A DNA stretch of 64,000 nucleotides, taken from contig NZ_PTJS01000001.1 in the NCBI RefSeq assembly GCF_002941025.1, positions 2,976,001 through 3,040,000 of the forward strand, read 5' to 3'. Origin of the DNA: Streptomyces sp. QL37. Its GTDB lineage: Bacteria; Actinomycetota; Actinomycetes; Streptomycetales; Streptomycetaceae. The position numbers and the translations under genes were made by a program. Numbering within the stretch: position 1 is the stretch's first letter; each line of letters begins with the position of its first letter. The notes beneath the pieces were generated by a model. That model saw nothing but the letters and a program-made list of their open reading frames with translations. It was not told the origin of the DNA and made no database searches. Shown piece by piece: positions 1 through 64,000 of this stretch.

Positions 1-971
1 GGAGTGTCGTCACCGTGGTCGGCACGGCCGCCGTGTTCCTGGCGGTCTTCGACAACGTCCAGCGCACGGCGTTCTTCAAGTTCACCGCGCACCACATCGC
101 GGGCGAACGTGCTGTGGCCTTCAACAGCCTGATCGGCATCGCGATCCAGGCGGGCAGCCTGATCGGGATGGCGGCACTCGGCCTGGTCCTGATGATCGGT
201 ACGGCCACCCAGGCCCTTCTGGTCGACGTGGCGGTCTCCCTGGTCGCGGCGACGGTGGTCTCGAGGCTGCGTGCCCCACGCCGGGAGTCCGCGGGACGGC
301 TCCGGGAAAGCACCCTGCGCTCGGCGCTGCCCGACCTGCTCCGCGACTGGGCGGGCCTCTTCCGCCGGCACCGCCACGAGGCCGTGGTCTTCGGGATGGT
401 CCTGATGTGCGCGGGCGACTTCGTGTACTCCTACAGCCTCTCCACCCTGGTGGTGCCCCTCGTCGACGCCTGGCACGGCGGGCAGCCGTGGGCCATCTCG
501 GCTCTGGAGGGCACATTGGGAGCCGGGATGATCGCGGCGACCTTCTTCACCCGGCACACCGTGCGTCTGGCACTGCTCCCGCTCTGGGTGTCGCTCCAGG
601 CGGTGATCGCGGTGGCGCTCGCCTTCACCACCACGCCCGCACTGCACTACGCAGGGTTCTTCCTGGCCGGCTTCGCCAACCTGAACGCCATCACCCTCCT
701 CCTGACGCTTCTTCAGCAGCAGGCCGGCCCGCTGGACAAGGCGAAGATGGCCTCCCTGCGGCTGCTGGCGATCGGCGGCGGGACCGCCGCCCTGATGCCG
801 GTGCTGGGTGTCGCCGCCCGGCAGTCGCTCACCACCGCCTTCCTCACCCTCGCCGCGCTGCTCGTACCCTTCGCGGCCTGCGGGTTCTGGGCGGCGTTCC
901 GCTTCGTCCCCCGCGCCGCCGGCGCGGCGAAGGACGAGGCCGGGACGCAGCCGGAGCTGACACCCGCCTGA
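1..971 (+). CDS. MFS transporter, 5'-truncated by the window edge
   Basis: This is the C-terminal part of a major facilitator superfamily permease. The frame is open from base 3 without a convincing ribosome site, so the true start lies before the window. About 320 residues are present, against the usual 400-430, so roughly the first two to three helices are missing. The visible protein is a run of hydrophobic segments separated by short basic loops; one such loop, around residues 85-120, is rich in Arg and probably corresponds to the central cytoplasmic loop. It ends 67 bases before the aminotransferase gene and in the same direction, so it is likely the exporter of the region 1 gene set. 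The substrate cannot be told from sequence. Confidence 0.8.
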   Translation, partial: SVVTVVGTAAVFLAVFDNVQRTAFFKFTAHHIAGERAVAFNSLIGIAIQAGSLIGMAALGLVLMIGTATQALLVDVAVSLVAATVVSRLRAPRRESAGRLRESTLRSALPDLLRDWAGLFRRHRHEAVVFGMVLMCAGDFVYSYSLSTLVVPLVDAWHGGQPWAISALEGTLGAGMIAATFFTRHTVRLALLPLWVSLQAVIAVALAFTTTPALHYAGFFLAGFANLNAITLLLTLLQQQAGPLDKAKMASLRLLAIGGGTAALMPVLGVAARQSLTTAFLTLAALLVPFAACGFWAAFRFVPRAAGAAKDEAGTQPELTPA

Positions 972-1038
972 ACCGCCCGGAGCACCGCTCGCCCCACCCC
1001 TTCACGTCATCCGCCACGCCACGCCTTCTGGAGACACC

Positions 1039-2313
1039 ATGCTCTCGTTCCAGCCGGTCCCGCCCCTGGACACGGTCACGGCCCCACCGCTGCTCCTCGC
1101 CGAGCGGGCCCGCCACATGGTGCCCTCGGAGACCAGGGCCCTGTTCTCCATGGCCGCCCGGGAGGACGTCGTCTCGCTGGCCGGGGGGATGCCCAGCCCC
1201 GAAGCACTGCCGGCCCAGGCGCTGCGCACGGTCCTCGGGGACGTGCTCGGAACCGACGGGCCGGGTGCGCTCCAGTACGGCTCCGCGCAGGGGGACCCGG
1301 TGCTGCGCGAGCGGATCTGCGAGGTCATGGCGGCCGAGGGCGTCACGGCGACCCCGGACGAGGTCATGGTCACGGTCGGATCGCAGCAGGCGCTCGATCT
1401 GGTGACCCGGGTGCTCGTGGACCCGGGCGACACGGTGGTGACGGAGGGCCCCACGTACGTCACCGCGCTGAGCACCTTCGCGGCGGGCCAGGCACGGGTG
1501 GTCGAGGTCGCCATGGACCAGGACGGTGTGGTGCCCCAGGCGCTGGCCGACGCCTTCGCCCTCTGCGCGGCCGAGGGGCGCCCGGCGAAGTTCTTCTACA
1601 CGGTGCCGACCTTCCACAACCCCACCGGCCGGGTGCTCGGCGCCGACCGCAGGAGGGAGGTCCTGGAGATCTGCCGGCGGGCCGGTGTCCTGATCGTCGA
1701 GGACAACCCGTACGGGCTGCTGCACTTCGGGGAGCAGCCGCACCGGGCTCTGTGCGCCGACGCCCCGGACGGGGTGGTCTATCTGGGCTCGTTCTCCAAG
1801 ACCCTCGCTCCCGGGCTGCGCGTGGGCTGGGTCCGTGCCCCGCGCGCTCTCGCCGACACGCTGGTGCTCGCCGCGGAGAGCGCGATGCTCTCCCATTCGG
1901 GACTGGCCCAGCGGGCGGTGAGCCGGTTCCTTGGCGAATGGTCCTGGCAGGGCCATCTCGACGCCGCCCGGAGCCTGTACCGCGGACGCCGTGACGCCAT
2001 GCTCGACGAACTGGCCGTCACCATGCCGGACGGTGTGTCCTGGACGGTCCCCGAGGGAGGGTTCTTCGTCTGGCTGACGCTGCCGGGCCGGCTGGACGCA
2101 CGCGCGATGATGCCCCGCGCGATCGAGGGCGGGGTGGCCTACGTGCCGGGTTCCGGATTCCACACCCGGGGCGGCGCGCGGAACCTCCGGCTCTCCTACT
2201 CCTACCCGACGACAAGTGCCGTCCGGCAGGGCGTGCGGAGGCTGTCGGACGTGATCCGCGACGAGGTGGCCGGAGCCGGCACGCACGGGCTGCGGGAAGC
2301 GGTGGCCCGATGA
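1039..2313 (+). CDS. PLP-dependent aminotransferase, class I/II (2-aminoadipate/MocR-catalytic type)
   Basis: This 424-aa cytoplasmic fold-type I aminotransferase contains SFSKTLAPGLRVGW, whose Lys254 should form the Schiff base with pyridoxal phosphate. Other family marks are YGSAQGDPVLRE near residue 75, the cofactor-contacting VGSQQALDL, and FHNPTG followed by VEDNPYG. It resembles the catalytic domain of MocR and LysN/2-aminoadipate transaminases but has no N-terminal winged helix, so it is an enzyme and not a regulator. The start is an ATG with GGAGA seven bases upstream. Its last four bases overlap the next gene (ATGA), so the two are translationally coupled. The amino-group acceptor is unknown; the coupled M20 amidohydrolase and MFS exporter suggest a small amino-acid-derived metabolite. 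Confidence 0.9.
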   Translation: MLSFQPVPPLDTVTAPPLLLAERARHMVPSETRALFSMAAREDVVSLAGGMPSPEALPAQALRTVLGDVLGTDGPGALQYGSAQGDPVLRERICEVMAAEGVTATPDEVMVTVGSQQALDLVTRVLVDPGDTVVTEGPTYVTALSTFAAGQARVVEVAMDQDGVVPQALADAFALCAAEGRPAKFFYTVPTFHNPTGRVLGADRRREVLEICRRAGVLIVEDNPYGLLHFGEQPHRALCADAPDGVVYLGSFSKTLAPGLRVGWVRAPRALADTLVLAAESAMLSHSGLAQRAVSRFLGEWSWQGHLDAARSLYRGRRDAMLDELAVTMPDGVSWTVPEGGFFVWLTLPGRLDARAMMPRAIEGGVAYVPGSGFHTRGGARNLRLSYSYPTTSAVRQGVRRLSDVIRDEVAGAGTHGLREAVAR

Positions 2314-3575
2314 GCGGCCGCCCGACCGACGGTCTGCTGGACGACGCGCGGAGCCTCCAGGACGACCTGGTCCGGCTGCGGCGGACCCTCCATGCCCGGC
2401 CCGAGGTGGGCCTGGACCTGCCGTACACCCAGGACGCCGTGCTGGACGCCCTGGACGGGCTGGGACTGGAGATCACCACCGGACGGCGGCTCAGTTCGGT
2501 GACCGCGGTGCTGCGGGGCGCCCGGCCCGGCCCGACGGTGCTGCTCCGCGGCGACATGGACGCCCTGCCGGTGACCGAGCTCACCGGGCTGGACTTCGCC
2601 TCGGGCAACGGCGCCATGCATGCGTGCGGACACGATCTGCACACCGCGATGCTGGCCGGGGCCGCCCAGCTGCTCGCCCACCACCGGGACCGGCTGGCCG
2701 GTGACGTCGTCCTGATGTTCCAGCCCGGCGAAGAGGGATACGACGGGGCACGCCACATGCTCGACGAAGGTGTCCTGGACGCGTCGGGGAGCCGGCCGAC
2801 AGCCGCCTACGCCCTGCATGTCACCGCTTCCGGGCGGCCGTCGGGCAGATTCAGTGCCCGCGGCGGGCCGACCATGGCCGCGGTCGACAACCTGACCGTC
2901 ACGGTCCGCGGGACCGGCGGTCACGGGGCGATGCCGCACTCGGCGAAGGACCCCGTGCCGGTGGCCTGCGAGATGGTCGTCGCCCTGCAGACCCGGGTCA
3001 CCCGGGCGTTCGACGTCTTCGACCCCGTCGTGGTGACGACGGGTTCCTTCCACGCCGGGACGCAGAACAACATCATCCCGGACACCGCCGTATTCGAGAC
3101 CACGGTCCGCACCTTCTCCCCGGAGGCCCGGGCCCGCGCCGAACAGGCCCTGGCCGAGGTCTGCCACGGGGTGGCCGCGGCACACGGGGTGGAGGCCGAC
3201 GTGCGGTGGCGGCCCCTCTACCCCGTGACCGTCAACGACGAGGCGGCGGTGGACACCGTGACCCGTACCGTCGGCGAACTGTTCGGGGTGGACGGCTACG
3301 AGACGCTGCCCCGGCCGATGACCGGCTCCGAGGACTTCTCCCGGGTCGTCGACGAGGTGCCCGGGGCCATGGTGTTCCTCGGCGCCACCACGCCCGGGGC
3401 CGACCCCCTCACCGCCCCCGACAACCACTCCCCCCGCGCGGACTTCGACGAGTCCGTGCTCTCCTCCGGGGCAGCCGTCTACGCGGCGCTGGCCGCCGCG
3501 CACCTGCACGCCCCCCGCCCGACAGCACCCCACGACCCCTCCGGCCAGGCCGGATCACGAACGAGGCGAACCTGA
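2310..3575 (+). CDS. M20 family amidohydrolase/carboxypeptidase
   Basis: This 421-aa metal-dependent amidohydrolase is of the M20D type (hippurate hydrolase, N-acyl-amino-acid or IAA-conjugate hydrolases). MHACGHDLHTAML at residues 103-115 carries the Cys/His metal ligands of the M20D group, and GEEG with Glu141-Glu142 supplies the catalytic base and a ligand. GGHGAMPH lies in the dimerisation lid, and MTGSEDF and DNHSP come near the C terminus. The length is normal. It hydrolyses an amide bond on an acylated amino acid or peptide. It starts with an ATG overlapping the aminotransferase stop and ends in TGATG with the next gene, so it belongs to the same transcript. In a biosynthetic setting it could remove a protecting acyl group. 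Confidence 0.9.
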   Translation: MSGRPTDGLLDDARSLQDDLVRLRRTLHARPEVGLDLPYTQDAVLDALDGLGLEITTGRRLSSVTAVLRGARPGPTVLLRGDMDALPVTELTGLDFASGNGAMHACGHDLHTAMLAGAAQLLAHHRDRLAGDVVLMFQPGEEGYDGARHMLDEGVLDASGSRPTAAYALHVTASGRPSGRFSARGGPTMAAVDNLTVTVRGTGGHGAMPHSAKDPVPVACEMVVALQTRVTRAFDVFDPVVVTTGSFHAGTQNNIIPDTAVFETTVRTFSPEARARAEQALAEVCHGVAAAHGVEADVRWRPLYPVTVNDEAAVDTVTRTVGELFGVDGYETLPRPMTGSEDFSRVVDEVPGAMVFLGATTPGADPLTAPDNHSPRADFDESVLSSGAAVYAALAAAHLHAPRPTAPHDPSGQAGSRTRRT

Positions 3576-4210
3576 TGTACAAGCCCTGCCGAGTCCTGCT
3601 GCTTACACCCGACGCCGGACTGGTCCAAGCGGTCTCGGACACCGGGCTGGAGCCCTGGGCCCTGCGCCGCACCGGCGGCGGGGCCCCGGGCGGGATACCG
3701 CCGGAGCGGACCCTGACCACCGACGACCCGGCACGCACCCTGCGGGACCTGGCCGCAGGCGAGGACGCCGGGCACGGCATCGACTTCGTCGTGAGCGGCG
3801 GCGCCGACGAGCCCGCCGTGCTGGACGCCCTGCGGGGACTGGCCCTCGGTCCCGGGCGGACGGCGCCATGGCTTCCGGACCGTGCCGAACTGCGGGAGAT
3901 CCTCGGCCGGGGCCCCGTGCCCGGGCCCGCCGCCGGTGACGACCCGGCGCCGGTGTGCCAGGTCGACACGGTGTCCGTGAGCGGCATGCACCTCCTCCTG
4001 GACATCACCTGGCCGGAGTCCCGGCAGCCCATGGGCGAATCGGAGCAGGCCGGCGTACGGGAAACGGTCCGCCGCCTGCTCGATCTGATCGGGCATCAGT
4101 TCGGCGGGATGCGGACGGACGTGGCGCTCACGCCCACCGGTCCCAGCCCGGTGGAGATCACGGGGACGCCGGTCCTGGTCGCTTCCCTCGGGCCGGGAAC
4201 GAAGCGGTAA
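3575..4210 (+). CDS. ATP-grasp-like protein lacking the catalytic middle
   Basis: This 211-aa protein matches no family at sight, but it can be lined up by eye with the ATP-grasp ligase at 22.4 kb. Residues 1-110 look like the pre-ATP-grasp Rossmann part (CRVLLLTPDAG, FVVSGGADEPAVLDALRGL). Residues 150-200 look like the end of the ATP-grasp fold (LLDLIGHQFGGMRTDVALTP, then GPSPVEITG where active ligases have a GP-L-IEIN type motif). The intervening 150-200 residues that bind ATP are absent, and the usual final Glu-x-Asn metal ligands are degenerate (VEITG). The ATG overlaps the M20 stop. It is probably catalytically inactive, either a partner or regulator subunit or a decaying ligase. The ATP-grasp relation is inferred from pattern only. 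Confidence 0.7.
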   Translation: MYKPCRVLLLTPDAGLVQAVSDTGLEPWALRRTGGGAPGGIPPERTLTTDDPARTLRDLAAGEDAGHGIDFVVSGGADEPAVLDALRGLALGPGRTAPWLPDRAELREILGRGPVPGPAAGDDPAPVCQVDTVSVSGMHLLLDITWPESRQPMGESEQAGVRETVRRLLDLIGHQFGGMRTDVALTPTGPSPVEITGTPVLVASLGPGTKR

Positions 4211-4308
4211 CCGCCCGGGAACGGCTCCGGGCACCTTGGGATCTGTCGAGAGCGGGACGGGGAACCGGGCCGCTCGCCACATCCCACAGACCTCCTGAGG
4301 AGTTCGAG

Positions 4309-4497
4309 ATGAACGAGAACCTGAACGGCGCCCCGGCCCGGACCGCACGCATCGCCGGCGCGCTCGTCGCCCTGGTCCTGACGGTACCGGCGCTCATGGT
4401 CTCCGTCGGCAACGAACTGCCCGAGGACGGGGCGGCCGCGACGACCGTGGTACTCGCCACCAACGCCGGTCCCGCGACTCCCCCGTCGACCCCCTGA
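4309..4497 (+). CDS. 62-aa single-pass membrane peptide
   Basis: A small ORF has an excellent ribosome site (GAGGAG, six bases before the ATG) in the same direction as the genes before it. The N terminus is polar with two Arg (residues 10-13). One hydrophobic stretch follows at about residues 15-33 (AGALVALVLTVPALMVSVG), then an acidic patch and a 25-residue tail rich in Ala, Thr and Pro. This is the layout of a one-helix membrane protein or uncleaved signal anchor with the tail outside. I recognise no family. Its place at the end of an amino-acid enzyme operon, beside an ATP-grasp-like gene, also permits a precursor-peptide role, but no leader/core pattern is evident. Confidence 0.6.
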   Translation: MNENLNGAPARTARIAGALVALVLTVPALMVSVGNELPEDGAAATTVVLATNAGPATPPSTP

Positions 4498-4511
4498 TCC
4501 GGGTCCCGGCC

Positions 4512-4531
4512 CCCGGGGGCGAGGCCCCGGG
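4512..4531. terminator. Hairpin between convergent genes
   Basis: CCCGGGG and CCCCGGG form a perfect 7-bp stem with a 6-base loop inside the 35-base gap between the peptide gene and the convergent SARP gene. A bidirectional terminator is the simplest reading; no T-run follows. Confidence 0.45.
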
Positions 4532-4532
4532 C

Positions 4533-7500
4533 TCAGGCGAACACGGTCTGCGGATTGCGGACACCCATGAAGGCGTAGAGGCGGTCGGCCTCGGCCCGGT
4601 GCCCTCCGGCGGCCTCCCGGTCGCCGAGAGCTTCCTCCGCCCGGGCGATACCGGCCAGCGCGGACGCCTCCTCCGAGCAGAAACCCATGTCCACGGCCGC
4701 CTTACGGGCGTGGCGGTGAAGGACCAGGGCAGCCTCGTGGTCCCCCAGCGCGCACCGCAGATGGCCGATGATGTTCTCCACCTCCGCCAGCCGTACCGGC
4801 GTCGCCCCCGTACGGACCAGTTCCAGGGCACGCAGAGCGAGTCCCTCGGCGTCGGCGGCCCTCCCTCGCAGGTACGCCACCTTCGCGGACAGCGCGAGCA
4901 CCAGTCCCACATCCCCCGGCGCCGTACGCAGTTCGCTCAGCAGCCGCGCCTGCGCCAGGTTCTCGTCCGCCTCCTCCAGCTGTCCCAGCCCCACCTGGGC
5001 GAAGGCCAGATCCGTCAGCGACATGACCAGGTTGCCGTGGTAGCCGATGGACCGGCTGATCTCCAGGGCCCGCCGGGCCGTGTCGGCTGCCTCCGTGTAC
5101 CGGCCCCACTTCTCGTACAGCGTGCTCAGCGTGGACAGCCCCTCCGCCTCGGAGCGGCTGGCGCCCAGCTTCGCGGAGCGGGTGACGGCCTCGCTCAGCA
5201 GGGTCAGCGCCTCCTCGTACCGGCCGAGCATCGAGGCGAGGAGTCCGATGGTCGATTCGCTGTGTGCCTGGATGTGCCGGTCGCCGAGGCTCACGGCGAT
5301 GTCCCGGGCCTCCTGCGCGGCCTCCAGGCCGTCGGCGAATCTGCCCACCTTCCAGCAGGCCACCCCGACGTTCGACAGGGTGACGCAGAGCAGTTGGGGA
5401 TCGTCCAGACCGCGGGCGGCCACCAGTGCGCTCCGGCAGATATTCCACAGGTCGTCGAACTGCCCGCGGGCGTTCAGATGGAAGCTGAGGTTACGGGTGA
5501 GGCAGACGGTGTGGCGGGGCAGGCCGTGCAGCTCCGCCAGCGAGACGGCGGCCAGCAGTCCGCTGTGCTCACGGTCGAACCAGGCACGGGCGGACTCGGC
5601 GTCCTGGCAGGGCGGCATGCTGCCGTCGTACGCCGGAATGCCGGTGCCGCGCTGCTCGCGTCCCGGGAAGAGGATCTGGCAGGCCACGTCCGTCGCCGTG
5701 AGGTAGTAGCCGAGCAGCCGCTCCACCACCGCCGCGTCCTGCTGCGCGGTCGCCGGGCCGCAGAGGCTGCGGGCGAAGCTGCGTACCAGGTCGTGCAGGG
5801 TGTAGATGCCCACCTGCGGCTGCTGCACCAGCCGCATGTCCAGCAGGACCTCCAGGGTCGACTCGGCGTCATGGGGCCCGGTGCCCAGCAGGGCGGCAGC
5901 CGAGTGGACGTCGACTCCGGTGCTCGGGTGGAGTCCGAGGGTGCGGAAGGCCGCACGCTGGGGCTCGTCCAGCGCCATGTACGACAGGTGCAGCGTCGCG
6001 GAGACGCTGCGCTGCGGGGAGCGCAGTTCGTCGAGCCTGCGGGTCTCGTCGCGGAGCCGTTCGGCGAGGTAGCGCAGGGTCCACGAGGACCGGTTGCGCA
6101 GCCGGGCGGTGGCGATGCGCAGGGCCAGCGGCAGGTGGCCGCAGAGCTCGGCCAGTTCCGCCGCCGACTCCGGCTCGGCCTCGACCCTGTCAGCCCCCAG
6201 GGTCGCCGCGACGAGGGCGGCGCTGTCCTGCGGTGTCATCAGACCGACGGAGACCCAGCTGACCCCGTCGAGGTCCAGGAGGCGGGAGCGGCTGGTGATC
6301 AGGACCAGGCAGCCGGGGGAAGCGGCCAGCAGCGGAGTCACCTGGTCCACATGGGCGGCGTTGTCGAGGAGCAGCAGCAGCCGTCGCCCGGCGACCGTGG
6401 CCCGCCAGAGGTTGGCCCTGGCCTCCGTGTCGCTGGGGATCTGGTCGTCGTCCACGCCCAGCGAGCGCAGCAGGTGGTGCAGCGCGGTGCCGGGCGGGAC
6501 CGGAGGCTGCTCGCCCGGGGTGAACCCGCGCAGGTCCACGTGGAGCTGCCCGTCGGGGAACCGGTCGGCGAGCCGGTGTGCGGCCCACACCGCGAGCGAG
6601 GTCTTCCCGGATCCGCCCATGCCGTCGACGGCCACGACCCGGGCGGACCTGCTGTCGGAGCCGTCCTGCCGGTCGGCCGCGTCAACGCAGCTCAGGAGTT
6701 CGGCGAGTTCCCTGGCCCGGCCGGTGAAGTCGGCCAGCGGCTGGGGCAGGGTGCAGACCCGGACGGGCGGGGCGGGGTGTTCGCCGGGGGCGGGCGCCGA
6801 CTCCTGCCTCGGCAGCACCAGCCCGGGCTCGTCGCGCAGGATCCCCTCGTAGAGCATGGTCAGCGGCGGGCCCGGATCGACGCCCAGCTCCTCCGCGAGG
6901 AACTCACGTACCTGGCCGTACTCGTTGAGTGCCTCGGCCTTCCGCCCGGTGCGGTAGAGGGCGAGCATGAGCTGGCTGCGGAAGGGCTCGCGCAGCGGGT
7001 GGGCGGAAACCAGCATGCGCAGGCCGGCGACGAGTTCACCGCTGAGGCCGAGTGCCAGCCGCAGGTCGTAGAGCTCCTCCGTGGCCACCAGCCGGCGTTC
7101 CTCCAGGGCGGTGGCCGCCGCCTCGATGACGGAGCCGCCCTGGCCGGAGAGGACGGACCCGCGCCAGAGCCCGAGTGCGGCCTCGAGTCCGGCGACGGCC
7201 TCCTGCCGCCGGTCGTCGCGCAGGTCCTGTTCGACGGCCCGGATCCGGGCGTCGAACTCCAGCAGGTCCAACTGCCCCGGGGGCACGACGATGCGGTAGC
7301 CACTGCTGTCGGTGACGACGATCCCGTCGCCGGGGAGGCGGCGGCGCAGGTCGGAGACGGCCTTACGGACCTGGTGGGAGGCGGTCGCCGGCGGGTCCTC
7401 CTCCCAGGCCGCCTCGACGAGCCGGGGCATGGGCACGACCCGGCCGGCCTCCAGGAGCAGCATGGACAGCACCCGCTCCTGCACCACGCCGGACAGCAGG

Positions 7501-7595
7501 AGCCTCTCCCCGCCGACGGCTGCCTCCAGTGGTCCGAGGATCCGGAAGCACAGCCCTCCGGCCGCCGTCCCTCTTCCCGCGCCTTCTTCTTCCAT
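4533..7595 (-). CDS. AfsR/SARP family transcriptional regulator (wHTH-BTAD-NB-ARC-TPR)
   Basis: This is a large STAND-type pathway regulator of about 1020 aa. The N terminus has an OmpR-like winged helix (FRILGPLEAAVGGERLLL) and a bacterial transcriptional activation domain (to about residue 240), as in Streptomyces antibiotic regulatory proteins. An NB-ARC ATPase follows, with P-loop GMGGSGKTSLA at about residue 325 and LLLLDNAAHV as Walker B. The last 300 residues are tetratricopeptide-like helices typical of AfsR. I place the start at ATG 7595, which follows GGACGAGGAC; the in-frame ATG 33 bases further upstream falls inside a strong hairpin and is unlikely. It is the last gene of a leftward set with a LuxR-type regulator and a hydrolase, and is the probable pathway activator for region 3 or region 1. 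Confidence 0.92.
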   Translation of the reverse strand: MEEEGAGRGTAAGGLCFRILGPLEAAVGGERLLLSGVVQERVLSMLLLEAGRVVPMPRLVEAAWEEDPPATASHQVRKAVSDLRRRLPGDGIVVTDSSGYRIVVPPGQLDLLEFDARIRAVEQDLRDDRRQEAVAGLEAALGLWRGSVLSGQGGSVIEAAATALEERRLVATEELYDLRLALGLSGELVAGLRMLVSAHPLREPFRSQLMLALYRTGRKAEALNEYGQVREFLAEELGVDPGPPLTMLYEGILRDEPGLVLPRQESAPAPGEHPAPPVRVCTLPQPLADFTGRARELAELLSCVDAADRQDGSDSRSARVVAVDGMGGSGKTSLAVWAAHRLADRFPDGQLHVDLRGFTPGEQPPVPPGTALHHLLRSLGVDDDQIPSDTEARANLWRATVAGRRLLLLLDNAAHVDQVTPLLAASPGCLVLITSRSRLLDLDGVSWVSVGLMTPQDSAALVAATLGADRVEAEPESAAELAELCGHLPLALRIATARLRNRSSWTLRYLAERLRDETRRLDELRSPQRSVSATLHLSYMALDEPQRAAFRTLGLHPSTGVDVHSAAALLGTGPHDAESTLEVLLDMRLVQQPQVGIYTLHDLVRSFARSLCGPATAQQDAAVVERLLGYYLTATDVACQILFPGREQRGTGIPAYDGSMPPCQDAESARAWFDREHSGLLAAVSLAELHGLPRHTVCLTRNLSFHLNARGQFDDLWNICRSALVAARGLDDPQLLCVTLSNVGVACWKVGRFADGLEAAQEARDIAVSLGDRHIQAHSESTIGLLASMLGRYEEALTLLSEAVTRSAKLGASRSEAEGLSTLSTLYEKWGRYTEAADTARRALEISRSIGYHGNLVMSLTDLAFAQVGLGQLEEADENLAQARLLSELRTAPGDVGLVLALSAKVAYLRGRAADAEGLALRALELVRTGATPVRLAEVENIIGHLRCALGDHEAALVLHRHARKAAVDMGFCSEEASALAGIARAEEALGDREAAGGHRAEADRLYAFMGVRNPQTVFA

Positions 7596-7612
7596 GTCCT
7601 CGTCCCCCCGTG

Positions 7613-7653
7613 AGCGGCTCCGCGGCACTGTCGGTGAGTGCAGCGGAGCCGCT
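7613..7653 (-). promoter_or_regulatory. Nested 11+5 bp hairpin ahead of the SARP gene
   Basis: Arms AGCGGCTCCGC (7613-7623) and GCGGAGCCGCT (7643-7653) are perfectly complementary. Inside them GCACT (7625-7629) and AGTGC (7637-7641) pair again, giving about 16 paired positions around one mismatch and a 7-base loop. It lies 29 bases after the hydrolase stop and 17 bases before the SARP start. It may be a terminator/attenuator that lowers SARP expression from the upstream genes, a hairpin controlling SARP translation, or an operator. Confidence 0.6.
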
Positions 7654-7682
7654 GATTCCAGCCTGATCCCAAACGAACGACC

Positions 7683-8840
7683 CTACGCGGCGGTGCGGTC
7701 GATCGCCCTGACCACCTCGTCGATCAGCAGGATGTTCTCCTTCTCCGCGCTGTCCCCGAGCGCGAACCTGCTCCGGCCGTATCCGTATCCGATCCCGAGG
7801 CGCGGGCTCGCGAACGCCTGGGCGCCGGCCGCGCCTCCGTGCCCGAAGGCGTCCGGACCGAGGACCGGGTACCGCCGGCCGAGGGGATGGAACCCCAGGG
7901 CGAAGCTGTTCTCCCCGCCGCCCACCCGGTCGATGCCCTCGGAGTGGACCTGGGTGAACGCCTCGACGGTCTCGGCGGAGAGAAGCGCCGGCCGGTCGTC
8001 CAGGACACCGATCGCCGCCGCGTAGGCCCCGGCCATCCCCCGGGCGGAGGCGACGCCTCCCGCCGCTCCCTGGCCGAGCGCCCTCGTCAGCCGGAAGTTC
8101 GGGAAGACGGACAGGTCCGGCATGTACGCGGTGCTGAAGGCGATGTCCCGCAGCGGGTTCTCCTCCTCCACCGTCTCTCCCGGCCCCGGCACGGCGGGCA
8201 GCACGGGCAGGTAGCGGGGTTCCAGCTCCTCCGGCAGCCCCAGGTAGAAGTCGAGACCGTACGGGGAGCGCACCCGCTGCTCCCACCAGTCCTGCTGGCT
8301 GCGTCCGGTGGCCCTGCGGACGACCTCACCCGTGAGGGCGCCTATGACGAGTCCGTGGTAGCCGAAGGCGGTGCCGGGCTCCCAGTAGGGGGCCTGGGCC
8401 GCGAGCCGTCCGGCCATCAACCGGTCGTCGGCCAGCTCCTCGACGGTGAACACCTCGTCGGCGCCGACCACCCCCGCCTGGTGGGCGAGCAGCTGGCGCA
8501 GCGTGATCCGGTCCTTGCCGGCCTGGCCGAACTCGGGCCAGTAGGAGGCCACGGGGCGGTCCAGGTCGAGGACGCCGTCCTGCACGAGCATCGCCACGAC
8601 GAGGTAGACGGCCCCCTTGCTCACCGAGAACACGCCCGTGAGGCTGGACCCCTGCGTCTCCGGCCCGGCCCAGAGGTCGACCAGGCACTCCCCGTTCCGG
8701 TACACCGCCAACTGCTGTCCCGTGGGCTCCGGCTGTTCCCGTACCACCTGTGCGAAGGCGTCGCGTACCCCTTCGAACCCGTCGCGCACCTCTCCGTGCA
8801 CCGTCGGTCCGTCCTCGCCGGTCCTGCGATCCGTCGTCAA
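7683..8840 (-). CDS. Serine hydrolase, beta-lactamase/EstB family
   Basis: This 385-aa class C beta-lactamase-like esterase or peptidase has FSVSKGAVY, giving Ser72-x-x-Lys75 as nucleophile and base, and GHGGAAG near residue 340 in the position of the KTG/HGG box. There is no signal peptide, so it acts in the cytoplasm, as EstB/LovD-like esterases and acyltransferases do. I chose the TTG start at 8840 because GAAGGAGAG sits five bases before it; the frame extends further upstream without a ribosome site. It follows the LuxR-type gene by 70 bases in the same direction. In biosynthetic clusters this family can act as an acyltransferase or hydrolase; the substrate here is unknown. Confidence 0.85.
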   Translation of the reverse strand: MTTDRRTGEDGPTVHGEVRDGFEGVRDAFAQVVREQPEPTGQQLAVYRNGECLVDLWAGPETQGSSLTGVFSVSKGAVYLVVAMLVQDGVLDLDRPVASYWPEFGQAGKDRITLRQLLAHQAGVVGADEVFTVEELADDRLMAGRLAAQAPYWEPGTAFGYHGLVIGALTGEVVRRATGRSQQDWWEQRVRSPYGLDFYLGLPEELEPRYLPVLPAVPGPGETVEEENPLRDIAFSTAYMPDLSVFPNFRLTRALGQGAAGGVASARGMAGAYAAAIGVLDDRPALLSAETVEAFTQVHSEGIDRVGGGENSFALGFHPLGRRYPVLGPDAFGHGGAAGAQAFASPRLGIGYGYGRSRFALGDSAEKENILLIDEVVRAIDRTAA

Positions 8841-8910
8841 CTCGTCTCTCCTTCTTCGTTCCCGCCCGGGCGGCGCCCGGACATGTCCGCTCCCGTGCCG
8901 GCCCCACCGG

Positions 8911-9948
8911 TCACGGGCGCGACTCCTCCCAGGCAGGGATCTCACCGGTCCGGCCGGCCGCCGCCGTCAGCAGGTAGCCGGCCTGGAAGCGGCTCTGCGC
9001 GCCCAGTTCCTCCATGACATCGGCGATGTGACGCCGGCACGTACGGACGGACATGCCCAGGCGGTTGGCGATGGAGGCGTCCGTCATCCCTTCGACCAGG
9101 AGACGGACGATGGCCTGCCGGATGTCGCCGGCGACCTCGCTCCGGACACCGGTGGCCGGGGCACAGCGTTCGGCCGCCAGCCACAGCCGCTCGTAGGTCT
9201 CCACGATGAAGGCCACCAGGTGCGGCTCGCGGACCACCACTGCGCCCTGGGGGTTCCTGGGCAGGGAGATGATCGCTGTCTCCGCGTCGAAGACGAGGAG
9301 ACGGCTGAAGTGGTCGTCGGTGGTCCGTATGTGCGCGCCCAGCTGCGAGAGATGGGCGATGTACGCGGCCGTGGCCGGGCTGGACCGGGCCGTGTGCTGG
9401 TAGAGGATACGCATCCGCACGCCCCGGTCCAGCACTCCCCGATCGCGGGGCTCCGCCTCCTTGAGGGTGTCCTCGCCACGGGGGCCGCCCGGCTGGGCCG
9501 TGAGGATCTCGGTGCGGGCCCGCACGGCCAGATCGGCGATGACCGTGCGGACCTGTTCGAGCTCCTCCAGGACCTCGAACTTGCTCTCCCTCTCCTGGGA
9601 GTACTGGCTCGACTGGAACACCGGCAGGAAGGACATGATCGACGCCCGTCTCTCCTCCGCGAGCGCGCGACGGGTGCGTATCTCACGGTCGAGGGGACCT
9701 ACGACGGAGGCCACGGCCTCCTCCGGCGCCACGGCCCGAAGTCCTTCGTCCTGACCACCACGCAGCAGCCCCATGTCGTGAAGTTCTCGAACGGCCATGC
9801 TGACATGTGCAAGGGGCACATCGGTGTGCCTGCTCGCGGAGTTGGCCGAAAATACATCTTCCGTGGCACTCAGAAGCGCATATTCATACACAGTCCGCAG
9901 GATGTCATCGGACACCCCGCCTTCGTCCATCGTTGCATCAATTCCCAT
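8911..9948 (-). CDS. LuxR-type helix-turn-helix regulator
   Basis: This 345-aa regulator has a C-terminal LuxR/GerE helix-turn-helix at about residues 275-325 (MTDASIANRLGMSVRTCRRH, then HIADVMEELGAQSRFQ). The first 60 residues look like a TrmB-like winged helix (RTVYEYALLSATEDVFS). The central part, with ARTEILTAQ and LYQHTARSSPATAAYIAHL, resembles the effector-like domain of actinobacterial TrmB/LuxR hybrids. There is no receiver domain or phosphorylation site. The start is ATG 9948, preceded by AGGGGGAGGG; the frame is open for 64 codons further upstream, across an inverted repeat. It is transcribed divergently from region 3 and is the natural candidate for its local regulator. Confidence 0.85.
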   Translation of the reverse strand: MGIDATMDEGGVSDDILRTVYEYALLSATEDVFSANSASRHTDVPLAHVSMAVRELHDMGLLRGGQDEGLRAVAPEEAVASVVGPLDREIRTRRALAEERRASIMSFLPVFQSSQYSQERESKFEVLEELEQVRTVIADLAVRARTEILTAQPGGPRGEDTLKEAEPRDRGVLDRGVRMRILYQHTARSSPATAAYIAHLSQLGAHIRTTDDHFSRLLVFDAETAIISLPRNPQGAVVVREPHLVAFIVETYERLWLAAERCAPATGVRSEVAGDIRQAIVRLLVEGMTDASIANRLGMSVRTCRRHIADVMEELGAQSRFQAGYLLTAAAGRTGEIPAWEESRP

Positions 9949-9971
9949 CCCTCCCCCTTTCACTAGGCGTG

Positions 9972-9998
9972 TCAGCAAGCTGCCATGCAGCTTGCTGA
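9972..9998. promoter_or_regulatory. Perfect 11-bp inverted repeat, likely operator
   Basis: TCAGCAAGCTG, a 5-base spacer CCATG, and CAGCTTGCTGA form an exact dyad 23 bases upstream of the LuxR-type start codon. Its length and symmetry fit binding by a dimeric helix-turn-helix protein, so autoregulation by the neighbouring regulator is plausible. As RNA it would also form a hairpin in the regulator's leader. Confidence 0.6.
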
Positions 9999-10121
9999 TC
10001 CCCCCTTCCCGCTCATTCATCTGCGGTCTCTGGCATGGTGATTCATCCCCACCCCCTCCCTCACGGGAAACTGCGACGTGGATGGGTGAACAGGAACTTA
10101 CGCCCGAGCGAAGGTAGCTAC

Positions 10122-10241
10122 ATGAAGTCCTGGCCCACAACAGCGCCCATGGGCACGCCCCTTACCCCTGCTCCCGCCGCCCACGGCGCTGTCCGTGCGA
10201 ATGCGGCCGGCCCTCTCGGCGACGACACCGGCTGGGGCTGA
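10122..10241 (+). CDS. Possible 39-aa peptide upstream of the region 3 operon
   Basis: The ATG at 10122 has GAAGG seven to eight bases upstream and opens a 39-codon frame ending 94 bases before the fusion gene. The predicted peptide begins MKSWPTTAPMG, is rich in Pro, Ala, Thr and Gly, and ends GPLGDDTGWG. It has no membrane segment or Cys. It could be a leader peptide controlling the operon, a precursor peptide for the modifying enzymes downstream (ATP-grasp, HprK-like kinase), or a chance ORF. Only the ribosome site and position support it. Confidence 0.35.
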   Translation: MKSWPTTAPMGTPLTPAPAAHGAVRANAAGPLGDDTGWG

Positions 10242-10335
10242 CACCTCCTGCCGGGTGGCTGTCCTTCCCGCCGCCGCGGGTGTGCCGCAAGGGTCCGTAC
10301 ACCTTTTCCACGAGAACGAGCGAACGGGGCGATCC

Positions 10336-12843
10336 ATGATTCTCACCGGGCCGGAAATCGAGAGAGAACGAACGAACGGCCGCATCACGATCGAGCCGTT
10401 CACGCCGGAGCAGGTGAATCCGAACAGCTACAACTTCCGTCTCGGCACCACGCTGCGCACCTACGCGAACATGCCGCTGGACGCCCGGCGGACCAACGAC
10501 TTCGAAGAGATCGAGATCTCCGACGACGGTTACGTCCTGGAGCCCGGCAGGCTCTATCTCGCGCACACCATCGAGGTGTTGGGAAGCGAGCACTACGCGC
10601 CCACCTTCGCGGCGCGCTCCTCGGTCGCCAGGCTCGGCCTCTTCATCAACCTCTCCGCGAGCCTGGGCGACATCGGGTACACCGGCCAGTGGACCCTGCA
10701 GCTGTACACGATGAACAGGGTCCGGGTGTATCCCGGCATCAGCATCGGCCAGATGATGTGGTGGCGGCCGCAGGGCGAGATCGTCCTCTACGACGGCAAG
10801 TACCAGGGATCGGCGGGCCCCCGCTCCAGCGACATCCACGTCGACTTCGACAAGCAGTTCGCCCGCCAGCGCTTCCCGGGGCTCGGCGCCAGCTTCGACC
10901 CCGACGAGGTGGGGCCCAAGTTCGCCCAGCTCGCCGCGTCCAGCCACGACTTCCGGGTGCCGGCCGCCTTCTGTGTACCCGCGGGTGAGTTCACCGACGC
11001 GCTCACCGACGCACAGAACGCGGCACTGGCCGACGCCTTCACCGATCTCAAGGCCACGGTCGGAGCCTTCTTCACCGACTCCGCGGCGAAGATCCAGAAG
11101 GTCGGTGCCGAGGTCCGGATGCCCGAGCAGGCCAGGAAGCTGCTGGCCGCACGGCTGGGCGAGATGTTCCCGCCGTCCGGTGGCGCGGAGGCCGAACTGG
11201 CCGTCCGCTCCTCGGGGCTGGACGAGGACACCGAGGGCTCCAGCCTCGCCGGGATCCACACGTCCGTCCTCGGGGTCACCGGTGTGGACGCCGCCGTCGA
11301 GGCCGTCGAGGCGTGCTGGCGCTCGCACTACGAGGCCCCGGCCGTCGCGGCCCGCATCCGGGCGGGCCGGTTCTCCCCCGCACCACGCCTCGCCGTCCTC
11401 GTGCAGCGGCTCGTCCGCCCGGACTTCGCCGGGGTGGCGTTCACCGGCCTCGACGGCGACGCCGGCCGTGTCACCGTCGAGTACGTCGAGGGGCTCGCCG
11501 ACGAGCTCGTGGCCGGCGTCGCCGTGCCCCGGCGTACCGACTCGGACGTCCTGGCCGCCGGGACCGGCCGGGACGCGGCCGAGCACGAGATGCTCCGTCA
11601 GGTCGTGGACCTCGTGCGCCGGCTGCGCGCGAGCCGCGGGCACGACGTGGATGTCGAGTGGGCCGCCGACACCGAAGGCGTTCACCTCGTGCAGGTCCGC
11701 CCGCTCACCGCGTCCCGCGAGGTGGCCCGCCGCTCCGCCGAGCCGGTCACCGAGGCGCACCGGCTCTACGCCGACGACCTCCCCGCCGGCTTCGGTCTGG
11801 GCGCGGTGGCCGCCGTGTACAGCGGGTACACCGCCAAGCGCGGGCCCGCGCACCGGCTGGCCCACGAGCACGGGGTGTCCACCGGCGCGGGCTGGGTTCT
11901 GCGCTTCAACGGCCTGGGCCTGCACGGGCACGAGGGCGCGGCGGCCGTGCGCGACATGCTCGCGGGCGGCACCGGGGAATGCGTCCTCGACTTCGGGGAG
12001 AACCTGCGGCAGATCGTGGTGCCCAAGGAGGAGGTGCCGCGCCAGCTCGCCGTGACCACCGGGGCCGCGGGGGACGGCACGGACCTGCACACGGTGATCG
12101 TGCGGGACTTCATCCGCGGCGAACTCGGCGTGATATCGCGGCGGACGGCCGCGGGAGGGCTGGTCGTCGAGTACACCGAGGAGGGCCTGATGGCCCTGAA
12201 CCGGGGAACGGCGGGCGGCGAGGCGATCGTCGTCGAGGACGTGGCGGCGGCTCTCGGCGGGGCGGGCGGGCCGGACTGGCCGGGCGCCGGCGCCGCCCTG
12301 CGCCCGCACCTCGGCGAACTCGCACGGTTCACGGCGGCCATGCACGCCGTGCACGGCCCCGTGACGCTGGAATGGGTCTTCGACGGGGGCGTCCTGTACT
12401 TCGTCGACCACTCGGTCCTCGGCGACGACGACGTGACGGTCGCGCACGGGGAGGTCTGCATCTCACCGGGTACCGCCCGGGGGCCGCTCCTGCGCCTCGA
12501 CGACGACGCCGTACTGCGGCGTCTCTCCATCGGTCCGGCCGTGTCCATCGACAAGTCCAAGGACGTCACCGAGCACGAGGGGCTGGGCCGGATCCTCGAC
12601 CTGGTCACCTCGTACGACGAGAAGCCCGTGATCAGCGCCGCACGGCCGTACGCGGTGCTCTCCGTCCTCATCGAGCACGTGGCCGGGTTCGTCTTCGACC
12701 AGGGCTCCGCCCTGGGGCACCTGGCGATCCTGCTGCGCGAGGCCGGGATTCCCGCGGTGACCGCCGACGGGATCGAGGGGGCCGAAGCAGTGATCAGTGA
12801 TGGCACGGTCGCGACGACCGGCCGCAAGGGAGAACGCGCATGA
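10336..12843 (+). CDS. dCTP-deaminase-like / PEP-synthase-like phosphotransferase fusion
   Basis: This 835-aa protein joins two enzyme folds. Residues 1-175 are a dCTP deaminase/dUTPase trimer fold: EPGRLYL, AARSSVARLGL (phosphate-binding Arg-Ser-Ser, 94-96), DIGYTG and YDGKYQGSAGPRSS. The position of the catalytic Glu (E138 in E. coli Dcd) is Gln122. Residues 200-460 are the ATP-binding domain of PEP synthase/pyruvate phosphate dikinase: VRSSGLDEDTEGSSLAGIHT, QRLVRPDFAGVAFTG, DVEWAADTEGVHLVQVRPLT. Residues 480-700 are a middle domain I cannot assign. Residues 705-830 look like the swivelling phosphohistidine domain, with His796 in GSALGHLAILLREAGIPAV. There is no PEP-binding barrel, so the order resembles rifampin phosphotransferase, which uses ATP to phosphorylate a small molecule through a His relay. 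The ATG lies 94 bases after the possible peptide ORF. First main gene of the region 3 operon. Confidence 0.88.
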   Translation: MILTGPEIERERTNGRITIEPFTPEQVNPNSYNFRLGTTLRTYANMPLDARRTNDFEEIEISDDGYVLEPGRLYLAHTIEVLGSEHYAPTFAARSSVARLGLFINLSASLGDIGYTGQWTLQLYTMNRVRVYPGISIGQMMWWRPQGEIVLYDGKYQGSAGPRSSDIHVDFDKQFARQRFPGLGASFDPDEVGPKFAQLAASSHDFRVPAAFCVPAGEFTDALTDAQNAALADAFTDLKATVGAFFTDSAAKIQKVGAEVRMPEQARKLLAARLGEMFPPSGGAEAELAVRSSGLDEDTEGSSLAGIHTSVLGVTGVDAAVEAVEACWRSHYEAPAVAARIRAGRFSPAPRLAVLVQRLVRPDFAGVAFTGLDGDAGRVTVEYVEGLADELVAGVAVPRRTDSDVLAAGTGRDAAEHEMLRQVVDLVRRLRASRGHDVDVEWAADTEGVHLVQVRPLTASREVARRSAEPVTEAHRLYADDLPAGFGLGAVAAVYSGYTAKRGPAHRLAHEHGVSTGAGWVLRFNGLGLHGHEGAAAVRDMLAGGTGECVLDFGENLRQIVVPKEEVPRQLAVTTGAAGDGTDLHTVIVRDFIRGELGVISRRTAAGGLVVEYTEEGLMALNRGTAGGEAIVVEDVAAALGGAGGPDWPGAGAALRPHLGELARFTAAMHAVHGPVTLEWVFDGGVLYFVDHSVLGDDDVTVAHGEVCISPGTARGPLLRLDDDAVLRRLSIGPAVSIDKSKDVTEHEGLGRILDLVTSYDEKPVISAARPYAVLSVLIEHVAGFVFDQGSALGHLAILLREAGIPAVTADGIEGAEAVISDGTVATTGRKGERA

Positions 12844-14093
12844 GCGACACCGTCACATCCGCCGCCCCGCCGGCCGGCCCCTCCCGCCGGCGGTCGTGGC
12901 TGGTCCTCGGCGGGCTGCACCTCCTCAACGGCACCGCCCCGCTCGCCGGCACCGACCCGGTGGTCGTCGTGGAGCTCGGTGCCCCGGTGGAGCATGCCTT
13001 CCCGAGCAACACGGTGATCCTGCGCTGGGACACACTCGGGCCGCTGGAACCAGCCGTCCGCACGGTCGACGGGACCCGCCGGCACACCACGAAGGCCCGG
13101 GGCGAGGAGCTCTTCCCCGGCATGCTGCCGGGGGCCGCCCTGCGTGCGGCGGTGTCCGAGGTCACCGGCGGACACACCGGGCCGCTCGTGCCGCTGTTCT
13201 ACGTCACCGCGGACGGCGACCGGGCCCATGTGCACAGCCAGATCCGCTTCCTGGCGGAGGACGCCTGCTTCATCCGGATCACCCCCGACCCGGTGCCCAC
13301 GGCCGGCGTCGAGGAGCTGGAGTGGCTGCCGGAGGCGGTCCGGCTGCACGCCGGACAGTTCCTCCTCCTCAACAACCACCAGCGGTACTACCGCAAGTGC
13401 TTCGACGGCCAGGAGCTGGAGTACAAGTACACGCTCAGCCCGCCGGTGGACATCTGGACGCTGACGGTCGAGCTGTACGGCAACCTGCTCGGGGGCGGGC
13501 TGCCCGGCTACGTCATGGAGTACCGGGACGAGTACCAGGCGTGGGACTACCTCAACCACCTCTTCGAGGTGACCGGCCCCACCGAGGCCGAGGCCGGCTA
13601 CGCCTCCTTCATCCCCACCACCGACGGAAAGCACCTCCTCAAGCGGAAGTGGTACGCCGAGGACACCTTCGACCGCCGGGAGAGCCACACGTACGGGCTG
13701 GACGTGACGGACGACGGCGGCTTCGAGCGGTACATCCGCGAGGAGCTGAAGGTGGAGGCCGTCCGCCTGCCGTCCTTCCGCCGCGTCCGCTACGACGTCA
13801 ACTTCGAGTCGGTGCGCACCGGACACGTCTACGGCGTCTTCTTCGACCACTGCAGTCTGGTCGAGGACCACGAGGTGACGCTCAACCAGTGCGAACTGGA
13901 GTATCTGCGCAGCCGGGTCGCCGTCCCGCCCGACGAGGCCGCGGTGCTGGCCGAGATGGACGAGATCGTGAGCTGGCTGGAGGCGTTCCTGCGCGAGCAC
14001 GGCCTCGACGACCGGCGCGGCTTCTACTCCAAGCGCACCTTCCTCAAGGACGCCGTCGCGGCCCGTCCCCGGCTCGCCCGGAAGGCCGGCTGA
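12840..14093 (+). CDS. CYTH-like (triphosphate tunnel) domain protein
   Basis: This 417-aa protein is coupled by ATGA to the fusion gene. I see no close family, but GQELEYKYTL at residues 190-199 carries the Glu-x-Glu-x-Lys signature of CYTH/triphosphate tunnel metalloenzymes (class IV adenylate cyclase, thiamine triphosphatase, inorganic triphosphatase). The expected basic and acidic strands follow: KHLLKRKWYAED (264-275), FRRVRYDV (313-320), FFDHCSLVEDHEVTL (334-348) and CELEYLRSR (351-359). The first 180 residues are extra and unassigned. The family binds and usually cleaves triphosphates inside a beta tunnel with divalent metal. Among nucleotide enzymes, a role on a nucleoside or polyphosphate intermediate is a reasonable inference. 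Confidence 0.65.
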   Translation: MSDTVTSAAPPAGPSRRRSWLVLGGLHLLNGTAPLAGTDPVVVVELGAPVEHAFPSNTVILRWDTLGPLEPAVRTVDGTRRHTTKARGEELFPGMLPGAALRAAVSEVTGGHTGPLVPLFYVTADGDRAHVHSQIRFLAEDACFIRITPDPVPTAGVEELEWLPEAVRLHAGQFLLLNNHQRYYRKCFDGQELEYKYTLSPPVDIWTLTVELYGNLLGGGLPGYVMEYRDEYQAWDYLNHLFEVTGPTEAEAGYASFIPTTDGKHLLKRKWYAEDTFDRRESHTYGLDVTDDGGFERYIREELKVEAVRLPSFRRVRYDVNFESVRTGHVYGVFFDHCSLVEDHEVTLNQCELEYLRSRVAVPPDEAAVLAEMDEIVSWLEAFLREHGLDDRRGFYSKRTFLKDAVAARPRLARKAG

Positions 14094-14875
14094 TGCCGGG
14101 CACCCCCGTGCGTGGCGTACTGCTCGACCTGGAGGGCACGCTCTACGCCCGGGGTGCGGTGATCGACGGGGCGGCCCGGGCGGTGGACGCACTGCGGGAC
14201 CTGGGGGTGGGGCTGCGTTTCCTGACCAACACCGACTCCAAACCTGCGGAGCGGATCCGGCGGGAGCTGGAGGGATACGGCCTGACGGTGGCGTCCGACG
14301 AGCTGTTCACCCCTGTCGTGGCGGCGGCCGGGCTGCTGACGGCGGCCGGTGCCCGCACCTATCCGCTCGTGTCGCGGGAGCTGCGCGAGGTGCTGCCCAC
14401 CCTGGCCGGGGAACCGCCGTACAGCCACGTGCTGATCGGCGACTGCCGGGACACGCTGGACTACGCCGCACTGGACGGGGCCTTCCGGGCCGTACGGGGC
14501 GGAGCCCGGCTGATCGCCCTGCAGACCGGCCGCTACTTCAAACGGGCCGACGGCGACCACCTGGACACCGGTGCGGTGGTCGCGGCCGTCACGTACGCCT
14601 CCGGGGCCGAGGCCAGGGTGCTGGGGAAACCCTCTGCCGACTTCTTCGCACTCGCGGCCGGCTCCCTGGACGTGCCGGCCGCGGAGTGCGTCGTGGTCGG
14701 TGACGACGCCACGACCGACATCGCGGGCGGCCGGGCCGCCGGCTTCCGCACCGTCCAGGTCCGCACCGGCAAGTACGAGGACCAGCGGGCGGAGGGGCTG
14801 ACGGGGCAGGCCTCCGCCGAGCTGGGCTCCGTGACCGAGCTGCCGCGGCTCCTGCGGGAGTGGGGCGTTGCATGA
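14093..14875 (+). CDS. HAD superfamily phosphatase, subfamily IIA (NagD/LHPP-like)
   Basis: This 260-aa haloacid-dehalogenase phosphatase has motif I LLDLEGTLY with nucleophile Asp12, motif II FLTNTDSK, motif III Lys in VLGKPSADFF and motif IV VVGDDATTDIAGG. The C2 cap between motifs II and III is the IIA type found in NagD, phosphoglycolate phosphatase and LHPP. The residue two after the nucleophile is Glu14 where most HAD phosphatases have the acid/base Asp, which may lower or alter activity. It starts one base before the end of the preceding stop and overlaps the next gene by ATGA. It probably removes phosphate from a pathway intermediate. Confidence 0.9.
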   Translation: MPGTPVRGVLLDLEGTLYARGAVIDGAARAVDALRDLGVGLRFLTNTDSKPAERIRRELEGYGLTVASDELFTPVVAAAGLLTAAGARTYPLVSRELREVLPTLAGEPPYSHVLIGDCRDTLDYAALDGAFRAVRGGARLIALQTGRYFKRADGDHLDTGAVVAAVTYASGAEARVLGKPSADFFALAAGSLDVPAAECVVVGDDATTDIAGGRAAGFRTVQVRTGKYEDQRAEGLTGQASAELGSVTELPRLLREWGVA

Positions 14876-16566
14876 CCGTCTACTGGGTGGTCTGGGACGC
14901 CGGGGCCCACTGGGTCGTGGACCGGCTGGAGCGTGAGGGCGCGCTGCCGTCCGTGACCCGGATGCGGCAGCGCGGTGTCTTCGCCGCGGCACGGCCGGCC
15001 CGCCCCAACTGCCAGACCCCGCCGTCCCTGGCCACACTGTTCACCGGCACCTGGCCGGCCGAGCATCAGGTCACCGGATTCACCGTGCCGGGCGCCGGGG
15101 ACGGCCTCGCCAGCCATGTCAGCGGATTCGCGCCGGGCTTCCCGGCCGCGCCGCCGGTGTGGGAGGCGATGTCCGAGAACGATCTGACGAGCGCGCTCGT
15201 CCACGCTCCCTGGGTCTTCGGCGCCGACGGCCGGGTCGGGCCGCACGTGGACAGCGCGGTGGAGGCCTACAGCGACCGGCTGACCCGGCCCGCACGGCTC
15301 GTCCTGGACCGCGGCCGGGAGACACACCGCTGGGACATCGGCCCGTACGAGGTGGCGGTCCGGGCCGAGGAGGGCCCGGACGCGTCGCAGCAGGTGCGGG
15401 TGACCGGGCACGAGGAGCAGCTGCTCCTCGTGCCCGGAGCGCCGTGGCGGCCGTTCGGGCTGGACCGCTACAACGGGACCTGGGTGCGGTGCGTCCGGGT
15501 GGACGGCCGGCTCGTGGTGGTGCACACGGGGATCTGGCGGACACGGACCGGCGGGCGCAACGCGAAGAGTCTGCACCGCCTCGCGCAGTGCCCCCCGTTC
15601 GCGGGCGAGGGCGTCGGGCCGCTCTACCGCCGGGCGGCGTTCGGGCCCCGGCTGGCCGAGGGCGGGGACGGCTCCGCCGAGGAGTTCTTCCTCTCCTCGG
15701 TGGAATGCGTCGCCCGTTCGTTCGGGGCCGCGGCCGATGCGGTGCTGGAGACGCACGACGCGGACCTGGTGGTCGTCTACCTGCCGATGACCGACGACGT
15801 GGGCCACGAGTTCCTGGGCTGGTGCGACGAGCGCAGCGCGGCGCACCGCCCCGACATCGCCGAGCGCATATGGTCGTACGTCCGGCGCTGCTACGTGTGG
15901 TCGGACGCCATCCTGGGGCAGGTGCTCGACGGGGCCCGCGAGGAGGACACCGTGGTCCTGGGGGCCGACCACGGCATGGTCGGCAGCAACCGTCTGGTGC
16001 ACCTCAACGACCAGCTCGTGCGGGCGGGACTGGCCGCGTCCGCCGCCGGCGGCGGACTGGACGTGGACAGTTCCCAGGTCTTCTACCACCCGGCGAACAA
16101 CGGCTCCCTGTGGGTCTCCGGGACCGCCGCCGGCGATCCCGTGCGGCTCCGCCACCTCATGGCGCGGGCGTGTGCGGTGCTCTCCTCGATCACCGACCCG
16201 GAGACGGGCGATCCGGTGGTGACCGCCTTCCTCGGCCCCGACGGCCGGCCGCTCACCGGCACACAGCCGGACAGCGAGGTGGTCTACGTGGCCCTCAGGG
16301 ACGACTACCAGCCGAGCGCCGAGCTGCTGGGTGAGGGCCCGGTGGTCCGGCGGGCCCCCAAACCCGGGGCCCATGTGGTCAACACCGGTGACAGCAGGCT
16401 CCACGCGGTCCACGCGGCGGTCGGCCCGGGGATCGCGCCCGGTACCCCGGCGGAACCCGTCGACAACACCTTCCCGGCCGCACTGGTGCTCGGCGGGCTG
16501 GGCCTGGGGCCCTCCGCCGAAACCCTCTACCGCACCGTCCCGTTCGCACCGACACACGAGAGGTGA
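14872..16566 (+). CDS. Alkaline-phosphatase-superfamily phosphodiesterase/nucleotide pyrophosphatase-like
   Basis: This 564-aa protein has the metal and nucleophile set of the NPP/phosphoglycerol-mutase group. Asp9 is in VVWDAG. NCQTPPSLATLFTGTWP has Thr49 as the likely nucleophile, followed by HQVTGF. MTDDVGHEF gives Asp308 and His312, GADHGM gives Asp366 and His367, and a final His lies in LHAVHAAVGPG. There is no signal peptide, unlike secreted NPPs, so it acts inside the cell. The family cleaves phosphodiesters, pyrophosphates or phosphonates. Within this operon it could hydrolyse a nucleotide or phosphodiester intermediate. It is coupled at both ends: ATGA upstream and a five-base gap downstream. 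Confidence 0.88.
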   Translation: MTVYWVVWDAGAHWVVDRLEREGALPSVTRMRQRGVFAAARPARPNCQTPPSLATLFTGTWPAEHQVTGFTVPGAGDGLASHVSGFAPGFPAAPPVWEAMSENDLTSALVHAPWVFGADGRVGPHVDSAVEAYSDRLTRPARLVLDRGRETHRWDIGPYEVAVRAEEGPDASQQVRVTGHEEQLLLVPGAPWRPFGLDRYNGTWVRCVRVDGRLVVVHTGIWRTRTGGRNAKSLHRLAQCPPFAGEGVGPLYRRAAFGPRLAEGGDGSAEEFFLSSVECVARSFGAAADAVLETHDADLVVVYLPMTDDVGHEFLGWCDERSAAHRPDIAERIWSYVRRCYVWSDAILGQVLDGAREEDTVVLGADHGMVGSNRLVHLNDQLVRAGLAASAAGGGLDVDSSQVFYHPANNGSLWVSGTAAGDPVRLRHLMARACAVLSSITDPETGDPVVTAFLGPDGRPLTGTQPDSEVVYVALRDDYQPSAELLGEGPVVRRAPKPGAHVVNTGDSRLHAVHAAVGPGIAPGTPAEPVDNTFPAALVLGGLGLGPSAETLYRTVPFAPTHER

Positions 16567-16571
16567 GGGCA

Positions 16572-17678
16572 ATGCCGTCCCGCTTTCCCCATGTCCTGTC
16601 CCCCGACGAGCTGACGGCCCGCCGTCACTCCCAGGTGACCGCCTTCCTGGCCGACCGTGACCTGGATCCGGAGTGGCTGTCCGGGCTGATGCGTCAGCAG
16701 GTCGGCGACGGGCTGCTGCTGCTGACGAGTTCACCCGTGCACGGACTGGCCAACCCCACCAGTGACCTGGACTTCATCCGGATCCAGCGGGAGGCCATCG
16801 ACGGCCCCCGGATATCCACCAAGATCTTCGAGCAGGGCCACCACCTGGAGGTCGTGTCCTTCAGCGAGGCCGAACTCGCCTCGAACCTCGGCGAACTGGA
16901 CCGGCTCGCCGCCCTCCCGGCCGAGCGGACCGTGGCCGGCTTCCGCGCCTGGGACAAGAAGCGCGAGCCACGCCGTAAGCAGACGGAGCGCATCGTCAAC
17001 GGCATCACGCTGGACGGCACGGCTCCGTATCTGGGGGCGCTGCCCTCCCTCAGCCGCATCTGGTGCCGGGCCGCCCTGCACACCGCGGTCGAGCAGGTCG
17101 TGCACACCACGCTGGCCGAGCGGGCCGGCGAGACACGCGGCCGGGTGGGCTACGCCTACAACGTGCTGCTGCACCTGATGGACGCGCTGCTCTCGCACCA
17201 GGGAGACGTCTACACCACCCGTAAGTGGTATGTGCTGCGCTGGACGAGGCTGATGGCCGAAGGCGGCCGGGACGACGACCACCTCCGCTCCGTCGCCCTG
17301 CGTCTGGAGGAGCTCCGCAAGGACGTCCACACCTTCCTCGGCCCGTCGATGGCCGGTGAGCCGCTGGCCGCACCGTTCACGGACATGGTCCTGGCCGCCG
17401 TACGCGCCACCGGGACGGGCGGTGGCGTCACGGTGGAGGTGGAGCCCACCGGCGGCGTGCACGGCTTCCTGCCCGGTGCCGCGATCGCCCTGGGAACGGG
17501 CGGCGGGGTGGTGCTCCCAGGGGACGGAGCCACGGACCTGCCGTTCACCGGCGCCCCGGTGGCTCTGGACGAGCCGGCAGGGCTCGGCGCGCACGCGGCC
17601 GCGACCCTGCTGAGGGCCCTGCGGGCGGGCGCGGCCCGGCTGCGGATCGGCTACCTCGGTGAGGAGGCCGGGCGATGA
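16572..17678 (+). CDS. Nucleotidyltransferase-fold protein
   Basis: This 368-aa protein has LLTSSPVHGLANPTSDLDFI (residues 50-69), which fits the G-S-x-x-x-G-x-x-x-x-S-D-x-D pattern of the DNA polymerase beta-like nucleotidyltransferase fold, with the first Gly replaced. Asp65 and Asp67 would bind the metal. The rest is mainly helical to residue 265, with a Gly-rich beta C terminus. I cannot name the family. I prefer the ATG at 16572 (GAGGTGA six bases upstream) to the GTG at 16563, which would overlap the previous stop. It ends in ATGA overlap with the next gene. It may transfer a nucleotidyl group to the pathway product or to a partner protein, but substrate and activity are unknown. Confidence 0.7.
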   Translation: MPSRFPHVLSPDELTARRHSQVTAFLADRDLDPEWLSGLMRQQVGDGLLLLTSSPVHGLANPTSDLDFIRIQREAIDGPRISTKIFEQGHHLEVVSFSEAELASNLGELDRLAALPAERTVAGFRAWDKKREPRRKQTERIVNGITLDGTAPYLGALPSLSRIWCRAALHTAVEQVVHTTLAERAGETRGRVGYAYNVLLHLMDALLSHQGDVYTTRKWYVLRWTRLMAEGGRDDDHLRSVALRLEELRKDVHTFLGPSMAGEPLAAPFTDMVLAAVRATGTGGGVTVEVEPTGGVHGFLPGAAIALGTGGGVVLPGDGATDLPFTGAPVALDEPAGLGAHAAATLLRALRAGAARLRIGYLGEEAGR

Positions 17679-18286
17679 CCGCACACACAGCAGCAGACAG
17701 GGGTGACTCGCAGATGACCGAGAACCGCGGCCGGGCGTCGCACACACGCGGTGCCGAGGAGCTCACCGCCTTCCCCTCAGTGCGGGCCGGGCACGTCATG
17801 GCGGGGCCGCAGGCCGTCGAGGCCTGGGTGCAGGCCGCCTGGCTGATGCTGGCGGAGGGACGGGCGTACGTCGAGGACCTCGAAGGGGGCACCGAGCAGC
17901 CGCAGATGCAGCAGGCCGCGAAGCTCCGCTTCCTGGAGCAGCTGCTCGACATCGACCAGCGTCTGGCGGGGCGGGCCCCCGTGGACGACGGGCACTGCCT
18001 GGCCCTGGCGCTGGAGTACGGGATGCGTGAGGTGGCCGACGCGAGCGGCCCCGAACTGGCCGCCGTCTTCGGCCTGCACGAGGAGTTCGGCGGCGGAGCG
18101 TGCGCCGTGGACGAGATCTACGTGCTGTGGGAGCGGCTGCTGGACGGCTTCCCGGGCGAGCTGCCCGACCGGCTGGTCGCCGAGGGGCAGCGGGACATGC
18201 TGCGGACCCTGCGGGTCTGGGCGGAGCTCGCCCGCGCGGCGGGCCTCGACATCGGGTTCCTCGCCCCGCTCATGAAAGCCGCTTAG
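17675..18286 (+). CDS. Uncharacterised helical protein
   Basis: This 203-aa protein is coupled by ATGA to the nucleotidyltransferase-like gene, with GAGGAGG upstream. I do not recognise it. The first 30 residues are polar and probably disordered; the rest is predicted helical (VEAWVQAAWLMLAEGRAYVE, KLRFLEQLLDIDQRLAG) with many acidic residues. An in-frame ATG at 17714 is an alternative start. The gene closes the first translationally coupled block of region 3 and is followed by a strong hairpin, so it may be a small partner of the protein encoded just before it. Confidence 0.75.
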   Translation: MTAHTAADRGDSQMTENRGRASHTRGAEELTAFPSVRAGHVMAGPQAVEAWVQAAWLMLAEGRAYVEDLEGGTEQPQMQQAAKLRFLEQLLDIDQRLAGRAPVDDGHCLALALEYGMREVADASGPELAAVFGLHEEFGGGACAVDEIYVLWERLLDGFPGELPDRLVAEGQRDMLRTLRVWAELARAAGLDIGFLAPLMKAA

Positions 18287-18293
18287 GACCTTT

Positions 18294-18324
18294 CGTCCGG
18301 ATCAGGCCGGGCTTGATCCGGACG
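18294..18324 (+). terminator. Hairpin between the two blocks of region 3
   Basis: CGTCCGGATCA and TGATCCGGACG form a perfect 11-bp stem with a 9-base loop; imperfect pairing extends it to about 18287-18331. It starts one to eight bases after the stop of the preceding gene and no T-run follows. It is a likely attenuator or RNA-stabilising element that sets the ratio of the first block to the second block. Confidence 0.55.
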
Positions 18325-18386
18325 AGAGGCCCCAGTCACCGGACATCCCGTGGTCCTCGGACCGCCCACACGAGAGCGAGGTACAC

Positions 18387-18842
18387 ATGCCCACGGTTCA
18401 GGCGGAGACGCTGATCCAGGACCGGACCCCGGAGCAGGTCTGGACGCTGGTCAAGGACGGTTCCCTGGTGACGTCCCGGGCCCGGCACGTGGTGTCCGTA
18501 CGGCCCCTGGCCGCGCGGGAGCGGACGTTCCGCACGAGCGAGTGGACCGTGCTGCTCAACGGCAGCGAGGTGACCTGGACCCAGCGCGAGGCCACGGGCC
18601 CCGGGTTGCGGCTGTGGTTCGAACAGACCACGGGCGACCTGGAGAGCCTGTCGGGCGAGTGGTCGCTGGCCCCGGACACCGCCGGCACCCGGGTGTCTCT
18701 CGGTCTCACCTACGCCCTGGGGGTCGACGGCCTGGCACCGCTGCTCGACCCCATCTGGTCACAGTCCTTCCGCGCCCACGCCGACGAACTGCTGCGCGCC
18801 CTCACGGCCTGCGCCGCCCGACAGAGAGCGACCCGAGCATGA
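18387..18842 (+). CDS. SRPBCC (START-like) ligand-binding protein
   Basis: This 151-aa protein has the layout of the SRPBCC/polyketide cyclase-like fold: a first strand (VQAETLIQDRTPEQVWTLVK), a curved sheet with WTVLLNGSEVTWTQRE, WSLAPDTAGTRVSLGLTY, and a long C-terminal helix (FRAHADELLRALTAC). The fold encloses a hydrophobic cavity and is used by aromatase/cyclases, lipid carriers and CoQ-binding proteins. No polyketide synthase is nearby, so a cyclase role is not supported; binding or shaping of an intermediate is more likely. The ATG at 18387 opens the second coupled block, and the stop overlaps the kinase gene (ATGA). Confidence 0.8.
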   Translation: MPTVQAETLIQDRTPEQVWTLVKDGSLVTSRARHVVSVRPLAARERTFRTSEWTVLLNGSEVTWTQREATGPGLRLWFEQTTGDLESLSGEWSLAPDTAGTRVSLGLTYALGVDGLAPLLDPIWSQSFRAHADELLRALTACAARQRATRA

Positions 18843-19912
18843 GTGTCTACCTGAACTTCCTCCACACGACCGTACGGTTCGACGTGGCCGAGGACGCGGA
18901 GGACGCCTTCGGTCCCGTCCGCCGCTTCTTCCGGCACCTCCTCGGACCGGCCCCGGCCTGCGAGGTCACCTTCTCGGTCGACGTACGCTCCTACGACCCG
19001 GACACGGACGTGGCCCCCGAGGTGTGGGAGCTGCCGCAGTCCGTCATCCGGCGCAGCAACGCCGCCGAGTTCAACTTCGACGCGCACCGCGTGGACTCCG
19101 ACGGCCGGCACCGGTACGTCAACCGGGACACCCTGCTGGACGCCCCCGCCGACACCGCCAAGGACACCGCCTTCCTGGTGCGCGTCACGGAGCGGTCCAC
19201 GGTGCAGGTCCTCGACTTCGTACGCGATCTCGTCATCCGGCACGAGGAGAGCCTGGGCACCGTGGTGCTGCACGCCTCCGGGCTGCACCGGGACGGCGAC
19301 GCGGTGATCATCGCCGGGCCCAAGGGCGCGGGGAAGACCACCACGCTGCTCTCGGCCCTGCGCCGGCCGGGCTGGCGGTACTTCACGGGCGACAAGCTCT
19401 TCTGCACGGTCGAGGACGGGGAGGTGATCGTCCACCCGTGGCGCGACTACCCGTACGTGGGGGTCGGCACGATCCGCGCGGACCCGCGGCTGGAGCGGCT
19501 CGTCCGCGACGAGGTCGACCCGCTGGTCGACACGTACGACCCCGGGCACAAGATCCTCATCGACCCGGACGTCTTCGAGGCCTGGCTCGGCTCGGAGTTC
19601 ACGGCCGGGCCGAAGCGGCTGGCCGCGCTGCTGCTGCCGGAGGTCGTCCCCGGGGAGCCGCTGACCGTACGCCACGTGACGGACGACAACGAGCGCTGGG
19701 CCCACCTGAACAAGATCGTGGACCGCCAGTCCGACACCACCTTCTTCACCTGGCAGACCTATCTCGTCCCCGACTACGCGGCGTTCTACCAGGGCCTGGC
19801 CGGGCTGCGCGCCCCCCTCGCCCCGGTCGACATGGTGCGGCTGCGCGGCACCCTCGACGTCGACCCGGACGCCGTCCTGGGCCGCACCGCGCCGAAGGAG
19901 GACGTGCGATGA
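18839..19912 (+). CDS. HprK-like P-loop kinase/ATPase
   Basis: This 357-aa protein has a single P-loop, GPKGAGKTTT, at residues 160-169, preceded by VVLHASGLHRDGDAVIIA. That His-rich strand before the P-loop is characteristic of HPr kinase/phosphorylase-like proteins, including those in RiPP clusters. Downstream FTGDKLFC resembles the Ser/Asp-Asp strand that follows in that family. The N-terminal 150 residues form an alpha/beta domain specific to this type. Such kinases phosphorylate a Ser on a protein, a peptide, or a small molecule. It is coupled upstream to the SRPBCC gene and downstream to a second P-loop kinase, both by ATGA. Confidence 0.8.
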   Translation: MSVYLNFLHTTVRFDVAEDAEDAFGPVRRFFRHLLGPAPACEVTFSVDVRSYDPDTDVAPEVWELPQSVIRRSNAAEFNFDAHRVDSDGRHRYVNRDTLLDAPADTAKDTAFLVRVTERSTVQVLDFVRDLVIRHEESLGTVVLHASGLHRDGDAVIIAGPKGAGKTTTLLSALRRPGWRYFTGDKLFCTVEDGEVIVHPWRDYPYVGVGTIRADPRLERLVRDEVDPLVDTYDPGHKILIDPDVFEAWLGSEFTAGPKRLAALLLPEVVPGEPLTVRHVTDDNERWAHLNKIVDRQSDTTFFTWQTYLVPDYAAFYQGLAGLRAPLAPVDMVRLRGTLDVDPDAVLGRTAPKEDVR

Positions 19913-20472
19913 CTGCCGAGACCCGCCCTGGCCTCCGGATATCCGTGGTGGGCCTGGCCGGTGCGGGCAAGTCCACCTGCGCCTCGCTCATCGAGGAGTA
20001 CGCGCTTGACAAGGGCCTGCCCCACGCCCGGATCAAGCTCGCCGCGCCCCTTTACGATCTCCAGGCACAGGTGTACCGGCGGGCCGGTGCTCCCCTCCGG
20101 GAGGGCGCTCAGGACCAGGTCCTGATGGAGGCGCTCGCCGGGGCGATGCGGCGGATCCGCCCCGACTCGCTCGCCGCGGACTTCGCCTCCCGGCTCTCCG
20201 GGGCCGACACCACCGGTCTGGTCGTCAACGACGATCTGCGCGACCCGCATGTGGACGCCCCGGCCCTGCGCGCACAGGGCTTCCGCGTCCTGCGCGTCAC
20301 CTGCGACGAGGAGCTGCGCCAGGTCAGGCTGGCCGGCCGGGGGGACCCGTCCCGTGCCGACGGCTCGACCCGCGAGATCGACCTGATCACTCCGGACGCG
20401 GTGATCGACAACAGCGCGGACCTGGACACCTACAGGTCGGCCGTCCACGCGCTGCTGGGGAGCTGGCTGTGA
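19909..20472 (+). CDS. Small P-loop (deoxy)nucleotide kinase-like protein
   Basis: This 187-aa protein has P-loop GLAGAGKST at residues 15-23, then IKLAAPLYDLQAQVYRRAG, VVNDDLRDPH in the position of the nucleotide-monophosphate contact, a LID-like VRLAGRGD, and the end motif VIDNSADLDTY common in dNMP kinase and AAA_17-type proteins. The size fits the NMP/dNMP kinase class. It probably moves a phosphate from ATP to a nucleotide or nucleotide analogue. Directly after it (GTGA overlap) comes a dCTP-deaminase paralogue, so the pair suggests handling of a deoxycytidine or related nucleotide. The exact substrate is not visible. Confidence 0.82.
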   Translation: MTAETRPGLRISVVGLAGAGKSTCASLIEEYALDKGLPHARIKLAAPLYDLQAQVYRRAGAPLREGAQDQVLMEALAGAMRRIRPDSLAADFASRLSGADTTGLVVNDDLRDPHVDAPALRAQGFRVLRVTCDEELRQVRLAGRGDPSRADGSTREIDLITPDAVIDNSADLDTYRSAVHALLGSWL

Positions 20473-20996
20473 TCCTGAGCGGGCCGGAGATCCTGGCCGA
20501 GACGCGGGCCGGACGGATCCACATCGACGACTTCACCCCGGAGCGCCTGGAGCCGAACAGCTACGGCTTCCGGCTCGCCGAGGAGATCCTCTGGTATGAG
20601 CAGGACGTGATCGACTGCTTCGAGCCGCCGAAGCCCGCGCAGGCGACGATCGGCCCCGAGGGCATGATCCTCGAACCCGGGCGCCTCTATCTCGGCGGCA
20701 CCATGGAGGCCATGGGCAGCCCGCACTACGCGGCCACCCTGTACGCCTGCCGGTCCACCTCGACCCTCGGCATCTGGATCCAGTTCTCCGCCCCGCTCGG
20801 GCACAGCGGGGCAATGTTCCCGTGGACGCTGGAGATGAAGGTCGCCCACCCGGTGCGGGTCTATGCCGGGATGGTCATCGGCAAGCTCGCCTTCTGGTCG
20901 ATGCAGGGCGAACCCATCGGCTACGACGGCAAGTACACGGACTCCACCTCCGCCGTGGCCTCCCGTCTGAGTCTGGACTTCCATGTCACAGACTGA
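20469..20996 (+). CDS. dCTP deaminase-like protein, stand-alone paralogue
   Basis: This 175-aa protein of the dCTP deaminase/dUTPase fold is clearly paralogous to the first domain of the fusion at 10.3 kb. Both begin MIL-SGPEI or MILTGPEI, share EPNSYGFRL/NPNSYNFRL and EPGRLYL, and end with YDGKY. Here the expected catalytic Glu122 is kept (WTLEM), but the usual RSS motif is CRSTSTLGI and the ID-P-G turn is GHSG, so the active site still departs from classical Dcd. The housekeeping dCTP deaminase in E. coli is a stand-alone metabolic enzyme; this one is embedded in a cluster. It starts with GTG in GTGA overlap and ends 14 bases inside the antiporter gene. Confidence 0.88.
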   Translation: MILSGPEILAETRAGRIHIDDFTPERLEPNSYGFRLAEEILWYEQDVIDCFEPPKPAQATIGPEGMILEPGRLYLGGTMEAMGSPHYAATLYACRSTSTLGIWIQFSAPLGHSGAMFPWTLEMKVAHPVRVYAGMVIGKLAFWSMQGEPIGYDGKYTDSTSAVASRLSLDFHVTD

Positions 20997-22350
20997 ACTG
21001 TTCCGGGTCCTGGCCGCCATCGCCCTGCTGCTGGTGGCGGCGCACGCCATGGGACGGCTCTTCGCCCGCTTCCGGCAGCCTCCGGTGATCGGGGAGATCC
21101 TCGGTGGGCTGCTGCTGGGGCCGACGGTGCTGGGCCAGCTGCTGCCCCGGGCGGAGGCCTGGCTGTTCCCCTCCGAGGGCCCGGTGGCCTTCGGTCCGTC
21201 GCTGGTCTACCAGCTCGGGATGCTCCTGCTGATGTTCACGGCGGGCGCGGAGATGCGTACGGTCTTCTCCCGGCGGGACGGCCGGTCCGTCGCACTGATC
21301 GCGCTGGCCGGGATGGCGGTGCCCTTCGCGATCGGCCTGCTGGCCGTGCGGGCGATCGACATCGGGAGCCTCCTGGGGCCCGCGGACGACGTGACGGCGC
21401 TGACCCTGATCCTGACCTGCGCGATCGCCGTGACCAGCATCCCGGTGATCTCCCGGATCATGCTCGATCTCGGCATCATCCGGACCCGGTTCGCCCGGAC
21501 CGTGCTGTCGGTCGCGGTGGTCGAGGACGTGATCCTGAACGTCATCATCTCCGTGGCGCTCGGCATGGTCGCGGGCAGCAAGGAGCCCGGCTTCGGTCTC
21601 GCCCACGCCCTGGGCGTCACCTCGGCCGGCGCGTCCGCCGCCTACCACTCGGTGGCGTCGGTGGCCTTCTTCGGGCTGATGGCGCTGGTGGCCGTGGTGA
21701 TACGCCGGCGGCCGTGGGCAGGGACCGCGCCGAAACAGCCCGGCGGAGGTACGGCGGGCGGACGTCTGGACACGGTCGCCGTGCGGATGGCCGTACTCCT
21801 GGCGGTGTCGGCGAGTTGCGTGTTCCTGGGCGTCGCCCCCATGTTCGGCGCGTTCGTCGTGGGCCTGCTCTCCGGCCTGACGGCGCGGAGCCCGCAGAGC
21901 GACTCCCTGGGCCAGGTACGCGGGTTCGCCGCCGGCTTCTTCGTCCCCGTCTACTTCGCGACGGTTGGCCTCAAGCTGGACCTGGTGCACTCCTTCGACC
22001 TGTGGTTCACCGCGGGTTTCATCCTGCTGGCCTGTGCGGCGAAGGCCCTCAGCGCCTACGCCGGGGCCCGGCTCGCGAAACGGCCGAAGCCCGAATCGCT
22101 CGATCTCGCGGTCGCCCTGAACGCCCGGGGCGGGCCCGGCATCGTCCTGGCCACGGTCTCCTTCGACGCGGGCATCGTCAACGCCTCGTTCTTCACCACC
22201 CTGGTGCTCACCGCGATCGTCACCTCGCAGATCGCGGGCTGGTGGCTCGAACGGGCCGTCTCCCGTGGGGCGTTCGTCACGGACGAGGCGTTCGCACCTC
22301 GGCAGCAGGACGAGAGTGCCAGTGTGCTGGTGAAGGCCGAGGGCGGCTGA
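20983..22350 (+). CDS. Cation/proton antiporter, CPA2 (KefB/NapA) family
   Basis: This 455-aa integral membrane protein has about 12-13 hydrophobic segments. Family features are FRQPPVIGEILGGLLLGPT near the N terminus, TAGAEM in the third segment, and the ALTLILTCAIAVTSIPVISR and VVEDVILNVIISVALG segments, where an acidic residue lies in the ion site. There is no C-terminal TrkA-N domain; the 40-residue tail is short and polar. It exchanges Na+ or K+ for protons. The gene overlaps the deaminase by 14 bases, so it belongs to the same transcript, possibly giving self-protection or pH/ion balance during product export. A role as a true product exporter cannot be excluded. Confidence 0.9.
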   Translation: MSQTELFRVLAAIALLLVAAHAMGRLFARFRQPPVIGEILGGLLLGPTVLGQLLPRAEAWLFPSEGPVAFGPSLVYQLGMLLLMFTAGAEMRTVFSRRDGRSVALIALAGMAVPFAIGLLAVRAIDIGSLLGPADDVTALTLILTCAIAVTSIPVISRIMLDLGIIRTRFARTVLSVAVVEDVILNVIISVALGMVAGSKEPGFGLAHALGVTSAGASAAYHSVASVAFFGLMALVAVVIRRRPWAGTAPKQPGGGTAGGRLDTVAVRMAVLLAVSASCVFLGVAPMFGAFVVGLLSGLTARSPQSDSLGQVRGFAAGFFVPVYFATVGLKLDLVHSFDLWFTAGFILLACAAKALSAYAGARLAKRPKPESLDLAVALNARGGPGIVLATVSFDAGIVNASFFTTLVLTAIVTSQIAGWWLERAVSRGAFVTDEAFAPRQQDESASVLVKAEGG

Positions 22351-22404
22351 CCCCCGCACCGGCGCCCGCCCCCCGGCTGTTTCCCCCCGCATACCAGTGA
22401 AGGA

Positions 22405-23673
22405 ATGTCTCGCGTGAACGCCCCTCAAGGCCCCCGTCCGGTCGTCGCGATAGTCGACGCCTACTCCACCGCCAGCCATCTGGCACCGCTGTTCCGCGCC
22501 CAGGGATTCGACTGCGTGCACGTACAGAGCCTGGAGCGGCCGCCGGCCGCCTTCGCCTCATCCTTCCGGCCCGACGACTTCTCCGCGACCGTCGTGCACA
22601 CCGGCGACACGGCCCGGACCCTGGCCGCCCTCGCGCCGTACGCCCCCGTAGCCCTGCTGCCCGGTGCGGAGATCGGGGTCGAGCTGGCCGACGTCCTCAG
22701 TGAGGCGCTGGGGCTGCGGACCAACGGCACCACGCTCAGCAACGCCCGCCGGGACAAGTTCCACATGGTGGAGACCGTCAAGGCCGCCGGGGTCCCGGCC
22801 GCCGACCAGATCCTGGCCACCGACCTGGACGCGCTGCTGGACTGGTACGGCGACACCGGGCGGACCGTCGTCCTCAAGCCGGTCCGCAGCGCGCTGAACG
22901 ACGGGGTGTCCTTCTGCGGCACCCGCGACGCCGTAAGGGCGTCCTTCGAGGCGCTCGTCGGCGCCGAGAGCGCGCTCGGGCTGCGCAACGACGCCGTGGT
23001 CGCCCAGGAGTACCTCGTGGGGGCCGAGTACTACGTCAACACGGTCAGCCTGGACGGCGAGCACTACGTGTGCGACGTGTGGAAGACGCAGCACCTCGGC
23101 GTGAACGGCGTCCGCGACCTGCTCGGCGGGTCGTCCCTGATGGTGCGCCGCGGCCCGGAGCAGGATCTGCTGACGGAGTACGCCTTCTCGGTGCTGGACG
23201 CGCTCGGCATCCGCAACGGCCCGGCCCACACCGAGCTGAAGCTGACCCCCGAGGGCCCCCGGCTGGTCGAGACCGGCGCCCGGGTCTGCGGGGCCATGCT
23301 CCCGGTGCTGACCGGTGCGGCGATCGGCGAGAGCCAGCTCGAGTGGACGGTGCGGGCGTACACGGACCCCGAGGCGTTCGAGGCCCTCCGGCACACCGAC
23401 TACGAGGTCGCCCGGCACGCCACCTGCGTCAACATGGTCGCGCCCGACGGGGGCAAGCTCCTCGACTACCCGAAGATGGCGGAGCTGCGGGCGCTGGAGA
23501 GCTTCCACGACGTCCTGTTGAAGGTACGGCCCGGCGAAGAGTTGTCCCGCACGGTGAACGACATCACCTACCCGATGCTCGTACACCTCCTGCACGAGGT
23601 GGAAGGCGTCGTCGTCCACGATTACATGACGGCGCGCTACCTCGACGGGGAGGGCTTCTACGATGTCGTCTGA
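22405..23673 (+). CDS. ATP-grasp superfamily ligase
   Basis: This 422-aa ligase is of the carboxylate-amine type. Residues 1-115 form the pre-ATP-grasp domain (VVAIVDAYSTASHLAPLF, VALLPGAEIGVELADVL). The ATP-grasp part has the KF-M entry (ARRDKFHMVETVKAAGVP), a Lys in VVLKPVRSALNDGVSF, QEYLVGAEYYVN and the metal-binding HTELKLTPEGPRLVETGAR; the last motif has Glu-Thr-Gly-Ala where Glu-Ile-Asn is common. It joins a carboxylate to an amine or other nucleophile through an acyl phosphate. The annotated ATG lies directly against the GAAGGA ribosome site, so the in-frame GTG at 22414, nine bases from that site, is a likely real start. It overlaps the exporter gene by 11 bases. Confidence 0.9.
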   Translation: MSRVNAPQGPRPVVAIVDAYSTASHLAPLFRAQGFDCVHVQSLERPPAAFASSFRPDDFSATVVHTGDTARTLAALAPYAPVALLPGAEIGVELADVLSEALGLRTNGTTLSNARRDKFHMVETVKAAGVPAADQILATDLDALLDWYGDTGRTVVLKPVRSALNDGVSFCGTRDAVRASFEALVGAESALGLRNDAVVAQEYLVGAEYYVNTVSLDGEHYVCDVWKTQHLGVNGVRDLLGGSSLMVRRGPEQDLLTEYAFSVLDALGIRNGPAHTELKLTPEGPRLVETGARVCGAMLPVLTGAAIGESQLEWTVRAYTDPEAFEALRHTDYEVARHATCVNMVAPDGGKLLDYPKMAELRALESFHDVLLKVRPGEELSRTVNDITYPMLVHLLHEVEGVVVHDYMTARYLDGEGFYDVV

Positions 23674-24643
23674 CCGCCGCCGCCTGGCCCAGGCCGCCGG
23701 CACGTTGCTGGTGCTGGGCTACTGCGTCATCAACTCCACCAAGTCGGTGTTCGAGGGCGCACTCGTCCAGGACCTCTCACCGGAGTTCATCGCCTTCAAC
23801 TCCTTCGTGGTGGCGCAGGCCTTCTACTTCTTCACCCTGCGGGACAAGCGGGGCCTGTGGGCCGCTGTCAGGCGCAGTCTGCCGGACGTGGTGATGCTCA
23901 ACGTCTCCACCGCGGTCTGCTGGATCGCGGTGCTGTACGCCTTCACCGTCCTGGAGCCGGCCATGGCCAACTCGGTGATCATCGGACTGGGGCCGGCCAT
24001 CACCATCGCGCTCGGCTTCAAGCTCCGGCCCGGCACCCGGGCGCTCCCGCTCGAACTGGCCGCGGCCGGCGCGATGCTGGCCGCGATGGCGTACCTGCTG
24101 GTCATGGCGTCCGGCGGCGGGTCGGCCATCGGGGACGTACCAGCCGGGGAGCTGGCCTTCGGGGTCGTGATGTGCGTCCTGACCTCCGTCTCCCTGTCGG
24201 GCGTGACCTACTACACGAAGCGGCTCGGCGACGCGGGGATGTCCGTGCGGCAGATGATGGCCTCGCGGTTCGTGGCCCTGATCGTCTCGACCTTCGTCAT
24301 CCTGCTGGTGCGCGACAGCGTCGGCGCGTACTCCCTCGACAACGTGGGCGCGATCCTCGCGATCAGCCTCGTCGGGGTGATCATCTCGCTGTACCTGCTC
24401 CAGCAGGGCATCGTACGGACCGAGCCGATCACGGTGTCGATGCTGTTCGGGACGAACCTGCTGATCACCTACGCCGTGCAGTTCGCCGACCCGAGGCTCC
24501 ACCAGTCGCAGGGCACTCTCTACGGCCTCCTCGCGATCTCCCTCGCCATGTGCCTGGGCACCTGGGCGCGCTGGCGGGCCGACCGGCGGAAGGCGGACGA
24601 ACCCGCGCCCGGCCCGTCGGCCCGGACGGAGGCCAGGACGTGA
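23663..24643 (+). CDS. EamA/DMT family exporter
   Basis: This 326-aa drug/metabolite transporter has about ten hydrophobic segments in two repeats of five, ending in a cytoplasmic basic tail. It is divergent from the EamA protein at 33 kb. The first helix contains polar residues (YCVINSTKSVFEG), which suggests a specialised substrate. Translation starts 11 bases inside the ATP-grasp gene and the stop overlaps the phosphoesterase gene (GTGA). Its position at the end of the operon makes it the likely product exporter. Confidence 0.88.
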   Translation: MSSDRRRLAQAAGTLLVLGYCVINSTKSVFEGALVQDLSPEFIAFNSFVVAQAFYFFTLRDKRGLWAAVRRSLPDVVMLNVSTAVCWIAVLYAFTVLEPAMANSVIIGLGPAITIALGFKLRPGTRALPLELAAAGAMLAAMAYLLVMASGGGSAIGDVPAGELAFGVVMCVLTSVSLSGVTYYTKRLGDAGMSVRQMMASRFVALIVSTFVILLVRDSVGAYSLDNVGAILAISLVGVIISLYLLQQGIVRTEPITVSMLFGTNLLITYAVQFADPRLHQSQGTLYGLLAISLAMCLGTWARWRADRRKADEPAPGPSARTEART

Positions 24644-25392
24644 CGGTCCTGGCCCACCTCAGCGACCTGCACCTGGACGGCACCGAGGAGACCGCCGACC
24701 GCGCCCGCCGGGCCGTCTCCCACCTCACCGGGCTGCCCGGCACGGTCGACGCCACGCTGGTCACCGGGGACATCACCGACCGGGGCAGGGCGGCGGAGTA
24801 CCGGCAGGCGCGCGATGTCCTCGCCCCGCTGTACGAGCGCGGCCCCGTGCTGCTCTGCCCCGGCAACCACGACTCCCGCCCGGAGTACCGGCAGGTGCTG
24901 CTCGGCGGGAGCGGCACGGCTCCGGTCAACGAGGTCCGGGCCGTCGGACCGGACGGGGCCCGGGTCCTGATGTGCGACTCGTCGGTGCCCGGCCGGCCGG
25001 AGGGCCTACTGGAACCGGAGACGCTGGAGTGGCTGGACGACACGCTCGCCGCCGCCCCCGGCCGTCCGGCCTTCGTCGCCTTCCACCACCCGCCCGCGCC
25101 GCTCGGCCTGCCGTACATCGACCGCATCGGGCTGCACGGACCGGACGCCCTGGCGAAGGTCCTGGCACGTCACCCGCAGGTGGTCGCCGTGCTCTGCGGC
25201 CACGCGCACACGGCGGCGGCGACCACCTTCGCCGGCCGCCCGCTGCTCTGCGCCCCAGGCATCGTGTCGTCCGCGCTCATGCCCTGGGAACAGGGCCCGG
25301 ACTCCTCCTGGAAGACCCACGCCGCGCCGCCCTCGCTCGTCTTCCACCTCTACGAGGAGGGAAGACTGACGAGCCATGTCCGCGTGGTGTGA
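24640..25392 (+). CDS. Calcineurin-like metallophosphoesterase (CpdA-like)
   Basis: This 250-aa enzyme has the complete class III phosphodiesterase metal set: AHLSDLHLDG (Asp9, His11), LVTGDITDRG, PGNHDSRPEY, FHHPPAP and CGHAHT. It is related to CpdA/Icc cyclic-nucleotide phosphodiesterases. There is no signal peptide. It is the last gene of region 3, coupled by GTGA to the exporter. With the HAD and alkaline-phosphatase-type enzymes it is the third phosphate-removing enzyme in the operon. Confidence 0.9.
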   Translation: MTVLAHLSDLHLDGTEETADRARRAVSHLTGLPGTVDATLVTGDITDRGRAAEYRQARDVLAPLYERGPVLLCPGNHDSRPEYRQVLLGGSGTAPVNEVRAVGPDGARVLMCDSSVPGRPEGLLEPETLEWLDDTLAAAPGRPAFVAFHHPPAPLGLPYIDRIGLHGPDALAKVLARHPQVVAVLCGHAHTAAATTFAGRPLLCAPGIVSSALMPWEQGPDSSWKTHAAPPSLVFHLYEEGRLTSHVRVV

Positions 25393-25453
25393 CCCCACAC
25401 CGAGGGCATCGGCCACAGGACGCCCACCCGGAGCCCGCGCACGCCGGAGCGCG

Positions 25454-25475
25454 ACGGTCCGGTCGAGCGGACCGT
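25454..25475. terminator. Hairpin after region 3
   Basis: ACGGTCCG and CGGACCGT form a perfect 8-bp stem with a 6-base loop. It sits 61 bases after the phosphoesterase stop and 71 bases before the end of the convergent glycosyltransferase gene, consistent with a shared terminator. Confidence 0.5.
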
Positions 25476-25546
25476 GAGTTCCCGGGTCGAGTACACGTCG
25501 ACCGAGCCGGCCGGAAGGCCGCGGCACCCCACCGCGGGCGCCCCGC

Positions 25547-27487
25547 TCAGCGCGAGCGGCCCAGCCGTCGCCGCACGCGCCGGACCTGGCCGTTGTCGGC
25601 GACCGTGTCGAGGATCCTGCGTCCGGCGCCGGCCTCGTACGCCGGGCCCTCCAGCCGGAGCAGGGTGCCGCCGCGGACCACGGCGTACGCGACCGGCGCG
25701 TCCGCCTTCGGCAGGGTGACCGGGTGGCGTCCGTCGGGGAGCTTCAGACGGGCGGGGAGGCGCAGCAGCGCCGTCGGCCCGTCGGTCGCGGGGACCACTT
25801 CGGCGGTGACCGTCAGGGCGGACACGGTGACCTTGACGCGGGCCGGGTCTCCGGGGCCCGCCACCACGTACGGCAGCGGGAGCGACCGCCCGCCGCGCGC
25901 GGCGTTCGCGGCGGCGGCACCGGCCGTGTCGGGGCCGAACCTGCGCAGGCGCTGGTCCATGTCGAGGGCGAGCTGGCCGACACCGGTGGTCCAGTACGGG
26001 AGGGCGAGCCGGCCGCCGGCCAGCGCCGGGCCCGCGGCCGGACCGCCGCTCGGGACGCCCTTGCCGGTCACCCGGACCATCCGGTCGATGCCCAGCAGGT
26101 GGACGAACGCCCACACGTCGTAGATCCCGCGCTCGATCCGCCGTCCGCCGGCCAGTCCCTGCGGGTCGAGGCGGAGCCGTCCGGAGGCGAGGAGCCGGGA
26201 CCTGCCCTTCCCCAGGGGCTGGAGCCGGACCTCCAGGTCGCCGTCCGGGTACCACCAGTCCTCCCGGTCGCGGTCCTTGACGACCAGCTCCGCGTACGCC
26301 ATCCGGAGCGGGTCGCGGACCTCCCATCCGTCCTCCGTTCCCGGTACGCCGGTCAGCAGCTCCGGGTCGAGCCACCACTTCCCGTCGCGCTCGGTCAGGA
26401 CCAGCGGCTCACCGTCGCCGCGCAGCAGTTCCAGCGTGACGTCGGCGACGAGGCAGCCGTCCTGCCAGTACGGTGCGCCGATCCCGCTGCGGGCCGTCAC
26501 GGTGCGGACGTGCTCCGCGAACGCGACCGCCCCGGCGAAGTCGCCGCGTTCCAGCAGTTCGGCCCGTACCCCGCTCACGGCGGGCAGCCCACGCCGAACC
26601 GCGGCCGGGAACTCCTCCAGCGCCACCGCGCGGGCCGTGTCGAACCGCTGGCGCTGCTCGGCCGGGTCCTCACGCAGGATCTCGGGCTCGCGGGCCCTGG
26701 AGAGGACCTCGACGTGGTACAGCCGGTGGAGGAGACGGTTCTGCAAGGCGTCGACGTCGTCGGAAGGGCCGGTGCCGTCCTTGATCTGCCCGATGACGGT
26801 ACGGAGATTGGGCCAGAACCCGTGCCGCGGATTGAACCGGTGGCGGGTGTTGTTCCCGCCGTCGTCCCGCTTCAACCAGTAGTAGCAGGGGTAGTCGGCC
26901 AGGACCGAGATCCGCTCCGCCTTCAGGTAGGCGGCGGTGACGAAGGCCAGGTCCTCCATGATCCAGGGGCCCTCGGGGAAGCGCAGCCCGTGCTGCTCGA
27001 CGAAGGCCCGCCGGAACATCTTGTGCGGTGACATGCTCTGCATGAGCTCGTCGTTCTCGATCGTGCAGCTGTCCAGCGTGTGCCGGAACAGCCGCCGGGG
27101 CCGCACCATCGTGCTCGACATCTTGCCGATCACCACGTCGGCCCGGTTACGCGTCGCGTGCTCGTAGAGCCGCTCCAGGGCCTCGGGCCCGAGCTTGTCG
27201 TCGTGGTCGACGAACTGCACGTACTCGCCCTTGGCGTGCTTCATGCCGAGGTTGCGCGGAGCGCCCGGCCAGCCGGAGTTGGGCTGCGTGTGCACGTGGA
27301 CGTGGCCGTGCCCGGCGGCCAGTTTCTCCAGCCGTGCCAAGGTGTCGTCCGTGGACCCGTCGTCCACGTAGATGACCTCGTACTCGTCGGCCGGAAGGCT
27401 CTGGCCGAGCAGCGACGGGGCGCACTCGTCGACGTATTTCCCGGTGTTGTACACGGGGACGATCACGCTGACCTTGACTCTCGGCAT
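25547..27487 (-). CDS. Family 2 glycosyltransferase
   Basis: This 646-aa protein has an N-terminal GT-A domain: VSVIVPVYNTGKYVDEC, then VIYVDDGSTDDT, GAPRNLG and FVDHDD with the metal-binding Asp-x-Asp region. The catalytic domain covers about 230 residues. The remaining 400 are an extended C-terminal part with beta-rich repeats, as in actinobacterial teichoic-acid or capsule glycosyltransferases. No membrane helix is apparent. The start is ATG 27487; the frame runs on upstream but those codons look non-coding. It probably builds a cell-wall polymer. It is convergent with region 3 and not part of it. Confidence 0.88.
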   Translation of the reverse strand: MPRVKVSVIVPVYNTGKYVDECAPSLLGQSLPADEYEVIYVDDGSTDDTLARLEKLAAGHGHVHVHTQPNSGWPGAPRNLGMKHAKGEYVQFVDHDDKLGPEALERLYEHATRNRADVVIGKMSSTMVRPRRLFRHTLDSCTIENDELMQSMSPHKMFRRAFVEQHGLRFPEGPWIMEDLAFVTAAYLKAERISVLADYPCYYWLKRDDGGNNTRHRFNPRHGFWPNLRTVIGQIKDGTGPSDDVDALQNRLLHRLYHVEVLSRAREPEILREDPAEQRQRFDTARAVALEEFPAAVRRGLPAVSGVRAELLERGDFAGAVAFAEHVRTVTARSGIGAPYWQDGCLVADVTLELLRGDGEPLVLTERDGKWWLDPELLTGVPGTEDGWEVRDPLRMAYAELVVKDRDREDWWYPDGDLEVRLQPLGKGRSRLLASGRLRLDPQGLAGGRRIERGIYDVWAFVHLLGIDRMVRVTGKGVPSGGPAAGPALAGGRLALPYWTTGVGQLALDMDQRLRRFGPDTAGAAAANAARGGRSLPLPYVVAGPGDPARVKVTVSALTVTAEVVPATDGPTALLRLPARLKLPDGRHPVTLPKADAPVAYAVVRGGTLLRLEGPAYEAGAGRRILDTVADNGQVRRVRRRLGRSR

Positions 27488-27785
27488 TCCACGGACCTTC
27501 ACGTCGGCGGGCGTAGGGCATCCGAACCCTCCCTCCCCGGGCCGGACGACGAGGGGTGAAACCCTGATCCGGTCCCCGGAACCGTCCGGACGGCTCACGG
27601 ACGGCTCACGCAAGCGGAATGGGGCCCGGCCCATGGGCCGGACCCCCCTCGCTTTCCCCCTCCGTCGGGCTTCCCGATCCCCCCGGACCCCTCCCCGGAA
27701 GTCCCGACGCAGAGTACGACCGGGGAGGGTGCGTAAAGGTTGCACGCCTTGACGATCTCTTTACCTTCGAGTCGTCGACCCGCTC
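27488..27785. other. 298-base gap with tandem repeat and possible promoter
   Basis: No gene is visible. An 11-base tandem direct repeat, GGACGGCTCAC, lies at 27588-27609, joined to a CCGTCCGGACGG palindrome. An A/T-rich stretch around 27730-27780 may hold the glycosyltransferase promoter. Confidence 0.5.
27711..27743 (-). promoter_or_regulatory. Possible ECF-type promoter for the glycosyltransferase
   Basis: On the minus strand GCAACC (27743-27738) is followed about 16 bases later by GGTCGTACTC. An AACC-type -35 box resembles extracytoplasmic-function sigma promoters, which would suit an envelope gene. The implied leader of about 220 bases is long, so this is tentative. Confidence 0.3.
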
Positions 27786-28619
27786 TCAGCAGGCATGTTC
27801 CAGGTACCGGGCGGCGACTTCGGCGATCACTTCGGCGCCGTCACGGGCCCACAGCCCCTCGTTGAAGATCTCGACCTCGATCGGCCCGTCGAAGCCGGTC
27901 GCCTCGACCTGTCGGCGCATCGCGCGGAAGTCGACGCTCCCGTCGCCCAGTTGGCCCCGGCCCACCAGAACCCCCGCCGGAAGCGGAGTGATCCAGTCGG
28001 CCAGCTGGAAGGAGTGGATCCGGCCGCCCGCGCCCGCCCGGGCGATCTGCGCGGGCACCTGGTCGTCCCACCAGATGTGGTACGCGTCCACGACCACCCC
28101 CACCTGCTCGGCCGGGAAACGCTCGGCGAGGTCCAGGGCCTGGGACAGGGTGGAGACGACGCAGCGGTCCGAGGCGAACATCGGGTGGAGCGGCTCGATC
28201 GCGAGGCGGACGTTGCGCTCGGCGGCGTACGGGGCGAGCTCCGCCAGCGCGTCGGCGATGCGCTCCCGGGCGGCGTACAGGTCCTTCTCCCCGTCGGGGA
28301 GACCGCCGGAGACCAGGACGAGGGTGTCGCTGTTCACGCCCGCCGCCTCGTCGACCGCCGCACGGTTGTCGTCCAGGGCGCGGGCGCGTTCGGCGGGGTC
28401 GGTGGCGGTGAGGAAGCCGCCGCGGCAGAGGCTGGTGACGGTGAGGCCCGCGTCCCTCATCAGCTGCCCGGCACGCTCGACTCCGTACTCCTGCACCGGG
28501 GCGCGCCACAGGCCGACCTGGCCGATGCCCGCCTTGGCGCAGCCCTCGACGAGCTCCGGCAGGGAGAGCTGCCTGACCGTCTCCTGGTTGATGGAGAGAC
28601 GGGACAGTTCGCTGGTCAT
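27786..28619 (-). CDS. Sugar phosphate isomerase/epimerase (xylose-isomerase-like TIM barrel)
   Basis: This 277-aa AP-endonuclease-2/xylose-isomerase-like TIM barrel has AIEPLHPMF (metal-binding Glu), VVDAYHIWWDD (Asp/His ligands), IHSFQLADW and a late EVEIFNEG, which together form the usual Glu-Asp-His-Glu metal site. The length is typical. It isomerises or epimerises a keto sugar or inositol derivative. It overlaps the DUF993 gene by ATGA and lies last in a three-gene catabolic operon controlled by the divergent LacI regulator. Confidence 0.9.
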   Translation of the reverse strand: MTSELSRLSINQETVRQLSLPELVEGCAKAGIGQVGLWRAPVQEYGVERAGQLMRDAGLTVTSLCRGGFLTATDPAERARALDDNRAAVDEAAGVNSDTLVLVSGGLPDGEKDLYAARERIADALAELAPYAAERNVRLAIEPLHPMFASDRCVVSTLSQALDLAERFPAEQVGVVVDAYHIWWDDQVPAQIARAGAGGRIHSFQLADWITPLPAGVLVGRGQLGDGSVDFRAMRRQVEATGFDGPIEVEIFNEGLWARDGAEVIAEVAARYLEHAC

Positions 28620-29758
28620 CGGCTTCCTCCGTGGACGGTCAGCAGGGCGCGCACGCGGGCCTCGGCCAGCTCGGGGTCCGGGAACAGGCCGAGACGGTCG
28701 GCCAGTTCGTACGCCTTCGCCAGGTGCGGCAGCGAGCGGGCGGACTGCAGCCCTCCGACCATCGTGAAGTGGTCCTGGTGGCCCGCGAGCCAGGCGAGGA
28801 ACACCACGCCGGTCTTGTAGAAGCGGGTCGGGGCCTTGAACAGATGGCGCGACAGCTCGACCGTGGGGTCCAGCAGCGCCCGGAAGCCCTCGGTGTCCCC
28901 GGTGTCCAGGACCCGCACCGCGTGGGCGGCCAGCGGGCCGAGCGGGTCGAAGATGCCGAGCAGGGCGTGGCTGAAGCCCCGGTCGTCGCCCGCGATCAGC
29001 TCGGGGTAGTTGAAGTCGTCGCCGGTGTAGCAGCGCACCCCGCTGGGGAGCCGGCGCCGTACGTCGATCTCGCGCTCGGCGTCCAGGAGCGAGATCTTGA
29101 TGCCGTCGACCTTGTCCGGGTGCTCCGCGATGACCTTCAGGAAGGTGTCCGTGGCCGTGTCGAGGTCCGGGCTGCCCCAGTAGCCCTCCAGCGCCGGGTC
29201 GAACATGGGGCCGAGCCAGTGCAGGACGACCGGCTCCGTGGCCTGGCGCAGCAGGTGGGCATACGTCTCCAGGTAGTCCTCGGGGCCGTTCGCCGCGGCG
29301 GCGAGCGCGCGGGAGGCCATCAGGATGGCCTGGGCGCCGCTCTCCTCGACCAGGGCGAGCTGCTCCTCGTACGCCGCGCGCACCTCGGGCAGGGTGGCGG
29401 GGCCGGTGAGCTGGTCGGTGCCCACGCCGCAGGCGATCCTGCCGCCCACCGACTTCGCCTCGGCGGCCGAGCGGCGGATCAGCTCCGCCGCGCCGGCCCA
29501 GTCCAGGCCCATGCCGCGCTGCGCGGTGTCCATGGCCTCGGCGACTCCCAGGCCGTGCGACCAGAGGTGGCGGCGGAAGGCGAGGGTGGCGTCCCAGTCG
29601 ACGGCGACGGGGTCGTCGGGGCTGATGTCGGCGTACGGGTCGGCGACGACGTGGGCGGCGGAGAAGACCGTACGGGAGGCGAGGGGCGCCCCGGACGGTG
29701 CCAGGTCGAGCGGGGTGGTCCGGGGCTCGTAGGGCCCCTGCGGGAGATGGATGGTCAC
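28616..29758 (-). CDS. DUF993 / dihydrodipicolinate synthase-like protein
   Basis: This 380-aa protein matches the DUF993 group, which resembles dihydrodipicolinate synthase-type aldolases (TIM barrel). Family traits are the long RTVFSAAHVVADPY start, VVLHWLGPMFDP, GIKISLLDAE (Lys in the position of the Schiff-base residue) and RCYTGDDFNYPELI. The GTG start overlaps the upstream gene by GTGA, and the stop overlaps the isomerase by ATGA. It probably cleaves or dehydrates a keto-sugar acid in the same catabolic route as the neighbouring oxidoreductase and isomerase; the reaction is not established from sequence. Confidence 0.85.
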   Translation of the reverse strand: MTIHLPQGPYEPRTTPLDLAPSGAPLASRTVFSAAHVVADPYADISPDDPVAVDWDATLAFRRHLWSHGLGVAEAMDTAQRGMGLDWAGAAELIRRSAAEAKSVGGRIACGVGTDQLTGPATLPEVRAAYEEQLALVEESGAQAILMASRALAAAANGPEDYLETYAHLLRQATEPVVLHWLGPMFDPALEGYWGSPDLDTATDTFLKVIAEHPDKVDGIKISLLDAEREIDVRRRLPSGVRCYTGDDFNYPELIAGDDRGFSHALLGIFDPLGPLAAHAVRVLDTGDTEGFRALLDPTVELSRHLFKAPTRFYKTGVVFLAWLAGHQDHFTMVGGLQSARSLPHLAKAYELADRLGLFPDPELAEARVRALLTVHGGSR

Positions 29759-30906
29759 AGGCTCAGCTCCGGCACGTCGAAGCGGCGGCCCTCGGCCGAG
29801 GACTTGAGGCCGAGCTCGGCGAGCTGGACGCCCCGGGCGCCGGCCATCAGGTCCCAGGTGTAGGGCTCGTCGAGGACGATGTGGCGCAGGAAGAGCTCCC
29901 ACTGGGCCTTGAAGCCGTTGTCGAACTCACCGTTGTCGGGGACCTCCTGCCACTGGTCGCGGAAGGGCTCGGTGACCGGGAGGTCGGGGTTCCAGACCGG
30001 CTTGGGAGTGGCCGAGCGGTGCTGGACGCGGCAGTTGCGCAGGCCCGCGACGGCGGAGCCGTGGGTGCCGTCGACCTGGAACTCGACGAGCTCGTCGCGG
30101 TTGACGCGGACCGCCCAGGAGGAGTTGATCTGGGCGACGGCGCCGCCCGCCAGCTGGAAGGTGCCGTACGCGGCGTCGTCGGCGGTGGCGGCGTAGGGCT
30201 TGCCCTGCTCGTCCCAGCGCTGCGGGATGTGCGTCTGCACATGGGCCGAGACGCTGGTGACCTGGCCGAACAGCTCGTGCAGGACGTACTCCCAGTGCGG
30301 GAACATGTCGACGACGATGCCGCCGCCGTCCTCCGCGCGGTAGTTCCAGGAGGGGCGCTGGGCCTCCTGCCAGTCGCCTTCGAAGACCCAGTAGCCGAAC
30401 TCGCCGCGCACGGAGAGGATCTCGCCGAAGAAGCCGCCGTCGATGAGGCGCTTCAGCTTGAGGAGGCCCGGGAGGAAGATCTTGTCCTGGACCACTCCGT
30501 GCTTGATGCCGGCGTCGCGGGCGAGGCGGGCCAGGTCGAGCGCGCCCTCGACGTCCGTCGCGGTGGGCTTCTCGGTGTAGATGTGCTTGCCCGCCGCGAT
30601 CGCCTTCTTGATCGCCTCGACACGGGCCGAGGTGACCTGGGCGTCGAAGTAGATGTCGATCGACTCGTCGGCGAGCACCGCGTCCAGGTCCGTCGACCAT
30701 TCGGTGAGGCCGTGCTGCTCGGCGAGCGCTTCGAGCGCGTGGGCGCGGCGGCCGACGAGCACCGGTTCCGGCCACAGCACCTCGCCGTCACCGAGGTCGA
30801 GGCCGCCCTGCTCGCGGATCGCGAGGATCGAGCGCACCAGGTGCTGCCGGTATCCCATGCGTCCCGTGACGCCGTTCATGGCGATGCGCACTGTCCTGCG
30901 TGTCAC
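29755..30906 (-). CDS. Gfo/Idh/MocA family oxidoreductase
   Basis: This 383-aa NAD(P)-dependent dehydrogenase starts VRIAMNGVTGRMG, a Rossmann fold with a GxxGxxG-like turn. It has the family motif EKPTATD (Lys for catalysis) at about residue 130 and DMFPHWEYV with the His of the sugar site. It oxidises a sugar or inositol hydroxyl. The GTG start at 30906 has GGAGGA seven bases upstream. It is the first gene of the leftward operon, transcribed away from a LacI-type operator. Confidence 0.92.
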   Translation of the reverse strand: MTRRTVRIAMNGVTGRMGYRQHLVRSILAIREQGGLDLGDGEVLWPEPVLVGRRAHALEALAEQHGLTEWSTDLDAVLADESIDIYFDAQVTSARVEAIKKAIAAGKHIYTEKPTATDVEGALDLARLARDAGIKHGVVQDKIFLPGLLKLKRLIDGGFFGEILSVRGEFGYWVFEGDWQEAQRPSWNYRAEDGGGIVVDMFPHWEYVLHELFGQVTSVSAHVQTHIPQRWDEQGKPYAATADDAAYGTFQLAGGAVAQINSSWAVRVNRDELVEFQVDGTHGSAVAGLRNCRVQHRSATPKPVWNPDLPVTEPFRDQWQEVPDNGEFDNGFKAQWELFLRHIVLDEPYTWDLMAGARGVQLAELGLKSSAEGRRFDVPELSL

Positions 30907-30928
30907 GAAAGTTCCTCCATACAGCCGT

Positions 30929-30942
30929 AGCAAGCGCTTTCT
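30929..30942. promoter_or_regulatory. LacI-family operator
   Basis: AGCAAGCGCTTTCT contains the perfect core AAGCGCTT (30932-30939), close to the GAAAGCGCTTTC-type sites bound by LacI/CcpA regulators. It lies between the divergent dehydrogenase and LacI genes and probably represses both until the sugar inducer is present. Confidence 0.7.
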
Positions 30943-31015
30943 ATGCGGTATGACGCTAGCCTGCCGACAGTGGCCTGGACAAGGGGGGCCGCTCCACAAC
31001 TCCTCGAGGAGAGCG

Positions 31016-32083
31016 ATGACAGTCACCCTGGCGGACGTAGCGGCCCGCGCCCGGGTGTCCCCGGCCACCGTGTCCCGTGTCCTGAACGGCAACTACCCGG
31101 TGGCCTCGTCCACCCGGGAGCGGGTCCTGCGTGCGGTGGACGATCTGGACTACGTACTGAACGGCCCGGCCAGCTCACTCGCCGCCGCCACGTCCGACCT
31201 GGTGGGCATCCTGGTCAACGACATCGCCGACCCGTTCTTCGGCATCATGGCCGGAGCCGCGCAGAGCGAGATCGGCGGCCCGGGCGACGGAACCGGCCGC
31301 GCGGGCGGCGAGAAGCTCGCCGTCGTGTGCAACACCGGTGGCTCCCCCGGGCGCGAACTCACCTACCTCACCCTGCTGCAACGGCAGCGCGCCGCGGCCG
31401 TCGTCCTGACCGGCGGCGCGCTGGAGGACCCGGCGCACCAGGCCGCGATGGCGGTGAAACTGGCCAAGCTCGCGGACGCGGGCACCCGGATCGTCTTCTG
31501 CGGCCGCCCCCCGCTGCCGGGCACCGACGCGGTGGCCGCCGCACTGACCTTCGACAACCGGGGCGGCGCCAGGCGCCTCACCGAGCATCTGATCGCCCTG
31601 GGCCACCGACGGATCGGCTACGTCGCCGGTCCCCTGGAGCGCACCACGACCCGGCACCGGCTGGAGGGCCACCGCGAGGCCATGAAGGCCGCCGGGCTGT
31701 ACGGGGACGAGGAGAGCGTCACCGTCCACGGCCCGTACGACCGGAGTTCCGGCTACGACGCCACCCTCGAACTCCTGCGCAGGGAACCGGACGTGACGGC
31801 CGTCGTCGCCGCCAACGACACCGTGGCACTCGGCGCCTGTGCGGCGGTCAGGGAGCGCGGGCTCCGCATCCCCGAGGACATCTCCGTGGCCGGCTTCGAC
31901 GATCTGCCGTTCTCCGTCGACGCCGTGCCCGCCCTGACGACCGTACGCCTGCCGCTGTTCGAGGCGGGGGCGCGGGCGGGCCGGCTGGCGATGGGCAAGG
32001 AGACGCCTCCGGCGGGAGGTACGGCGACGATCGCCGCGGAGCTCATGGAACGCGGATCGACGGCGCCGCCGCGGACGGGGTGA
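31016..32083 (+). CDS. LacI family transcriptional regulator
   Basis: This 355-aa regulator has the N-terminal helix-turn-helix [20 protein letters not shown] with the hinge helix at [10 protein letters not shown], and a periplasmic-binding-protein-like effector domain ([43 protein letters not shown]). The ATG has GAGGAGAG upstream. It is divergent from the dehydrogenase operon with an operator between them, and the isomerase gene follows downstream, so it governs this sugar/polyol catabolic locus. Confidence 0.93.
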
Positions 32084-32140
32084 GGAATCTCCCCCGTGAA
32101 CACGGGTAGTGGTCAGACCGCGCCGATGAAAGGACACACC

Positions 32141-32929
32141 GTGAAGCTCGCTTTCTCGACCCTCGGAGTTCCGGGGATGCCCGTGGCGGACGTGGTGCGG
32201 CTCGCCGCCGGGAACGGCTACCAGGGGGTGGAGCTGCGCGCCCATCCCGAGGAGCCGGTCCACCCCGGCCTGACCTCGCTCGAACGGGCCGCCGTGGCGG
32301 AGGAGTTCAAGCGCGGAGGGGTCGAGATCCTCACCGTCGCCGGGTATGTGCGCGTGGCCGCCGAGGGCGAGGACGGACCGGTGATCGCCGCGCTCGCCGA
32401 GCTGGTGGAGCTGGCGCGCGACCTGGGCGCGGCCAACGTCCGGGTGTTCCCCGGCGGCGGGGACCAGGACCCCGCCCAGGCCGACGCGATCGCCGCGCGG
32501 CGCCTGGGAGCCGCCGCGCCGCACGCCGCCGACCTGGGCGTGCGCATCCTGCTGGAGACCCACGACTCGCACCGCGCCGGGGCGGACGTGGCCCGGGTCG
32601 TGGGCACCGTCGGGCACGGACAGATCGGCGCCATCTGGGACGTCATGCACACCTGGCTGGCCGGCGAGGAGCCCGTGGCCAGCCATGCGGTGCTGGCCCC
32701 GCACCTGGGGTACGTACAGGTGAAGGACATCGCCTCCGCCGAGGACACCGTGCCGCTCGCCCTCGGGGCGGGAACGCTGCCCCTGAAGGCGTGCCTGGAC
32801 ACGCTGGACCAGGACGGCTGGGTCTGCTGGGAGTACGAGAAGCGCTGGTACGCCGGGGCCGCCGATCTGCCGGAACTGCTGGCGGCGGGGCGCGAGCACA
32901 TCCTGCGGCTCGGCGCGCCGAAGCAGTAG
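32141..32929 (+). CDS. Sugar phosphate isomerase/epimerase (TIM barrel)
   Basis: This 262-aa xylose-isomerase-like TIM barrel has GYQGVELRAHP, ILLETHDSHRAG, IWDVMHTW and VCWEYEKRW, giving the metal-binding Glu, Asp, His and Glu. I chose GTG 32141 because AAAGGA lies six bases upstream; the open frame continues 45 bases further. It follows the LacI gene and is the second enzyme of this fold in the locus, so two successive isomerisations or two related substrates are likely. Confidence 0.88.
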   Translation: MKLAFSTLGVPGMPVADVVRLAAGNGYQGVELRAHPEEPVHPGLTSLERAAVAEEFKRGGVEILTVAGYVRVAAEGEDGPVIAALAELVELARDLGAANVRVFPGGGDQDPAQADAIAARRLGAAAPHAADLGVRILLETHDSHRAGADVARVVGTVGHGQIGAIWDVMHTWLAGEEPVASHAVLAPHLGYVQVKDIASAEDTVPLALGAGTLPLKACLDTLDQDGWVCWEYEKRWYAGAADLPELLAAGREHILRLGAPKQ

Positions 32930-32930
32930 G

Positions 32931-33833
32931 TCAGGCCCGCGCCGCCCCGGTCACCGGCAGCGGGGGCGCGGGGGCGCGGCGGGGCCTCGCCAGGGAGGTC
33001 AGGGCCACTCCCCCGACCAGCAGCGCCGCCGCGCACCACCGCAGGGGGCTGACCGTCTCGCCGAGGAGGAGCGCGGCCGAGGACATCCCGAAGACGGGCA
33101 CGAGCAGGGTGAACGGGGCCACGGACGAGGCCGGGTGGTGGCGGAGCAGGAAGCCCCAGGCGGCGAAGCCGAAGACGGTGGAGATCCAGGCGACGTAGAC
33201 GACGGTGCCGACGCCGCTCCAGTCGAGCGCGGCGAGGGCCTCGGCGTCACGGTCCCAGCCCTCGAAGAGCAGGGACAGGGCGAGGAGCGGCAGTACGGGC
33301 ACCGTCGACACCCAGACCATGAAGTTGAGGGAGTCGGACGGCGCCGCCCTGCGGGTGATCACGTTGGAGACACCCCAGCAGAGCGCCGCCAGGATCACCA
33401 GCACGAAGGCGAGCACGGGGCCGGACGCCCCCTCGTCGACGGCGGCCACACCGATGCCGGCGAGCGCGACGCCCATGCCCAGGACGCGTGTCCTGCCGGG
33501 CCGTTCGGCCAGGACCAGGGCCGCGAACAGCGCGGTGAAGACGGCCTGGACCTGGAGGACGAGGGAGGAGAGCCCGGCGGGCATCCCACGGTCCATCCCG
33601 ATGAAGAGCAGCCCGAATTTGGCCACCCCCAGGGCGAGGCCCACCCCGACGATGTACTTCCACGCCACCGTGGGCCTGCCCACGAGGAACACGGCGGGCA
33701 GCGCGGCGACGAGGAAGCGCAGGGCGGAGAAGAGCAGGGGCGGGAAGTGGGCGAGGCCCAGCTCGACGACGACGAAGTTCACACCCCAGACGGCGGCGAC
33801 CAGCGCGGCCAGGGCGATGTGGAGGGGACGCAT
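32931..33833 (-). CDS. EamA/DMT family transporter
   Basis: This protein of about 300 aa has ten hydrophobic segments in two EamA repeats (VWGVNFVVVELGL at the start; CWGVSNVITRRAA opening the second). It resembles the amino-acid or metabolite exporters YdcZ/RhaT/EamA. I favour ATG 33833 (MRPLHIA) as start; an in-frame ATG nine codons earlier is possible. It is divergent from the LysR gene, a common regulator/exporter pair. Confidence 0.88.
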   Translation of the reverse strand: MRPLHIALAALVAAVWGVNFVVVELGLAHFPPLLFSALRFLVAALPAVFLVGRPTVAWKYIVGVGLALGVAKFGLLFIGMDRGMPAGLSSLVLQVQAVFTALFAALVLAERPGRTRVLGMGVALAGIGVAAVDEGASGPVLAFVLVILAALCWGVSNVITRRAAPSDSLNFMVWVSTVPVLPLLALSLLFEGWDRDAEALAALDWSGVGTVVYVAWISTVFGFAAWGFLLRHHPASSVAPFTLLVPVFGMSSAALLLGETVSPLRWCAAALLVGGVALTSLARPRRAPAPPLPVTGAARA

Positions 33834-33932
33834 GGACCGAGCATCCGACGCCGGGACCATGTAGCACCAGCGCGGATTTCTTCATGGTTGGATTGAGGAC
33901 CGCTAACGCTTCCCGCTCGTCCGGAGGTCCCG

Positions 33933-34844
33933 GTGCTCGACCTGTCCCGGCTGCGCGCCCTGCACGCCGTCTCCGTCCACGGCTCGGTCGCGGGGGCCGC
34001 CGCCGCTCTCGGCTACACCGCGTCGGCGGTCTCCCAGCAGATCACCAAGCTGGAGCGGGAGACCCGTACGACCCTGCTCGAACGGCGCGGGCGCGGGGTG
34101 GCGCTCACCGAGGACGCGCTTCATCTCGCCTCCACCGCCCAGCAGTTGCTGGCGATCGTGGAGCAGGCGGAGACGACGCTGGAGCAGCGCAGGGGACAGC
34201 CGACGGGACGGCTCTCCATCGCCGCGTTCGCCTCGGCGGCGCGCGGGCTGCTGCCCGGGGTGCTGGCGGAGCTGGCACGGGAGTACCCGGCACTGGACGC
34301 GCGGCTCACCGAGGTCGACCCGCATCTCTCGGTCGACCTGGTGGCGAAGGGCGTGGTCGATCTGGCGGTCGCCCACGACTGGGACATCAGCCCGCTGCCC
34401 GCGCCGGAGGGTGTGGCGCAGGCGGTGCTCGGGGACGACCGGTGCGACCTGCTGGTGCCGGAGGGCCACCCGCTGGCCGGCCGGGAGGCGGTGCGGCGGG
34501 AGGAGCTGGCCAGGGAGCGGTGGGTGTGCCAGCCACCCGGCACGGTGTGCCACGACTGGCTCGTACGGACCCTGCGGGCGGCGGGGTACGAGCCGGACAT
34601 CAGGCACCGGGCGGAGGAGAACCACACCCAGCTGGCCCTGGTGGCGGCCGGGCTCGGCGTGGCGATGATCCCCCGGCTGGGGCGGGGGCCACTGCCGGCG
34701 GGTGTGGTCGCCGTGCGGCTGGACCCCGTACCGGTCAGGCGGCTGTACGCACTGTGGCGCACGGAGGCGGCGCGGCGGCCCGCGATCATCGCGGCGGTGT
34801 CGGTGCTGCAGGCGGCGTCCGAAGCGTTCCAGGAAGAGGGGTAG
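33933..34844 (+). CDS. LysR family transcriptional regulator
   Basis: This 303-aa protein has the LysR winged helix LDLSRLRALHAVSVHGSVAG, with the recognition helix at YTASAVSQQITKLE, and an effector domain of periplasmic-binding type (GRLSIAAFASAARGLLP). The GTG start is preceded by GGAGG. It is divergent from the EamA transporter gene, which it probably controls. Confidence 0.92.
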   Translation: MLDLSRLRALHAVSVHGSVAGAAAALGYTASAVSQQITKLERETRTTLLERRGRGVALTEDALHLASTAQQLLAIVEQAETTLEQRRGQPTGRLSIAAFASAARGLLPGVLAELAREYPALDARLTEVDPHLSVDLVAKGVVDLAVAHDWDISPLPAPEGVAQAVLGDDRCDLLVPEGHPLAGREAVRREELARERWVCQPPGTVCHDWLVRTLRAAGYEPDIRHRAEENHTQLALVAAGLGVAMIPRLGRGPLPAGVVAVRLDPVPVRRLYALWRTEAARRPAIIAAVSVLQAASEAFQEEG

Positions 34845-34878
34845 GGCGGGGCGGGGTGCCTGACGGTCCGCACCGGGG

Positions 34879-34913
34879 TGCGCAACGGTCATTGCGCAAT
34901 TTTTATTGCGCAT
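34879..34913. promoter_or_regulatory. Three TTGCGCAA-type repeats, operator of the ArsR-type gene
   Basis: TGCGCAA (34879-34885), the perfect palindrome ATTGCGCAAT (34891-34900) and ATTGCGCAT (34905-34913) recur every 13-14 bases inside an A/T-rich stretch, which is rare in this genome. It lies just before the ArsR-type start and is a probable autoregulatory operator that may overlap the promoter. Confidence 0.65.
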
Positions 34914-34940
34914 ATTTTCTTTTCTACCTACGCTCGGAGC

Positions 34941-35549
34941 ATGGCCAAGGAGAAGAAGACGCCGAGCATCACCGATCTCGACGCGTTGAAGGTCTTCGCC
35001 CATCCCCTGCGGATCGCCCTCTACCGGCACCTGAGGACGGCGGAGGCCGCCACGGCCTCCCAGCTCGCGGAGCAGGTGGACGAGGCGGTGGCGCTGGTCA
35101 GCTACCACCTGCGCAGGATGGCGGCCCACGGCTTCCTCGTCGAGGCGCCGGAGCTGAGCACGGACGGCCGCGAGCGCTGGTGGAAGCTCGCTTCGGACCG
35201 GGGGTGGAGCTTCCGCAGCTCCGACTTCACAGGAGATCCCGAGGGCGCGGCGGTGGTCGGACAGGTGACACGCCACCTGCTCGCGACCCGTGCGGAGCGC
35301 TACTCCGCCTATCTCGACCAGCAGGCGGCCTGGCCCGAGGAGTGGACCGACGCCGCGTTCAGCTCCGAGTACACACCGCGGCTGACAGCGGCGGAACTGG
35401 CGGGGCTGGGCGAGGAGATCGCCGCGCTCGTCCAGCGTTACGGCGAACGCGGCCGTGCCGCCGAGGCCGCCGGCGACACCACGGGCCGTGAGCACGTCGC
35501 CCTGCATCTGTACGGCTTCCCCTACCGCTCCTCCGGCGGCACGGCATGA
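34941..35549 (+). CDS. ArsR-type winged-helix regulator
   Basis: This 202-aa protein has an N-terminal winged helix: LKVFAHPLRIALYRHLRTAE, TASQLAEQVDEAVALVSYHL and the wing ERWWKLASDRG. The C-terminal 110 residues are helical and resemble the ligand or dimer part of longer ArsR-like regulators of MFS genes. No metal-binding Cys pair is present, so it does not sense arsenic. It is coupled to the MFS gene by ATGA and preceded by a repeated TTGCGCAA site, indicating autoregulation and control of efflux. Confidence 0.9.
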   Translation: MAKEKKTPSITDLDALKVFAHPLRIALYRHLRTAEAATASQLAEQVDEAVALVSYHLRRMAAHGFLVEAPELSTDGRERWWKLASDRGWSFRSSDFTGDPEGAAVVGQVTRHLLATRAERYSAYLDQQAAWPEEWTDAAFSSEYTPRLTAAELAGLGEEIAALVQRYGERGRAAEAAGDTTGREHVALHLYGFPYRSSGGTA

Positions 35550-36847
35550 CGGGGCCCGCCGCCACATCGGCCCCGGCCGGATCGCCGCCCGCCCACCGGG
35601 ACCCGAACGTGCTGCGCTGGCTCGGCGCGCTCACGCTCTCGCTCCTGGGCGACAACGTGTACTTCCTGGCCCTCTCCTGGGCGGCGATCCACGTCGGCGG
35701 CCCCGCCGAGGCGGGGCTGGTCCTGGCCGCGGGATCCCTGCCGCGCGTCGTGCTCATGCTGGGGGGAGGCGTACTGGCCGACCGGCTGGGGCCGCGCCGG
35801 GTGATGATCGGCAGCGATCTGACGCGCTGCGCGGTGATCCTGGCCATGGCGGGCATCCTGGCCGTCTCGACCCCGGGCGTGTGGCTGCTGGTGCTGCTGG
35901 GTCTGGTCTTCGGGGCGGTGGACTCCCTGTTCCTGCCGTCGGTCGGCGCCCTGCCGCCGCGGATCACCGGGCCGGACCAACTGGCCCGCGTGCAGGGCCT
36001 CCGGGGTCTCGCCACCCGTGCGGCCACCATCGCGGGTTCGCCGCTGGGCGGCCTGGCCCTGGCGCTCGGGGGTCCGGCCTCCGCGTTCGCGGTCGCCGGC
36101 GCGATGTTCGCGGTGTCCGTGCCGCTGCTGATCGCCCTGAAGGTCGCACCCCTCCCGCGGACCGGCGGTGAGGAGACCGGGGCACGCGGTACCCCTTGGC
36201 ACGACCTCGCCGACGGACTCCGGCACATCCGGCGTGACCAGGTCCTGGCTCCGCTGGTGCTCGTCATCGCGATAGGCGACCTCGGCTTCGCCGGCCCGCT
36301 GAACATCGGGCTCACCCTCCTGGCGGACGAGCACGGCTGGGGCGCCGCCGGGCTCGGCTGGATCGTGGGCGGCTTCGGTCTTGGAGCAGCCGTCGCCTCC
36401 CTCCTCCTGGCCACCCGCGGCCGCCTCCCGCGCGCGGGGCTCGTGCAACAGGGGTGCCTGGCCCTCGGGGCGGTCGCCATCGGCGCGCTCGCCTTCGCCC
36501 CCTCCCTCGGCGTCGCGGTCGGGGTCGGCGTCACCATCGGCCTGACCGCCGGGCTCAGCGGGGCCCTGTGTGCGGCCCTCCTGCAGACGGCCGCCGATCC
36601 CGCGTACCTCGGCCGGGTCACTTCGGTGGCGGCCCTGTCCTCGCTCGGCCTCGCTCCGCTGACGTATCCCCTCAGCGGAGCGGCCATCGCCGCCTGGGGG
36701 ACGCAGCCGGTCTTCACCGTCAGCGCCGCGTTCGTGGCGCTCGGGGCTCTCGTCGGGCTCAGCACCCGGTCGTTGCGGTGCGCCGAGCTGCCGGGGCCGA
36801 GGGCGGGAGCGGCCGAGGCGGCGCCGTCGGGCCCGGCCGGGGACTGA
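35546..36847 (+). CDS. MFS transporter
   Basis: This 433-aa major facilitator has 12 hydrophobic segments and LADRLGPRRVMIG in the loop between helices 2 and 3, the family motif A. It is of the MFS_3/EntS-like type that exports drugs or siderophores. It is coupled by ATGA to the ArsR-type regulator, and the two form a self-contained efflux module. Confidence 0.9.
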   Translation: MTGPAATSAPAGSPPAHRDPNVLRWLGALTLSLLGDNVYFLALSWAAIHVGGPAEAGLVLAAGSLPRVVLMLGGGVLADRLGPRRVMIGSDLTRCAVILAMAGILAVSTPGVWLLVLLGLVFGAVDSLFLPSVGALPPRITGPDQLARVQGLRGLATRAATIAGSPLGGLALALGGPASAFAVAGAMFAVSVPLLIALKVAPLPRTGGEETGARGTPWHDLADGLRHIRRDQVLAPLVLVIAIGDLGFAGPLNIGLTLLADEHGWGAAGLGWIVGGFGLGAAVASLLLATRGRLPRAGLVQQGCLALGAVAIGALAFAPSLGVAVGVGVTIGLTAGLSGALCAALLQTAADPAYLGRVTSVAALSSLGLAPLTYPLSGAAIAAWGTQPVFTVSAAFVALGALVGLSTRSLRCAELPGPRAGAAEAAPSGPAGD

Positions 36848-36924
36848 GGACACCGCAGCCGCACCCGTCTCCGGACATCTCCACCCCTTGTCCCGCGTGT
36901 CATGCCCGTTCTCGGACCGCCCCC

Positions 36925-36951
36925 TTGACTGGTAGTTACTTTCCATATATC
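36925..36951 (+). promoter_or_regulatory. Possible promoter of the GH3 gene
   Basis: TTGACT (36925-36930) is a good -35 box; TATATC begins 15 bases later, a short spacing. The A/T-rich stretch that follows, with GGAAGTTTCTTTC, may bind a regulator. The assignment is weak. Confidence 0.3.
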
Positions 36952-36994
36952 CGTACCTTCTTGGAAGTTTCTTTCAGCACCGGAAGGGGCTCAC

Positions 36995-38830
36995 GTGCAC
37001 TACCGCACCTCCAGACGCACCCTCCTCACCGCCACCGCGGCGACCGCCGCAGCCGCGACGGCCGGCGCCGCTCTCCCCGGCGCCGCGCAGGCAGCCACGA
37101 CGGGCACCTCCACGGACAGCCGTCTCAAGCGGCTCATCGCCCGGATGAGCCTGGAGGAGAAGGTCGGCCAGCTCTTCGTGATGCGGGTGTACGGGCACTC
37201 CGCGACCGACCCCGACCAGGCGGACATCGACGCCAACCTCGCCGAGATCGGGGTCCGCGACGCCGCCGAGCTGATCTCCACGTACCACGTCGGCGGCATC
37301 ATCTACTTCGCGTGGGCGCACAACACCCGCGACCCGCAGCAGATCGCCGCCCTCTCCAACGGCATCCAGCGGGCCGGGCTCTCCGGCCCCACCCCCCTGC
37401 CGCTCCTCGTCTCCACCGACCAGGAGCACGGCATCGTGTGCCGCGTAGGCGAGCCCGCGACGCTGCTGCCGGGTGCGATGGCGCTGGGCGCGGGCGGTTC
37501 GCGCTCCGACGCGCGCGCGGCGGGCAGGATCGCGGGGACCGAACTGGCGGCGCTGGGCATCAACCAGAACTACGCGCCGGACGCGGACGTCAACGTCAAC
37601 CCGGCCAACCCCGTCATCGGCGTACGCTCCTTCGGCTCCGACCCGGAGTCGGTCGCCGGGATGGTCACCGCGCAGGTGAAGGGGTATCAGAGCGCCGGGA
37701 TCGCCTCCACGGCCAAGCACTTCCCGGGCCACGGGGACACCAGCACCGACAGCCACACCGGTCTGCCCGTCATCTCGCACACCCGCGAGCAGTGGGCCGA
37801 GCTCGACGCCCCGCCGTTCCGGGCGGCCGTCGCCGCCGGCATCGACTCGATCATGACGGCCCACATCGTGGTGCCCGCCCTGGACCCGTCGGAGGACCCG
37901 GCGACCCTGTCCCGCCCCATCCTCACCGGCATCCTGCGCGAGGAGCTCGGCTACGACGGAGTCGTGGTCACCGACGCGCTGGGGATGGAGGGCGTCCGCA
38001 CGAAGTACGGCGACGAGCGCGTCCCCGTCCTCGCGCTCCTGGCCGGCGTCGACCAGCTGCTCAACCCGCCGCACCTCGACATCGCCTGGAACGCGGTCCT
38101 GAACGCGGTGAAGAGCGGCGAGATCAGCGAGGCCCGCATCGAGGAATCGATCCTGCGCATCCTGCGGCTGAAGACGCGGCTCGGCCTGTTCCGCGACCCG
38201 TACGTCACCCGGCGGGGCGTCGACCGCACGGTCGGCATCCCTTCGCACCTCGCCGCCGCCGACCGGATCGCCGAGCGGACGACGACACTGCTGGCCAACA
38301 CCGGTTCGCTGCTGCCCCTCTCCCGCCGGTCCCACAGGAACCTCCTGGTGGTCGGGGCCGATCCGGCCTCCCCCTCCGGCACGACCGGCCCTCCGACGAC
38401 GACGCTCGCCGGGGCCTTCGAGGAGCTGGGGTACGCGGCGACGGCGCTGTCGACGGGCACGGCCCCGACCCAGGCGAAGATCGCCGAGGCGGTGGCCGCC
38501 GCCCAGGGCAAGGACGCGGTGATCGTGGGCACGTACAACGTCACGGCGACCAGCACCCAGCGCACCCTGGTCAGCGCCCTCGCGGCGACCGGCGTCCCGG
38601 TGATCACCCTCGCGATCCGCAATCCGTACGACATCGCCCACCTGGCCGGTACGGGCTACGCCGCGAGCCTCGCCGCGTACTCCTGGACGGACGTCGAGCT
38701 GCGGGCCGCCGCTCGTGTGATCGCGGGGCGGGCCAGGCCGGAGGGCAGGCTGCCGGTGCCCGTGCAACGGGCGGACGCCCCCGCGCAGGCGCTGTACCCC
38801 GTCGGCTACGGGCTGTCGTACCGGAGCTGA
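36995..38830 (+). CDS. Secreted GH3 beta-N-acetylhexosaminidase
   Basis: This 611-aa glycoside hydrolase family 3 enzyme has a Tat signal (TSRRTLLTATAA, cleavage near AQA-AT at about residue 33). The TIM barrel carries KHFPGHGDTSTDSHTGLPV, the NagZ-type loop with the catalytic Asp/His dyad, and VVTDALGMEGV with the nucleophile Asp. A second alpha/beta domain follows, and RNPYDIAHL lies near the C terminus. It removes terminal N-acetylglucosamine from chitin or peptidoglycan fragments outside the cell. The start is GTG 36995 with AAGGGG upstream. Confidence 0.92.
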   Translation: MHYRTSRRTLLTATAATAAAATAGAALPGAAQAATTGTSTDSRLKRLIARMSLEEKVGQLFVMRVYGHSATDPDQADIDANLAEIGVRDAAELISTYHVGGIIYFAWAHNTRDPQQIAALSNGIQRAGLSGPTPLPLLVSTDQEHGIVCRVGEPATLLPGAMALGAGGSRSDARAAGRIAGTELAALGINQNYAPDADVNVNPANPVIGVRSFGSDPESVAGMVTAQVKGYQSAGIASTAKHFPGHGDTSTDSHTGLPVISHTREQWAELDAPPFRAAVAAGIDSIMTAHIVVPALDPSEDPATLSRPILTGILREELGYDGVVVTDALGMEGVRTKYGDERVPVLALLAGVDQLLNPPHLDIAWNAVLNAVKSGEISEARIEESILRILRLKTRLGLFRDPYVTRRGVDRTVGIPSHLAAADRIAERTTTLLANTGSLLPLSRRSHRNLLVVGADPASPSGTTGPPTTTLAGAFEELGYAATALSTGTAPTQAKIAEAVAAAQGKDAVIVGTYNVTATSTQRTLVSALAATGVPVITLAIRNPYDIAHLAGTGYAASLAAYSWTDVELRAAARVIAGRARPEGRLPVPVQRADAPAQALYPVGYGLSYRS

Positions 38831-38949
38831 GCCGCACCCTCGCCGCAACCACTCCAACGAGCTAAAAACACCCCGTGCACCTGGCGTGTGCCCGCTTCGG
38901 CGGGTCACGCTGGGTGCACGTCCGTGTGGACGCACCGGGGGGTCGTTCC

Positions 38950-39573
38950 ATGGGGAAGTGCCGAGTCGCGCGGGCGTCGCGCGCCCTCCTGCCCGTCGTC
39001 GTGGTGCTCTGCCTGAGCACCTGCCGGCAGCCTGTGGACAGCGCGCCGGAGGCGCCCGCCGACGTGTCCCGGAACAGCGCGGCGCCCTCGGGCCACGGGT
39101 CGGAGTTCCTGGGTCCCGCCGAATGCGCCTCGCGGGGACAGGTGTTCCGCGAGGTGCCGTGCGGCAGCGAGAGGGCGGGGTCCCGGGTGCTGGCCCGCCA
39201 CACCGGCGTGCCGTCGGACGGGCCGGCCTGCCCGCCGCCGACCGACTTCGTCCTGCACATCTCCCCCGGCGGCGCCGCCCCGTCGGCAAGCCCCGCAGCC
39301 GCGCCCCGCGGGTACGCGTGCATGCGCAACCTGGAGTCCCCGCACCCCGGCGATCCCGGGCAGGGCGGCGGCCCGCTGACGGTCGTCGGGGACTGTGTCC
39401 ACGGTTTCCGGGAGGGCGAGGTCAGGGAGACCGCCTGCGACGGATCGGGCGAGCGCCCGCCGGAGTTCGAGATCGGCTCGGCGGTGGCGCGACGCGGGCT
39501 CTGCCCCGGCACCACGGATCTGTATGTGCGGTTGGGCGGGGACATGCCGGTGGGCTGCGCCCACCGGATGTGA
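38950..39573 (+). CDS. Putative secreted small protein, unknown
   Basis: This 207-aa protein has an N-terminal signal-like segment (RASRALLPVVVVLCLSTC). The Cys at the end of that segment could be a lipobox, but Thr at -1 is unusual. The mature part is rich in Gly, Pro and Cys (eight Cys in all, probably disulfide-bonded) with no family I recognise. I chose ATG 38950; the frame is open back to 38875. It ends inside a large terminator hairpin. Confidence 0.6.
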   Translation: MGKCRVARASRALLPVVVVLCLSTCRQPVDSAPEAPADVSRNSAAPSGHGSEFLGPAECASRGQVFREVPCGSERAGSRVLARHTGVPSDGPACPPPTDFVLHISPGGAAPSASPAAAPRGYACMRNLESPHPGDPGQGGGPLTVVGDCVHGFREGEVRETACDGSGERPPEFEIGSAVARRGLCPGTTDLYVRLGGDMPVGCAHRM

Positions 39574-39595
39574 ACATCCGGCGGGCCCAGCCCAC
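39550..39595. terminator. 21-bp bidirectional terminator whose loop is the stop codon
   Basis: Arms 39550-39570 and 39575-39595 pair over 21 positions with two mismatches; outer GTGGGCTG/CAGCCCAC and inner CCGGATG/CATCCGG are perfect. The loop TGAA contains the stop codon of the upstream gene. The convergent peptidase gene ends 18 bases further on, so the hairpin probably ends both transcripts. Confidence 0.8.
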
Positions 39596-39612
39596 TTCGG
39601 CGCGGAGCGGCC

Positions 39613-41106
39613 CTACGGCCGCAGTGTGCCCCGGTCCCGCTGGAGTTCGGCGTCACGCACGTCCAGGCGCGCGTCGAACTTCGCGAGGGGCTTCGCCTTC
39701 GCCGGATCGGCCTCGACGGCCGCGGGCGCGACCCCGGCCCAGCGCAGGATGGCGGCGGTGGCCCTGGCCTTCTCGTCGGCGACGAGGCCGGCGACCTTGG
39801 AGCCGTGGTTGCCGCCCGGCACCGTGTAGACGTAGCTGTCACGGGCGCCGCGGCCCAGGCGGAAGGGCTCGGCTCCCCACGGGTCGTTCTCGCCGTAGAC
39901 GTACAGCATGTTCCTGGCGTTGTTCCGTACCCAGCTGTCCACGTCACGCATGGCCGAGGGCTGGAACTTCATCGGGATGGAGCGCGGCACGAAGTTGCGC
40001 GGCGGCTGGTAGCCGTAGCGGCTCAGGTTCCCCAGCCAGGGCTGCTTGATGTCGGGCGAACCGAGCTGCGTACCCGCCTGGTAGTAGTAGGGCGTGTACG
40101 TCTCCAGGCCCTGGTCGGCGTAGGCGGAGAAGCCCGAGATGCCGTCGATGGAGTCCCAGATCTCCTGGTCGGTGGCGTTCGGGGCGTCGGCCGGGATGGA
40201 GTCGCAGTCGGCGAGCAGGCTGTACTGCCAGTACGCCCAGACGTAGTCCATGACCACGGCCTCGTACGCCTTGTCGAGCGTGCCCACGGTGTCGAAGGTC
40301 AGGCCGTTCTCGGCGGCGTACGCCTCGAACTTCTTCTCCAGCGGCTCGCGGCGGACGAGGGCCTCGCGCTGGACGCCGCTCAGCCGGTCCCTGCACTCCT
40401 TGGTGCCGACGCGGGCGAAGAACCGGTCGTACGCCGAATCCTCCTTGTTCACCACGTCGTTGGGCGCGACGTAGGCGACGACGCCGTCCATGTCCTTCGG
40501 GTAGAAGCGCTCGAAGTAGGTGGCGGTCATGCCGCCCTTGGAGCCGCCGGTGGTGAGCCAGTTCTCGGAGTAGATCTTCTTCAGCGCCTTGAAGACCCGG
40601 TGCTGGTCGCTGGCGGCCTGCCAGATGTCGAGCTTCGACCAGTCGGCGGGGGCCGGGCGGGACGGGGTGAAGAACCGGTACTCCAGGGAGACCTGGTTGC
40701 CGTCGATGATCTGCGTGGGCTCGCTGCGGCTGGGGTTGGTCGAGACGTTGTAGCCGCTGGTGAAGAAGACCGTGGGCCGGGTCGTGTCCTTGTGCAGCAG
40801 GGTGAGGCGCTGCTGGAACGTGCCCTTGGACGGATGCCTGTGGTCGACCGGCTGGGTGTAGTTCAGGACGAAGAAGCGGTAGCCGGGGTAGGGCTTCTCC
40901 TCGATCAGACTCATGCCCGGGATGGCCAGGATGCGGTCCTTGATGTCCTCGCTGCTGGTCTCGCTGCTGCTCTCGTTGCTGCTGAGGCCGCTGCTCTGCT
41001 TCGCGGCCGGTTCCGCGGCGGTGGCCGCACCGGCCGAGGCTCCGGTCGCACTCACTGTGCCTATGAGCACCGCGAGCGACAGAACGCCTCTGAGCGCCTT
41101 GCGCAT
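39613..41106 (-). CDS. Secreted S37 family tripeptidyl aminopeptidase
   Basis: This 497-aa Sec-exported serine peptidase has a signal at residues 1-26 (ALRGVLSLAVLIGTVSATG), a Ser-rich stretch at 38-53, and an alpha/beta-hydrolase domain with nucleophile Ser189 in TTGGSKGG, Asp in YVYGENDPWG and His in VPGGNHGSK. That matches peptidase family S37, known from Streptomyces as prolyl tri/tetrapeptidyl aminopeptidase. It trims tripeptides from extracellular proteins. The start at 41106 follows GGGGAGGG. Confidence 0.92.
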   Translation of the reverse strand: MRKALRGVLSLAVLIGTVSATGASAGAATAAEPAAKQSSGLSSNESSSETSSEDIKDRILAIPGMSLIEEKPYPGYRFFVLNYTQPVDHRHPSKGTFQQRLTLLHKDTTRPTVFFTSGYNVSTNPSRSEPTQIIDGNQVSLEYRFFTPSRPAPADWSKLDIWQAASDQHRVFKALKKIYSENWLTTGGSKGGMTATYFERFYPKDMDGVVAYVAPNDVVNKEDSAYDRFFARVGTKECRDRLSGVQREALVRREPLEKKFEAYAAENGLTFDTVGTLDKAYEAVVMDYVWAYWQYSLLADCDSIPADAPNATDQEIWDSIDGISGFSAYADQGLETYTPYYYQAGTQLGSPDIKQPWLGNLSRYGYQPPRNFVPRSIPMKFQPSAMRDVDSWVRNNARNMLYVYGENDPWGAEPFRLGRGARDSYVYTVPGGNHGSKVAGLVADEKARATAAILRWAGVAPAAVEADPAKAKPLAKFDARLDVRDAELQRDRGTLRP

Positions 41107-41183
41107 GCACCCTCCCCTTGATTCACGACAGTCGCCGTGAACCTAGCGGTGGTAACACCCGTCACGCCAGACCCACTCGCGCG

Positions 41184-41672
41184 TCAACATCCGATCCACC
41201 CGGTGGAGCCGGAGGATCCCCCGATGGAACCAGAGGCACGGACGCAGCGGTTGAGCGCGTGCACCGTGACCGGCCCGGCCAGCTTGGTGAACCTGCCGCT
41301 GTCGACGACCGCCCGGCCGCCGCGCGGCTGGAGCGAGACCCGCATCGCCTGGCGTGCGCCCGGCTTCTTGGCGACGGTGACGGCGCACGCGTAGGCGCGG
41401 CTCTTGTGGACGCGCAGCGAACCGGTGGAGAACTTCACCGTCTTGACCAGCCGCCCGGAGCAGGTCGACGCGGCCTGCGCCGGGGCCTGCCCGACGGGAC
41501 CCGTCACCAGGACCAGGGCCCCGAGGAGCGGCAGGAGGAGGAGCGACGCCGTCCTGCGCAGGCCGGTCGCCGCCCCCTGCCGCTCCGGCCCCGTCCGTCC
41601 CGATGACCTCAGCTGTCTCACCACACGGTCCACCCCATCCACCACTCGAACACATCGACCCCCGTCAGACAC
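41184..41672 (-). CDS. Small secreted protein, unknown
   Basis: This frame of up to 162 aa has a hydrophobic signal segment (ASLLLLPLLGALVLVTGPVG) ending AQA-AS. The mature 90 residues contain four Cys, probably two disulfides, and a beta-type pattern (LVKTVKFSTGSLRVHKSRAY). GTG codons 30-50 bases downstream of the first ATG are alternative starts and would give a more usual signal length. No family recognised. Confidence 0.6.
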   Translation of the reverse strand: MSDGGRCVRVVDGVDRVVRQLRSSGRTGPERQGAATGLRRTASLLLLPLLGALVLVTGPVGQAPAQAASTCSGRLVKTVKFSTGSLRVHKSRAYACAVTVAKKPGARQAMRVSLQPRGGRAVVDSGRFTKLAGPVTVHALNRCVRASGSIGGSSGSTGWIGC

Positions 41673-41726
41673 GCGTACGCATGGGTGTACGACGCGGGAG
41701 GACGGCGTTCAGTTGCGGAAGCGGTG

Positions 41727-44700
41727 TCATACGCCGGCCGGGGTGCCCTCCCCTATGCCCTCTCCTATGAAGGTGCGCCACAGCCGGGCGTACATGCCCT
41801 CCCTGGCCAGCAGCTCCGCGTGCGTGCCGTCCTCGGCGACCCTGCCCCGGTCCATCACCACGACCCGGTCGGCGCGCGCCGCCGTGGTCAGCCGGTGGGC
41901 CACCACCAGGGTGGTGCGCCGTCCGGCCAGCCGGTCGGTGGCCTGGTTGACCTGCGCCTCACTGGCCAGGTCGAGGGAGGCCGTCGCCTCGTCGAGCAGC
42001 AGGATGTCGGGGTCGACCAGTTCGGCGCGGGCCAGTGCGATCAGCTGGCGCTGGCCGGCCGAGAGATTGCGGCCCCGTTCGGCGACCTCGTGCAGATAGC
42101 CGTCCTCCAGGGTGGCGATCATGTCGTGCGCGCCGACGGCCCGCGCCGCCGCCTCCACCTGGGCGTCGGTGGCCTCCGGGAGCCCGTAGGCGATGGCGTC
42201 CCGGACCGTCCCCTCGAAGAGGTAGGCCTCCTGCGGCACGACCCCGAGCCGGTGCCGGTACGCGGTCCTGTCGAGCTGCCGCAGATCCGTGCCGTCCGCC
42301 GTGACCCGTCCGCTCGTCGGGTCGTAGAACCGGGCGACGAGCTTGACCAGCGTGGACTTGCCCGCCCCCGTCTCACCGACGAAGGCGACCGTCTGGCCCG
42401 CGGGGATCCGCAGGTCGATCCCGGTGAGGGCCTCCTCCTCGTCGGCGTAGGCGAACGAGACGTTCTCGAAGGCGATCTCGCCGCGCAGCGACGTCACGTC
42501 CACCGGCTCGTCGTGGTCGGCCGTGGAGGTCGGCTCGCGCAGGAGCTCCTGGATCCGGCCGAGGGAGACGGTGGCCTGCTGGTAGCCGTCGAAGACCTGG
42601 GACAGCTGCTGCACGGGCGCGAAGAACAGGTCGATGTAGAGGAGGTAGGCCACCAGCGCGCCCGTGGTCAGCGTGCCGTTGTCGACACGGCCGGCGCCGA
42701 CGATCAGCACGGCGGCCGCCGCGACCGAGGCCAGCAGCTGGACGAACGGGAAGTAGACCGAGATCAGCCACTGGCCGCGCACCCTGGCCTGACGGTAGTG
42801 GTCGCTGCGCGCGGCGAACCGCTCGGCGCCGTCCCGCTCGCGCCGGAACGCCTGGACGATCCGCAGACCGGAGACGGACTCCTGGAGGTCGGCGTTGACG
42901 ACGCTGACGCGCTCACGGGCGAGCTCGTACGCCTTGACGCTCTTGCGGCGGAAGAAGAACGTACCGACGATCAGCAGCGGCAGCGTCGCGAAGACGACCA
43001 GGGCCAGCTGGACGTCGAGGACGAGCAGCACGACCGTGATGCCGAAGAAGGTGACCATGGAGACGAAGGCGGTGACCAGGCCGGTCTGCAGGAAGGTGGA
43101 GAGCGCGTCCACATCCGTGGTCATCCGGGTCATGATCCGGCCGGTCAGCTCGCGCTCGTAGTAGTCGAGGCCGAGCCGCTGGAGCTGGGCGAAGATCTTG
43201 AGGCGCAGCGAGTACAGCACGCGTTCGCCGGTACGGCCCGTCATCCGGGTCTCACCGATCTGGGCCGTCCACTGCACGAGGACGGCCAGCAGACCGAGTC
43301 CGGCCGCCGCCCAGACCGCGCCGAGCGCCATCTTCGTGACGCCGTCGTCGATGCCGTGCCGGATCAGCACCGGCAGCAGCAGTCCCATGCCCGCGTCGAC
43401 GGCGACCAAGGCCAGGCTCACCAGCAGCGGGGCCCCGAAGCCGTGCAGCAGCCTGCGCAGGCCGTACGACTTCTCCGGTCGCACCGCGCTCGCCTCGTCG
43501 ATGCCGGGGGCGTCCGTGGCGGGCGGCAGCGCCTCGACCTGGGCGAGCAGCTCGGGGGTGGCGGGCATACCGGCGGCCGCGGCGTCGCGCCGCTCCTCCT
43601 TGCGGATCCACAGCCCGGGGGTGAGGCCGCGCTCGGCGTCGAACTCCGCGTCCAGCTCCTCCAGGAGCGCGCGGTCGTCCTCCGGTTCGGCGGTGACCGT
43701 CGGTCGGTGCCCGGGTGAGGTGCCGCCCATCTCGTCCGGGTCGGTGAGCAGCCGGCGGTAGAGCGCCGAGCGGCGTTCCAGTTCCGCGTGCGTGCCGATG
43801 TCGGCGAGCCGCCCCTGGTCGAGGACGGCGATGCGGTCGGCGAGGCCGAGCGTGGACCTGCGGTGAGCTATCAGCAGGGTCGTGCGGCCCTCCATGACCT
43901 GGGCCAGGACCTCGTGGATCTCGTGTTCGACCCGGGCGTCGACGGCGGAGGTGGCGTCGTCGAGGAGCAGTAGGCGGGGGTCGGTGAGGATGGCGCGGGC
44001 GAGCGCGACGCGCTGGCGCTGTCCGCCGGAGAGGGTGAGCCCGTGCTCACCGACCTTGGTGTCGTACCCGTCGGGCAGCTCGGAGATGAAGCCGTGCGCC
44101 TGGGCGGCGCGCGCGGCGCGTTCGATCTGCTCCTGGGTGGCGCCCGGGTATCCGTACGCGATGTTGGCGCCGACGGACTCGGAGAAGAGGAAGCTGTCCT
44201 CCGGTACGAGCCCGATGGCGGCCCGCAGCGAGTCCTGGGTCAGCTCACGGACGTCGTGGCCACCGACCAGGACGGCTCCGTGAGACACGTCGTAGAAGCG
44301 GGGCAGCAGGAGCGAGACGGTGGACTTGCCGCTGCCGGAGGCTCCGACGACGGCGACGGTCTCGCCCGGTTCGATGGTGAGGGAGAAGCCGTCCAGGACC
44401 GGCCGGTCGTCGGAGTAGCCGAAGCGGACGTCGTCGAACTCGACGCTCGCGGGGGCGTCGGCCGGAAGCGTCTTGGTGCCGTCCTCCATGGAGGGCTCGG
44501 TGTCGATGAGCTCCAGGACGCGCTCCACGCCGGCGCGGGCCTGCTGGCCGACGGTCAGCACCATGGCGAGCATCCGGACCGGGCCGACGAGCTGGGCGAG
44601 ATAGGTGGAGAAGGCGACGAACGTGCCGAGCGTGATCTCGCCCCGGGTGGCGAGCCAGCCGCCGAGGGCCAGCATCGCGACCTGGCCGAGCGCGGGGACG

Positions 44701-45497
44701 GCCTGGAGCGCCGGGGTGTAGCGGGAGTTCAGCCGGATGGTGCGCAGACGGCCCGCGAAGAGCCTGCGGCTGACCTCGCGGAGCTTGCCGGTCTCCTGCT
44801 CCTCCTGGCCGAACCCCTTGACGACCCGGACGCCCGAGACGGCGCCGTCGACCACTCCGGCGACGGCGGCGGCCTGGCTCTGGGCGTACCAGGTGGCCGG
44901 GAAGAGGCGCGCCTTGGAGCGGCGGGCGATGAACCACAGCGCGGGGGCGACGGCGAGGGCGACGAGGGTCAGGGGCAGCGAGAGCCACGCCATGATCACC
45001 AGGGAGATGAGGAAGAGCAGGATGTTCCCGATGGTCATCGGGAGCATGAAGAGGAGGCTCTGGATCAGTTGCAGGTCGCTGGTGGCCCGCCCGACGACCT
45101 GCCCGGTGGAGAGCTCGTCCTGCCGCTTCCCGTCGAGCCGGGTGAGGGTGCCGTACATCTCGGTCCGCAGGTCGTGCTGGACGTCCAGGGCGAGCCGCCC
45201 GCCGTAGTAGCGGCGGACGAAGGTGGAGATGTAGACGAGGAGGGCCGCCCCGATGAGCAGGCCCGTCCACACGCCGAGGGAACGGGTGTGGCTGCCGACG
45301 ACGTCGTCGATGATCACCTTGGTGATGAGGGGGACGACCGCCATCACGGCCATGCCCGCGAGCGACGAGCCCAGCGCCAGCACGACGTTGCGCCGGTAGC
45401 GCCAGGCGTATCCGCTCAGCCGCCGGCCCCACCCCTGTGTCCCGGGGTCCTGTGTCCCGGGGTCCTGCGTCTCCGCGCCCTGTTTCTCCGCGCCCAC
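41727..45497 (-). CDS. Fused ABC exporter, two MsbA-type halves in one chain
   Basis: This 1256-aa protein has two copies of a six-helix transmembrane domain plus ATPase. The first ATPase has GASGSGKST and LSGGQRQRVALARA; the second has GETGAGKST and LSAGQRQLIALARA, both followed by LLLDDATS/LLLDEATAS. Actinobacterial homologues are often two separate half-transporters; here they are joined by a linker of about 120 residues rich in acidic residues. I chose GTG 45497 because AGGAGG lies five bases upstream; the frame is open for 18 codons before it. It is a multidrug or lipid exporter of unknown substrate. A DPGTQ-type repeat sits in the N-terminal tail. Confidence 0.9.
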   Translation of the reverse strand: MGAEKQGAETQDPGTQDPGTQGWGRRLSGYAWRYRRNVVLALGSSLAGMAVMAVVPLITKVIIDDVVGSHTRSLGVWTGLLIGAALLVYISTFVRRYYGGRLALDVQHDLRTEMYGTLTRLDGKRQDELSTGQVVGRATSDLQLIQSLLFMLPMTIGNILLFLISLVIMAWLSLPLTLVALAVAPALWFIARRSKARLFPATWYAQSQAAAVAGVVDGAVSGVRVVKGFGQEEQETGKLREVSRRLFAGRLRTIRLNSRYTPALQAVPALGQVAMLALGGWLATRGEITLGTFVAFSTYLAQLVGPVRMLAMVLTVGQQARAGVERVLELIDTEPSMEDGTKTLPADAPASVEFDDVRFGYSDDRPVLDGFSLTIEPGETVAVVGASGSGKSTVSLLLPRFYDVSHGAVLVGGHDVRELTQDSLRAAIGLVPEDSFLFSESVGANIAYGYPGATQEQIERAARAAQAHGFISELPDGYDTKVGEHGLTLSGGQRQRVALARAILTDPRLLLLDDATSAVDARVEHEIHEVLAQVMEGRTTLLIAHRRSTLGLADRIAVLDQGRLADIGTHAELERRSALYRRLLTDPDEMGGTSPGHRPTVTAEPEDDRALLEELDAEFDAERGLTPGLWIRKEERRDAAAAGMPATPELLAQVEALPPATDAPGIDEASAVRPEKSYGLRRLLHGFGAPLLVSLALVAVDAGMGLLLPVLIRHGIDDGVTKMALGAVWAAAGLGLLAVLVQWTAQIGETRMTGRTGERVLYSLRLKIFAQLQRLGLDYYERELTGRIMTRMTTDVDALSTFLQTGLVTAFVSMVTFFGITVVLLVLDVQLALVVFATLPLLIVGTFFFRRKSVKAYELARERVSVVNADLQESVSGLRIVQAFRRERDGAERFAARSDHYRQARVRGQWLISVYFPFVQLLASVAAAAVLIVGAGRVDNGTLTTGALVAYLLYIDLFFAPVQQLSQVFDGYQQATVSLGRIQELLREPTSTADHDEPVDVTSLRGEIAFENVSFAYADEEEALTGIDLRIPAGQTVAFVGETGAGKSTLVKLVARFYDPTSGRVTADGTDLRQLDRTAYRHRLGVVPQEAYLFEGTVRDAIAYGLPEATDAQVEAAARAVGAHDMIATLEDGYLHEVAERGRNLSAGQRQLIALARAELVDPDILLLDEATASLDLASEAQVNQATDRLAGRRTTLVVAHRLTTAARADRVVVMDRGRVAEDGTHAELLAREGMYARLWRTFIGEGIGEGTPAGV

Positions 45498-45654
45498 GCG
45501 TGCCTCCTGTGTCGCCCCGTCGCCCCGCCTGGGCCTACCGCAAGACTCCAACGCGGTCGGCCGAAGATTTCATCCTCCCGCAACAATTCTCGGCCGATGG
45601 GCGTATCCGGGGGCCGATGGTCCTAGGACTCGGGCGGCAGCGGCGGCGGGGCGC

Positions 45655-46518
45655 TCAGCGGGTGGCGGGCCCGATGTCCTTGTGGACGGCCTTGGAGACG
45701 GCCTGAATCGTGTCGATGCCGTCCTCCATCGTCTTGTTGTCCTGCGTGAGCACGGTGATCACGTAGTCGTGGCCCTTGCCGCTGAACGCGCCGACGCTGT
45801 GCACGCGCCAGCCGTGGGTGGACCGCTCCAGCCAGCCGTTCTTGAGCTGGACCGTCGCGTCGCCGGGGGCACCGGCCGGAACGCCCCAGCGCTGTTCCGG
45901 CACGACCTCGCGCATCCGGTCCAGGACGAAGGTCCGCGAGCTGTCGTCGAGGACCTTGTTCCTGGCCGTCACCAACGTCAGCAGACGCTGTTCGTCGTGA
46001 GCGGTGATCTGGGTCAGCCCCCATGCGCCCTTGGCGTCCAGTGCCGTACGGGTCATTCCCGCCGCCTTGAGGAATCCCTTGACCTTCGCGGGGCCGAGCT
46101 TGTCCCACAGCTCAGTGGTCGCGTCGTTGTCCGACTCGGTGATCATGGCTGTGGAGAGCTTGCTCTCGTGCGGGGTGAGCCGCCGGTCCGTCTTCTGCGC
46201 GTCCCAGAGCAGGGCGGCGAGGACCGTGACCTTGACCACGCTCGCCGAGTCCACCTGCTGGGCGGGCCGCAGTGTGCAGCTCGTGTGCGTCCGGTGGTCC
46301 TGCACCGCCAGGGCGGTGGTGGACCTGTGCCCCTTGAGGGCCGCGGTGATGTCCTTGGACATCTTCGCGGCGAGCCCGGCCCGGTCCGACTCGCAGGAGA
46401 CGGCGGGTGCCGGAGCCGCGGCGGCGGGCGACGCGACGGCCGCCGGGGCGAGAGCGCCACCGATCAGGGCGGCGCCGAGCGCGGCGCGGGCGTACCGGGT
46501 CATCCTCTGGTGAGTCAT
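45655..46518 (-). CDS. Class A beta-lactamase-like serine hydrolase, secreted
   Basis: This 287-aa protein has a Sec signal (ALGAALIGGALAPAAVASPAA). SASVVKV gives Ser93-x-x-Lys96, and TESDND carries Ser-Asp-Asn at 129-131, the second conserved box. The third box is atypical: there is LKNGWLER where KTG is expected. The Glu of the omega loop is not obvious. It may be a D,D-peptidase or esterase-like relative and not an antibiotic-hydrolysing beta-lactamase. The ATG at 46518 follows GGAGGAC. Confidence 0.8.
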   Translation of the reverse strand: MTHQRMTRYARAALGAALIGGALAPAAVASPAAAAPAPAVSCESDRAGLAAKMSKDITAALKGHRSTTALAVQDHRTHTSCTLRPAQQVDSASVVKVTVLAALLWDAQKTDRRLTPHESKLSTAMITESDNDATTELWDKLGPAKVKGFLKAAGMTRTALDAKGAWGLTQITAHDEQRLLTLVTARNKVLDDSSRTFVLDRMREVVPEQRWGVPAGAPGDATVQLKNGWLERSTHGWRVHSVGAFSGKGHDYVITVLTQDNKTMEDGIDTIQAVSKAVHKDIGPATR

Positions 46519-46689
46519 ACCGTCCTCCGCACTGTCTCGTCGGTCTCCCCTGCGGAGCACCCGGACATGATGCGCGGAACGGACAGAACGGGCTATGGCC
46601 TGGGACACAGGCGGGCGGGCGCGCCCCCGCTCCGGTCCCGCGCCGCAAGACCTCCGGGCGGGCCCCGGTGACCGACGCCACGCCGCTCT

Positions 46690-46723
46690 CCCCCTCCGGT
46701 CCCGGCGCCGGGACCGGAGGGGG
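46690..46723. terminator. 34-bp perfect palindrome terminator
   Basis: CCCCCTCCGGTCCCGGC at 46690-46706 is exactly mirrored by 46707-46723. It starts seven bases beyond the stop of the thiamine-diphosphate enzyme gene (minus strand) and should form a very stable hairpin that ends that transcript. Confidence 0.75.
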
Positions 46724-46729
46724 CCGGGC

Positions 46730-48412
46730 TCAGAGGTGCGTCGGCTCGAACATCTTCAGCAGCGCGGGGAGCACGACGACCGCGGGCCCCGGGGCGGCCA
46801 GGGCCTTGCCGAGGTCGGCGGCCAGGGTCTCCGGCGTCGTACGGACCGCGGGGACGCCGAAGGACTCGGCGAGGGCGACGAAGTCCGGGCGGGAGAGTTC
46901 GGTCGCCGTGGCCTCGCCAAAGGCGCCCGTCATGTACTCCCGCAGGATGCCGTAGCCCCCGTCGTCGACGATCAGCCAGGTGACGGGCAGGTCGTACTGC
47001 CGCACGGTGGCGAGCTCGGCGATCGAGTACATCGCGCCGCCGTCGCCGGAGACCGCGAGCACCGGCTTCGTCGGGTCGGCGGCGGCGGCGCCGATCGCGG
47101 CGGGGAAGCCGTAGCCGAGGCCGCCCGCGCCCTGGGCCGAGTGCATCGTGTTCGGACGGCGGGCGTCGAAGGCGGACCAGGCCCAGTAGGCGAGGATCGT
47201 CATGTCCCAGAAGCTGGGCGAGGTGTCGGGCAGCGCCTCGCGGACCGAGGCCAGCACCTGCTGCTCCAGCGTGAGGTCCTGTGCCGCGATGCGCTCGTGG
47301 ACCTTCTCCAGCAGCTCCCGGACGCGCTCCGGCGCGGTGTCGTCCTCGCGGGGCTCCACGGCGTCCAGGAGGTCGGCGAGGGCCTCGCGGGCATCGGAGT
47401 GGATACCGAGCGCGGGGTGGTTGGACTCCAGCTTCCCGGCGTCGGCCTCGATCTGGATGACCCGGCCGCGCGGGGCGAACGTGTGGTAGTTCGAGGAGAG
47501 CTCGCCCAGTCCGGAGCCGACGACCAGCAGCACGTCCGCGGACTCCAGGAAGTCCGTGGTGTGCCGGTCCTCCAGCCAGGACCGGAGCGAGAGCGGGTGC
47601 TCCCAGGGGAAGGCGCCCTTGCCTCCGAAGGTGGTGACGACCGGGGCGTTGATCTTCTCCGCGAGCGCGCGCAGCTTGCCGGAGGCGTCGGAGCGTACGA
47701 CTCCGCCGCCCGCGATGACCGCCGGACGCTCGGCGTTCGAGAGCAGGTGGGCGGCCGCGAGCGTCAGCTCCGGTCGCGGATACAGCTCACGCGGGGTGGC
47801 GTCGAGCGCGCTGACGGCGGGCAGGACGGTCTCGGCGAGGAGCACGTCCTGCGGGATCTCGACCCAGACCGGGCCGTGCGGGGCGGTCAGCGCGGATTCC
47901 CAGGCCGCGGCGATCGCGGAGGGGACCTGTGAGGCCGTGCGCACGGTGTGCACGGACTTCACGATGTCGCGGAAGGACGCCTTCTGGTCGCGGAGTTCGT
48001 GCAGATAGCCGTGGCGGCCGCCACCGAGCCCGGCGGTGGGGATCTGGCTGGAGATCGCCAGCACGGGCGCCGACGCGGCCGACGCCTCCTGGAGCGCGGC
48101 CAGGGAGGTCAGGGCCCCCGGACCGGTGGAGAGGAGCAGGGGCGCCACCTCACCGGTGATCCGGCCGTAGGCGTCGGCGGCGAAGCCCGCGTTGTTCTCG
48201 ACGCGCAGTCCGACGTACGAGAGCGAGGAGCGGCGCAGCGCGTCGAACATGCCGAGCGCGTGCTGGCCGGGCAGCCCGAAGACGGTGGTGGCGCCGAGGC
48301 CCTGGAGGGTCTCGACGACGAGGTCGCCGCCGTTGCGTCCGGGCGGAGGGTTCAGCGCCGCCTCGGCCTGCGCGGCGGTGAGCTGCGGCCGGTCGTCGTG
48401 GTCGTGACTCAC
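46730..48412 (-). CDS. Thiamine-diphosphate-dependent enzyme, acetolactate-synthase-like
   Basis: This 560-aa enzyme has the PYR, central and PP domains of the acetolactate synthase/benzoylformate decarboxylase family. Glu in [10 protein letters not shown] is the PYR-domain residue that activates the cofactor; [20 protein letters not shown] is the metal/diphosphate motif. It decarboxylates or ligates a 2-oxo acid; the substrate is not evident. The GTG start overlaps the agmatinase stop (GTGA), so it is co-translated with agmatinase and probably acts on a product of guanidino or polyamine catabolism. Confidence 0.88.
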
Positions 48413-49377
48413 TGGGTGCGGCCCTCCGCGATCTGGCGGGACATGATCGTCGTCAGCTCGTACGCCGTGTGCGAGGCGGCGACGGAGGTGATCTCGGCGT
48501 GATCGTACGCCGGGGCGACCTCGACCAGGTCCGCCGAGACGAGGTGGCAGGAGGAGAGCCCGCGGAGGATCTCCAGGAGCTCGCGCGAGGTGAGGCCGCC
48601 GGCCTCCGGGGTGCCGGTGCCGGGGGCGTGTGCCGGGTCGAGCACGTCGATGTCGATGGAGATGTAGAGCGGCCGGTCGCCGATGCGCTGCCGCAGCTGG
48701 TCGGCGATCTCGTCGACGCCGCGCCGCATGACGTCGGCGGAGGTGACGATGCCGAAGCCCATCTTGGCGTCGTCGGTGAGGTCCTGCTTGCCGTACAGCG
48801 GGCCGCGCGTGCCGACGTGGGAGAGCGCCTCGGTGTCGAGGATGCCCTCCTCGACGGCGCGGCGGAACGGGGTGCCGTGGGTGTACTCGGCGCCGAAGTA
48901 GGTGTCCCAGGTGTCCAGGTGGGCGTCGAAGTGGAGCAGGGCGACGGGGCCGTGCTTCTTGGCGACGGACCGCAGCAGGGGCAGCGCGATGGTGTGGTCG
49001 CCGCCGAGCGTCATCAGCCGGGCACCGGTGGAGAGCAGGTCGTCGGCGGCTGCCTCGACGGTCTCGACGGCCTCGTTGATGTTGAAGGGGTTGGCGGCGA
49101 TGTCACCCGCGTCGGCGACCTGGGCGAGGGCGAAGGGGGAGGCGTCCTGCGCCGGGTTGTAGGGGCGCAGGAGGCGCGAGGCCTCCCGGATCGCGTTGCC
49201 GCCGAAGCGGGCGCCGGGGCGGTAGGAGACGCCGCTGTCGAAGGGCACGCCGACCACGGCGACGTCGGCGGAGCCGACCTCGTCGAGCCGGGGCAGCCGG
49301 GCGAACGTCGCGGGTCCGGCGTACCGCGGGACGCGGGAGGAGTCGACGGGTCCGCGCGGCGATTCGTTGCTGCTCAT
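48409..49377 (-). CDS. speB: Agmatinase / ureohydrolase
   Basis: This 322-aa ureohydrolase has all manganese ligands: [19 protein letters not shown] and [28 protein letters not shown] near the N terminus fits the agmatinase/guanidinobutyrase group. It hydrolyses agmatine or another guanidino compound to urea and an amine. I chose ATG 49377 (MSSNESPRG); two further in-frame ATGs lie within 48 bases upstream. It is in an operon with the thiamine enzyme; the symporter upstream and the PucR regulator suggest nitrogen scavenging. The gene symbol is by family only. Confidence 0.88.
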
Positions 49378-49479
49378 GGGTGCGGGTGCCTTTCGTTGTG
49401 CCATGCGCGCCTTGTGGGCGTTCATACGGTGTTCAGTCTGCCAGGGGCCCGTTCCGGCCCCCGCGTCGGTGACGGGCGG

Positions 49480-50943
49480 TCAGACGGTGACCGGGTCCGG
49501 GGTGGCCGCGTCGTCGGTCCCCCGCCCCGCCAGGCGCTCACGCCAGGCGGACAGCACGGCCGGGTCGGTCGGCTTCGTGGCGAGCGAGACGACGACGTAC
49601 ACCGCGAGGGACGCGATCAGCCCGTAGTAGACCGGCTCGTTGGCGAGGATTCCGTAGGCGGCCATCAGCCCGATCACCGCGACACCGCCGACGGCCACGG
49701 CCGCCAGCGCGCCCGCCGCGGTGCCCCGGCGCCAGAGCAGGCCCCCGAGGATCGGCACCAGCAGCCCGCCGACCAGCAGGTTGTAGGCGACGGTCAGCGC
49801 CTCGACGACGTCGTTGAGCGCGATGGCGATCACGATGACGGCGAGGCCCATGATGAGGATGAAGGCCCGGTTGCCCTTCACCTCGTCCCGCTCCTCGCCG
49901 CCTCCCTTGGCGACCACGCCCCGCAGTCGCGACCAGATGTCGTTGTTGGCCACGGTCGCGCAGGCGATCAGGGCGCCGGAGGAGGTGGACATCACCGCGG
50001 CGAGCGCGGCGGCCAGCACCAGTCACCGGACGCCGACCGGCAGTTCGTCCTTCACGATCGTCGCGAAGGCGGCGTCGGCGCTGGGCAGCTTCGGGTACAT
50101 CACCTTGGCCGCCGTCCCGATGACGGCACCGGCGACGGCGTAGACCAGACAGTACGTACCGGCGACGGTGCCGCCCCAGCGTGCCGTGCGGTCGCTGCGC
50201 GCGGTGAACACGCGCTGCCAGATGTCCTGGCCGATCAGCATGCCGAAGGTGTAGATCAGGACGTACGTGAAGATCGTCTCGCCGCCTATGCCCAGCGGGT
50301 CGAAGTACTCCGTCGGCAGCTTCGCCTTCATCTCGCTGAAGCCGCCGGCCTTGACGACGGCGATCGGCAGGAGCAGCAGCAGGACGCCGATCGTCTTGAC
50401 GACGAACTGCACCATGTCGGTGATCGTGATCGACCACATGCCGCCGAGCGTCGAGTACGCGACGACGATGGTGCCGCCGAGGATGATCGCGACGGTCCGG
50501 TTCACGTCGAACAGGACGTCGAAGATGGTGGCGTAGGCGATGGTCGAGGTGACCGCGAGCATCAGCGTGTACGCCCACATGACGACACCGGAGATGACCC
50601 CGGCCCGGCCGCCGTAGCGCAGGTCGAGCATCTCGGAGACGGTGTAGACCTTCAGCCGGGCGATGCGCGCGGAGAAGAAGACGGACAGGGCCAGCAGCCC
50701 GAGGCCGATCGTGAAGACCATCCAGGCGCCGGAGAGGCCGTACTGGTAGCCGAGGCCGACGCCGCCGATGGTCGAGGCACCGCCGAGGACGATCGCGGCC
50801 ATGGTCCCGGAGTACATCCAGGGGCCGAGCCGTCGTCCGGCGACCAGGAACTCGCTCTTGGACTTGGCGCGGCGCATGCCCCACCAGCCCATGGCGAGCA
50901 TGCCGGCCAGATAGACCACGATCACCGCGTAGTCGACAGCCAT
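49480..50943 (-). pseudogene. Sodium:solute symporter interrupted by an in-frame TGA
   Basis: Both parts read in the same frame and together make a normal SSS-family symporter of about 487 residues. The first 306 codons run from ATG 50943 (GGAGGAAAG upstream) through MAVDYAVIVVYLAGMLAMGW. A TGA at 50025-50023 interrupts between VGVR and LVLAAALAAVMSTSSGA, and the reading frame continues to the natural end. The interruption falls in a transmembrane helix that is well conserved in the family, where a Gly or Trp codon would be expected. It is therefore a recent nonsense mutation, a sequencing error, or (less likely) readthrough. The intact gene would import a nitrogenous solute for the agmatinase operon downstream. 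Confidence 0.85.
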
Positions 50944-51049
50944 GGGCTTTCCTCCGTCTCGGTTCCGCTCAGGGGGTGTGGTGTTGAAGACGGTAGGTGG
51001 CCGGAAGCCGACGCTGAAGTGTACGTTTCCTCCATCCTCACGAAGCTGA

Positions 51050-51066
51050 ATGGATGGACCATCCAT
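51050..51066. promoter_or_regulatory. 17-bp perfect palindrome at the PucR start
   Basis: ATGGATGG, one A, CCATCCAT form an exact dyad that ends on the PucR start codon and faces the divergent symporter gene. It is a good candidate for the PucR operator controlling both genes. Confidence 0.55.
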
Positions 51067-52597
51067 GCCGGACTCCCCCGCCGGGCCGCCCGCCCCGCCC
51101 ATCGCCCTCTCCGAACTGCTGGGCAGGGAGGAGCTCGGGCTGCGGCGGATCGCCGGTCCGGACCACGCGGATCTGCTGTGGGTGCACACCTCGGAGATGG
51201 CCGACCCGTATCCGTATCTGCTCGGTGGTGAGCTGCTGCTGAGCGCCGGGGTGCAGCTCACGGACGCGGACACCTATGTGGCCCGGCTGGTGCAGGCGGG
51301 GGCGGCGGCGCTCGGCTTCGGGGTGGCGCCGGTGCACGACACGGTGCCGGCCGCCCTGGTGGAGGCGTGCGACCGGCACGGGCTGCCGCTGCTGGAGGTT
51401 CCTCCCGAGACCCGCTTCGCCGCGATCGCCCAGGCGGTGTGGCGGCTCATGGCGGAGGCCCGGCACCGCGAGCTGCGCCGGGTGACCCGGGCGCAGCAGG
51501 CCCTGGCGACGGCGGCCGCCCGACCGGACCCGGTCCCCGCGGTGCTGCGCCAGCTCGCCGTGCAGCTGGAGGGCCGGGTCGCGCTGCTCACGGCGGACGG
51601 CGGTGTGCTGCACGCGGCGGGCGGGCGTCCGGCACCGGATGTGCAGACGGCACTGGCCCGGCTGGCCCGGGTGGTGGCACCCGCCGCGCCCTCACCGTCC
51701 ACGGGCCCGGCCCCGGGCTCCCCGCCCGGCGCCGCGCCGCCCGCCGCCGCTCCCGGCCGGAAGCCGAACCCGTCGTCGGCGACCGACACCCGGGGCGGCA
51801 CCCACCTCTTCGCGTACGCGCTCGGCGGCGGGCAGGGGCTGGCCCTCACCCTGGCGACGCCCCGGCGCGACTTCGGCGACCACACCGTCGCGGGCATCGC
51901 CGTCGTCCTGCTCTCCCTGCTCACCGCCCCGCACCAGGGCGCCGACGCCGCGGGCCGTTCGGCGGCGCTCGTACGGCTGCTGCTGGGCGCGGCCCCGCAG
52001 GACGTGGCCCCGCTGCTGGGCGACGGCGACTCCTGGACGGTGGTCCACGCCCGCCGCGCCGACGGCACCCCGGCCGGCCCGCTGAACGCCGGTGCACTCG
52101 GTGCCGCGCTGGGCTCCGCGCTCTCGGACGTGGACCGCGAGACCGTACGGGTCCTGCTCCCCGGCCGCCACGAGGCGGTGCCCCCGCAGCCCGGCTGGAC
52201 CCTCGGCGTCTCCGGCCCCGCCCCGGTCACCGACCTGCCCGACGCCGACACCCAGGCGGCCCGCGCCCTGGGCCACGCCGAGGCGACCCGCGCCCCGCTG
52301 ACCACGCACCGCCCCGGCACCGGAGGCCTGGCCGCCCTGATCCCGCCCGACCGCGCCGAGGCCCACGCCCGCGCCCTCCTGGCCCCCCTCACCGGGCCCC
52401 TGGCCGAGACGCTGCGCTGCTGGCTGAGCCTCCACGGCAGCTGGGACCGCACGGCGGTGGCCCTCAAGGTCCACCGCAACACGGTCCGCCAGCGCATCGC
52501 CCGGTGCGCGGCGCTGCTGGACGCGGACCTGGACGACATGGACGTACGCACGGAGCTGTGGTTCGCCCTGCGGGACCACGGGCCCGCGTCGGCGTGA
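51065..52597 (+). CDS. PucR family transcriptional regulator
   Basis: This protein of about 510 aa has an N-terminal PucR effector domain (SELLGREELGLRRIAGPDHA, YLLGGELLLSAGVQL), a Pro/Ala-rich linker near residues 210-240, and a C-terminal helix-turn-helix WDRTAVALKVHRNTVRQRIA. Family members control purine, polyamine or amino-acid catabolism. An alternative ATG at 51050 is in frame. It is divergent from the symporter/agmatinase genes, its likely targets. Confidence 0.9.
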   Translation: MPDSPAGPPAPPIALSELLGREELGLRRIAGPDHADLLWVHTSEMADPYPYLLGGELLLSAGVQLTDADTYVARLVQAGAAALGFGVAPVHDTVPAALVEACDRHGLPLLEVPPETRFAAIAQAVWRLMAEARHRELRRVTRAQQALATAAARPDPVPAVLRQLAVQLEGRVALLTADGGVLHAAGGRPAPDVQTALARLARVVAPAAPSPSTGPAPGSPPGAAPPAAAPGRKPNPSSATDTRGGTHLFAYALGGGQGLALTLATPRRDFGDHTVAGIAVVLLSLLTAPHQGADAAGRSAALVRLLLGAAPQDVAPLLGDGDSWTVVHARRADGTPAGPLNAGALGAALGSALSDVDRETVRVLLPGRHEAVPPQPGWTLGVSGPAPVTDLPDADTQAARALGHAEATRAPLTTHRPGTGGLAALIPPDRAEAHARALLAPLTGPLAETLRCWLSLHGSWDRTAVALKVHRNTVRQRIARCAALLDADLDDMDVRTELWFALRDHGPASA

Positions 52598-52689
52598 GGC
52601 CTGCCCCCTGGGACGCACCCGGCCGCCCGTGCCTTATGTTCGGACCGACCACGACTGACGCTACGGACGACTGAGGCGACGGACGACGC

Positions 52690-52956
52690 ATGGCACGGGA
52701 TTACGACAGCCAGCTACTGGAGTCGGTGGGGGTACGCCGGCGCAGAATGCGCGACGCGCTGCTCTTCGGCGCACAACGAGCGCGACGCACGGCGGACGAG
52801 CGGCTCGGGAAGGTGTTCGCGGGAATCGCCCTCGCGGCCGTGATGTGCGCGGGGTGCGTCGGATGGTCCTTCCTCCAGCACACGTTGGACGAGCAGAAGG
52901 CCGAGCAGCAGAAACAGCAGCGCCAGGCCCAGCAGTACGACCGCGCCGGCCGGTAG
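52690..52956 (+). CDS. Small membrane protein ahead of the T7SS genes
   Basis: This 88-aa protein has a basic N-terminal region (VRRRRMRDALLFGAQRARR), one membrane segment (VFAGIALAAVMCAGCVGWSF) and a Gln/Lys-rich coiled-coil-like tail (LDEQKAEQQKQQRQAQQYD). There is 136 bases between it and eccD. Its position and layout suggest an accessory of the secretion machine, though no family is recognised. Confidence 0.75.
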   Translation: MARDYDSQLLESVGVRRRRMRDALLFGAQRARRTADERLGKVFAGIALAAVMCAGCVGWSFLQHTLDEQKAEQQKQQRQAQQYDRAGR

Positions 52957-53092
52957 GAGACGGCGACGTTCTCACCGAAATCCAGAGAAGTACCGGGTGA
53001 TTCACCTGGATCGAGAACAGAAATGACAGTGAATTCCGGTACGCACCTTTATCCCCGAAAGCTCTCGAAGCCGTGATGATAGGTTCCCGTAA

Positions 53093-54448
53093 GTGGTGAC
53101 CACAGCGATAACTTCCCGGACGGAACTGAGCCGGGTGACCCTGGTCGGCGAGCGGCGCCGGGCCGACATCGTCCTTCCTTCGGACACCCCGATCGGTCAA
53201 TTGCTCCCGGATATCCTCCAGGTGCTCGACGACCGGGTCGCCTCACGCCCGCTGACACGGCAGTTGATGACGTCCGACGGTTCCGCACTGCCGCACGACA
53301 GCACACTGGCGTCCGCCGGGATAGCCGACGGCGCGGTGCTCCGGCTCGTCAGGACGCACTCCGCGCCTCCCGCCCCCGTGGTGCACGACGTCACCGACCA
53401 GGTGGCCGACGACCTCGATCTGCGGGCATGGCGCTGGCGGCCCGCCGCCCGCCGGGCCACCGGGGGTGTGGCCACCGTCGTCTTCGCCGTGATCGCCGCG
53501 CTGCTCGCCCGCCGCGAGTTCCCGCTCGACGCCCTGGCCGGCTCCCTCGCGACCGCCACGTTCGTCCTGCTGGCGGCCGGCGTACTCGTCGCGAAGGTGG
53601 GGCAGGGGAACCGCGGGCTGGCGACCGCGCTGCTGCTCCTCTCCGGCGCGATCGGCACCCTCACCGCCTGGACCGCCGCCGACGCCTACGACTGGCCGGG
53701 CACTCTGCGTCTCGCCGCTGTCGCGGGAGCGGTGATCCTCACGTCGCTGATGCTCGGTTACTTCTCGCCGCTCGGCCGCGGCGGGCTCATCGGCGCCGTG
53801 GCGACCGCCGCGCTCACCGTGGTGTGGGAGGGCGTCGCCGCCGTCCAGGGGGACCCGGCCCGGCTCGGTGCCGTCATGGCGGTCCTGTCCGTGGTCCTCC
53901 TCGGCCTGTTGCCCAGGCTGGCCCTGATGGCATCGGGACTGACCGCGCTCGACGACCGCCGCTCGGGCGGCGTCTCCGTCAGCCGCCACGAGGTGGGCAA
54001 CGCGCTCGCGGCCACGCACCGCGGCCTCGCCCTCGCGACCCTGGCCACCGCGGTCTCCGCCGCCGGCGCCGGCTGGCTGATCACCCGGGCCGGGACACAG
54101 ACGGTGTGGACCGTGGTGCTGACCTCGGTCGTCGCCGTGGTCCTCCTGTCGCGAGCACGTGCCTTCCCTCTGGTCGCGGAAGTGGTGGCGCTCTTCGCCG
54201 CCGCTGCCGTCCTCGTCGTGCGCCTGGTGATGCTGTGGATGCAGCACGGTGGGGGCGCCGGACCGATCGCGGTGCTGGTGGCGGCGGCGGTACTGCCCCT
54301 GCTCGTACTGGCGGTGCAGCCGCCGGACCATGTGCGGGTCCGGCTCCGGCGCACGGCCGACCTGATCGAATCCATCGGCATGGTGGGGCTCTTCCCGCTC
54401 GCCGTCGGCGTGTTCGGTGTGTTCGGACAGCTCCTCAACAAGTTCTGA
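53093..54448 (+). CDS. eccD: Type VII secretion integral membrane protein EccD
   Basis: This 451-aa protein has an N-terminal ubiquitin-like domain (SRVTLVGERRRADIVLPSDT to about residue 85), followed by ten to eleven hydrophobic segments: the EccD layout that forms the membrane channel of ESX systems. The GTG at 53093 or the next GTG codon is the start. It is the first core T7SS gene here. Confidence 0.88.
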   Translation: MVTTAITSRTELSRVTLVGERRRADIVLPSDTPIGQLLPDILQVLDDRVASRPLTRQLMTSDGSALPHDSTLASAGIADGAVLRLVRTHSAPPAPVVHDVTDQVADDLDLRAWRWRPAARRATGGVATVVFAVIAALLARREFPLDALAGSLATATFVLLAAGVLVAKVGQGNRGLATALLLLSGAIGTLTAWTAADAYDWPGTLRLAAVAGAVILTSLMLGYFSPLGRGGLIGAVATAALTVVWEGVAAVQGDPARLGAVMAVLSVVLLGLLPRLALMASGLTALDDRRSGGVSVSRHEVGNALAATHRGLALATLATAVSAAGAGWLITRAGTQTVWTVVLTSVVAVVLLSRARAFPLVAEVVALFAAAAVLVVRLVMLWMQHGGGAGPIAVLVAAAVLPLLVLAVQPPDHVRVRLRRTADLIESIGMVGLFPLAVGVFGVFGQLLNKF

Positions 54449-54501
54449 GTCAACGCGCGGGCGCTCCGGCAGGGGCATCACGGCGGAGAAGAAGGGCAGA
54501 G

Positions 54502-55653
54502 ATGCCGAACGCGGACAACTGGCAAGGCGATGTGCTGCGGGATCTGGGAGGCGCTGCCCAGCAGGGCGGACAGCGGCCCGCCGCTGCGGCGCACGAAGTC
54601 GGCGCCCCCTCACGGGGGCCGGACGTCCCCGCGCCCGGCAGCCCGGCGCGGGACGCCGGCCCCGGACCCGGTGCGCCCCGGCCGCCCGGGCAGCCCGCGC
54701 CGTACGCCCCCGGGGCCGCGCCGCACCGCCACACCCCCGACTCCCTGCCCGTGGTGGACGACGCCCTGACCGGGGCGGTACGCAAGCCGCGCCACGGGGA
54801 GCCCTTCGCGTCGCGTGCCGTGCACGCCTTGCGCCGTATCGTTTCCTCGTCGGCCGCGCGCGAGGTCGCCGAAATCACCCGCACCGCCGAGCGGCTCCAG
54901 CAGCCCGTGACGACCGGCCGGCAGATCGCCGTCACCTCCATCCGGGGCGGCGCGGGCAAGTCGACGGTCGCCGCACTGCTCGGCACCACGTACGCCCACT
55001 ACAGGCAGGACCCGGTCCTCCTCGTCGAGGCCGATCCGGCGCTCGGCTCACTGCCGCTGCGGCTCGGCTCCCGGTCACTGCGCTGGACCACCGGCGACTT
55101 CGCGAACATCGTCGAACCGCAGATGTCCCTGCTCGACGTCACCGGATACCTCGTCCAGCTCCCCGACAACGCCTGGCTCCTGCCCGGCAGTCAGGGCCGG
55201 ATCGGGGCGATGCTGGACACCAGGGCGTACGAACGCGTCATGGTCTCCCTGCGACGCTACTTCGGTGTGACCGTAGTCGACTGCGAGACGCTGCCCGCCG
55301 AGGTCGCCCGGGTCGCGCTCTCGGCCGCCCAGGCCCGGGTGCTGGCCGCCCCCGCGACCCTGGAGGGCGTCACGAGTACGTACAACGTGCTCGAGTGGAT
55401 GAAGGGGCTGCCCCGCCATGTGATCGAGGGCACGGTCGTCGTACTCACCGAACAGATGCCCCGCGCGGGGATCGACCTCGGCAAGGCCGCGCAGAGACTG
55501 GAGTCCACCGGAGCGGGCGTCCAGGTCCTCCCGTACGACCGGCATCTGGCGGCCGGCGGTGCCATCCGCACCGAGCTGCTCGCCCGGTCGACGCGGCGAG
55601 CCGCCACCCGCCTCGCCGCGGACGTCTTCCAGCTCTCGCAGAGGCGTCGCTGA
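54502..55653 (+). CDS. MinD/ParA-like ATPase of the T7SS locus
   Basis: This 383-aa protein has a 110-residue Pro/Gly/Ala-rich, probably disordered head. After it comes a MinD/ParA ATPase with deviant Walker A SIRGGAGKSTVAALL at about residue 150, and LLVEADPALGSLPLRLG as the switch region. EspI-like ATPases of ESX loci share this layout. It may regulate secretion in response to ATP or localise the machine. It lies between eccD and eccC. Confidence 0.82.
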   Translation: MPNADNWQGDVLRDLGGAAQQGGQRPAAAAHEVGAPSRGPDVPAPGSPARDAGPGPGAPRPPGQPAPYAPGAAPHRHTPDSLPVVDDALTGAVRKPRHGEPFASRAVHALRRIVSSSAAREVAEITRTAERLQQPVTTGRQIAVTSIRGGAGKSTVAALLGTTYAHYRQDPVLLVEADPALGSLPLRLGSRSLRWTTGDFANIVEPQMSLLDVTGYLVQLPDNAWLLPGSQGRIGAMLDTRAYERVMVSLRRYFGVTVVDCETLPAEVARVALSAAQARVLAAPATLEGVTSTYNVLEWMKGLPRHVIEGTVVVLTEQMPRAGIDLGKAAQRLESTGAGVQVLPYDRHLAAGGAIRTELLARSTRRAATRLAADVFQLSQRRR

Positions 55654-55694
55654 CCCATGCCGAGCCCGAGCCCGACCGCGAGTGACGGACGATC

Positions 55695-58600
55695 ATGAGT
55701 ACCCGACTGATACACCGCCCGGCCAGGACGACCCGCCCTCCGGCCGCTCCCGAGGCGCGCACCATCGAGGCCCCGCCCAACCTCCCCGAGGGGAAGGCGG
55801 GCAACATCGCGATGTCGCTGCTGCCCGTCGCCGGGGTCATGTCCTCGGTCGTGATGATGACGGTCGTCCGCAACAGCCAGTTCGCCGGTCTCGGCGCGAT
55901 CATCCTCCTCGTCACCATCGTCGGCTCCGTCGCGCTGCTCTTCTCCCAGCGCGGCAAGGCCCAGCGCACCCGCCGGGCCCAGCGCGAGGCCTACCTCGCC
56001 TATGTGGAGGACCTGCGGGAGGAGCTCTCGGGCGAGGAACGCGCACGCCGCGAGCGCGCCGATGTGCTCAACCCGCCGCCGCACGCCCTGTACGACATCG
56101 TGCGGGACCCGGCCCGCCTGTGGGAGCGGCGCCGTGTCGACGCCGACTTCCTCCGGGTGCGGCTCGGCACCGGCGAGATGCCCGTACGCGATCTGAGGAT
56201 CGCCGATCAGGGCTCGTCGGTCCTCACCCCGCCCGACCTCTTCATGCTCAACGAGGCGTCGGCGCTGATGACCCGCTTCCGCACCGGCACCGAACTCCCT
56301 CTCACCGTCCCGCTCGACCGGGTGGGCAACATCAGCGTCATCGGCCCCCGCGAGGACTGCCTCCGGGTCGCCCGCGCACTCCTCGTACAGGCCGCGGCGA
56401 CGCACGCCCCCGACGACGTGGCGATGGCGCTCGCGGTGCCCGGCGACCGGGTCGCGGACTGGGAGTGGGCCAAGTGGCTGCCTCATCTGCTGGACACCGA
56501 ACAGCTCGACGGCCCGGTGGCCGCCCGCCGTATCGCCCCCTCCGCGTCCCAGCTCGCCCGGCGGCTCGGCCCGGAGCTCCGCCGCCGCGCCTCCTACGCC
56601 GCCGAGGTGCGCCGTGGCCTGGCCGGCAAGGACGCCCTGTCCATGACGGACCGCCTGCTCGTCGTCACCGACGGACACGGTGAGGACGCCGTCGACCTGC
56701 CGCGCCCCGATGACGCCGTCGGCCTGCGCGAGATGGGCGTGACCGTCCTGCACCTGCTCGAACAGCGGGTCCAGGAGCCGGGACACGTAGGTATCCGGAT
56801 CACCGTCGACGGCTCCGACGTGGTCATCGACGACCTGAGGGAACAGGAGCCGGTCAGCGCCCACGGCACCGTGGACGAGGTCGGCATCCCGTTCGCGGAG
56901 GGCCTGGCCCGCATGCTGGCGCCGCTGCGCCTGTCCGCGGAGTCGCTCGTCGACGCGCCCCTGTCCGGCCCCGTCGACTTCGCGGGCCTGCTCGGCATCG
57001 ACGACGTGGCACGGCTCGACCTCTCACGCCTCTGGGCCCCGCGCGGTGAACGCGCCTTCCTGCGCGTGCCCATCGGGATCAGCGACTCCCACGAACCGGT
57101 GCTCCTGGACCTGAAGGAGTCCTCCGAGCTCGGGATGGGCCCGCACGGCCTGTGCGTCGGCGCCACCGGGTCCGGGAAGTCGGAGCTGCTGCGCACCCTG
57201 GTCCTCGCCCTGGTGGCCACGCACCCGCCGGAGGACCTCGCCCTGGTTCTCGTCGACTACAAGGGCGGTGCGACCTTCGCGCCGTTCGCGAACCTGCCGC
57301 ACGTCGCCGGCGTCATCACCAACCTGGAGAACCAGGCAGGCCTCGTCGAGCGCGTCCACGCCTCCCTCGCCGGTGAGGTGAAGCGCCGCCAGCAGGCGCT
57401 CAAGGACGCGGGCAACGTCGCCGACATCGGAGACTACGCCGCCCTGCGCGCCGCGAAGCGGCCCGACCTCGACCCGCTGCCCCACCTGTTCGTCGTCATC
57501 GACGAGTTCGGCGAACTCCTCACCGCGAAACCGGACTTCATCGATCTCTTCCTGTCCATCGGCCGCATCGGACGCTCCATCGGTGTGCACCTGCTGCTTT
57601 CGAGCCAGCGCATCGAGGGAGGCAAGCTCAAGGGCCTGGACACCTATCTCTCGTACCGGCTCGGTCTGCGCACCTTCTCCGCCGACGAGTCCCGTACGGT
57701 CCTGGACACCACGGACGCGTTCCACCTGCCGCCGCTGCCGGGCTTCGGCTACCTCAAGGTCGACACCAGCCATTACGCGCGCTTCAAGGCCAGCTATGTG
57801 TCGGGGGGCTACCGGGGACCCGTCCAGCGTGCCGACGAGGAGGAGGCCGGGCCGCTCGCCCTCGAGTACGAGGCGTTCAACACCCTCTCCGCACCGGACG
57901 ATTCCGGCCCTCAGGAGCCTGCGTCGCGGCGCCGTGAGACCGGTCCCACCGAGCTGGGCGTCGTCGTGGAACAGCTGGAGGGCGCCGCCGGACCGGTGCG
58001 CAGCATCTGGCTGCCGCCGCTCCCGGCCGCGATCGCCCTGGACAAGGTCGCGGGCCCTCTGGACGCCGGCCCGCGCGGTATGCAGCTCGCCAAGCGCCGG
58101 GGTCCCCTCCAGGTGCCGCTGGGCCTGCTCGACGACCCGACGAAGCAGTGGCAGGGCCAGTGGTTCCTGGACCTCACCGTGGCGGGCGGCCACGCCGCCT
58201 TCATCGGGGGCCCGCAGTCCGGCAAGACGACGCTTCTGCGCACGCTCGTCCTCTCGCTGGCGCTGACCCACACCCCGCAGGAGGTCGGCGTCTACGGCCT
58301 CGACCTGGTCGGCGGCGGCCTCCAGGCGCTCTCCGGTCTGCCTCACGTCGGTGGCGTCGCGGGCCGCGCGGACCGCGAGCGCGCGGGACGCACGGTCGAG
58401 GAGGTGCGGAACATGCTCGCCACCCGCGAGGACCTCTTCCGCGAGTACGGCATCGACTCCGTCGAGCAGTTGCGCACCCTGCACGCGGCGGGCCGGCTGC
58501 CCCAGCTCGCCTCGGCCGAGATCGTGCTCGTCATCGACGGGTTCGGCGCGCTGCGGGACGACTTCGACGACCTCGACGACGCCGTCGTCGACATCCTCAA

Positions 58601-59669
58601 GCGCGGCGGCGGCTACGGGATCCATGTCGTCGCGGGCATGCTCCGCTGGAACGACGTGCGCATCGCCACCCAGTCGACCTTCGGCACCCGCCTCGAACTG
58701 CGACTGAACGACCCGAGCGAGTCCAGCATCGACCGCAAGCTCTCGGGGACCCTGTCCTCCGACGAGCCCGGCCGCGTCCTCACCGACGGAAAGCTCTTCG
58801 CCCAGGCGGCGTTGCCCCGGACGGACGGGCTCGCCGACACCGCCGACCTCGGAGCGGTCCTGGAGCGCGCGGCCCGTACGGTCCGCGCCACCTGGAGCGG
58901 AGAGGTCGCCCAGCCGGTCCGGGTCCTGCCGCAGATCCTGGAACCGCACCTGCTGCCGGGACCGGCCGCCGAACCCGCCCGGGTGCCGATCGGCGTAGAC
59001 CAGACGGCGCTGGAGCCTGTCCTCCTGGACCTGTTCGAGCACGACCAGCACCTGCTGGTCATGGGTGACAGCGAGTGCGGGAAGACCAATCTCCTCAGGA
59101 CCGTCGCCGCCGGCCTGATCGACCGTTACGGCGAGGACGAGCTGGTCTTCGCCGTCATGGACCCGCGGCGCAGTCTGCGCGGGGCCATCCCCGAGGAGTT
59201 CAGGGGCGGATACGCGTACAACGCCAAGCTGTGCGCCGGTCTCTCGGCCGGGATCGCCACCGAGCTGGAGAAGCGGCTGCCCGACGACAGCACACGCATA
59301 GAGGATCTGGAGCCCGGCAACTGGGGCAGCGGTCCGCGGATCGTGGTCCTCGTCGACGACTACGACGTGCTGACGACCGCCGGCCAGTCGCCGCTCTCGG
59401 CGTTCCTTCCGTACATCCCGTCCGCGGTGGACATCGGCCTCCACTTCGTCCTGACCCGCCGGGTCGCGGGCGCGTCCCGCGGGATGTACGAGCCGCTGGT
59501 GCAGGGACTGCGCGAGTCGGGGGCCTCGGCCGTCCTCATGGCGGGCGACCGCAGCGAGGGCCAGCTCTTCCCGGGCGTGTACGCCACCCAGCAGCCGGCG
59601 GGACGCGGTGTGCTGATCCGCAGGGGCTACGCGAACCGCCTGATCCAGACCGTCTACACGCCCGGCTGA
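55695..59669 (+). CDS. eccC: Type VII secretion ATPase EccC (FtsK/SpoIIIE family)
   Basis: This 1324-aa motor has two membrane segments near residues 37-80 (NIAMSLLPVAGVMSSVVMMT; FAGLGAIILLVTIVGSVALL) and three FtsK-type ATPase domains. Their P-loops are GATGSGKSE (from residue 489), GPQSGKTT (838) and GDSECGKTN (1124). The length and triple-ATPase arrangement are those of a full, unsplit EccC. It recognises substrates and powers their export. It follows the MinD-like gene by 41 bases. Confidence 0.95.
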   Translation: MSTRLIHRPARTTRPPAAPEARTIEAPPNLPEGKAGNIAMSLLPVAGVMSSVVMMTVVRNSQFAGLGAIILLVTIVGSVALLFSQRGKAQRTRRAQREAYLAYVEDLREELSGEERARRERADVLNPPPHALYDIVRDPARLWERRRVDADFLRVRLGTGEMPVRDLRIADQGSSVLTPPDLFMLNEASALMTRFRTGTELPLTVPLDRVGNISVIGPREDCLRVARALLVQAAATHAPDDVAMALAVPGDRVADWEWAKWLPHLLDTEQLDGPVAARRIAPSASQLARRLGPELRRRASYAAEVRRGLAGKDALSMTDRLLVVTDGHGEDAVDLPRPDDAVGLREMGVTVLHLLEQRVQEPGHVGIRITVDGSDVVIDDLREQEPVSAHGTVDEVGIPFAEGLARMLAPLRLSAESLVDAPLSGPVDFAGLLGIDDVARLDLSRLWAPRGERAFLRVPIGISDSHEPVLLDLKESSELGMGPHGLCVGATGSGKSELLRTLVLALVATHPPEDLALVLVDYKGGATFAPFANLPHVAGVITNLENQAGLVERVHASLAGEVKRRQQALKDAGNVADIGDYAALRAAKRPDLDPLPHLFVVIDEFGELLTAKPDFIDLFLSIGRIGRSIGVHLLLSSQRIEGGKLKGLDTYLSYRLGLRTFSADESRTVLDTTDAFHLPPLPGFGYLKVDTSHYARFKASYVSGGYRGPVQRADEEEAGPLALEYEAFNTLSAPDDSGPQEPASRRRETGPTELGVVVEQLEGAAGPVRSIWLPPLPAAIALDKVAGPLDAGPRGMQLAKRRGPLQVPLGLLDDPTKQWQGQWFLDLTVAGGHAAFIGGPQSGKTTLLRTLVLSLALTHTPQEVGVYGLDLVGGGLQALSGLPHVGGVAGRADRERAGRTVEEVRNMLATREDLFREYGIDSVEQLRTLHAAGRLPQLASAEIVLVIDGFGALRDDFDDLDDAVVDILKRGGGYGIHVVAGMLRWNDVRIATQSTFGTRLELRLNDPSESSIDRKLSGTLSSDEPGRVLTDGKLFAQAALPRTDGLADTADLGAVLERAARTVRATWSGEVAQPVRVLPQILEPHLLPGPAAEPARVPIGVDQTALEPVLLDLFEHDQHLLVMGDSECGKTNLLRTVAAGLIDRYGEDELVFAVMDPRRSLRGAIPEEFRGGYAYNAKLCAGLSAGIATELEKRLPDDSTRIEDLEPGNWGSGPRIVVLVDDYDVLTTAGQSPLSAFLPYIPSAVDIGLHFVLTRRVAGASRGMYEPLVQGLRESGASAVLMAGDRSEGQLFPGVYATQQPAGRGVLIRRGYANRLIQTVYTPG

Positions 59670-59707
59670 CACCCGGCACCCACGCAACGAAGGACCGAAC
59701 GGACCAC

Positions 59708-61126
59708 ATGACCAAGGACGTCGTCGCTCTCACCACACGCATGCCCGACCCGTGGAGCGTGCTCGTGGGGCTGCTCTCCGGGGGTCCCGACAAGCTGGTG
59801 GACACGCACGGCGACGGGGCCGTCGTGCAGCTCTGCGACCGTGAGGGCCGCCCCCTGGTCTCCGTGGAGGCCCCGCTGCTCGTCCAGGTGGCCGGTGAGG
59901 CGGAACGTCTCCTCGGGGCCACGGCGCCGCCACTCCCGTTCTGGTGGACGGAGGCCCGCGCCACCACCGGTGTCACGGAGGCCGAGCAGATCGCGGGCAC
60001 GTTCGCCGCCCGGCTCGCCCACCTGGCCGGCGGCTCCGCCTGGCCCCCGGAGGCCGCCCGTTCGCTGGCCGTGGTGCCCACCGACGGTGTGAGCGTCGCC
60101 CCCACGCCGGCAGCCGCGGTCCCCGCCGTCGACGTCCTCACGGAGAAGGTCGCCGTCGTCATCCAGGACCGTCCGGTGGTCGCTCTGACGGCCTGGCTCG
60201 CGGAGGCCTACCGGGCCGCCACGGAAGCCGGCCTCGGACTCCAGGTCGTCGCTCCGCCCGGCACGACGCTCTCCCCCGCCGTACGCCACCTCCTGGGCAC
60301 GTGGCCCTCCCGCTGGATCGTCCAGGACGAACGGGACGGCTACTACGACGGGTTGTCCGGAGCCGTGCTGCGCTGGCAGGACGGAATCTTCGCGCCGGTC
60401 GAGGGGCCGGGTGCGACCGCCGACGAGCCGGACAATCTGGTCGCGGCGTCCTACGGGGAGGTGTCGGACACCGGCGAGCGGCAGCTGGCGGTGACGTTCC
60501 GCTCGGTCCACCCCGCCGACGACCGCCTGGTGCTCGGCGGCGGCCTGGAGTCGGTGTGGCGCGAGCTCACCGGTGCGCCCCCTGCCGGCTGGGGCACGGC
60601 GGAGCCCGCGAACCTCCCCTGGTCACCGCAGCGCCTCACGGACGTCGCCTTCGAACGGTCCCCCCGGCCGACCTGGGCCGTGGTCGTCGGCAGCCCCGAC
60701 CGCCCCGGGCTCGCCACCGTGCGCGTCACCCGCACGACGGCGGGGGTGGAGGAGGAGGTGACGCTGGCGTTCGGTTACGGAGCCGACGAGGAGTTGCCGC
60801 TGGACGCGCTCCCCCGCGCCGCCGAGGTGCTCGCCACCCGCCACCGGCTCCAGTCGATGCTCGTACAACTCCGCAAAGCCCGCCGCGATCTCGCGGTGCC
60901 GCCCCGCTTCGAGGGGCCCGGCGTCCCGCTGGCCTTCGTGCTGGGCGCAGACGAGGTGCGCGAGATACCGGGCGACCGCGCCCGGCGTACTCCCCTGCCC
61001 GCGTCCCCCGTCCAGCTCGGCCCCAGGGCCCGTCCCGCGATGTACTACCCCCTTCAGGGCGATCCCTCGGACCTGTCGGGCTGGCAGGACTTCGAGCGGC
61101 TGACGCGGCATCTGAAGGGTGCGTGA
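59708..61126 (+). CDS. T7SS-associated protein, unknown function
   Basis: This 472-aa soluble alpha/beta protein lies directly after eccC. I see no signal, membrane segment or catalytic motif. Stretches such as VALTTRMPDPWSVLVG at the start and RPAMYYPLQGDPSDLSGWQ at the end suggest a conserved actinobacterial T7SS companion. Chaperone or adaptor for substrates is a guess from position only. Confidence 0.75.
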   Translation: MTKDVVALTTRMPDPWSVLVGLLSGGPDKLVDTHGDGAVVQLCDREGRPLVSVEAPLLVQVAGEAERLLGATAPPLPFWWTEARATTGVTEAEQIAGTFAARLAHLAGGSAWPPEAARSLAVVPTDGVSVAPTPAAAVPAVDVLTEKVAVVIQDRPVVALTAWLAEAYRAATEAGLGLQVVAPPGTTLSPAVRHLLGTWPSRWIVQDERDGYYDGLSGAVLRWQDGIFAPVEGPGATADEPDNLVAASYGEVSDTGERQLAVTFRSVHPADDRLVLGGGLESVWRELTGAPPAGWGTAEPANLPWSPQRLTDVAFERSPRPTWAVVVGSPDRPGLATVRVTRTTAGVEEEVTLAFGYGADEELPLDALPRAAEVLATRHRLQSMLVQLRKARRDLAVPPRFEGPGVPLAFVLGADEVREIPGDRARRTPLPASPVQLGPRARPAMYYPLQGDPSDLSGWQDFERLTRHLKGA

Positions 61127-61154
61127 CGGCGTCTCCGCCGGAGTGTATTGGGAT

Positions 61155-61187
61155 GGTCACAGTGACCTGATTGCTGATTGCATCAGC
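61155..61187. promoter_or_regulatory. Two adjacent dyads before the esx genes
   Basis: GGTCACAGTGACC (61155-61167) is a 6-1-6 perfect palindrome; GCTGATTGCATCAGC (61173-61187) is a 6-3-6 perfect palindrome and contains part of a TGATTGC tandem repeat. They sit in the 123-base gap before the first ESAT-6-like gene and are candidate operators for the substrate genes. Confidence 0.5.
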
Positions 61188-61249
61188 GATGTCCTGGTTG
61201 ATAAAGATGGGACATACGTGCGATCGCTCAATCTGGCGGGGGAAAACTG

Positions 61250-61582
61250 ATGAAGTTCGACATGGGGTCGTCGGTTCTGTCGAACCTGAATTCGCTGTCG
61301 CAGGGTTCGAGTACGGATCTCGGCACCCTGATCCGCCAGCTGATCCAGGCGGCGCAGCCGCTGGAGGGCAAGTTCAACGGTGCCGGCAAGGTGGCGTTCG
61401 ACTCCTTCAAGTCGCACTCGGACGAGATCACCGCGGCGCTGAACGGATCGCTGGCCGCGCTGCTCGGTGGCCAGTCGGGGATGGACGCGGCGTTCGGCGA
61501 GGGCGACCAGGAGCAGGGCGAGAACGCCAAGTCGCAGATGGCGGCGGCGAACTTCGACGCGGCACGTTTCTCGGGCCGCTGA
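61250..61582 (+). CDS. ESAT-6/WXG100-like secreted protein
   Basis: This 110-aa protein has two helices and a turn (KFNGAGKVAFDSFKSHSDEI) where WXG100 proteins have Trp-x-Gly; the exact motif is missing and Phe-Asn-Gly stands in its place. There is no Sec signal. Its size and place after eccC indicate a T7SS substrate or a dimer partner of the next protein. Strong GGGGGAAAA site before the ATG. Confidence 0.82.
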   Translation: MKFDMGSSVLSNLNSLSQGSSTDLGTLIRQLIQAAQPLEGKFNGAGKVAFDSFKSHSDEITAALNGSLAALLGGQSGMDAAFGEGDQEQGENAKSQMAAANFDAARFSGR

Positions 61583-61588
61583 CCGGCC

Positions 61589-61634
61589 CGTCTCCGCGGC
61601 GCGGAGACGCGGTACGTGGCTTGCGTAGTTTTTT
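61589..61634 (+). terminator. Hairpin plus T-run between the two ESAT-6-like genes
   Basis: CGTCTCCGC and GCGGAGACG form a perfect 9-bp stem with loop GGC (61589-61609). A TTTTTT run follows at 61629-61634, 19 bases after the stem. It may be a partial terminator that makes the first gene more abundant than the second. Confidence 0.5.
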
Positions 61635-61665
61635 CATGGGGATTCTTCACGGGGAGTGATGAGTT

Positions 61666-61977
61666 GTGGCCGCAGACAGCGACCGTCGTTCGTACGACAC
61701 GGGTGCCTCGACGGAGGCACAGGGCAACATCCAGATCGTGATCGCACAGCTGGAGCAGGTGATCACGGCGCGGGACGCGCAGGTGAAGGCCGCGATGAAC
61801 GACTTCGCGGCCGACGGGGTCGCCGACGAGTACCACGGCAAGGAACTGCGCTGGGCCAGCGCTTCGCAGGAGGTCAGGAACATCATCCGCCTGCTGAAGA
61901 CGACGCTGGAGAAGAACGACGGCACCGCGCAGCAGACGCTCGCGCGAGCGAAGGCCGCAGTCGACAACATCGGCTGA
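61666..61977 (+). CDS. ESAT-6/WXG100-like protein, second
   Basis: This 103-aa helical protein has a long first helix (NIQIVIAQLEQVITARDAQV), a turn with DEYHGKELRWAS, and a second helix (QEVRNIIRLLKTTLEKND). It is the expected size for a WXG100 partner and probably forms a heterodimer with the preceding one. GTG start with GGGGAG nine bases upstream. Confidence 0.82.
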   Translation: MAADSDRRSYDTGASTEAQGNIQIVIAQLEQVITARDAQVKAAMNDFAADGVADEYHGKELRWASASQEVRNIIRLLKTTLEKNDGTAQQTLARAKAAVDNIG

Positions 61978-61992
61978 TCCACGGCACACCGG

Positions 61993-62017
61993 CGCCGGAA
62001 GGAACGTTCCTCCGGCG
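61993..62017. promoter_or_regulatory. Hairpin or operator after the second ESAT-6-like gene
   Basis: CGCCGGAAGGAAC followed by GTTCCTCCGGCG is a 12-bp inverted repeat with one bulged A and no loop. It lies 16 bases after the stop; it may end the transcript or bind a dimeric regulator. Confidence 0.4.
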
Positions 62018-62075
62018 ATCCGGGCAGTGACGCAGGTGCAGTAGCAGTACATCGGTACGCGGGGTGGGGGCGTTC

Positions 62076-62504
62076 ATGACGGCGTGGGACATCAAGCCGC
62101 AGGGGGTGCAGGGCCAGTTGCAGGTCACCGGCACGCACGCGGGTGACCTGGAGAAGGCTCTGACGGCTCTGGTCACGACGATGTCGGAGGCGGCCACCGC
62201 TGCGGGGACCGCCGTGCCCGGCACGGATGCCGCACAACCGGTGCAGGGCCCGGTGCCGGTGGGGGCGGCCCCGTTGTCGACGCCCACGCTGGGGCCGGTG
62301 GCCTCGGCGCTGAGCCAGTACCTGGAGCTGCGCCAGGGCTACCTCAAGTCCATGTCGGAACGCATCCAGGCCGCCGTACTGGGGGCGGCGAAGGCCACCA
62401 ACGAGTACACGGCGGGCGACCTGGACGCGGCGAAGCACGCGCAGGACGCGGCCAAGGCCGTGCGGCTGGACCTGCTGAAGGACGCACCCGGGGGGAACAA
62501 GTGA
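62076..62504 (+). CDS. T7SS-associated helical protein
   Basis: This 142-aa protein resembles the small helical DUF-type companions of actinobacterial esx genes. It starts MTAWDIKPQGVQGQLQVTG, has a Pro-rich middle (GPVPVGAAPLSTPTLGPV) and ends in helices. I chose ATG 62076 with GGGGTGGGGG upstream; a GTG 12 bases earlier is possible. The stop overlaps the effector gene (GTGA), which suggests it is a chaperone or immunity-type partner of that protein. Confidence 0.75.
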   Translation: MTAWDIKPQGVQGQLQVTGTHAGDLEKALTALVTTMSEAATAAGTAVPGTDAAQPVQGPVPVGAAPLSTPTLGPVASALSQYLELRQGYLKSMSERIQAAVLGAAKATNEYTAGDLDAAKHAQDAAKAVRLDLLKDAPGGNK

Positions 62505-64000
62505 GCGACGACAAGCCGATCCCGCTGGAAGGCATCCCGGTCTTCACCGGAAATCTGGCGACCCTGGATGTGAAGGTCACCGAGCTGACCTCGGCCGGGT
62601 CGACGATCGCGACGGCGACCAGTGACATCCACAGCAGCTTCGGCGGCCTCCAGGCCTTCTACCAGGCGCCCGAGGCGGAACAGCTGTTCGCGACCACGAA
62701 GCCGGTCGAGACCAGCGGGCAGACGCTGAAGGCCGACCTCAAGACCATCGCCGGCGCTCTGAGCACCTACTCCGACGAGGTCCACCCGCTGGTCGAGAAG
62801 CTCAGGGAGATCAAGCGGGACGCCGGCGCGTTCCTCGTGAAGATCAACGCCGACGACAAGTGGCGCGAGGACGGCGACCTGGTCGAGGAGAACAACCGCC
62901 GCCGCGACGAGATCGCCGAGACCCTGGCCGCGTTCCAGGACGCGGAGATCACCTGCCACAACAAGATCACCGCCCTGGTCTGCGCCGTACCCCTCAAGAA
63001 GAGCGACGGCTCCGACAGCAAGCACCAGTACGGCTTCGACGCCGAAACCCTCAAGCACGCCGAGGGCCTCCCCTGGGGCGACCCGCTCGTCGAGTCCACC
63101 CCGGGCTGGCAGGTCTGGGAGCACGCCTGGGACTTCACCAAGGGTTTCTTCGTCGACGGGGTGTGGGGCACGGTCAAGGGCCTGGGCACCCTCGTGGGCT
63201 TCAGCGGCTGGGAGGCCGCCGGCCAGGCATGGAAGGGCCTGGCCCAGCTCGGAACCGGGCTGATAGTGACCGCCGTGGCAGGACCGGCCTACTGGATGGC
63301 GAAGGACGAGGACCTCCCCTCGTGGCTGCGTGACTCCCGTACGGCGATGAAGGAGACGGGCAAGGCGCTGGTGGCCTGGGACCAGTGGGGCGAGAACCCC
63401 TCCCGGGCCGCGGGGGCGGTCACCTTCAACGTCGTCACCACCGTCTTCACCGGCGGCGCCGGCGGCGCGGTCGCCGGCGGCGGCAAGGCGGCCCTGGCCG
63501 CCAAGGCCCTGTCCGCGGCGGGCAAGGTGGGCCGGTTCGTCGACCCGATGACGTACGTCTTCAAGGGCGCGGGCTTCGGCCTGACGAAGATCGGCGACGC
63601 GATGACCGGGCTCAAGGGCCTGGGCACCATCGAGATCCCGCCCCTGCCCGACAACGTCTTCACCCTCCCCGAGGGCGCCGTACGCCTGCCCGACGGCACG
63701 ATCGACATCCCCGCGGGCGCGACACTCCCGGAGGGCGCGGTCCGGCTCGCGGACGGCACGGTCGAACTCCCGGAGGGAGTGATCGCCCTCCCGGAGGGCA
63801 CGGTCAAGAACCCCTTCGACGAGGGCGCCGCCTACGCGGACCTCAAGGGCAACCTCTACGACGAGAACGGCAACCTCGTCCAGCGCGCCGAGGACGCCCG
63901 CACCGAACCCGGCAGGACCGACACGGACGCGAACAACCCGGACCATGCCCGCGTGGAGACCCCGGTCCGACAGCCGGTGCTGGTCGGGGCGGGGGCGCGG
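62501..64000 (+). CDS. Large putative T7SS effector, 3'-truncated by the window edge
   Basis: An open frame of exactly 500 codons runs to the window end without a stop. The first 200 residues are mainly helical (LDVKVTELTSAGSTIATATS; HPLVEKLREIKRDAGAFLVK), like the LXG/WXG-type N domain of T7SS polymorphic toxins. Residues 220-350 have hydrophobic Gly-rich stretches (GLGTLVGFSGWEAAGQAWKG; TGGAGGAVAGGGKAALAAKA), as in pre-toxin or membrane-inserting regions. Residues 382-435 form an LPEG-type repeat. The C-terminal toxin domain, if any, lies outside the window. GTG start overlapping the previous stop. Confidence 0.75.
   Translation, partial: MSDDKPIPLEGIPVFTGNLATLDVKVTELTSAGSTIATATSDIHSSFGGLQAFYQAPEAEQLFATTKPVETSGQTLKADLKTIAGALSTYSDEVHPLVEKLREIKRDAGAFLVKINADDKWREDGDLVEENNRRRDEIAETLAAFQDAEITCHNKITALVCAVPLKKSDGSDSKHQYGFDAETLKHAEGLPWGDPLVESTPGWQVWEHAWDFTKGFFVDGVWGTVKGLGTLVGFSGWEAAGQAWKGLAQLGTGLIVTAVAGPAYWMAKDEDLPSWLRDSRTAMKETGKALVAWDQWGENPSRAAGAVTFNVVTTVFTGGAGGAVAGGGKAALAAKALSAAGKVGRFVDPMTYVFKGAGFGLTKIGDAMTGLKGLGTIEIPPLPDNVFTLPEGAVRLPDGTIDIPAGATLPEGAVRLADGTVELPEGVIALPEGTVKNPFDEGAAYADLKGNLYDENGNLVQRAEDARTEPGRTDTDANNPDHARVETPVRQPVLVGAGAR
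63644..63805 (+). repeat. LPEG/LPDG repeat in the effector
   Basis: About 54 codons encode degenerate units of 9-10 residues: LPEGAVRLPDGT, LPEGAVRLADGT, LPEGVIALPEGTV. Repeats of this kind form short beta arches or a flexible stalk between the export and toxin parts. Confidence 0.75.

What the first reader, a model, noticed from the sequence alone, without database searches (positions are those of the whole stretch)
10336..25392. Fifteen-gene operon built from phosphoryl-transfer and nucleotide enzymes, matching no pathway I know
Seen: about 15 kb of + strand genes, most joined by 1-14 base overlaps. At least nine encode proteins of nucleotide or phosphate chemistry: dCTP-deaminase/PEP-synthase fusion, CYTH, HAD, alkaline-phosphatase type, nucleotidyltransferase fold, HprK-like kinase, small P-loop kinase, second deaminase and calcineurin-like phosphoesterase. 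An ATP-grasp ligase, an SRPBCC protein, an EamA exporter and an antiporter complete it. No PKS, NRPS or terpene genes are present. Inference: a biosynthetic or signalling system for a phosphorylated or nucleotide-derived small molecule, with kinases building and three phosphatases trimming it. An anti-phage or stress nucleotide-depletion role is the main alternative, but the exporter and neighbouring SARP favour a secreted product.
Basis: partly seen in the sequence, partly recalled or inferred. Interest (0 to 1): 0.92.

Follow-up and report, generated by a model that had tools for sequence, protein, structure and literature searches.

The report
Conserved operon for unusual phosphorus-nitrogen metabolite
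A 14-gene operon shared by scattered soil actinobacteria looks like the production line for an unknown small molecule, probably one with rare phosphorus-nitrogen bonds built with the help of the nucleotide CTP, and it carries an odd pair of enzymes that have each lost a different half of their catalytic machinery.

Summary
In detail: 14 (not 15) co-directional genes at 10336-25392, mostly overlapping. They stay together: ten core genes keep their order in 15 of 15 'type I' loci from four actinobacterial genera (one cut short by its contig end); three 'type II' loci keep nine of them, rearranged.

New: the two 'dCTP deaminases' are a complementary degenerate pair. One keeps the Glu138-position residue but lost Asp128; the other is the reverse. 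This held in 12 of 12 pairs examined, two of them rhizobial; a g9-like kinase is nearby in 10. dNTP depletion is therefore unlikely.

DCD pair + PPDK-like kinase + HAD + ATP-grasp recurs, by published annotation, in the phaseolotoxin cluster. One type II relative adds two ornithine carbamoyltransferases, an ArgD-like aminotransferase and an arginine-hydroxylase-like protein. Five of 18 loci carry a CTP synthase gene.

Best reading (0.5): biosynthesis of a P-N-bonded metabolite through cytidine-nucleotide-linked chemistry, like phaseolotoxin in logic, perhaps like sulphostin. The product is unproven, no sulfur-transfer gene was recognised, and no protein comparison with the Pht cluster was made.

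The parts
10336..12843 (+). g1: DCD domain (DCD-B type, Glu to Gln) fused to a PPDK/PEP-synthase/Rph-type dikinase with the PEP-utilizer His domain
   Evidence: Pfam PF22769, PF01326, PF00391; His in the PEP-utilizer domain kept in 14 of 14 sequences; Gln at the Glu138 position
12840..14093 (+). g2: two-part protein, C-terminal CYTH / triphosphate-tunnel metalloenzyme
14093..14875 (+). g3: HAD-IIA (NagD/LHPP-like) phosphatase
   Evidence: PF13242, PF13344; TIGR01458 161.8 bits, below its cut-off 175.95
14872..16566 (+). g4: type I phosphodiesterase / nucleotide pyrophosphatase family (alternative start 14860)
   Evidence: PF01663 E 1.6e-19; fused to g5 in 5 of 18 loci
16563..17678 (+). g5: DUF6001, kanamycin-type nucleotidyltransferase fold (alternative start 16572)
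17675..18286 (+). g6: DUF6031, unknown function (alternative start 17714)
   Evidence: PF19496 E 2.7e-80; fused to DUF6001 in P0066
18387..18842 (+). g7: SRPBCC (polyketide_cyc) protein
   Evidence: PF03364
18839..19912 (+). g8: HprK-related P-loop kinase
   Evidence: TIGR04352 E 1e-9, 37.9 bits against a cut-off of 200
19909..20472 (+). g9: small P-loop (nucleotide-kinase-like) kinase
   Evidence: AAA_18 E 8e-5, below cut-off; homologues beside DCD pairs; fused to g8 in L028
20469..20996 (+). g10: DCD-A type protein (keeps Glu, Asp to His)
   Evidence: PF22769 E 8.9e-25
20983..22350 (+). g11: CPA2-type cation/proton antiporter
   Evidence: PF00999; TIGR00932 below cut-off
22405..23673 (+). 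g12: ATP-grasp ligase, DdaF / L-amino-acid-ligase-like
   Evidence: PF13535; PRK07206 over cut-off, DdaF 211 bits below cut-off; PDB 30vh 'L-amino acid ligase' E 8.1e-65 over residues 9-412
23663..24643 (+). g13: EamA-family transporter, probable exporter
   Evidence: PF00892
24640..25392 (+). g14: calcineurin-like metallophosphoesterase
   Evidence: PF00149; PRK11148 below cut-off
8911..9732 (-). Divergent LuxR-type regulator, probably pathway-specific (5' end uncertain)
   Evidence: PF00196; relatives in 11 of 18 loci, divergently upstream of g1 in 8 of them
7683..8801 (-). Serine hydrolase (beta-lactamase family), possible accessory gene
   Evidence: PF00144; relatives in 4 of 18 loci

Best explanation
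The operon makes and exports a small molecule with one or more phosphorus-nitrogen bonds, using a cytidine nucleotide as carrier. Proposed course: (1) g1, a dikinase of the PEP-synthase/rifampin-phosphotransferase type, phosphorylates an amide or amine nitrogen through its phospho-His; (2) the nucleotidyltransferase g5 caps the phosphoramidate with a nucleotide, probably CMP from CTP; (3) the phosphodiesterase g4, fused to g5 in some relatives, displaces the nucleotide, handing the group to the next amine or releasing it; (4) the triphosphate-tunnel enzyme g2 and the kinases g8 and g9 make or consume polyphosphorylated intermediates; (5) the split DCD pair (g1 N-terminus plus g10) binds, and may hydrolyse, the pyrimidine nucleotide and so tethers the chemistry; (6) the ATP-grasp ligase g12 forms an amide or lactam and g13 exports. 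Shown: gene content, conserved order, the folds of g2 and g5, the reciprocal loss of DCD residues, natural fusions, extra CTP synthase genes. Inferred: every reaction, the substrate and the product.
For: Ten-gene order conserved in 15 of 15 type I loci. By published annotation the phaseolotoxin cluster also has two dCTP deaminases, a PPDK-like protein, a HAD hydrolase and ATP-grasp ligases; its PhtL is needed for toxin but not for the peptide scaffold and is postulated to form the N-P bond. The type II relative L012/L056 adds two OTCases over the TIGR00658 cut-off, an acetylornithine-transaminase-like enzyme and a PF00487 protein whose only NCBIfam hit is an arginine hydroxylase, below cut-off. 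The Campylobacter P-N pathway runs from N-phospho-glutamine to a cytidine diphosphoramidate, and type II loci L030-L032 carry a peptidase C26 glutaminase-family gene. A CTP synthase gene lies in 5 of 18 clusters and is a second copy in both such genomes checked. Nucleotidyltransferase fold of g5, fused to phosphodiesterase g4 in 5 of 18 loci.
Against: No protein of the operon was recognised as a sulfotransferase, PAPS-forming or other sulfur-transfer enzyme. No OTCase, ArgD-like aminotransferase, desaturase-family or amidinotransferase gene among the 14; the window genome has 2 PF02729 genes, neither in the window. No glutaminase-family gene among the 14. Split DCD pairs also occur in plasmid clusters without a PPDK-like gene in the stretch fetched, so the pair is not specific to P-N chemistry. 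An OTCase beyond the usual two is not rare in the genus (3 of 7 other genomes).
Confidence: 0.5

Rival explanations
1. A pyrimidine nucleoside or nucleotide antibiotic: the DCD pair, kinase g9 and g2 reshape a (deoxy)cytidine or uridine triphosphate, and the final product keeps the nucleoside, perhaps joined to an amino acid by g12.
For: DCD pairs, usually with a g9-like kinase, recur in plasmid clusters that also hold glycosyltransferase, methyltransferase, cytidine deaminase or UTP-glucose-1-phosphate uridylyltransferase genes; a g2 paralogue sits in a cluster that looks like 7-deazaguanine nucleotide synthesis; CTP synthase genes in 5 of 18 loci.
Against: No glycosyltransferase, phosphorylase or nucleoside-modifying enzyme among the 14 genes; does not explain why an N-phosphorylating type of dikinase is fused to the DCD.
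Confidence: 0.25
2. An O-phosphorylated (not P-N) metabolite or phosphopeptide: g1 and g8 phosphorylate hydroxyls, as rifampin phosphotransferase does, and the phosphatases trim protecting phosphates.
For: The best solved matches of the g1 kinase part include 5fbs and 5hv2 (deposited as 'phosphoenolpyruvate synthase'; recalled to be rifampin phosphotransferases); the rifampin phosphotransferase model scores 100 bits, cut-off 999. HAD, phosphodiesterase and metallophosphoesterase are present.
Against: Does not explain the DCD pair, the CTP synthase genes or the shared content with Pht.
Confidence: 0.2
3. Nucleotide depletion in defence or stress: the two DCD proteins destroy dCTP.
For: Two DCD domains and several phosphatases.
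Against: Each DCD lacks one catalytic residue in all 22 sequences aligned; no PADLOC match for the 9 proteins tested; ligase and exporter genes belong to the conserved set.
Confidence: 0.05

Closest known systems
Phaseolotoxin (Pht) cluster of Pseudomonas syringae pv. phaseolicola
   Same: By annotation: two dCTP-deaminase genes next to a PPDK-like gene, a HAD hydrolase, ATP-grasp ligases (PMC3927611 Table 2 and PMC4530439, passages seen). Type II relatives also have a desaturase-family gene and a class III aminotransferase; one has OTCases.
   Different: In the window the DCD is fused to the PPDK; DUF6001, DUF6031, phosphodiesterase, CYTH, HprK-like, SRPBCC and EamA genes have no counterpart named in that table; no argK, amtA, phtS, phtF or desI counterpart among the 14 genes. 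Protein sequences were not compared.
Campylobacter O-methyl phosphoramidate capsule pathway
   Same: Logic: kinase N-phosphorylates an amide, then a cytidine diphosphoramidate is formed and phosphorylated (PMC6429109 passages). That its first kinase is PEP-synthase-like and that a glutaminase follows is recalled.
   Different: Other gene set; no DCD, CYTH or phosphodiesterase known to me there (recalled).
Sulphostin (Streptomyces sp. MK251-43F3)
   Same: A Streptomyces phosphosulfamate with a likely ornithine precursor (PMC11968843 and PMC9113183 passages).
   Different: Its gene cluster was not known in 2021 and none was found in my searches; any link is conjecture.
dCTP deaminase / bifunctional DCD-dUTPase
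   Same: Fold family of g10 and of the g1 N-terminus.
   Different: Each lacks one of the two catalytic residues.

Membership tests
Phaseolotoxin-type (Pht) cluster | Two DCD genes and a PPDK-like gene | tested here: met
   g1 and g10; Pht side by published annotation only
Phaseolotoxin-type (Pht) cluster | HAD hydrolase and ATP-grasp ligase | tested here: met
   g3, g12; Pht side
Phaseolotoxin-type (Pht) cluster | OTCase resistance gene, ArgD-like aminotransferase, desaturase-family genes, amidinotransferase, APS-kinase-like gene | tested here: not met
   None is among the 14 genes; three of the five kinds occur in relative L012
Phaseolotoxin-type (Pht) cluster | Homology of the individual proteins to Pht proteins | not tested
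Phosphosulfamate biosynthesis (sulphostin type) | Product with a sulfodiaminophosphinyl group | not testable with these tools
   No metabolite data; no sulfur-transfer gene recognised in the operon
dCTP deaminase | Catalytic Glu and motif-III Asp in one chain | tested here: not met
   g1 Asp/Gln and g10 His/Glu in 22 of 22 sequences; solved Dcd chains shown have both
CYTH / triphosphate tunnel metalloenzyme | Tunnel fold and ExExK motif | tested here: met
Kanamycin-type nucleotidyltransferase fold | Fold and paired catalytic Asp | tested here: met
   g5; D68 and D70 invariant in 24 of 24; that this is the catalytic motif is recalled
PEP-synthase / Rph-type dikinase | ATP-binding domain and phospho-carrier His | tested here: met
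   g1:
Campylobacter phosphoramidate pathway | Glutaminase that frees phosphoramidate | tested here: not met
   No glutaminase family among the 14 genes; a peptidase C26 gene in type II loci only
Known anti-phage systems (PADLOC) | Match to a described defence protein | tested here: not met
   0 of 9 proteins tested match at E 0.001; 5 of the 14 were not submitted

The most novel reading that the evidence does not exclude
A new biosynthetic logic for phosphorus-nitrogen metabolites: an obligate hetero-oligomer of two half-inactivated dCTP-deaminase paralogues, one fused to an N-phosphorylating dikinase, holds a cytidine nucleotide on which phosphoramidate groups are built, activated and handed over by a coupled nucleotidyltransferase-phosphodiesterase. 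The same split DCD + kinase module has been recruited into several otherwise different clusters in Actinomycetota and rhizobia.
Probability: 0.22. Interest if true: 0.88.

Novelty: new variant of a known kind. Interest (0 to 1): 0.75.

Why it matters
P-N natural products are few, and how phosphosulfamates such as sulphostin and phaseolotoxin get their P-N bonds is poorly understood (PMC4530439 passage; PMC9113183 passage). If the best reading is right, this operon gives a compact gene set in soil actinomycetes in which that chemistry can be tested enzyme by enzyme. The reciprocal loss of catalytic residues in paired DCD proteins, seen in 12 of 12 pairs from two phyla, is an unexpected evolutionary pattern and a concrete prediction of hetero-oligomers. 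The work also places two families of unknown function (DUF6001, DUF6031) in a pathway and gives DUF6001 a predicted fold.

Tried and rejected
Defence system: PADLOC scan of 9 of the 14 proteins gave nothing. Known, named cluster: full-text searches for DUF6001/DUF6031/PF19464/PF19496 (0 papers), dCTP deaminase or CYTH with cluster terms, phosphosulfamate and sulphostin and phaseolotoxin with Streptomyces / dCTP deaminase / phosphoramidate listed no report of this gene set; only the open-licence part of PMC is searched. The glutamine kinase and CDP-N kinase papers are not held. No Rfam match or tRNA in the window; no promoter-like and one weak minus-strand terminator-like site at 9700-26000. 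Profiles of g2, g5, g8 and g9 found no convincing sequence relative in the PDB; fold comparison settled g2 (C-terminal part) and g5 only, while the N-terminal half of g2, g6 and g8 remain unassigned. g9 has no match in phages; DUF6001 has none in plasmids. An OTCase beyond two as a general marker was rejected: 3 of 7 genomes other than G014 also have more than two PF02729 genes. DUF6031 was found in 1 of 396 genomes of a phylum-wide sample, the window's own; DUF6001 passed its cut-off in 1 of 394 of a class-wide sample, again the window's own, with two weaker matches.

Rows dropped before counts: 12 of 392 genomes match DUF6001 at E 0.001; 6 of these matches are short (20-25 bits, one just over the cut-off) and were not counted, leaving 6 full-length. 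Of 14 plasmid records, 13 were fetched; H14 (same length as H13) was not. Eleven of the 13 hold a DCD pair; L050 and L075 hold single DCDs. The lone A-type DCD at L045 1103 and the kinase-only L076 are not among the 12 pairs. Type I and type II operons count as one pair in the 12, and the pairs are related by descent, so 12 is not 12 independent events. Searches listed only 120 of 182 and 120 of 207 hits.
Full report
OBSERVATION. The window is 2976001-3040000 of an 8.77-Mb contig, GC 0.69-0.75. Fourteen + strand genes run from 10336 to 25392; 11 of 13 junctions overlap by 1-14 bases with the starts chosen here, with gaps at 18287-18386 and 22351-22404. Domains come from Pfam and NCBIfam. Upstream lie a divergent LuxR-type regulator, a beta-lactamase-family hydrolase and a SARP with BTAD domain.

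CONSERVATION. DUF6001 has 74 homologues in the large protein set and occurs full length in 6 of 392 genomes of the genus. One scan of named genomes gave 18 loci. In 15 of 15 type I loci (L015-L029: Streptomyces, Kitasatospora, Micromonospora, Nonomuraea) the order is g1 to g10, L020 ending after g8; of these 15, g11 is seen in 13, g12 in 13 (in L026 upstream of g1), g13 in 9 and g14 in 12. In three type II loci (L030-L032) the order is g1-g2-g4-g8-g9-g10, a desaturase-family gene, g5, g6, an aminotransferase, g7 and a reductase-family gene. A second type II cluster of the genome of L032 (L012 + L056) also has g3. Natural fusions: g4-g5 in L020, L022, L026, L027, L029 and g8-g9 in L028; DUF6001-DUF6031 in P0066. 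Against L015 every gene has dN/dS 0.20-0.42, and the DCD part of g1 only 0.08, so the degenerate DCD is strongly maintained.

ACCESSORY GENES. A CTP synthase gene lies between g11 and g12 in L016, L019, L022, L023 and L028 (5 of 18; Pfam checked on L016). Of ten genomes searched, the two whose contigs match L016 and L019 (G642, G718) have two intact copies; the other eight have one, the window genome with two short extra matches beside it. ATP-grasp genes of another group (c15) occur in L023, L024, L026, L027 and L028. L030-L032 have a peptidase C26 gene (Pfam checked on L030). L012 has, about 5 kb beyond the last core genes, two ornithine carbamoyltransferases over the TIGR00658 cut-off; its aminotransferase is nearest to acetylornithine transaminase and its PF00487 protein has one NCBIfam hit, the guanitoxin arginine hydroxylase GntB, below cut-off. 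Against a simple resistance reading, more than two PF02729 genes are found in 3 of 7 other genomes searched.

SPLIT DCD PAIR. In the solved dCTP deaminases shown one chain carries both a Glu (138 in the E. coli enzyme, numbering recalled) and an Asp (128). In trimeric dUTPase, replacing the motif-III Asp by Asn stops catalysis but not binding, and the active sites lie between subunits (PMC4827122 passages). In the operon the g1 DCD keeps Asp but has Gln for Glu, and g10 keeps Glu but has His for Asp, in 22 of 22 sequences aligned. A plasmid search gave 14 records; 13 were fetched and 11 of them hold an adjacent or near-adjacent DCD pair. With the operon this makes 12 pairs, and all 12 show the same reciprocal loss (DCD-A: Glu with His/Asn/Gln; DCD-B: Asp with Gln, Met in L069), while the two single DCDs keep both residues. 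A g9-like kinase lies within about 2 kb in 10 of the 12; L047 and L069 lack one. The pairs come from Actinomycetota and from Rhizobium (two records). They are related by descent, so this is a strong pattern, not 12 independent events.

WHAT IT RESEMBLES. PMC3927611 Table 2 (passage seen) lists for the phaseolotoxin cluster: argK OTCase, phtF ornithine aminotransferase, phtH and desI desaturases, phtJ and phtK dCTP deaminases, phtL PPDK-like, phtP HAD, amtA amidinotransferase, phtS adenylylsulfate kinase, phtU L-amino acid ligase and several hypothetical proteins. PhtQ and PhtU are ATP-grasp ligases, and phtL deletion stops the toxin but not the peptide scaffold (PMC4530439 passages); PhtL is postulated to act in N-P bond formation (PMC11278893 passage). 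The window shares DCD x2, PPDK-like, HAD and ATP-grasp; the L012/L056 relative adds OTCase, aminotransferase and desaturase-family genes. The Campylobacter capsule pathway N-phosphorylates glutamine and passes through a cytidine diphosphoramidate (PMC6429109 passages). Together these suggest P-N chemistry on a cytidine nucleotide. Membership in the Pht family is not claimed: several of its genes are missing from the window and protein homology was not tested.

MECHANISM. Most likely (0.5): g1 phosphorylates a nitrogen; g5 caps the product with a nucleotide; g4 transfers or releases the group; g2, g8 and g9 handle polyphosphorylated intermediates; the DCD pair holds the nucleotide; g12 closes an amide or lactam; g13 exports. 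Every reaction is inferred. Sulphostin is the obvious named candidate because it is a Streptomyces phosphosulfamate whose biosynthesis was unknown in 2021 (PMC9113183 passage), but nothing recognised in the operon transfers sulfate, so I would give that particular product no more than about 0.15.

AGAINST. DCD pairs occur in other clusters without a PPDK-like gene in the stretch fetched, for instance with glycosyltransferases, so the pair may serve a more general nucleotide step; a nucleoside product is the main rival (0.25). A plain O-phosphorylated product (0.2) and nucleotide depletion (0.05) are less likely. Among the hits listed for g1, g2 and g5 no name from Pseudomonas appears, but the first two lists were cut at 120 and many rows carry no name.

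VERDICT. A real, conserved and apparently undescribed biosynthetic operon, a new variant of a known kind with one unexpected protein-level feature. Interest 0.75.

Noticed in passing
L005 8817-9899 (window genome C1:1358699-1359892) and L051-L055: A second g2-like CYTH gene lies in a cluster seen in six genomes with genes that by eye look like QueD, QueE, GTP cyclohydrolase I, a thymidylate-kinase-like protein, a methyltransferase and several NUDIX proteins: perhaps a 7-deazaguanine nucleotide pathway (families not checked by profile).
   Followed up: partly
L045-L049, L069-L074: Plasmids of actinomycetes and two Rhizobium species carry DCD-A/DCD-B pairs, mostly with a g9-like kinase, among glycosyltransferase, methyltransferase or NUDIX genes.
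   Followed up: partly
L030-L032, downstream of c18: Type II loci continue, mostly with short overlaps, into the peptidase C26 gene and an alpha/beta-hydrolase gene (MetX-like by eye); L031 and L032 also have a Cys/Met-metabolism PLP enzyme. Possible clue to a methionine-type amino acid part.
   Followed up: no
L018 15774-16112: A 113-aa reading frame between g11 and g12 begins like the CTP synthase of other loci; possibly a deletion remnant (by eye).
   Followed up: no
L017 16861-17249: g14 aligns as two adjacent pieces covering about half of it, so it may be broken in this genome.
   Followed up: no
G014 contigs C79 and C274 (L013/L032 and L012/L056): One genome carries two different type II clusters.
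   Followed up: partly
window 25547-30891, minus strand: Downstream neighbours: a family 2 glycosyltransferase with TarS linker domain, then a sugar-isomerase-like TIM barrel, DUF993 and an oxidoreductase; probably unrelated.
   Followed up: no
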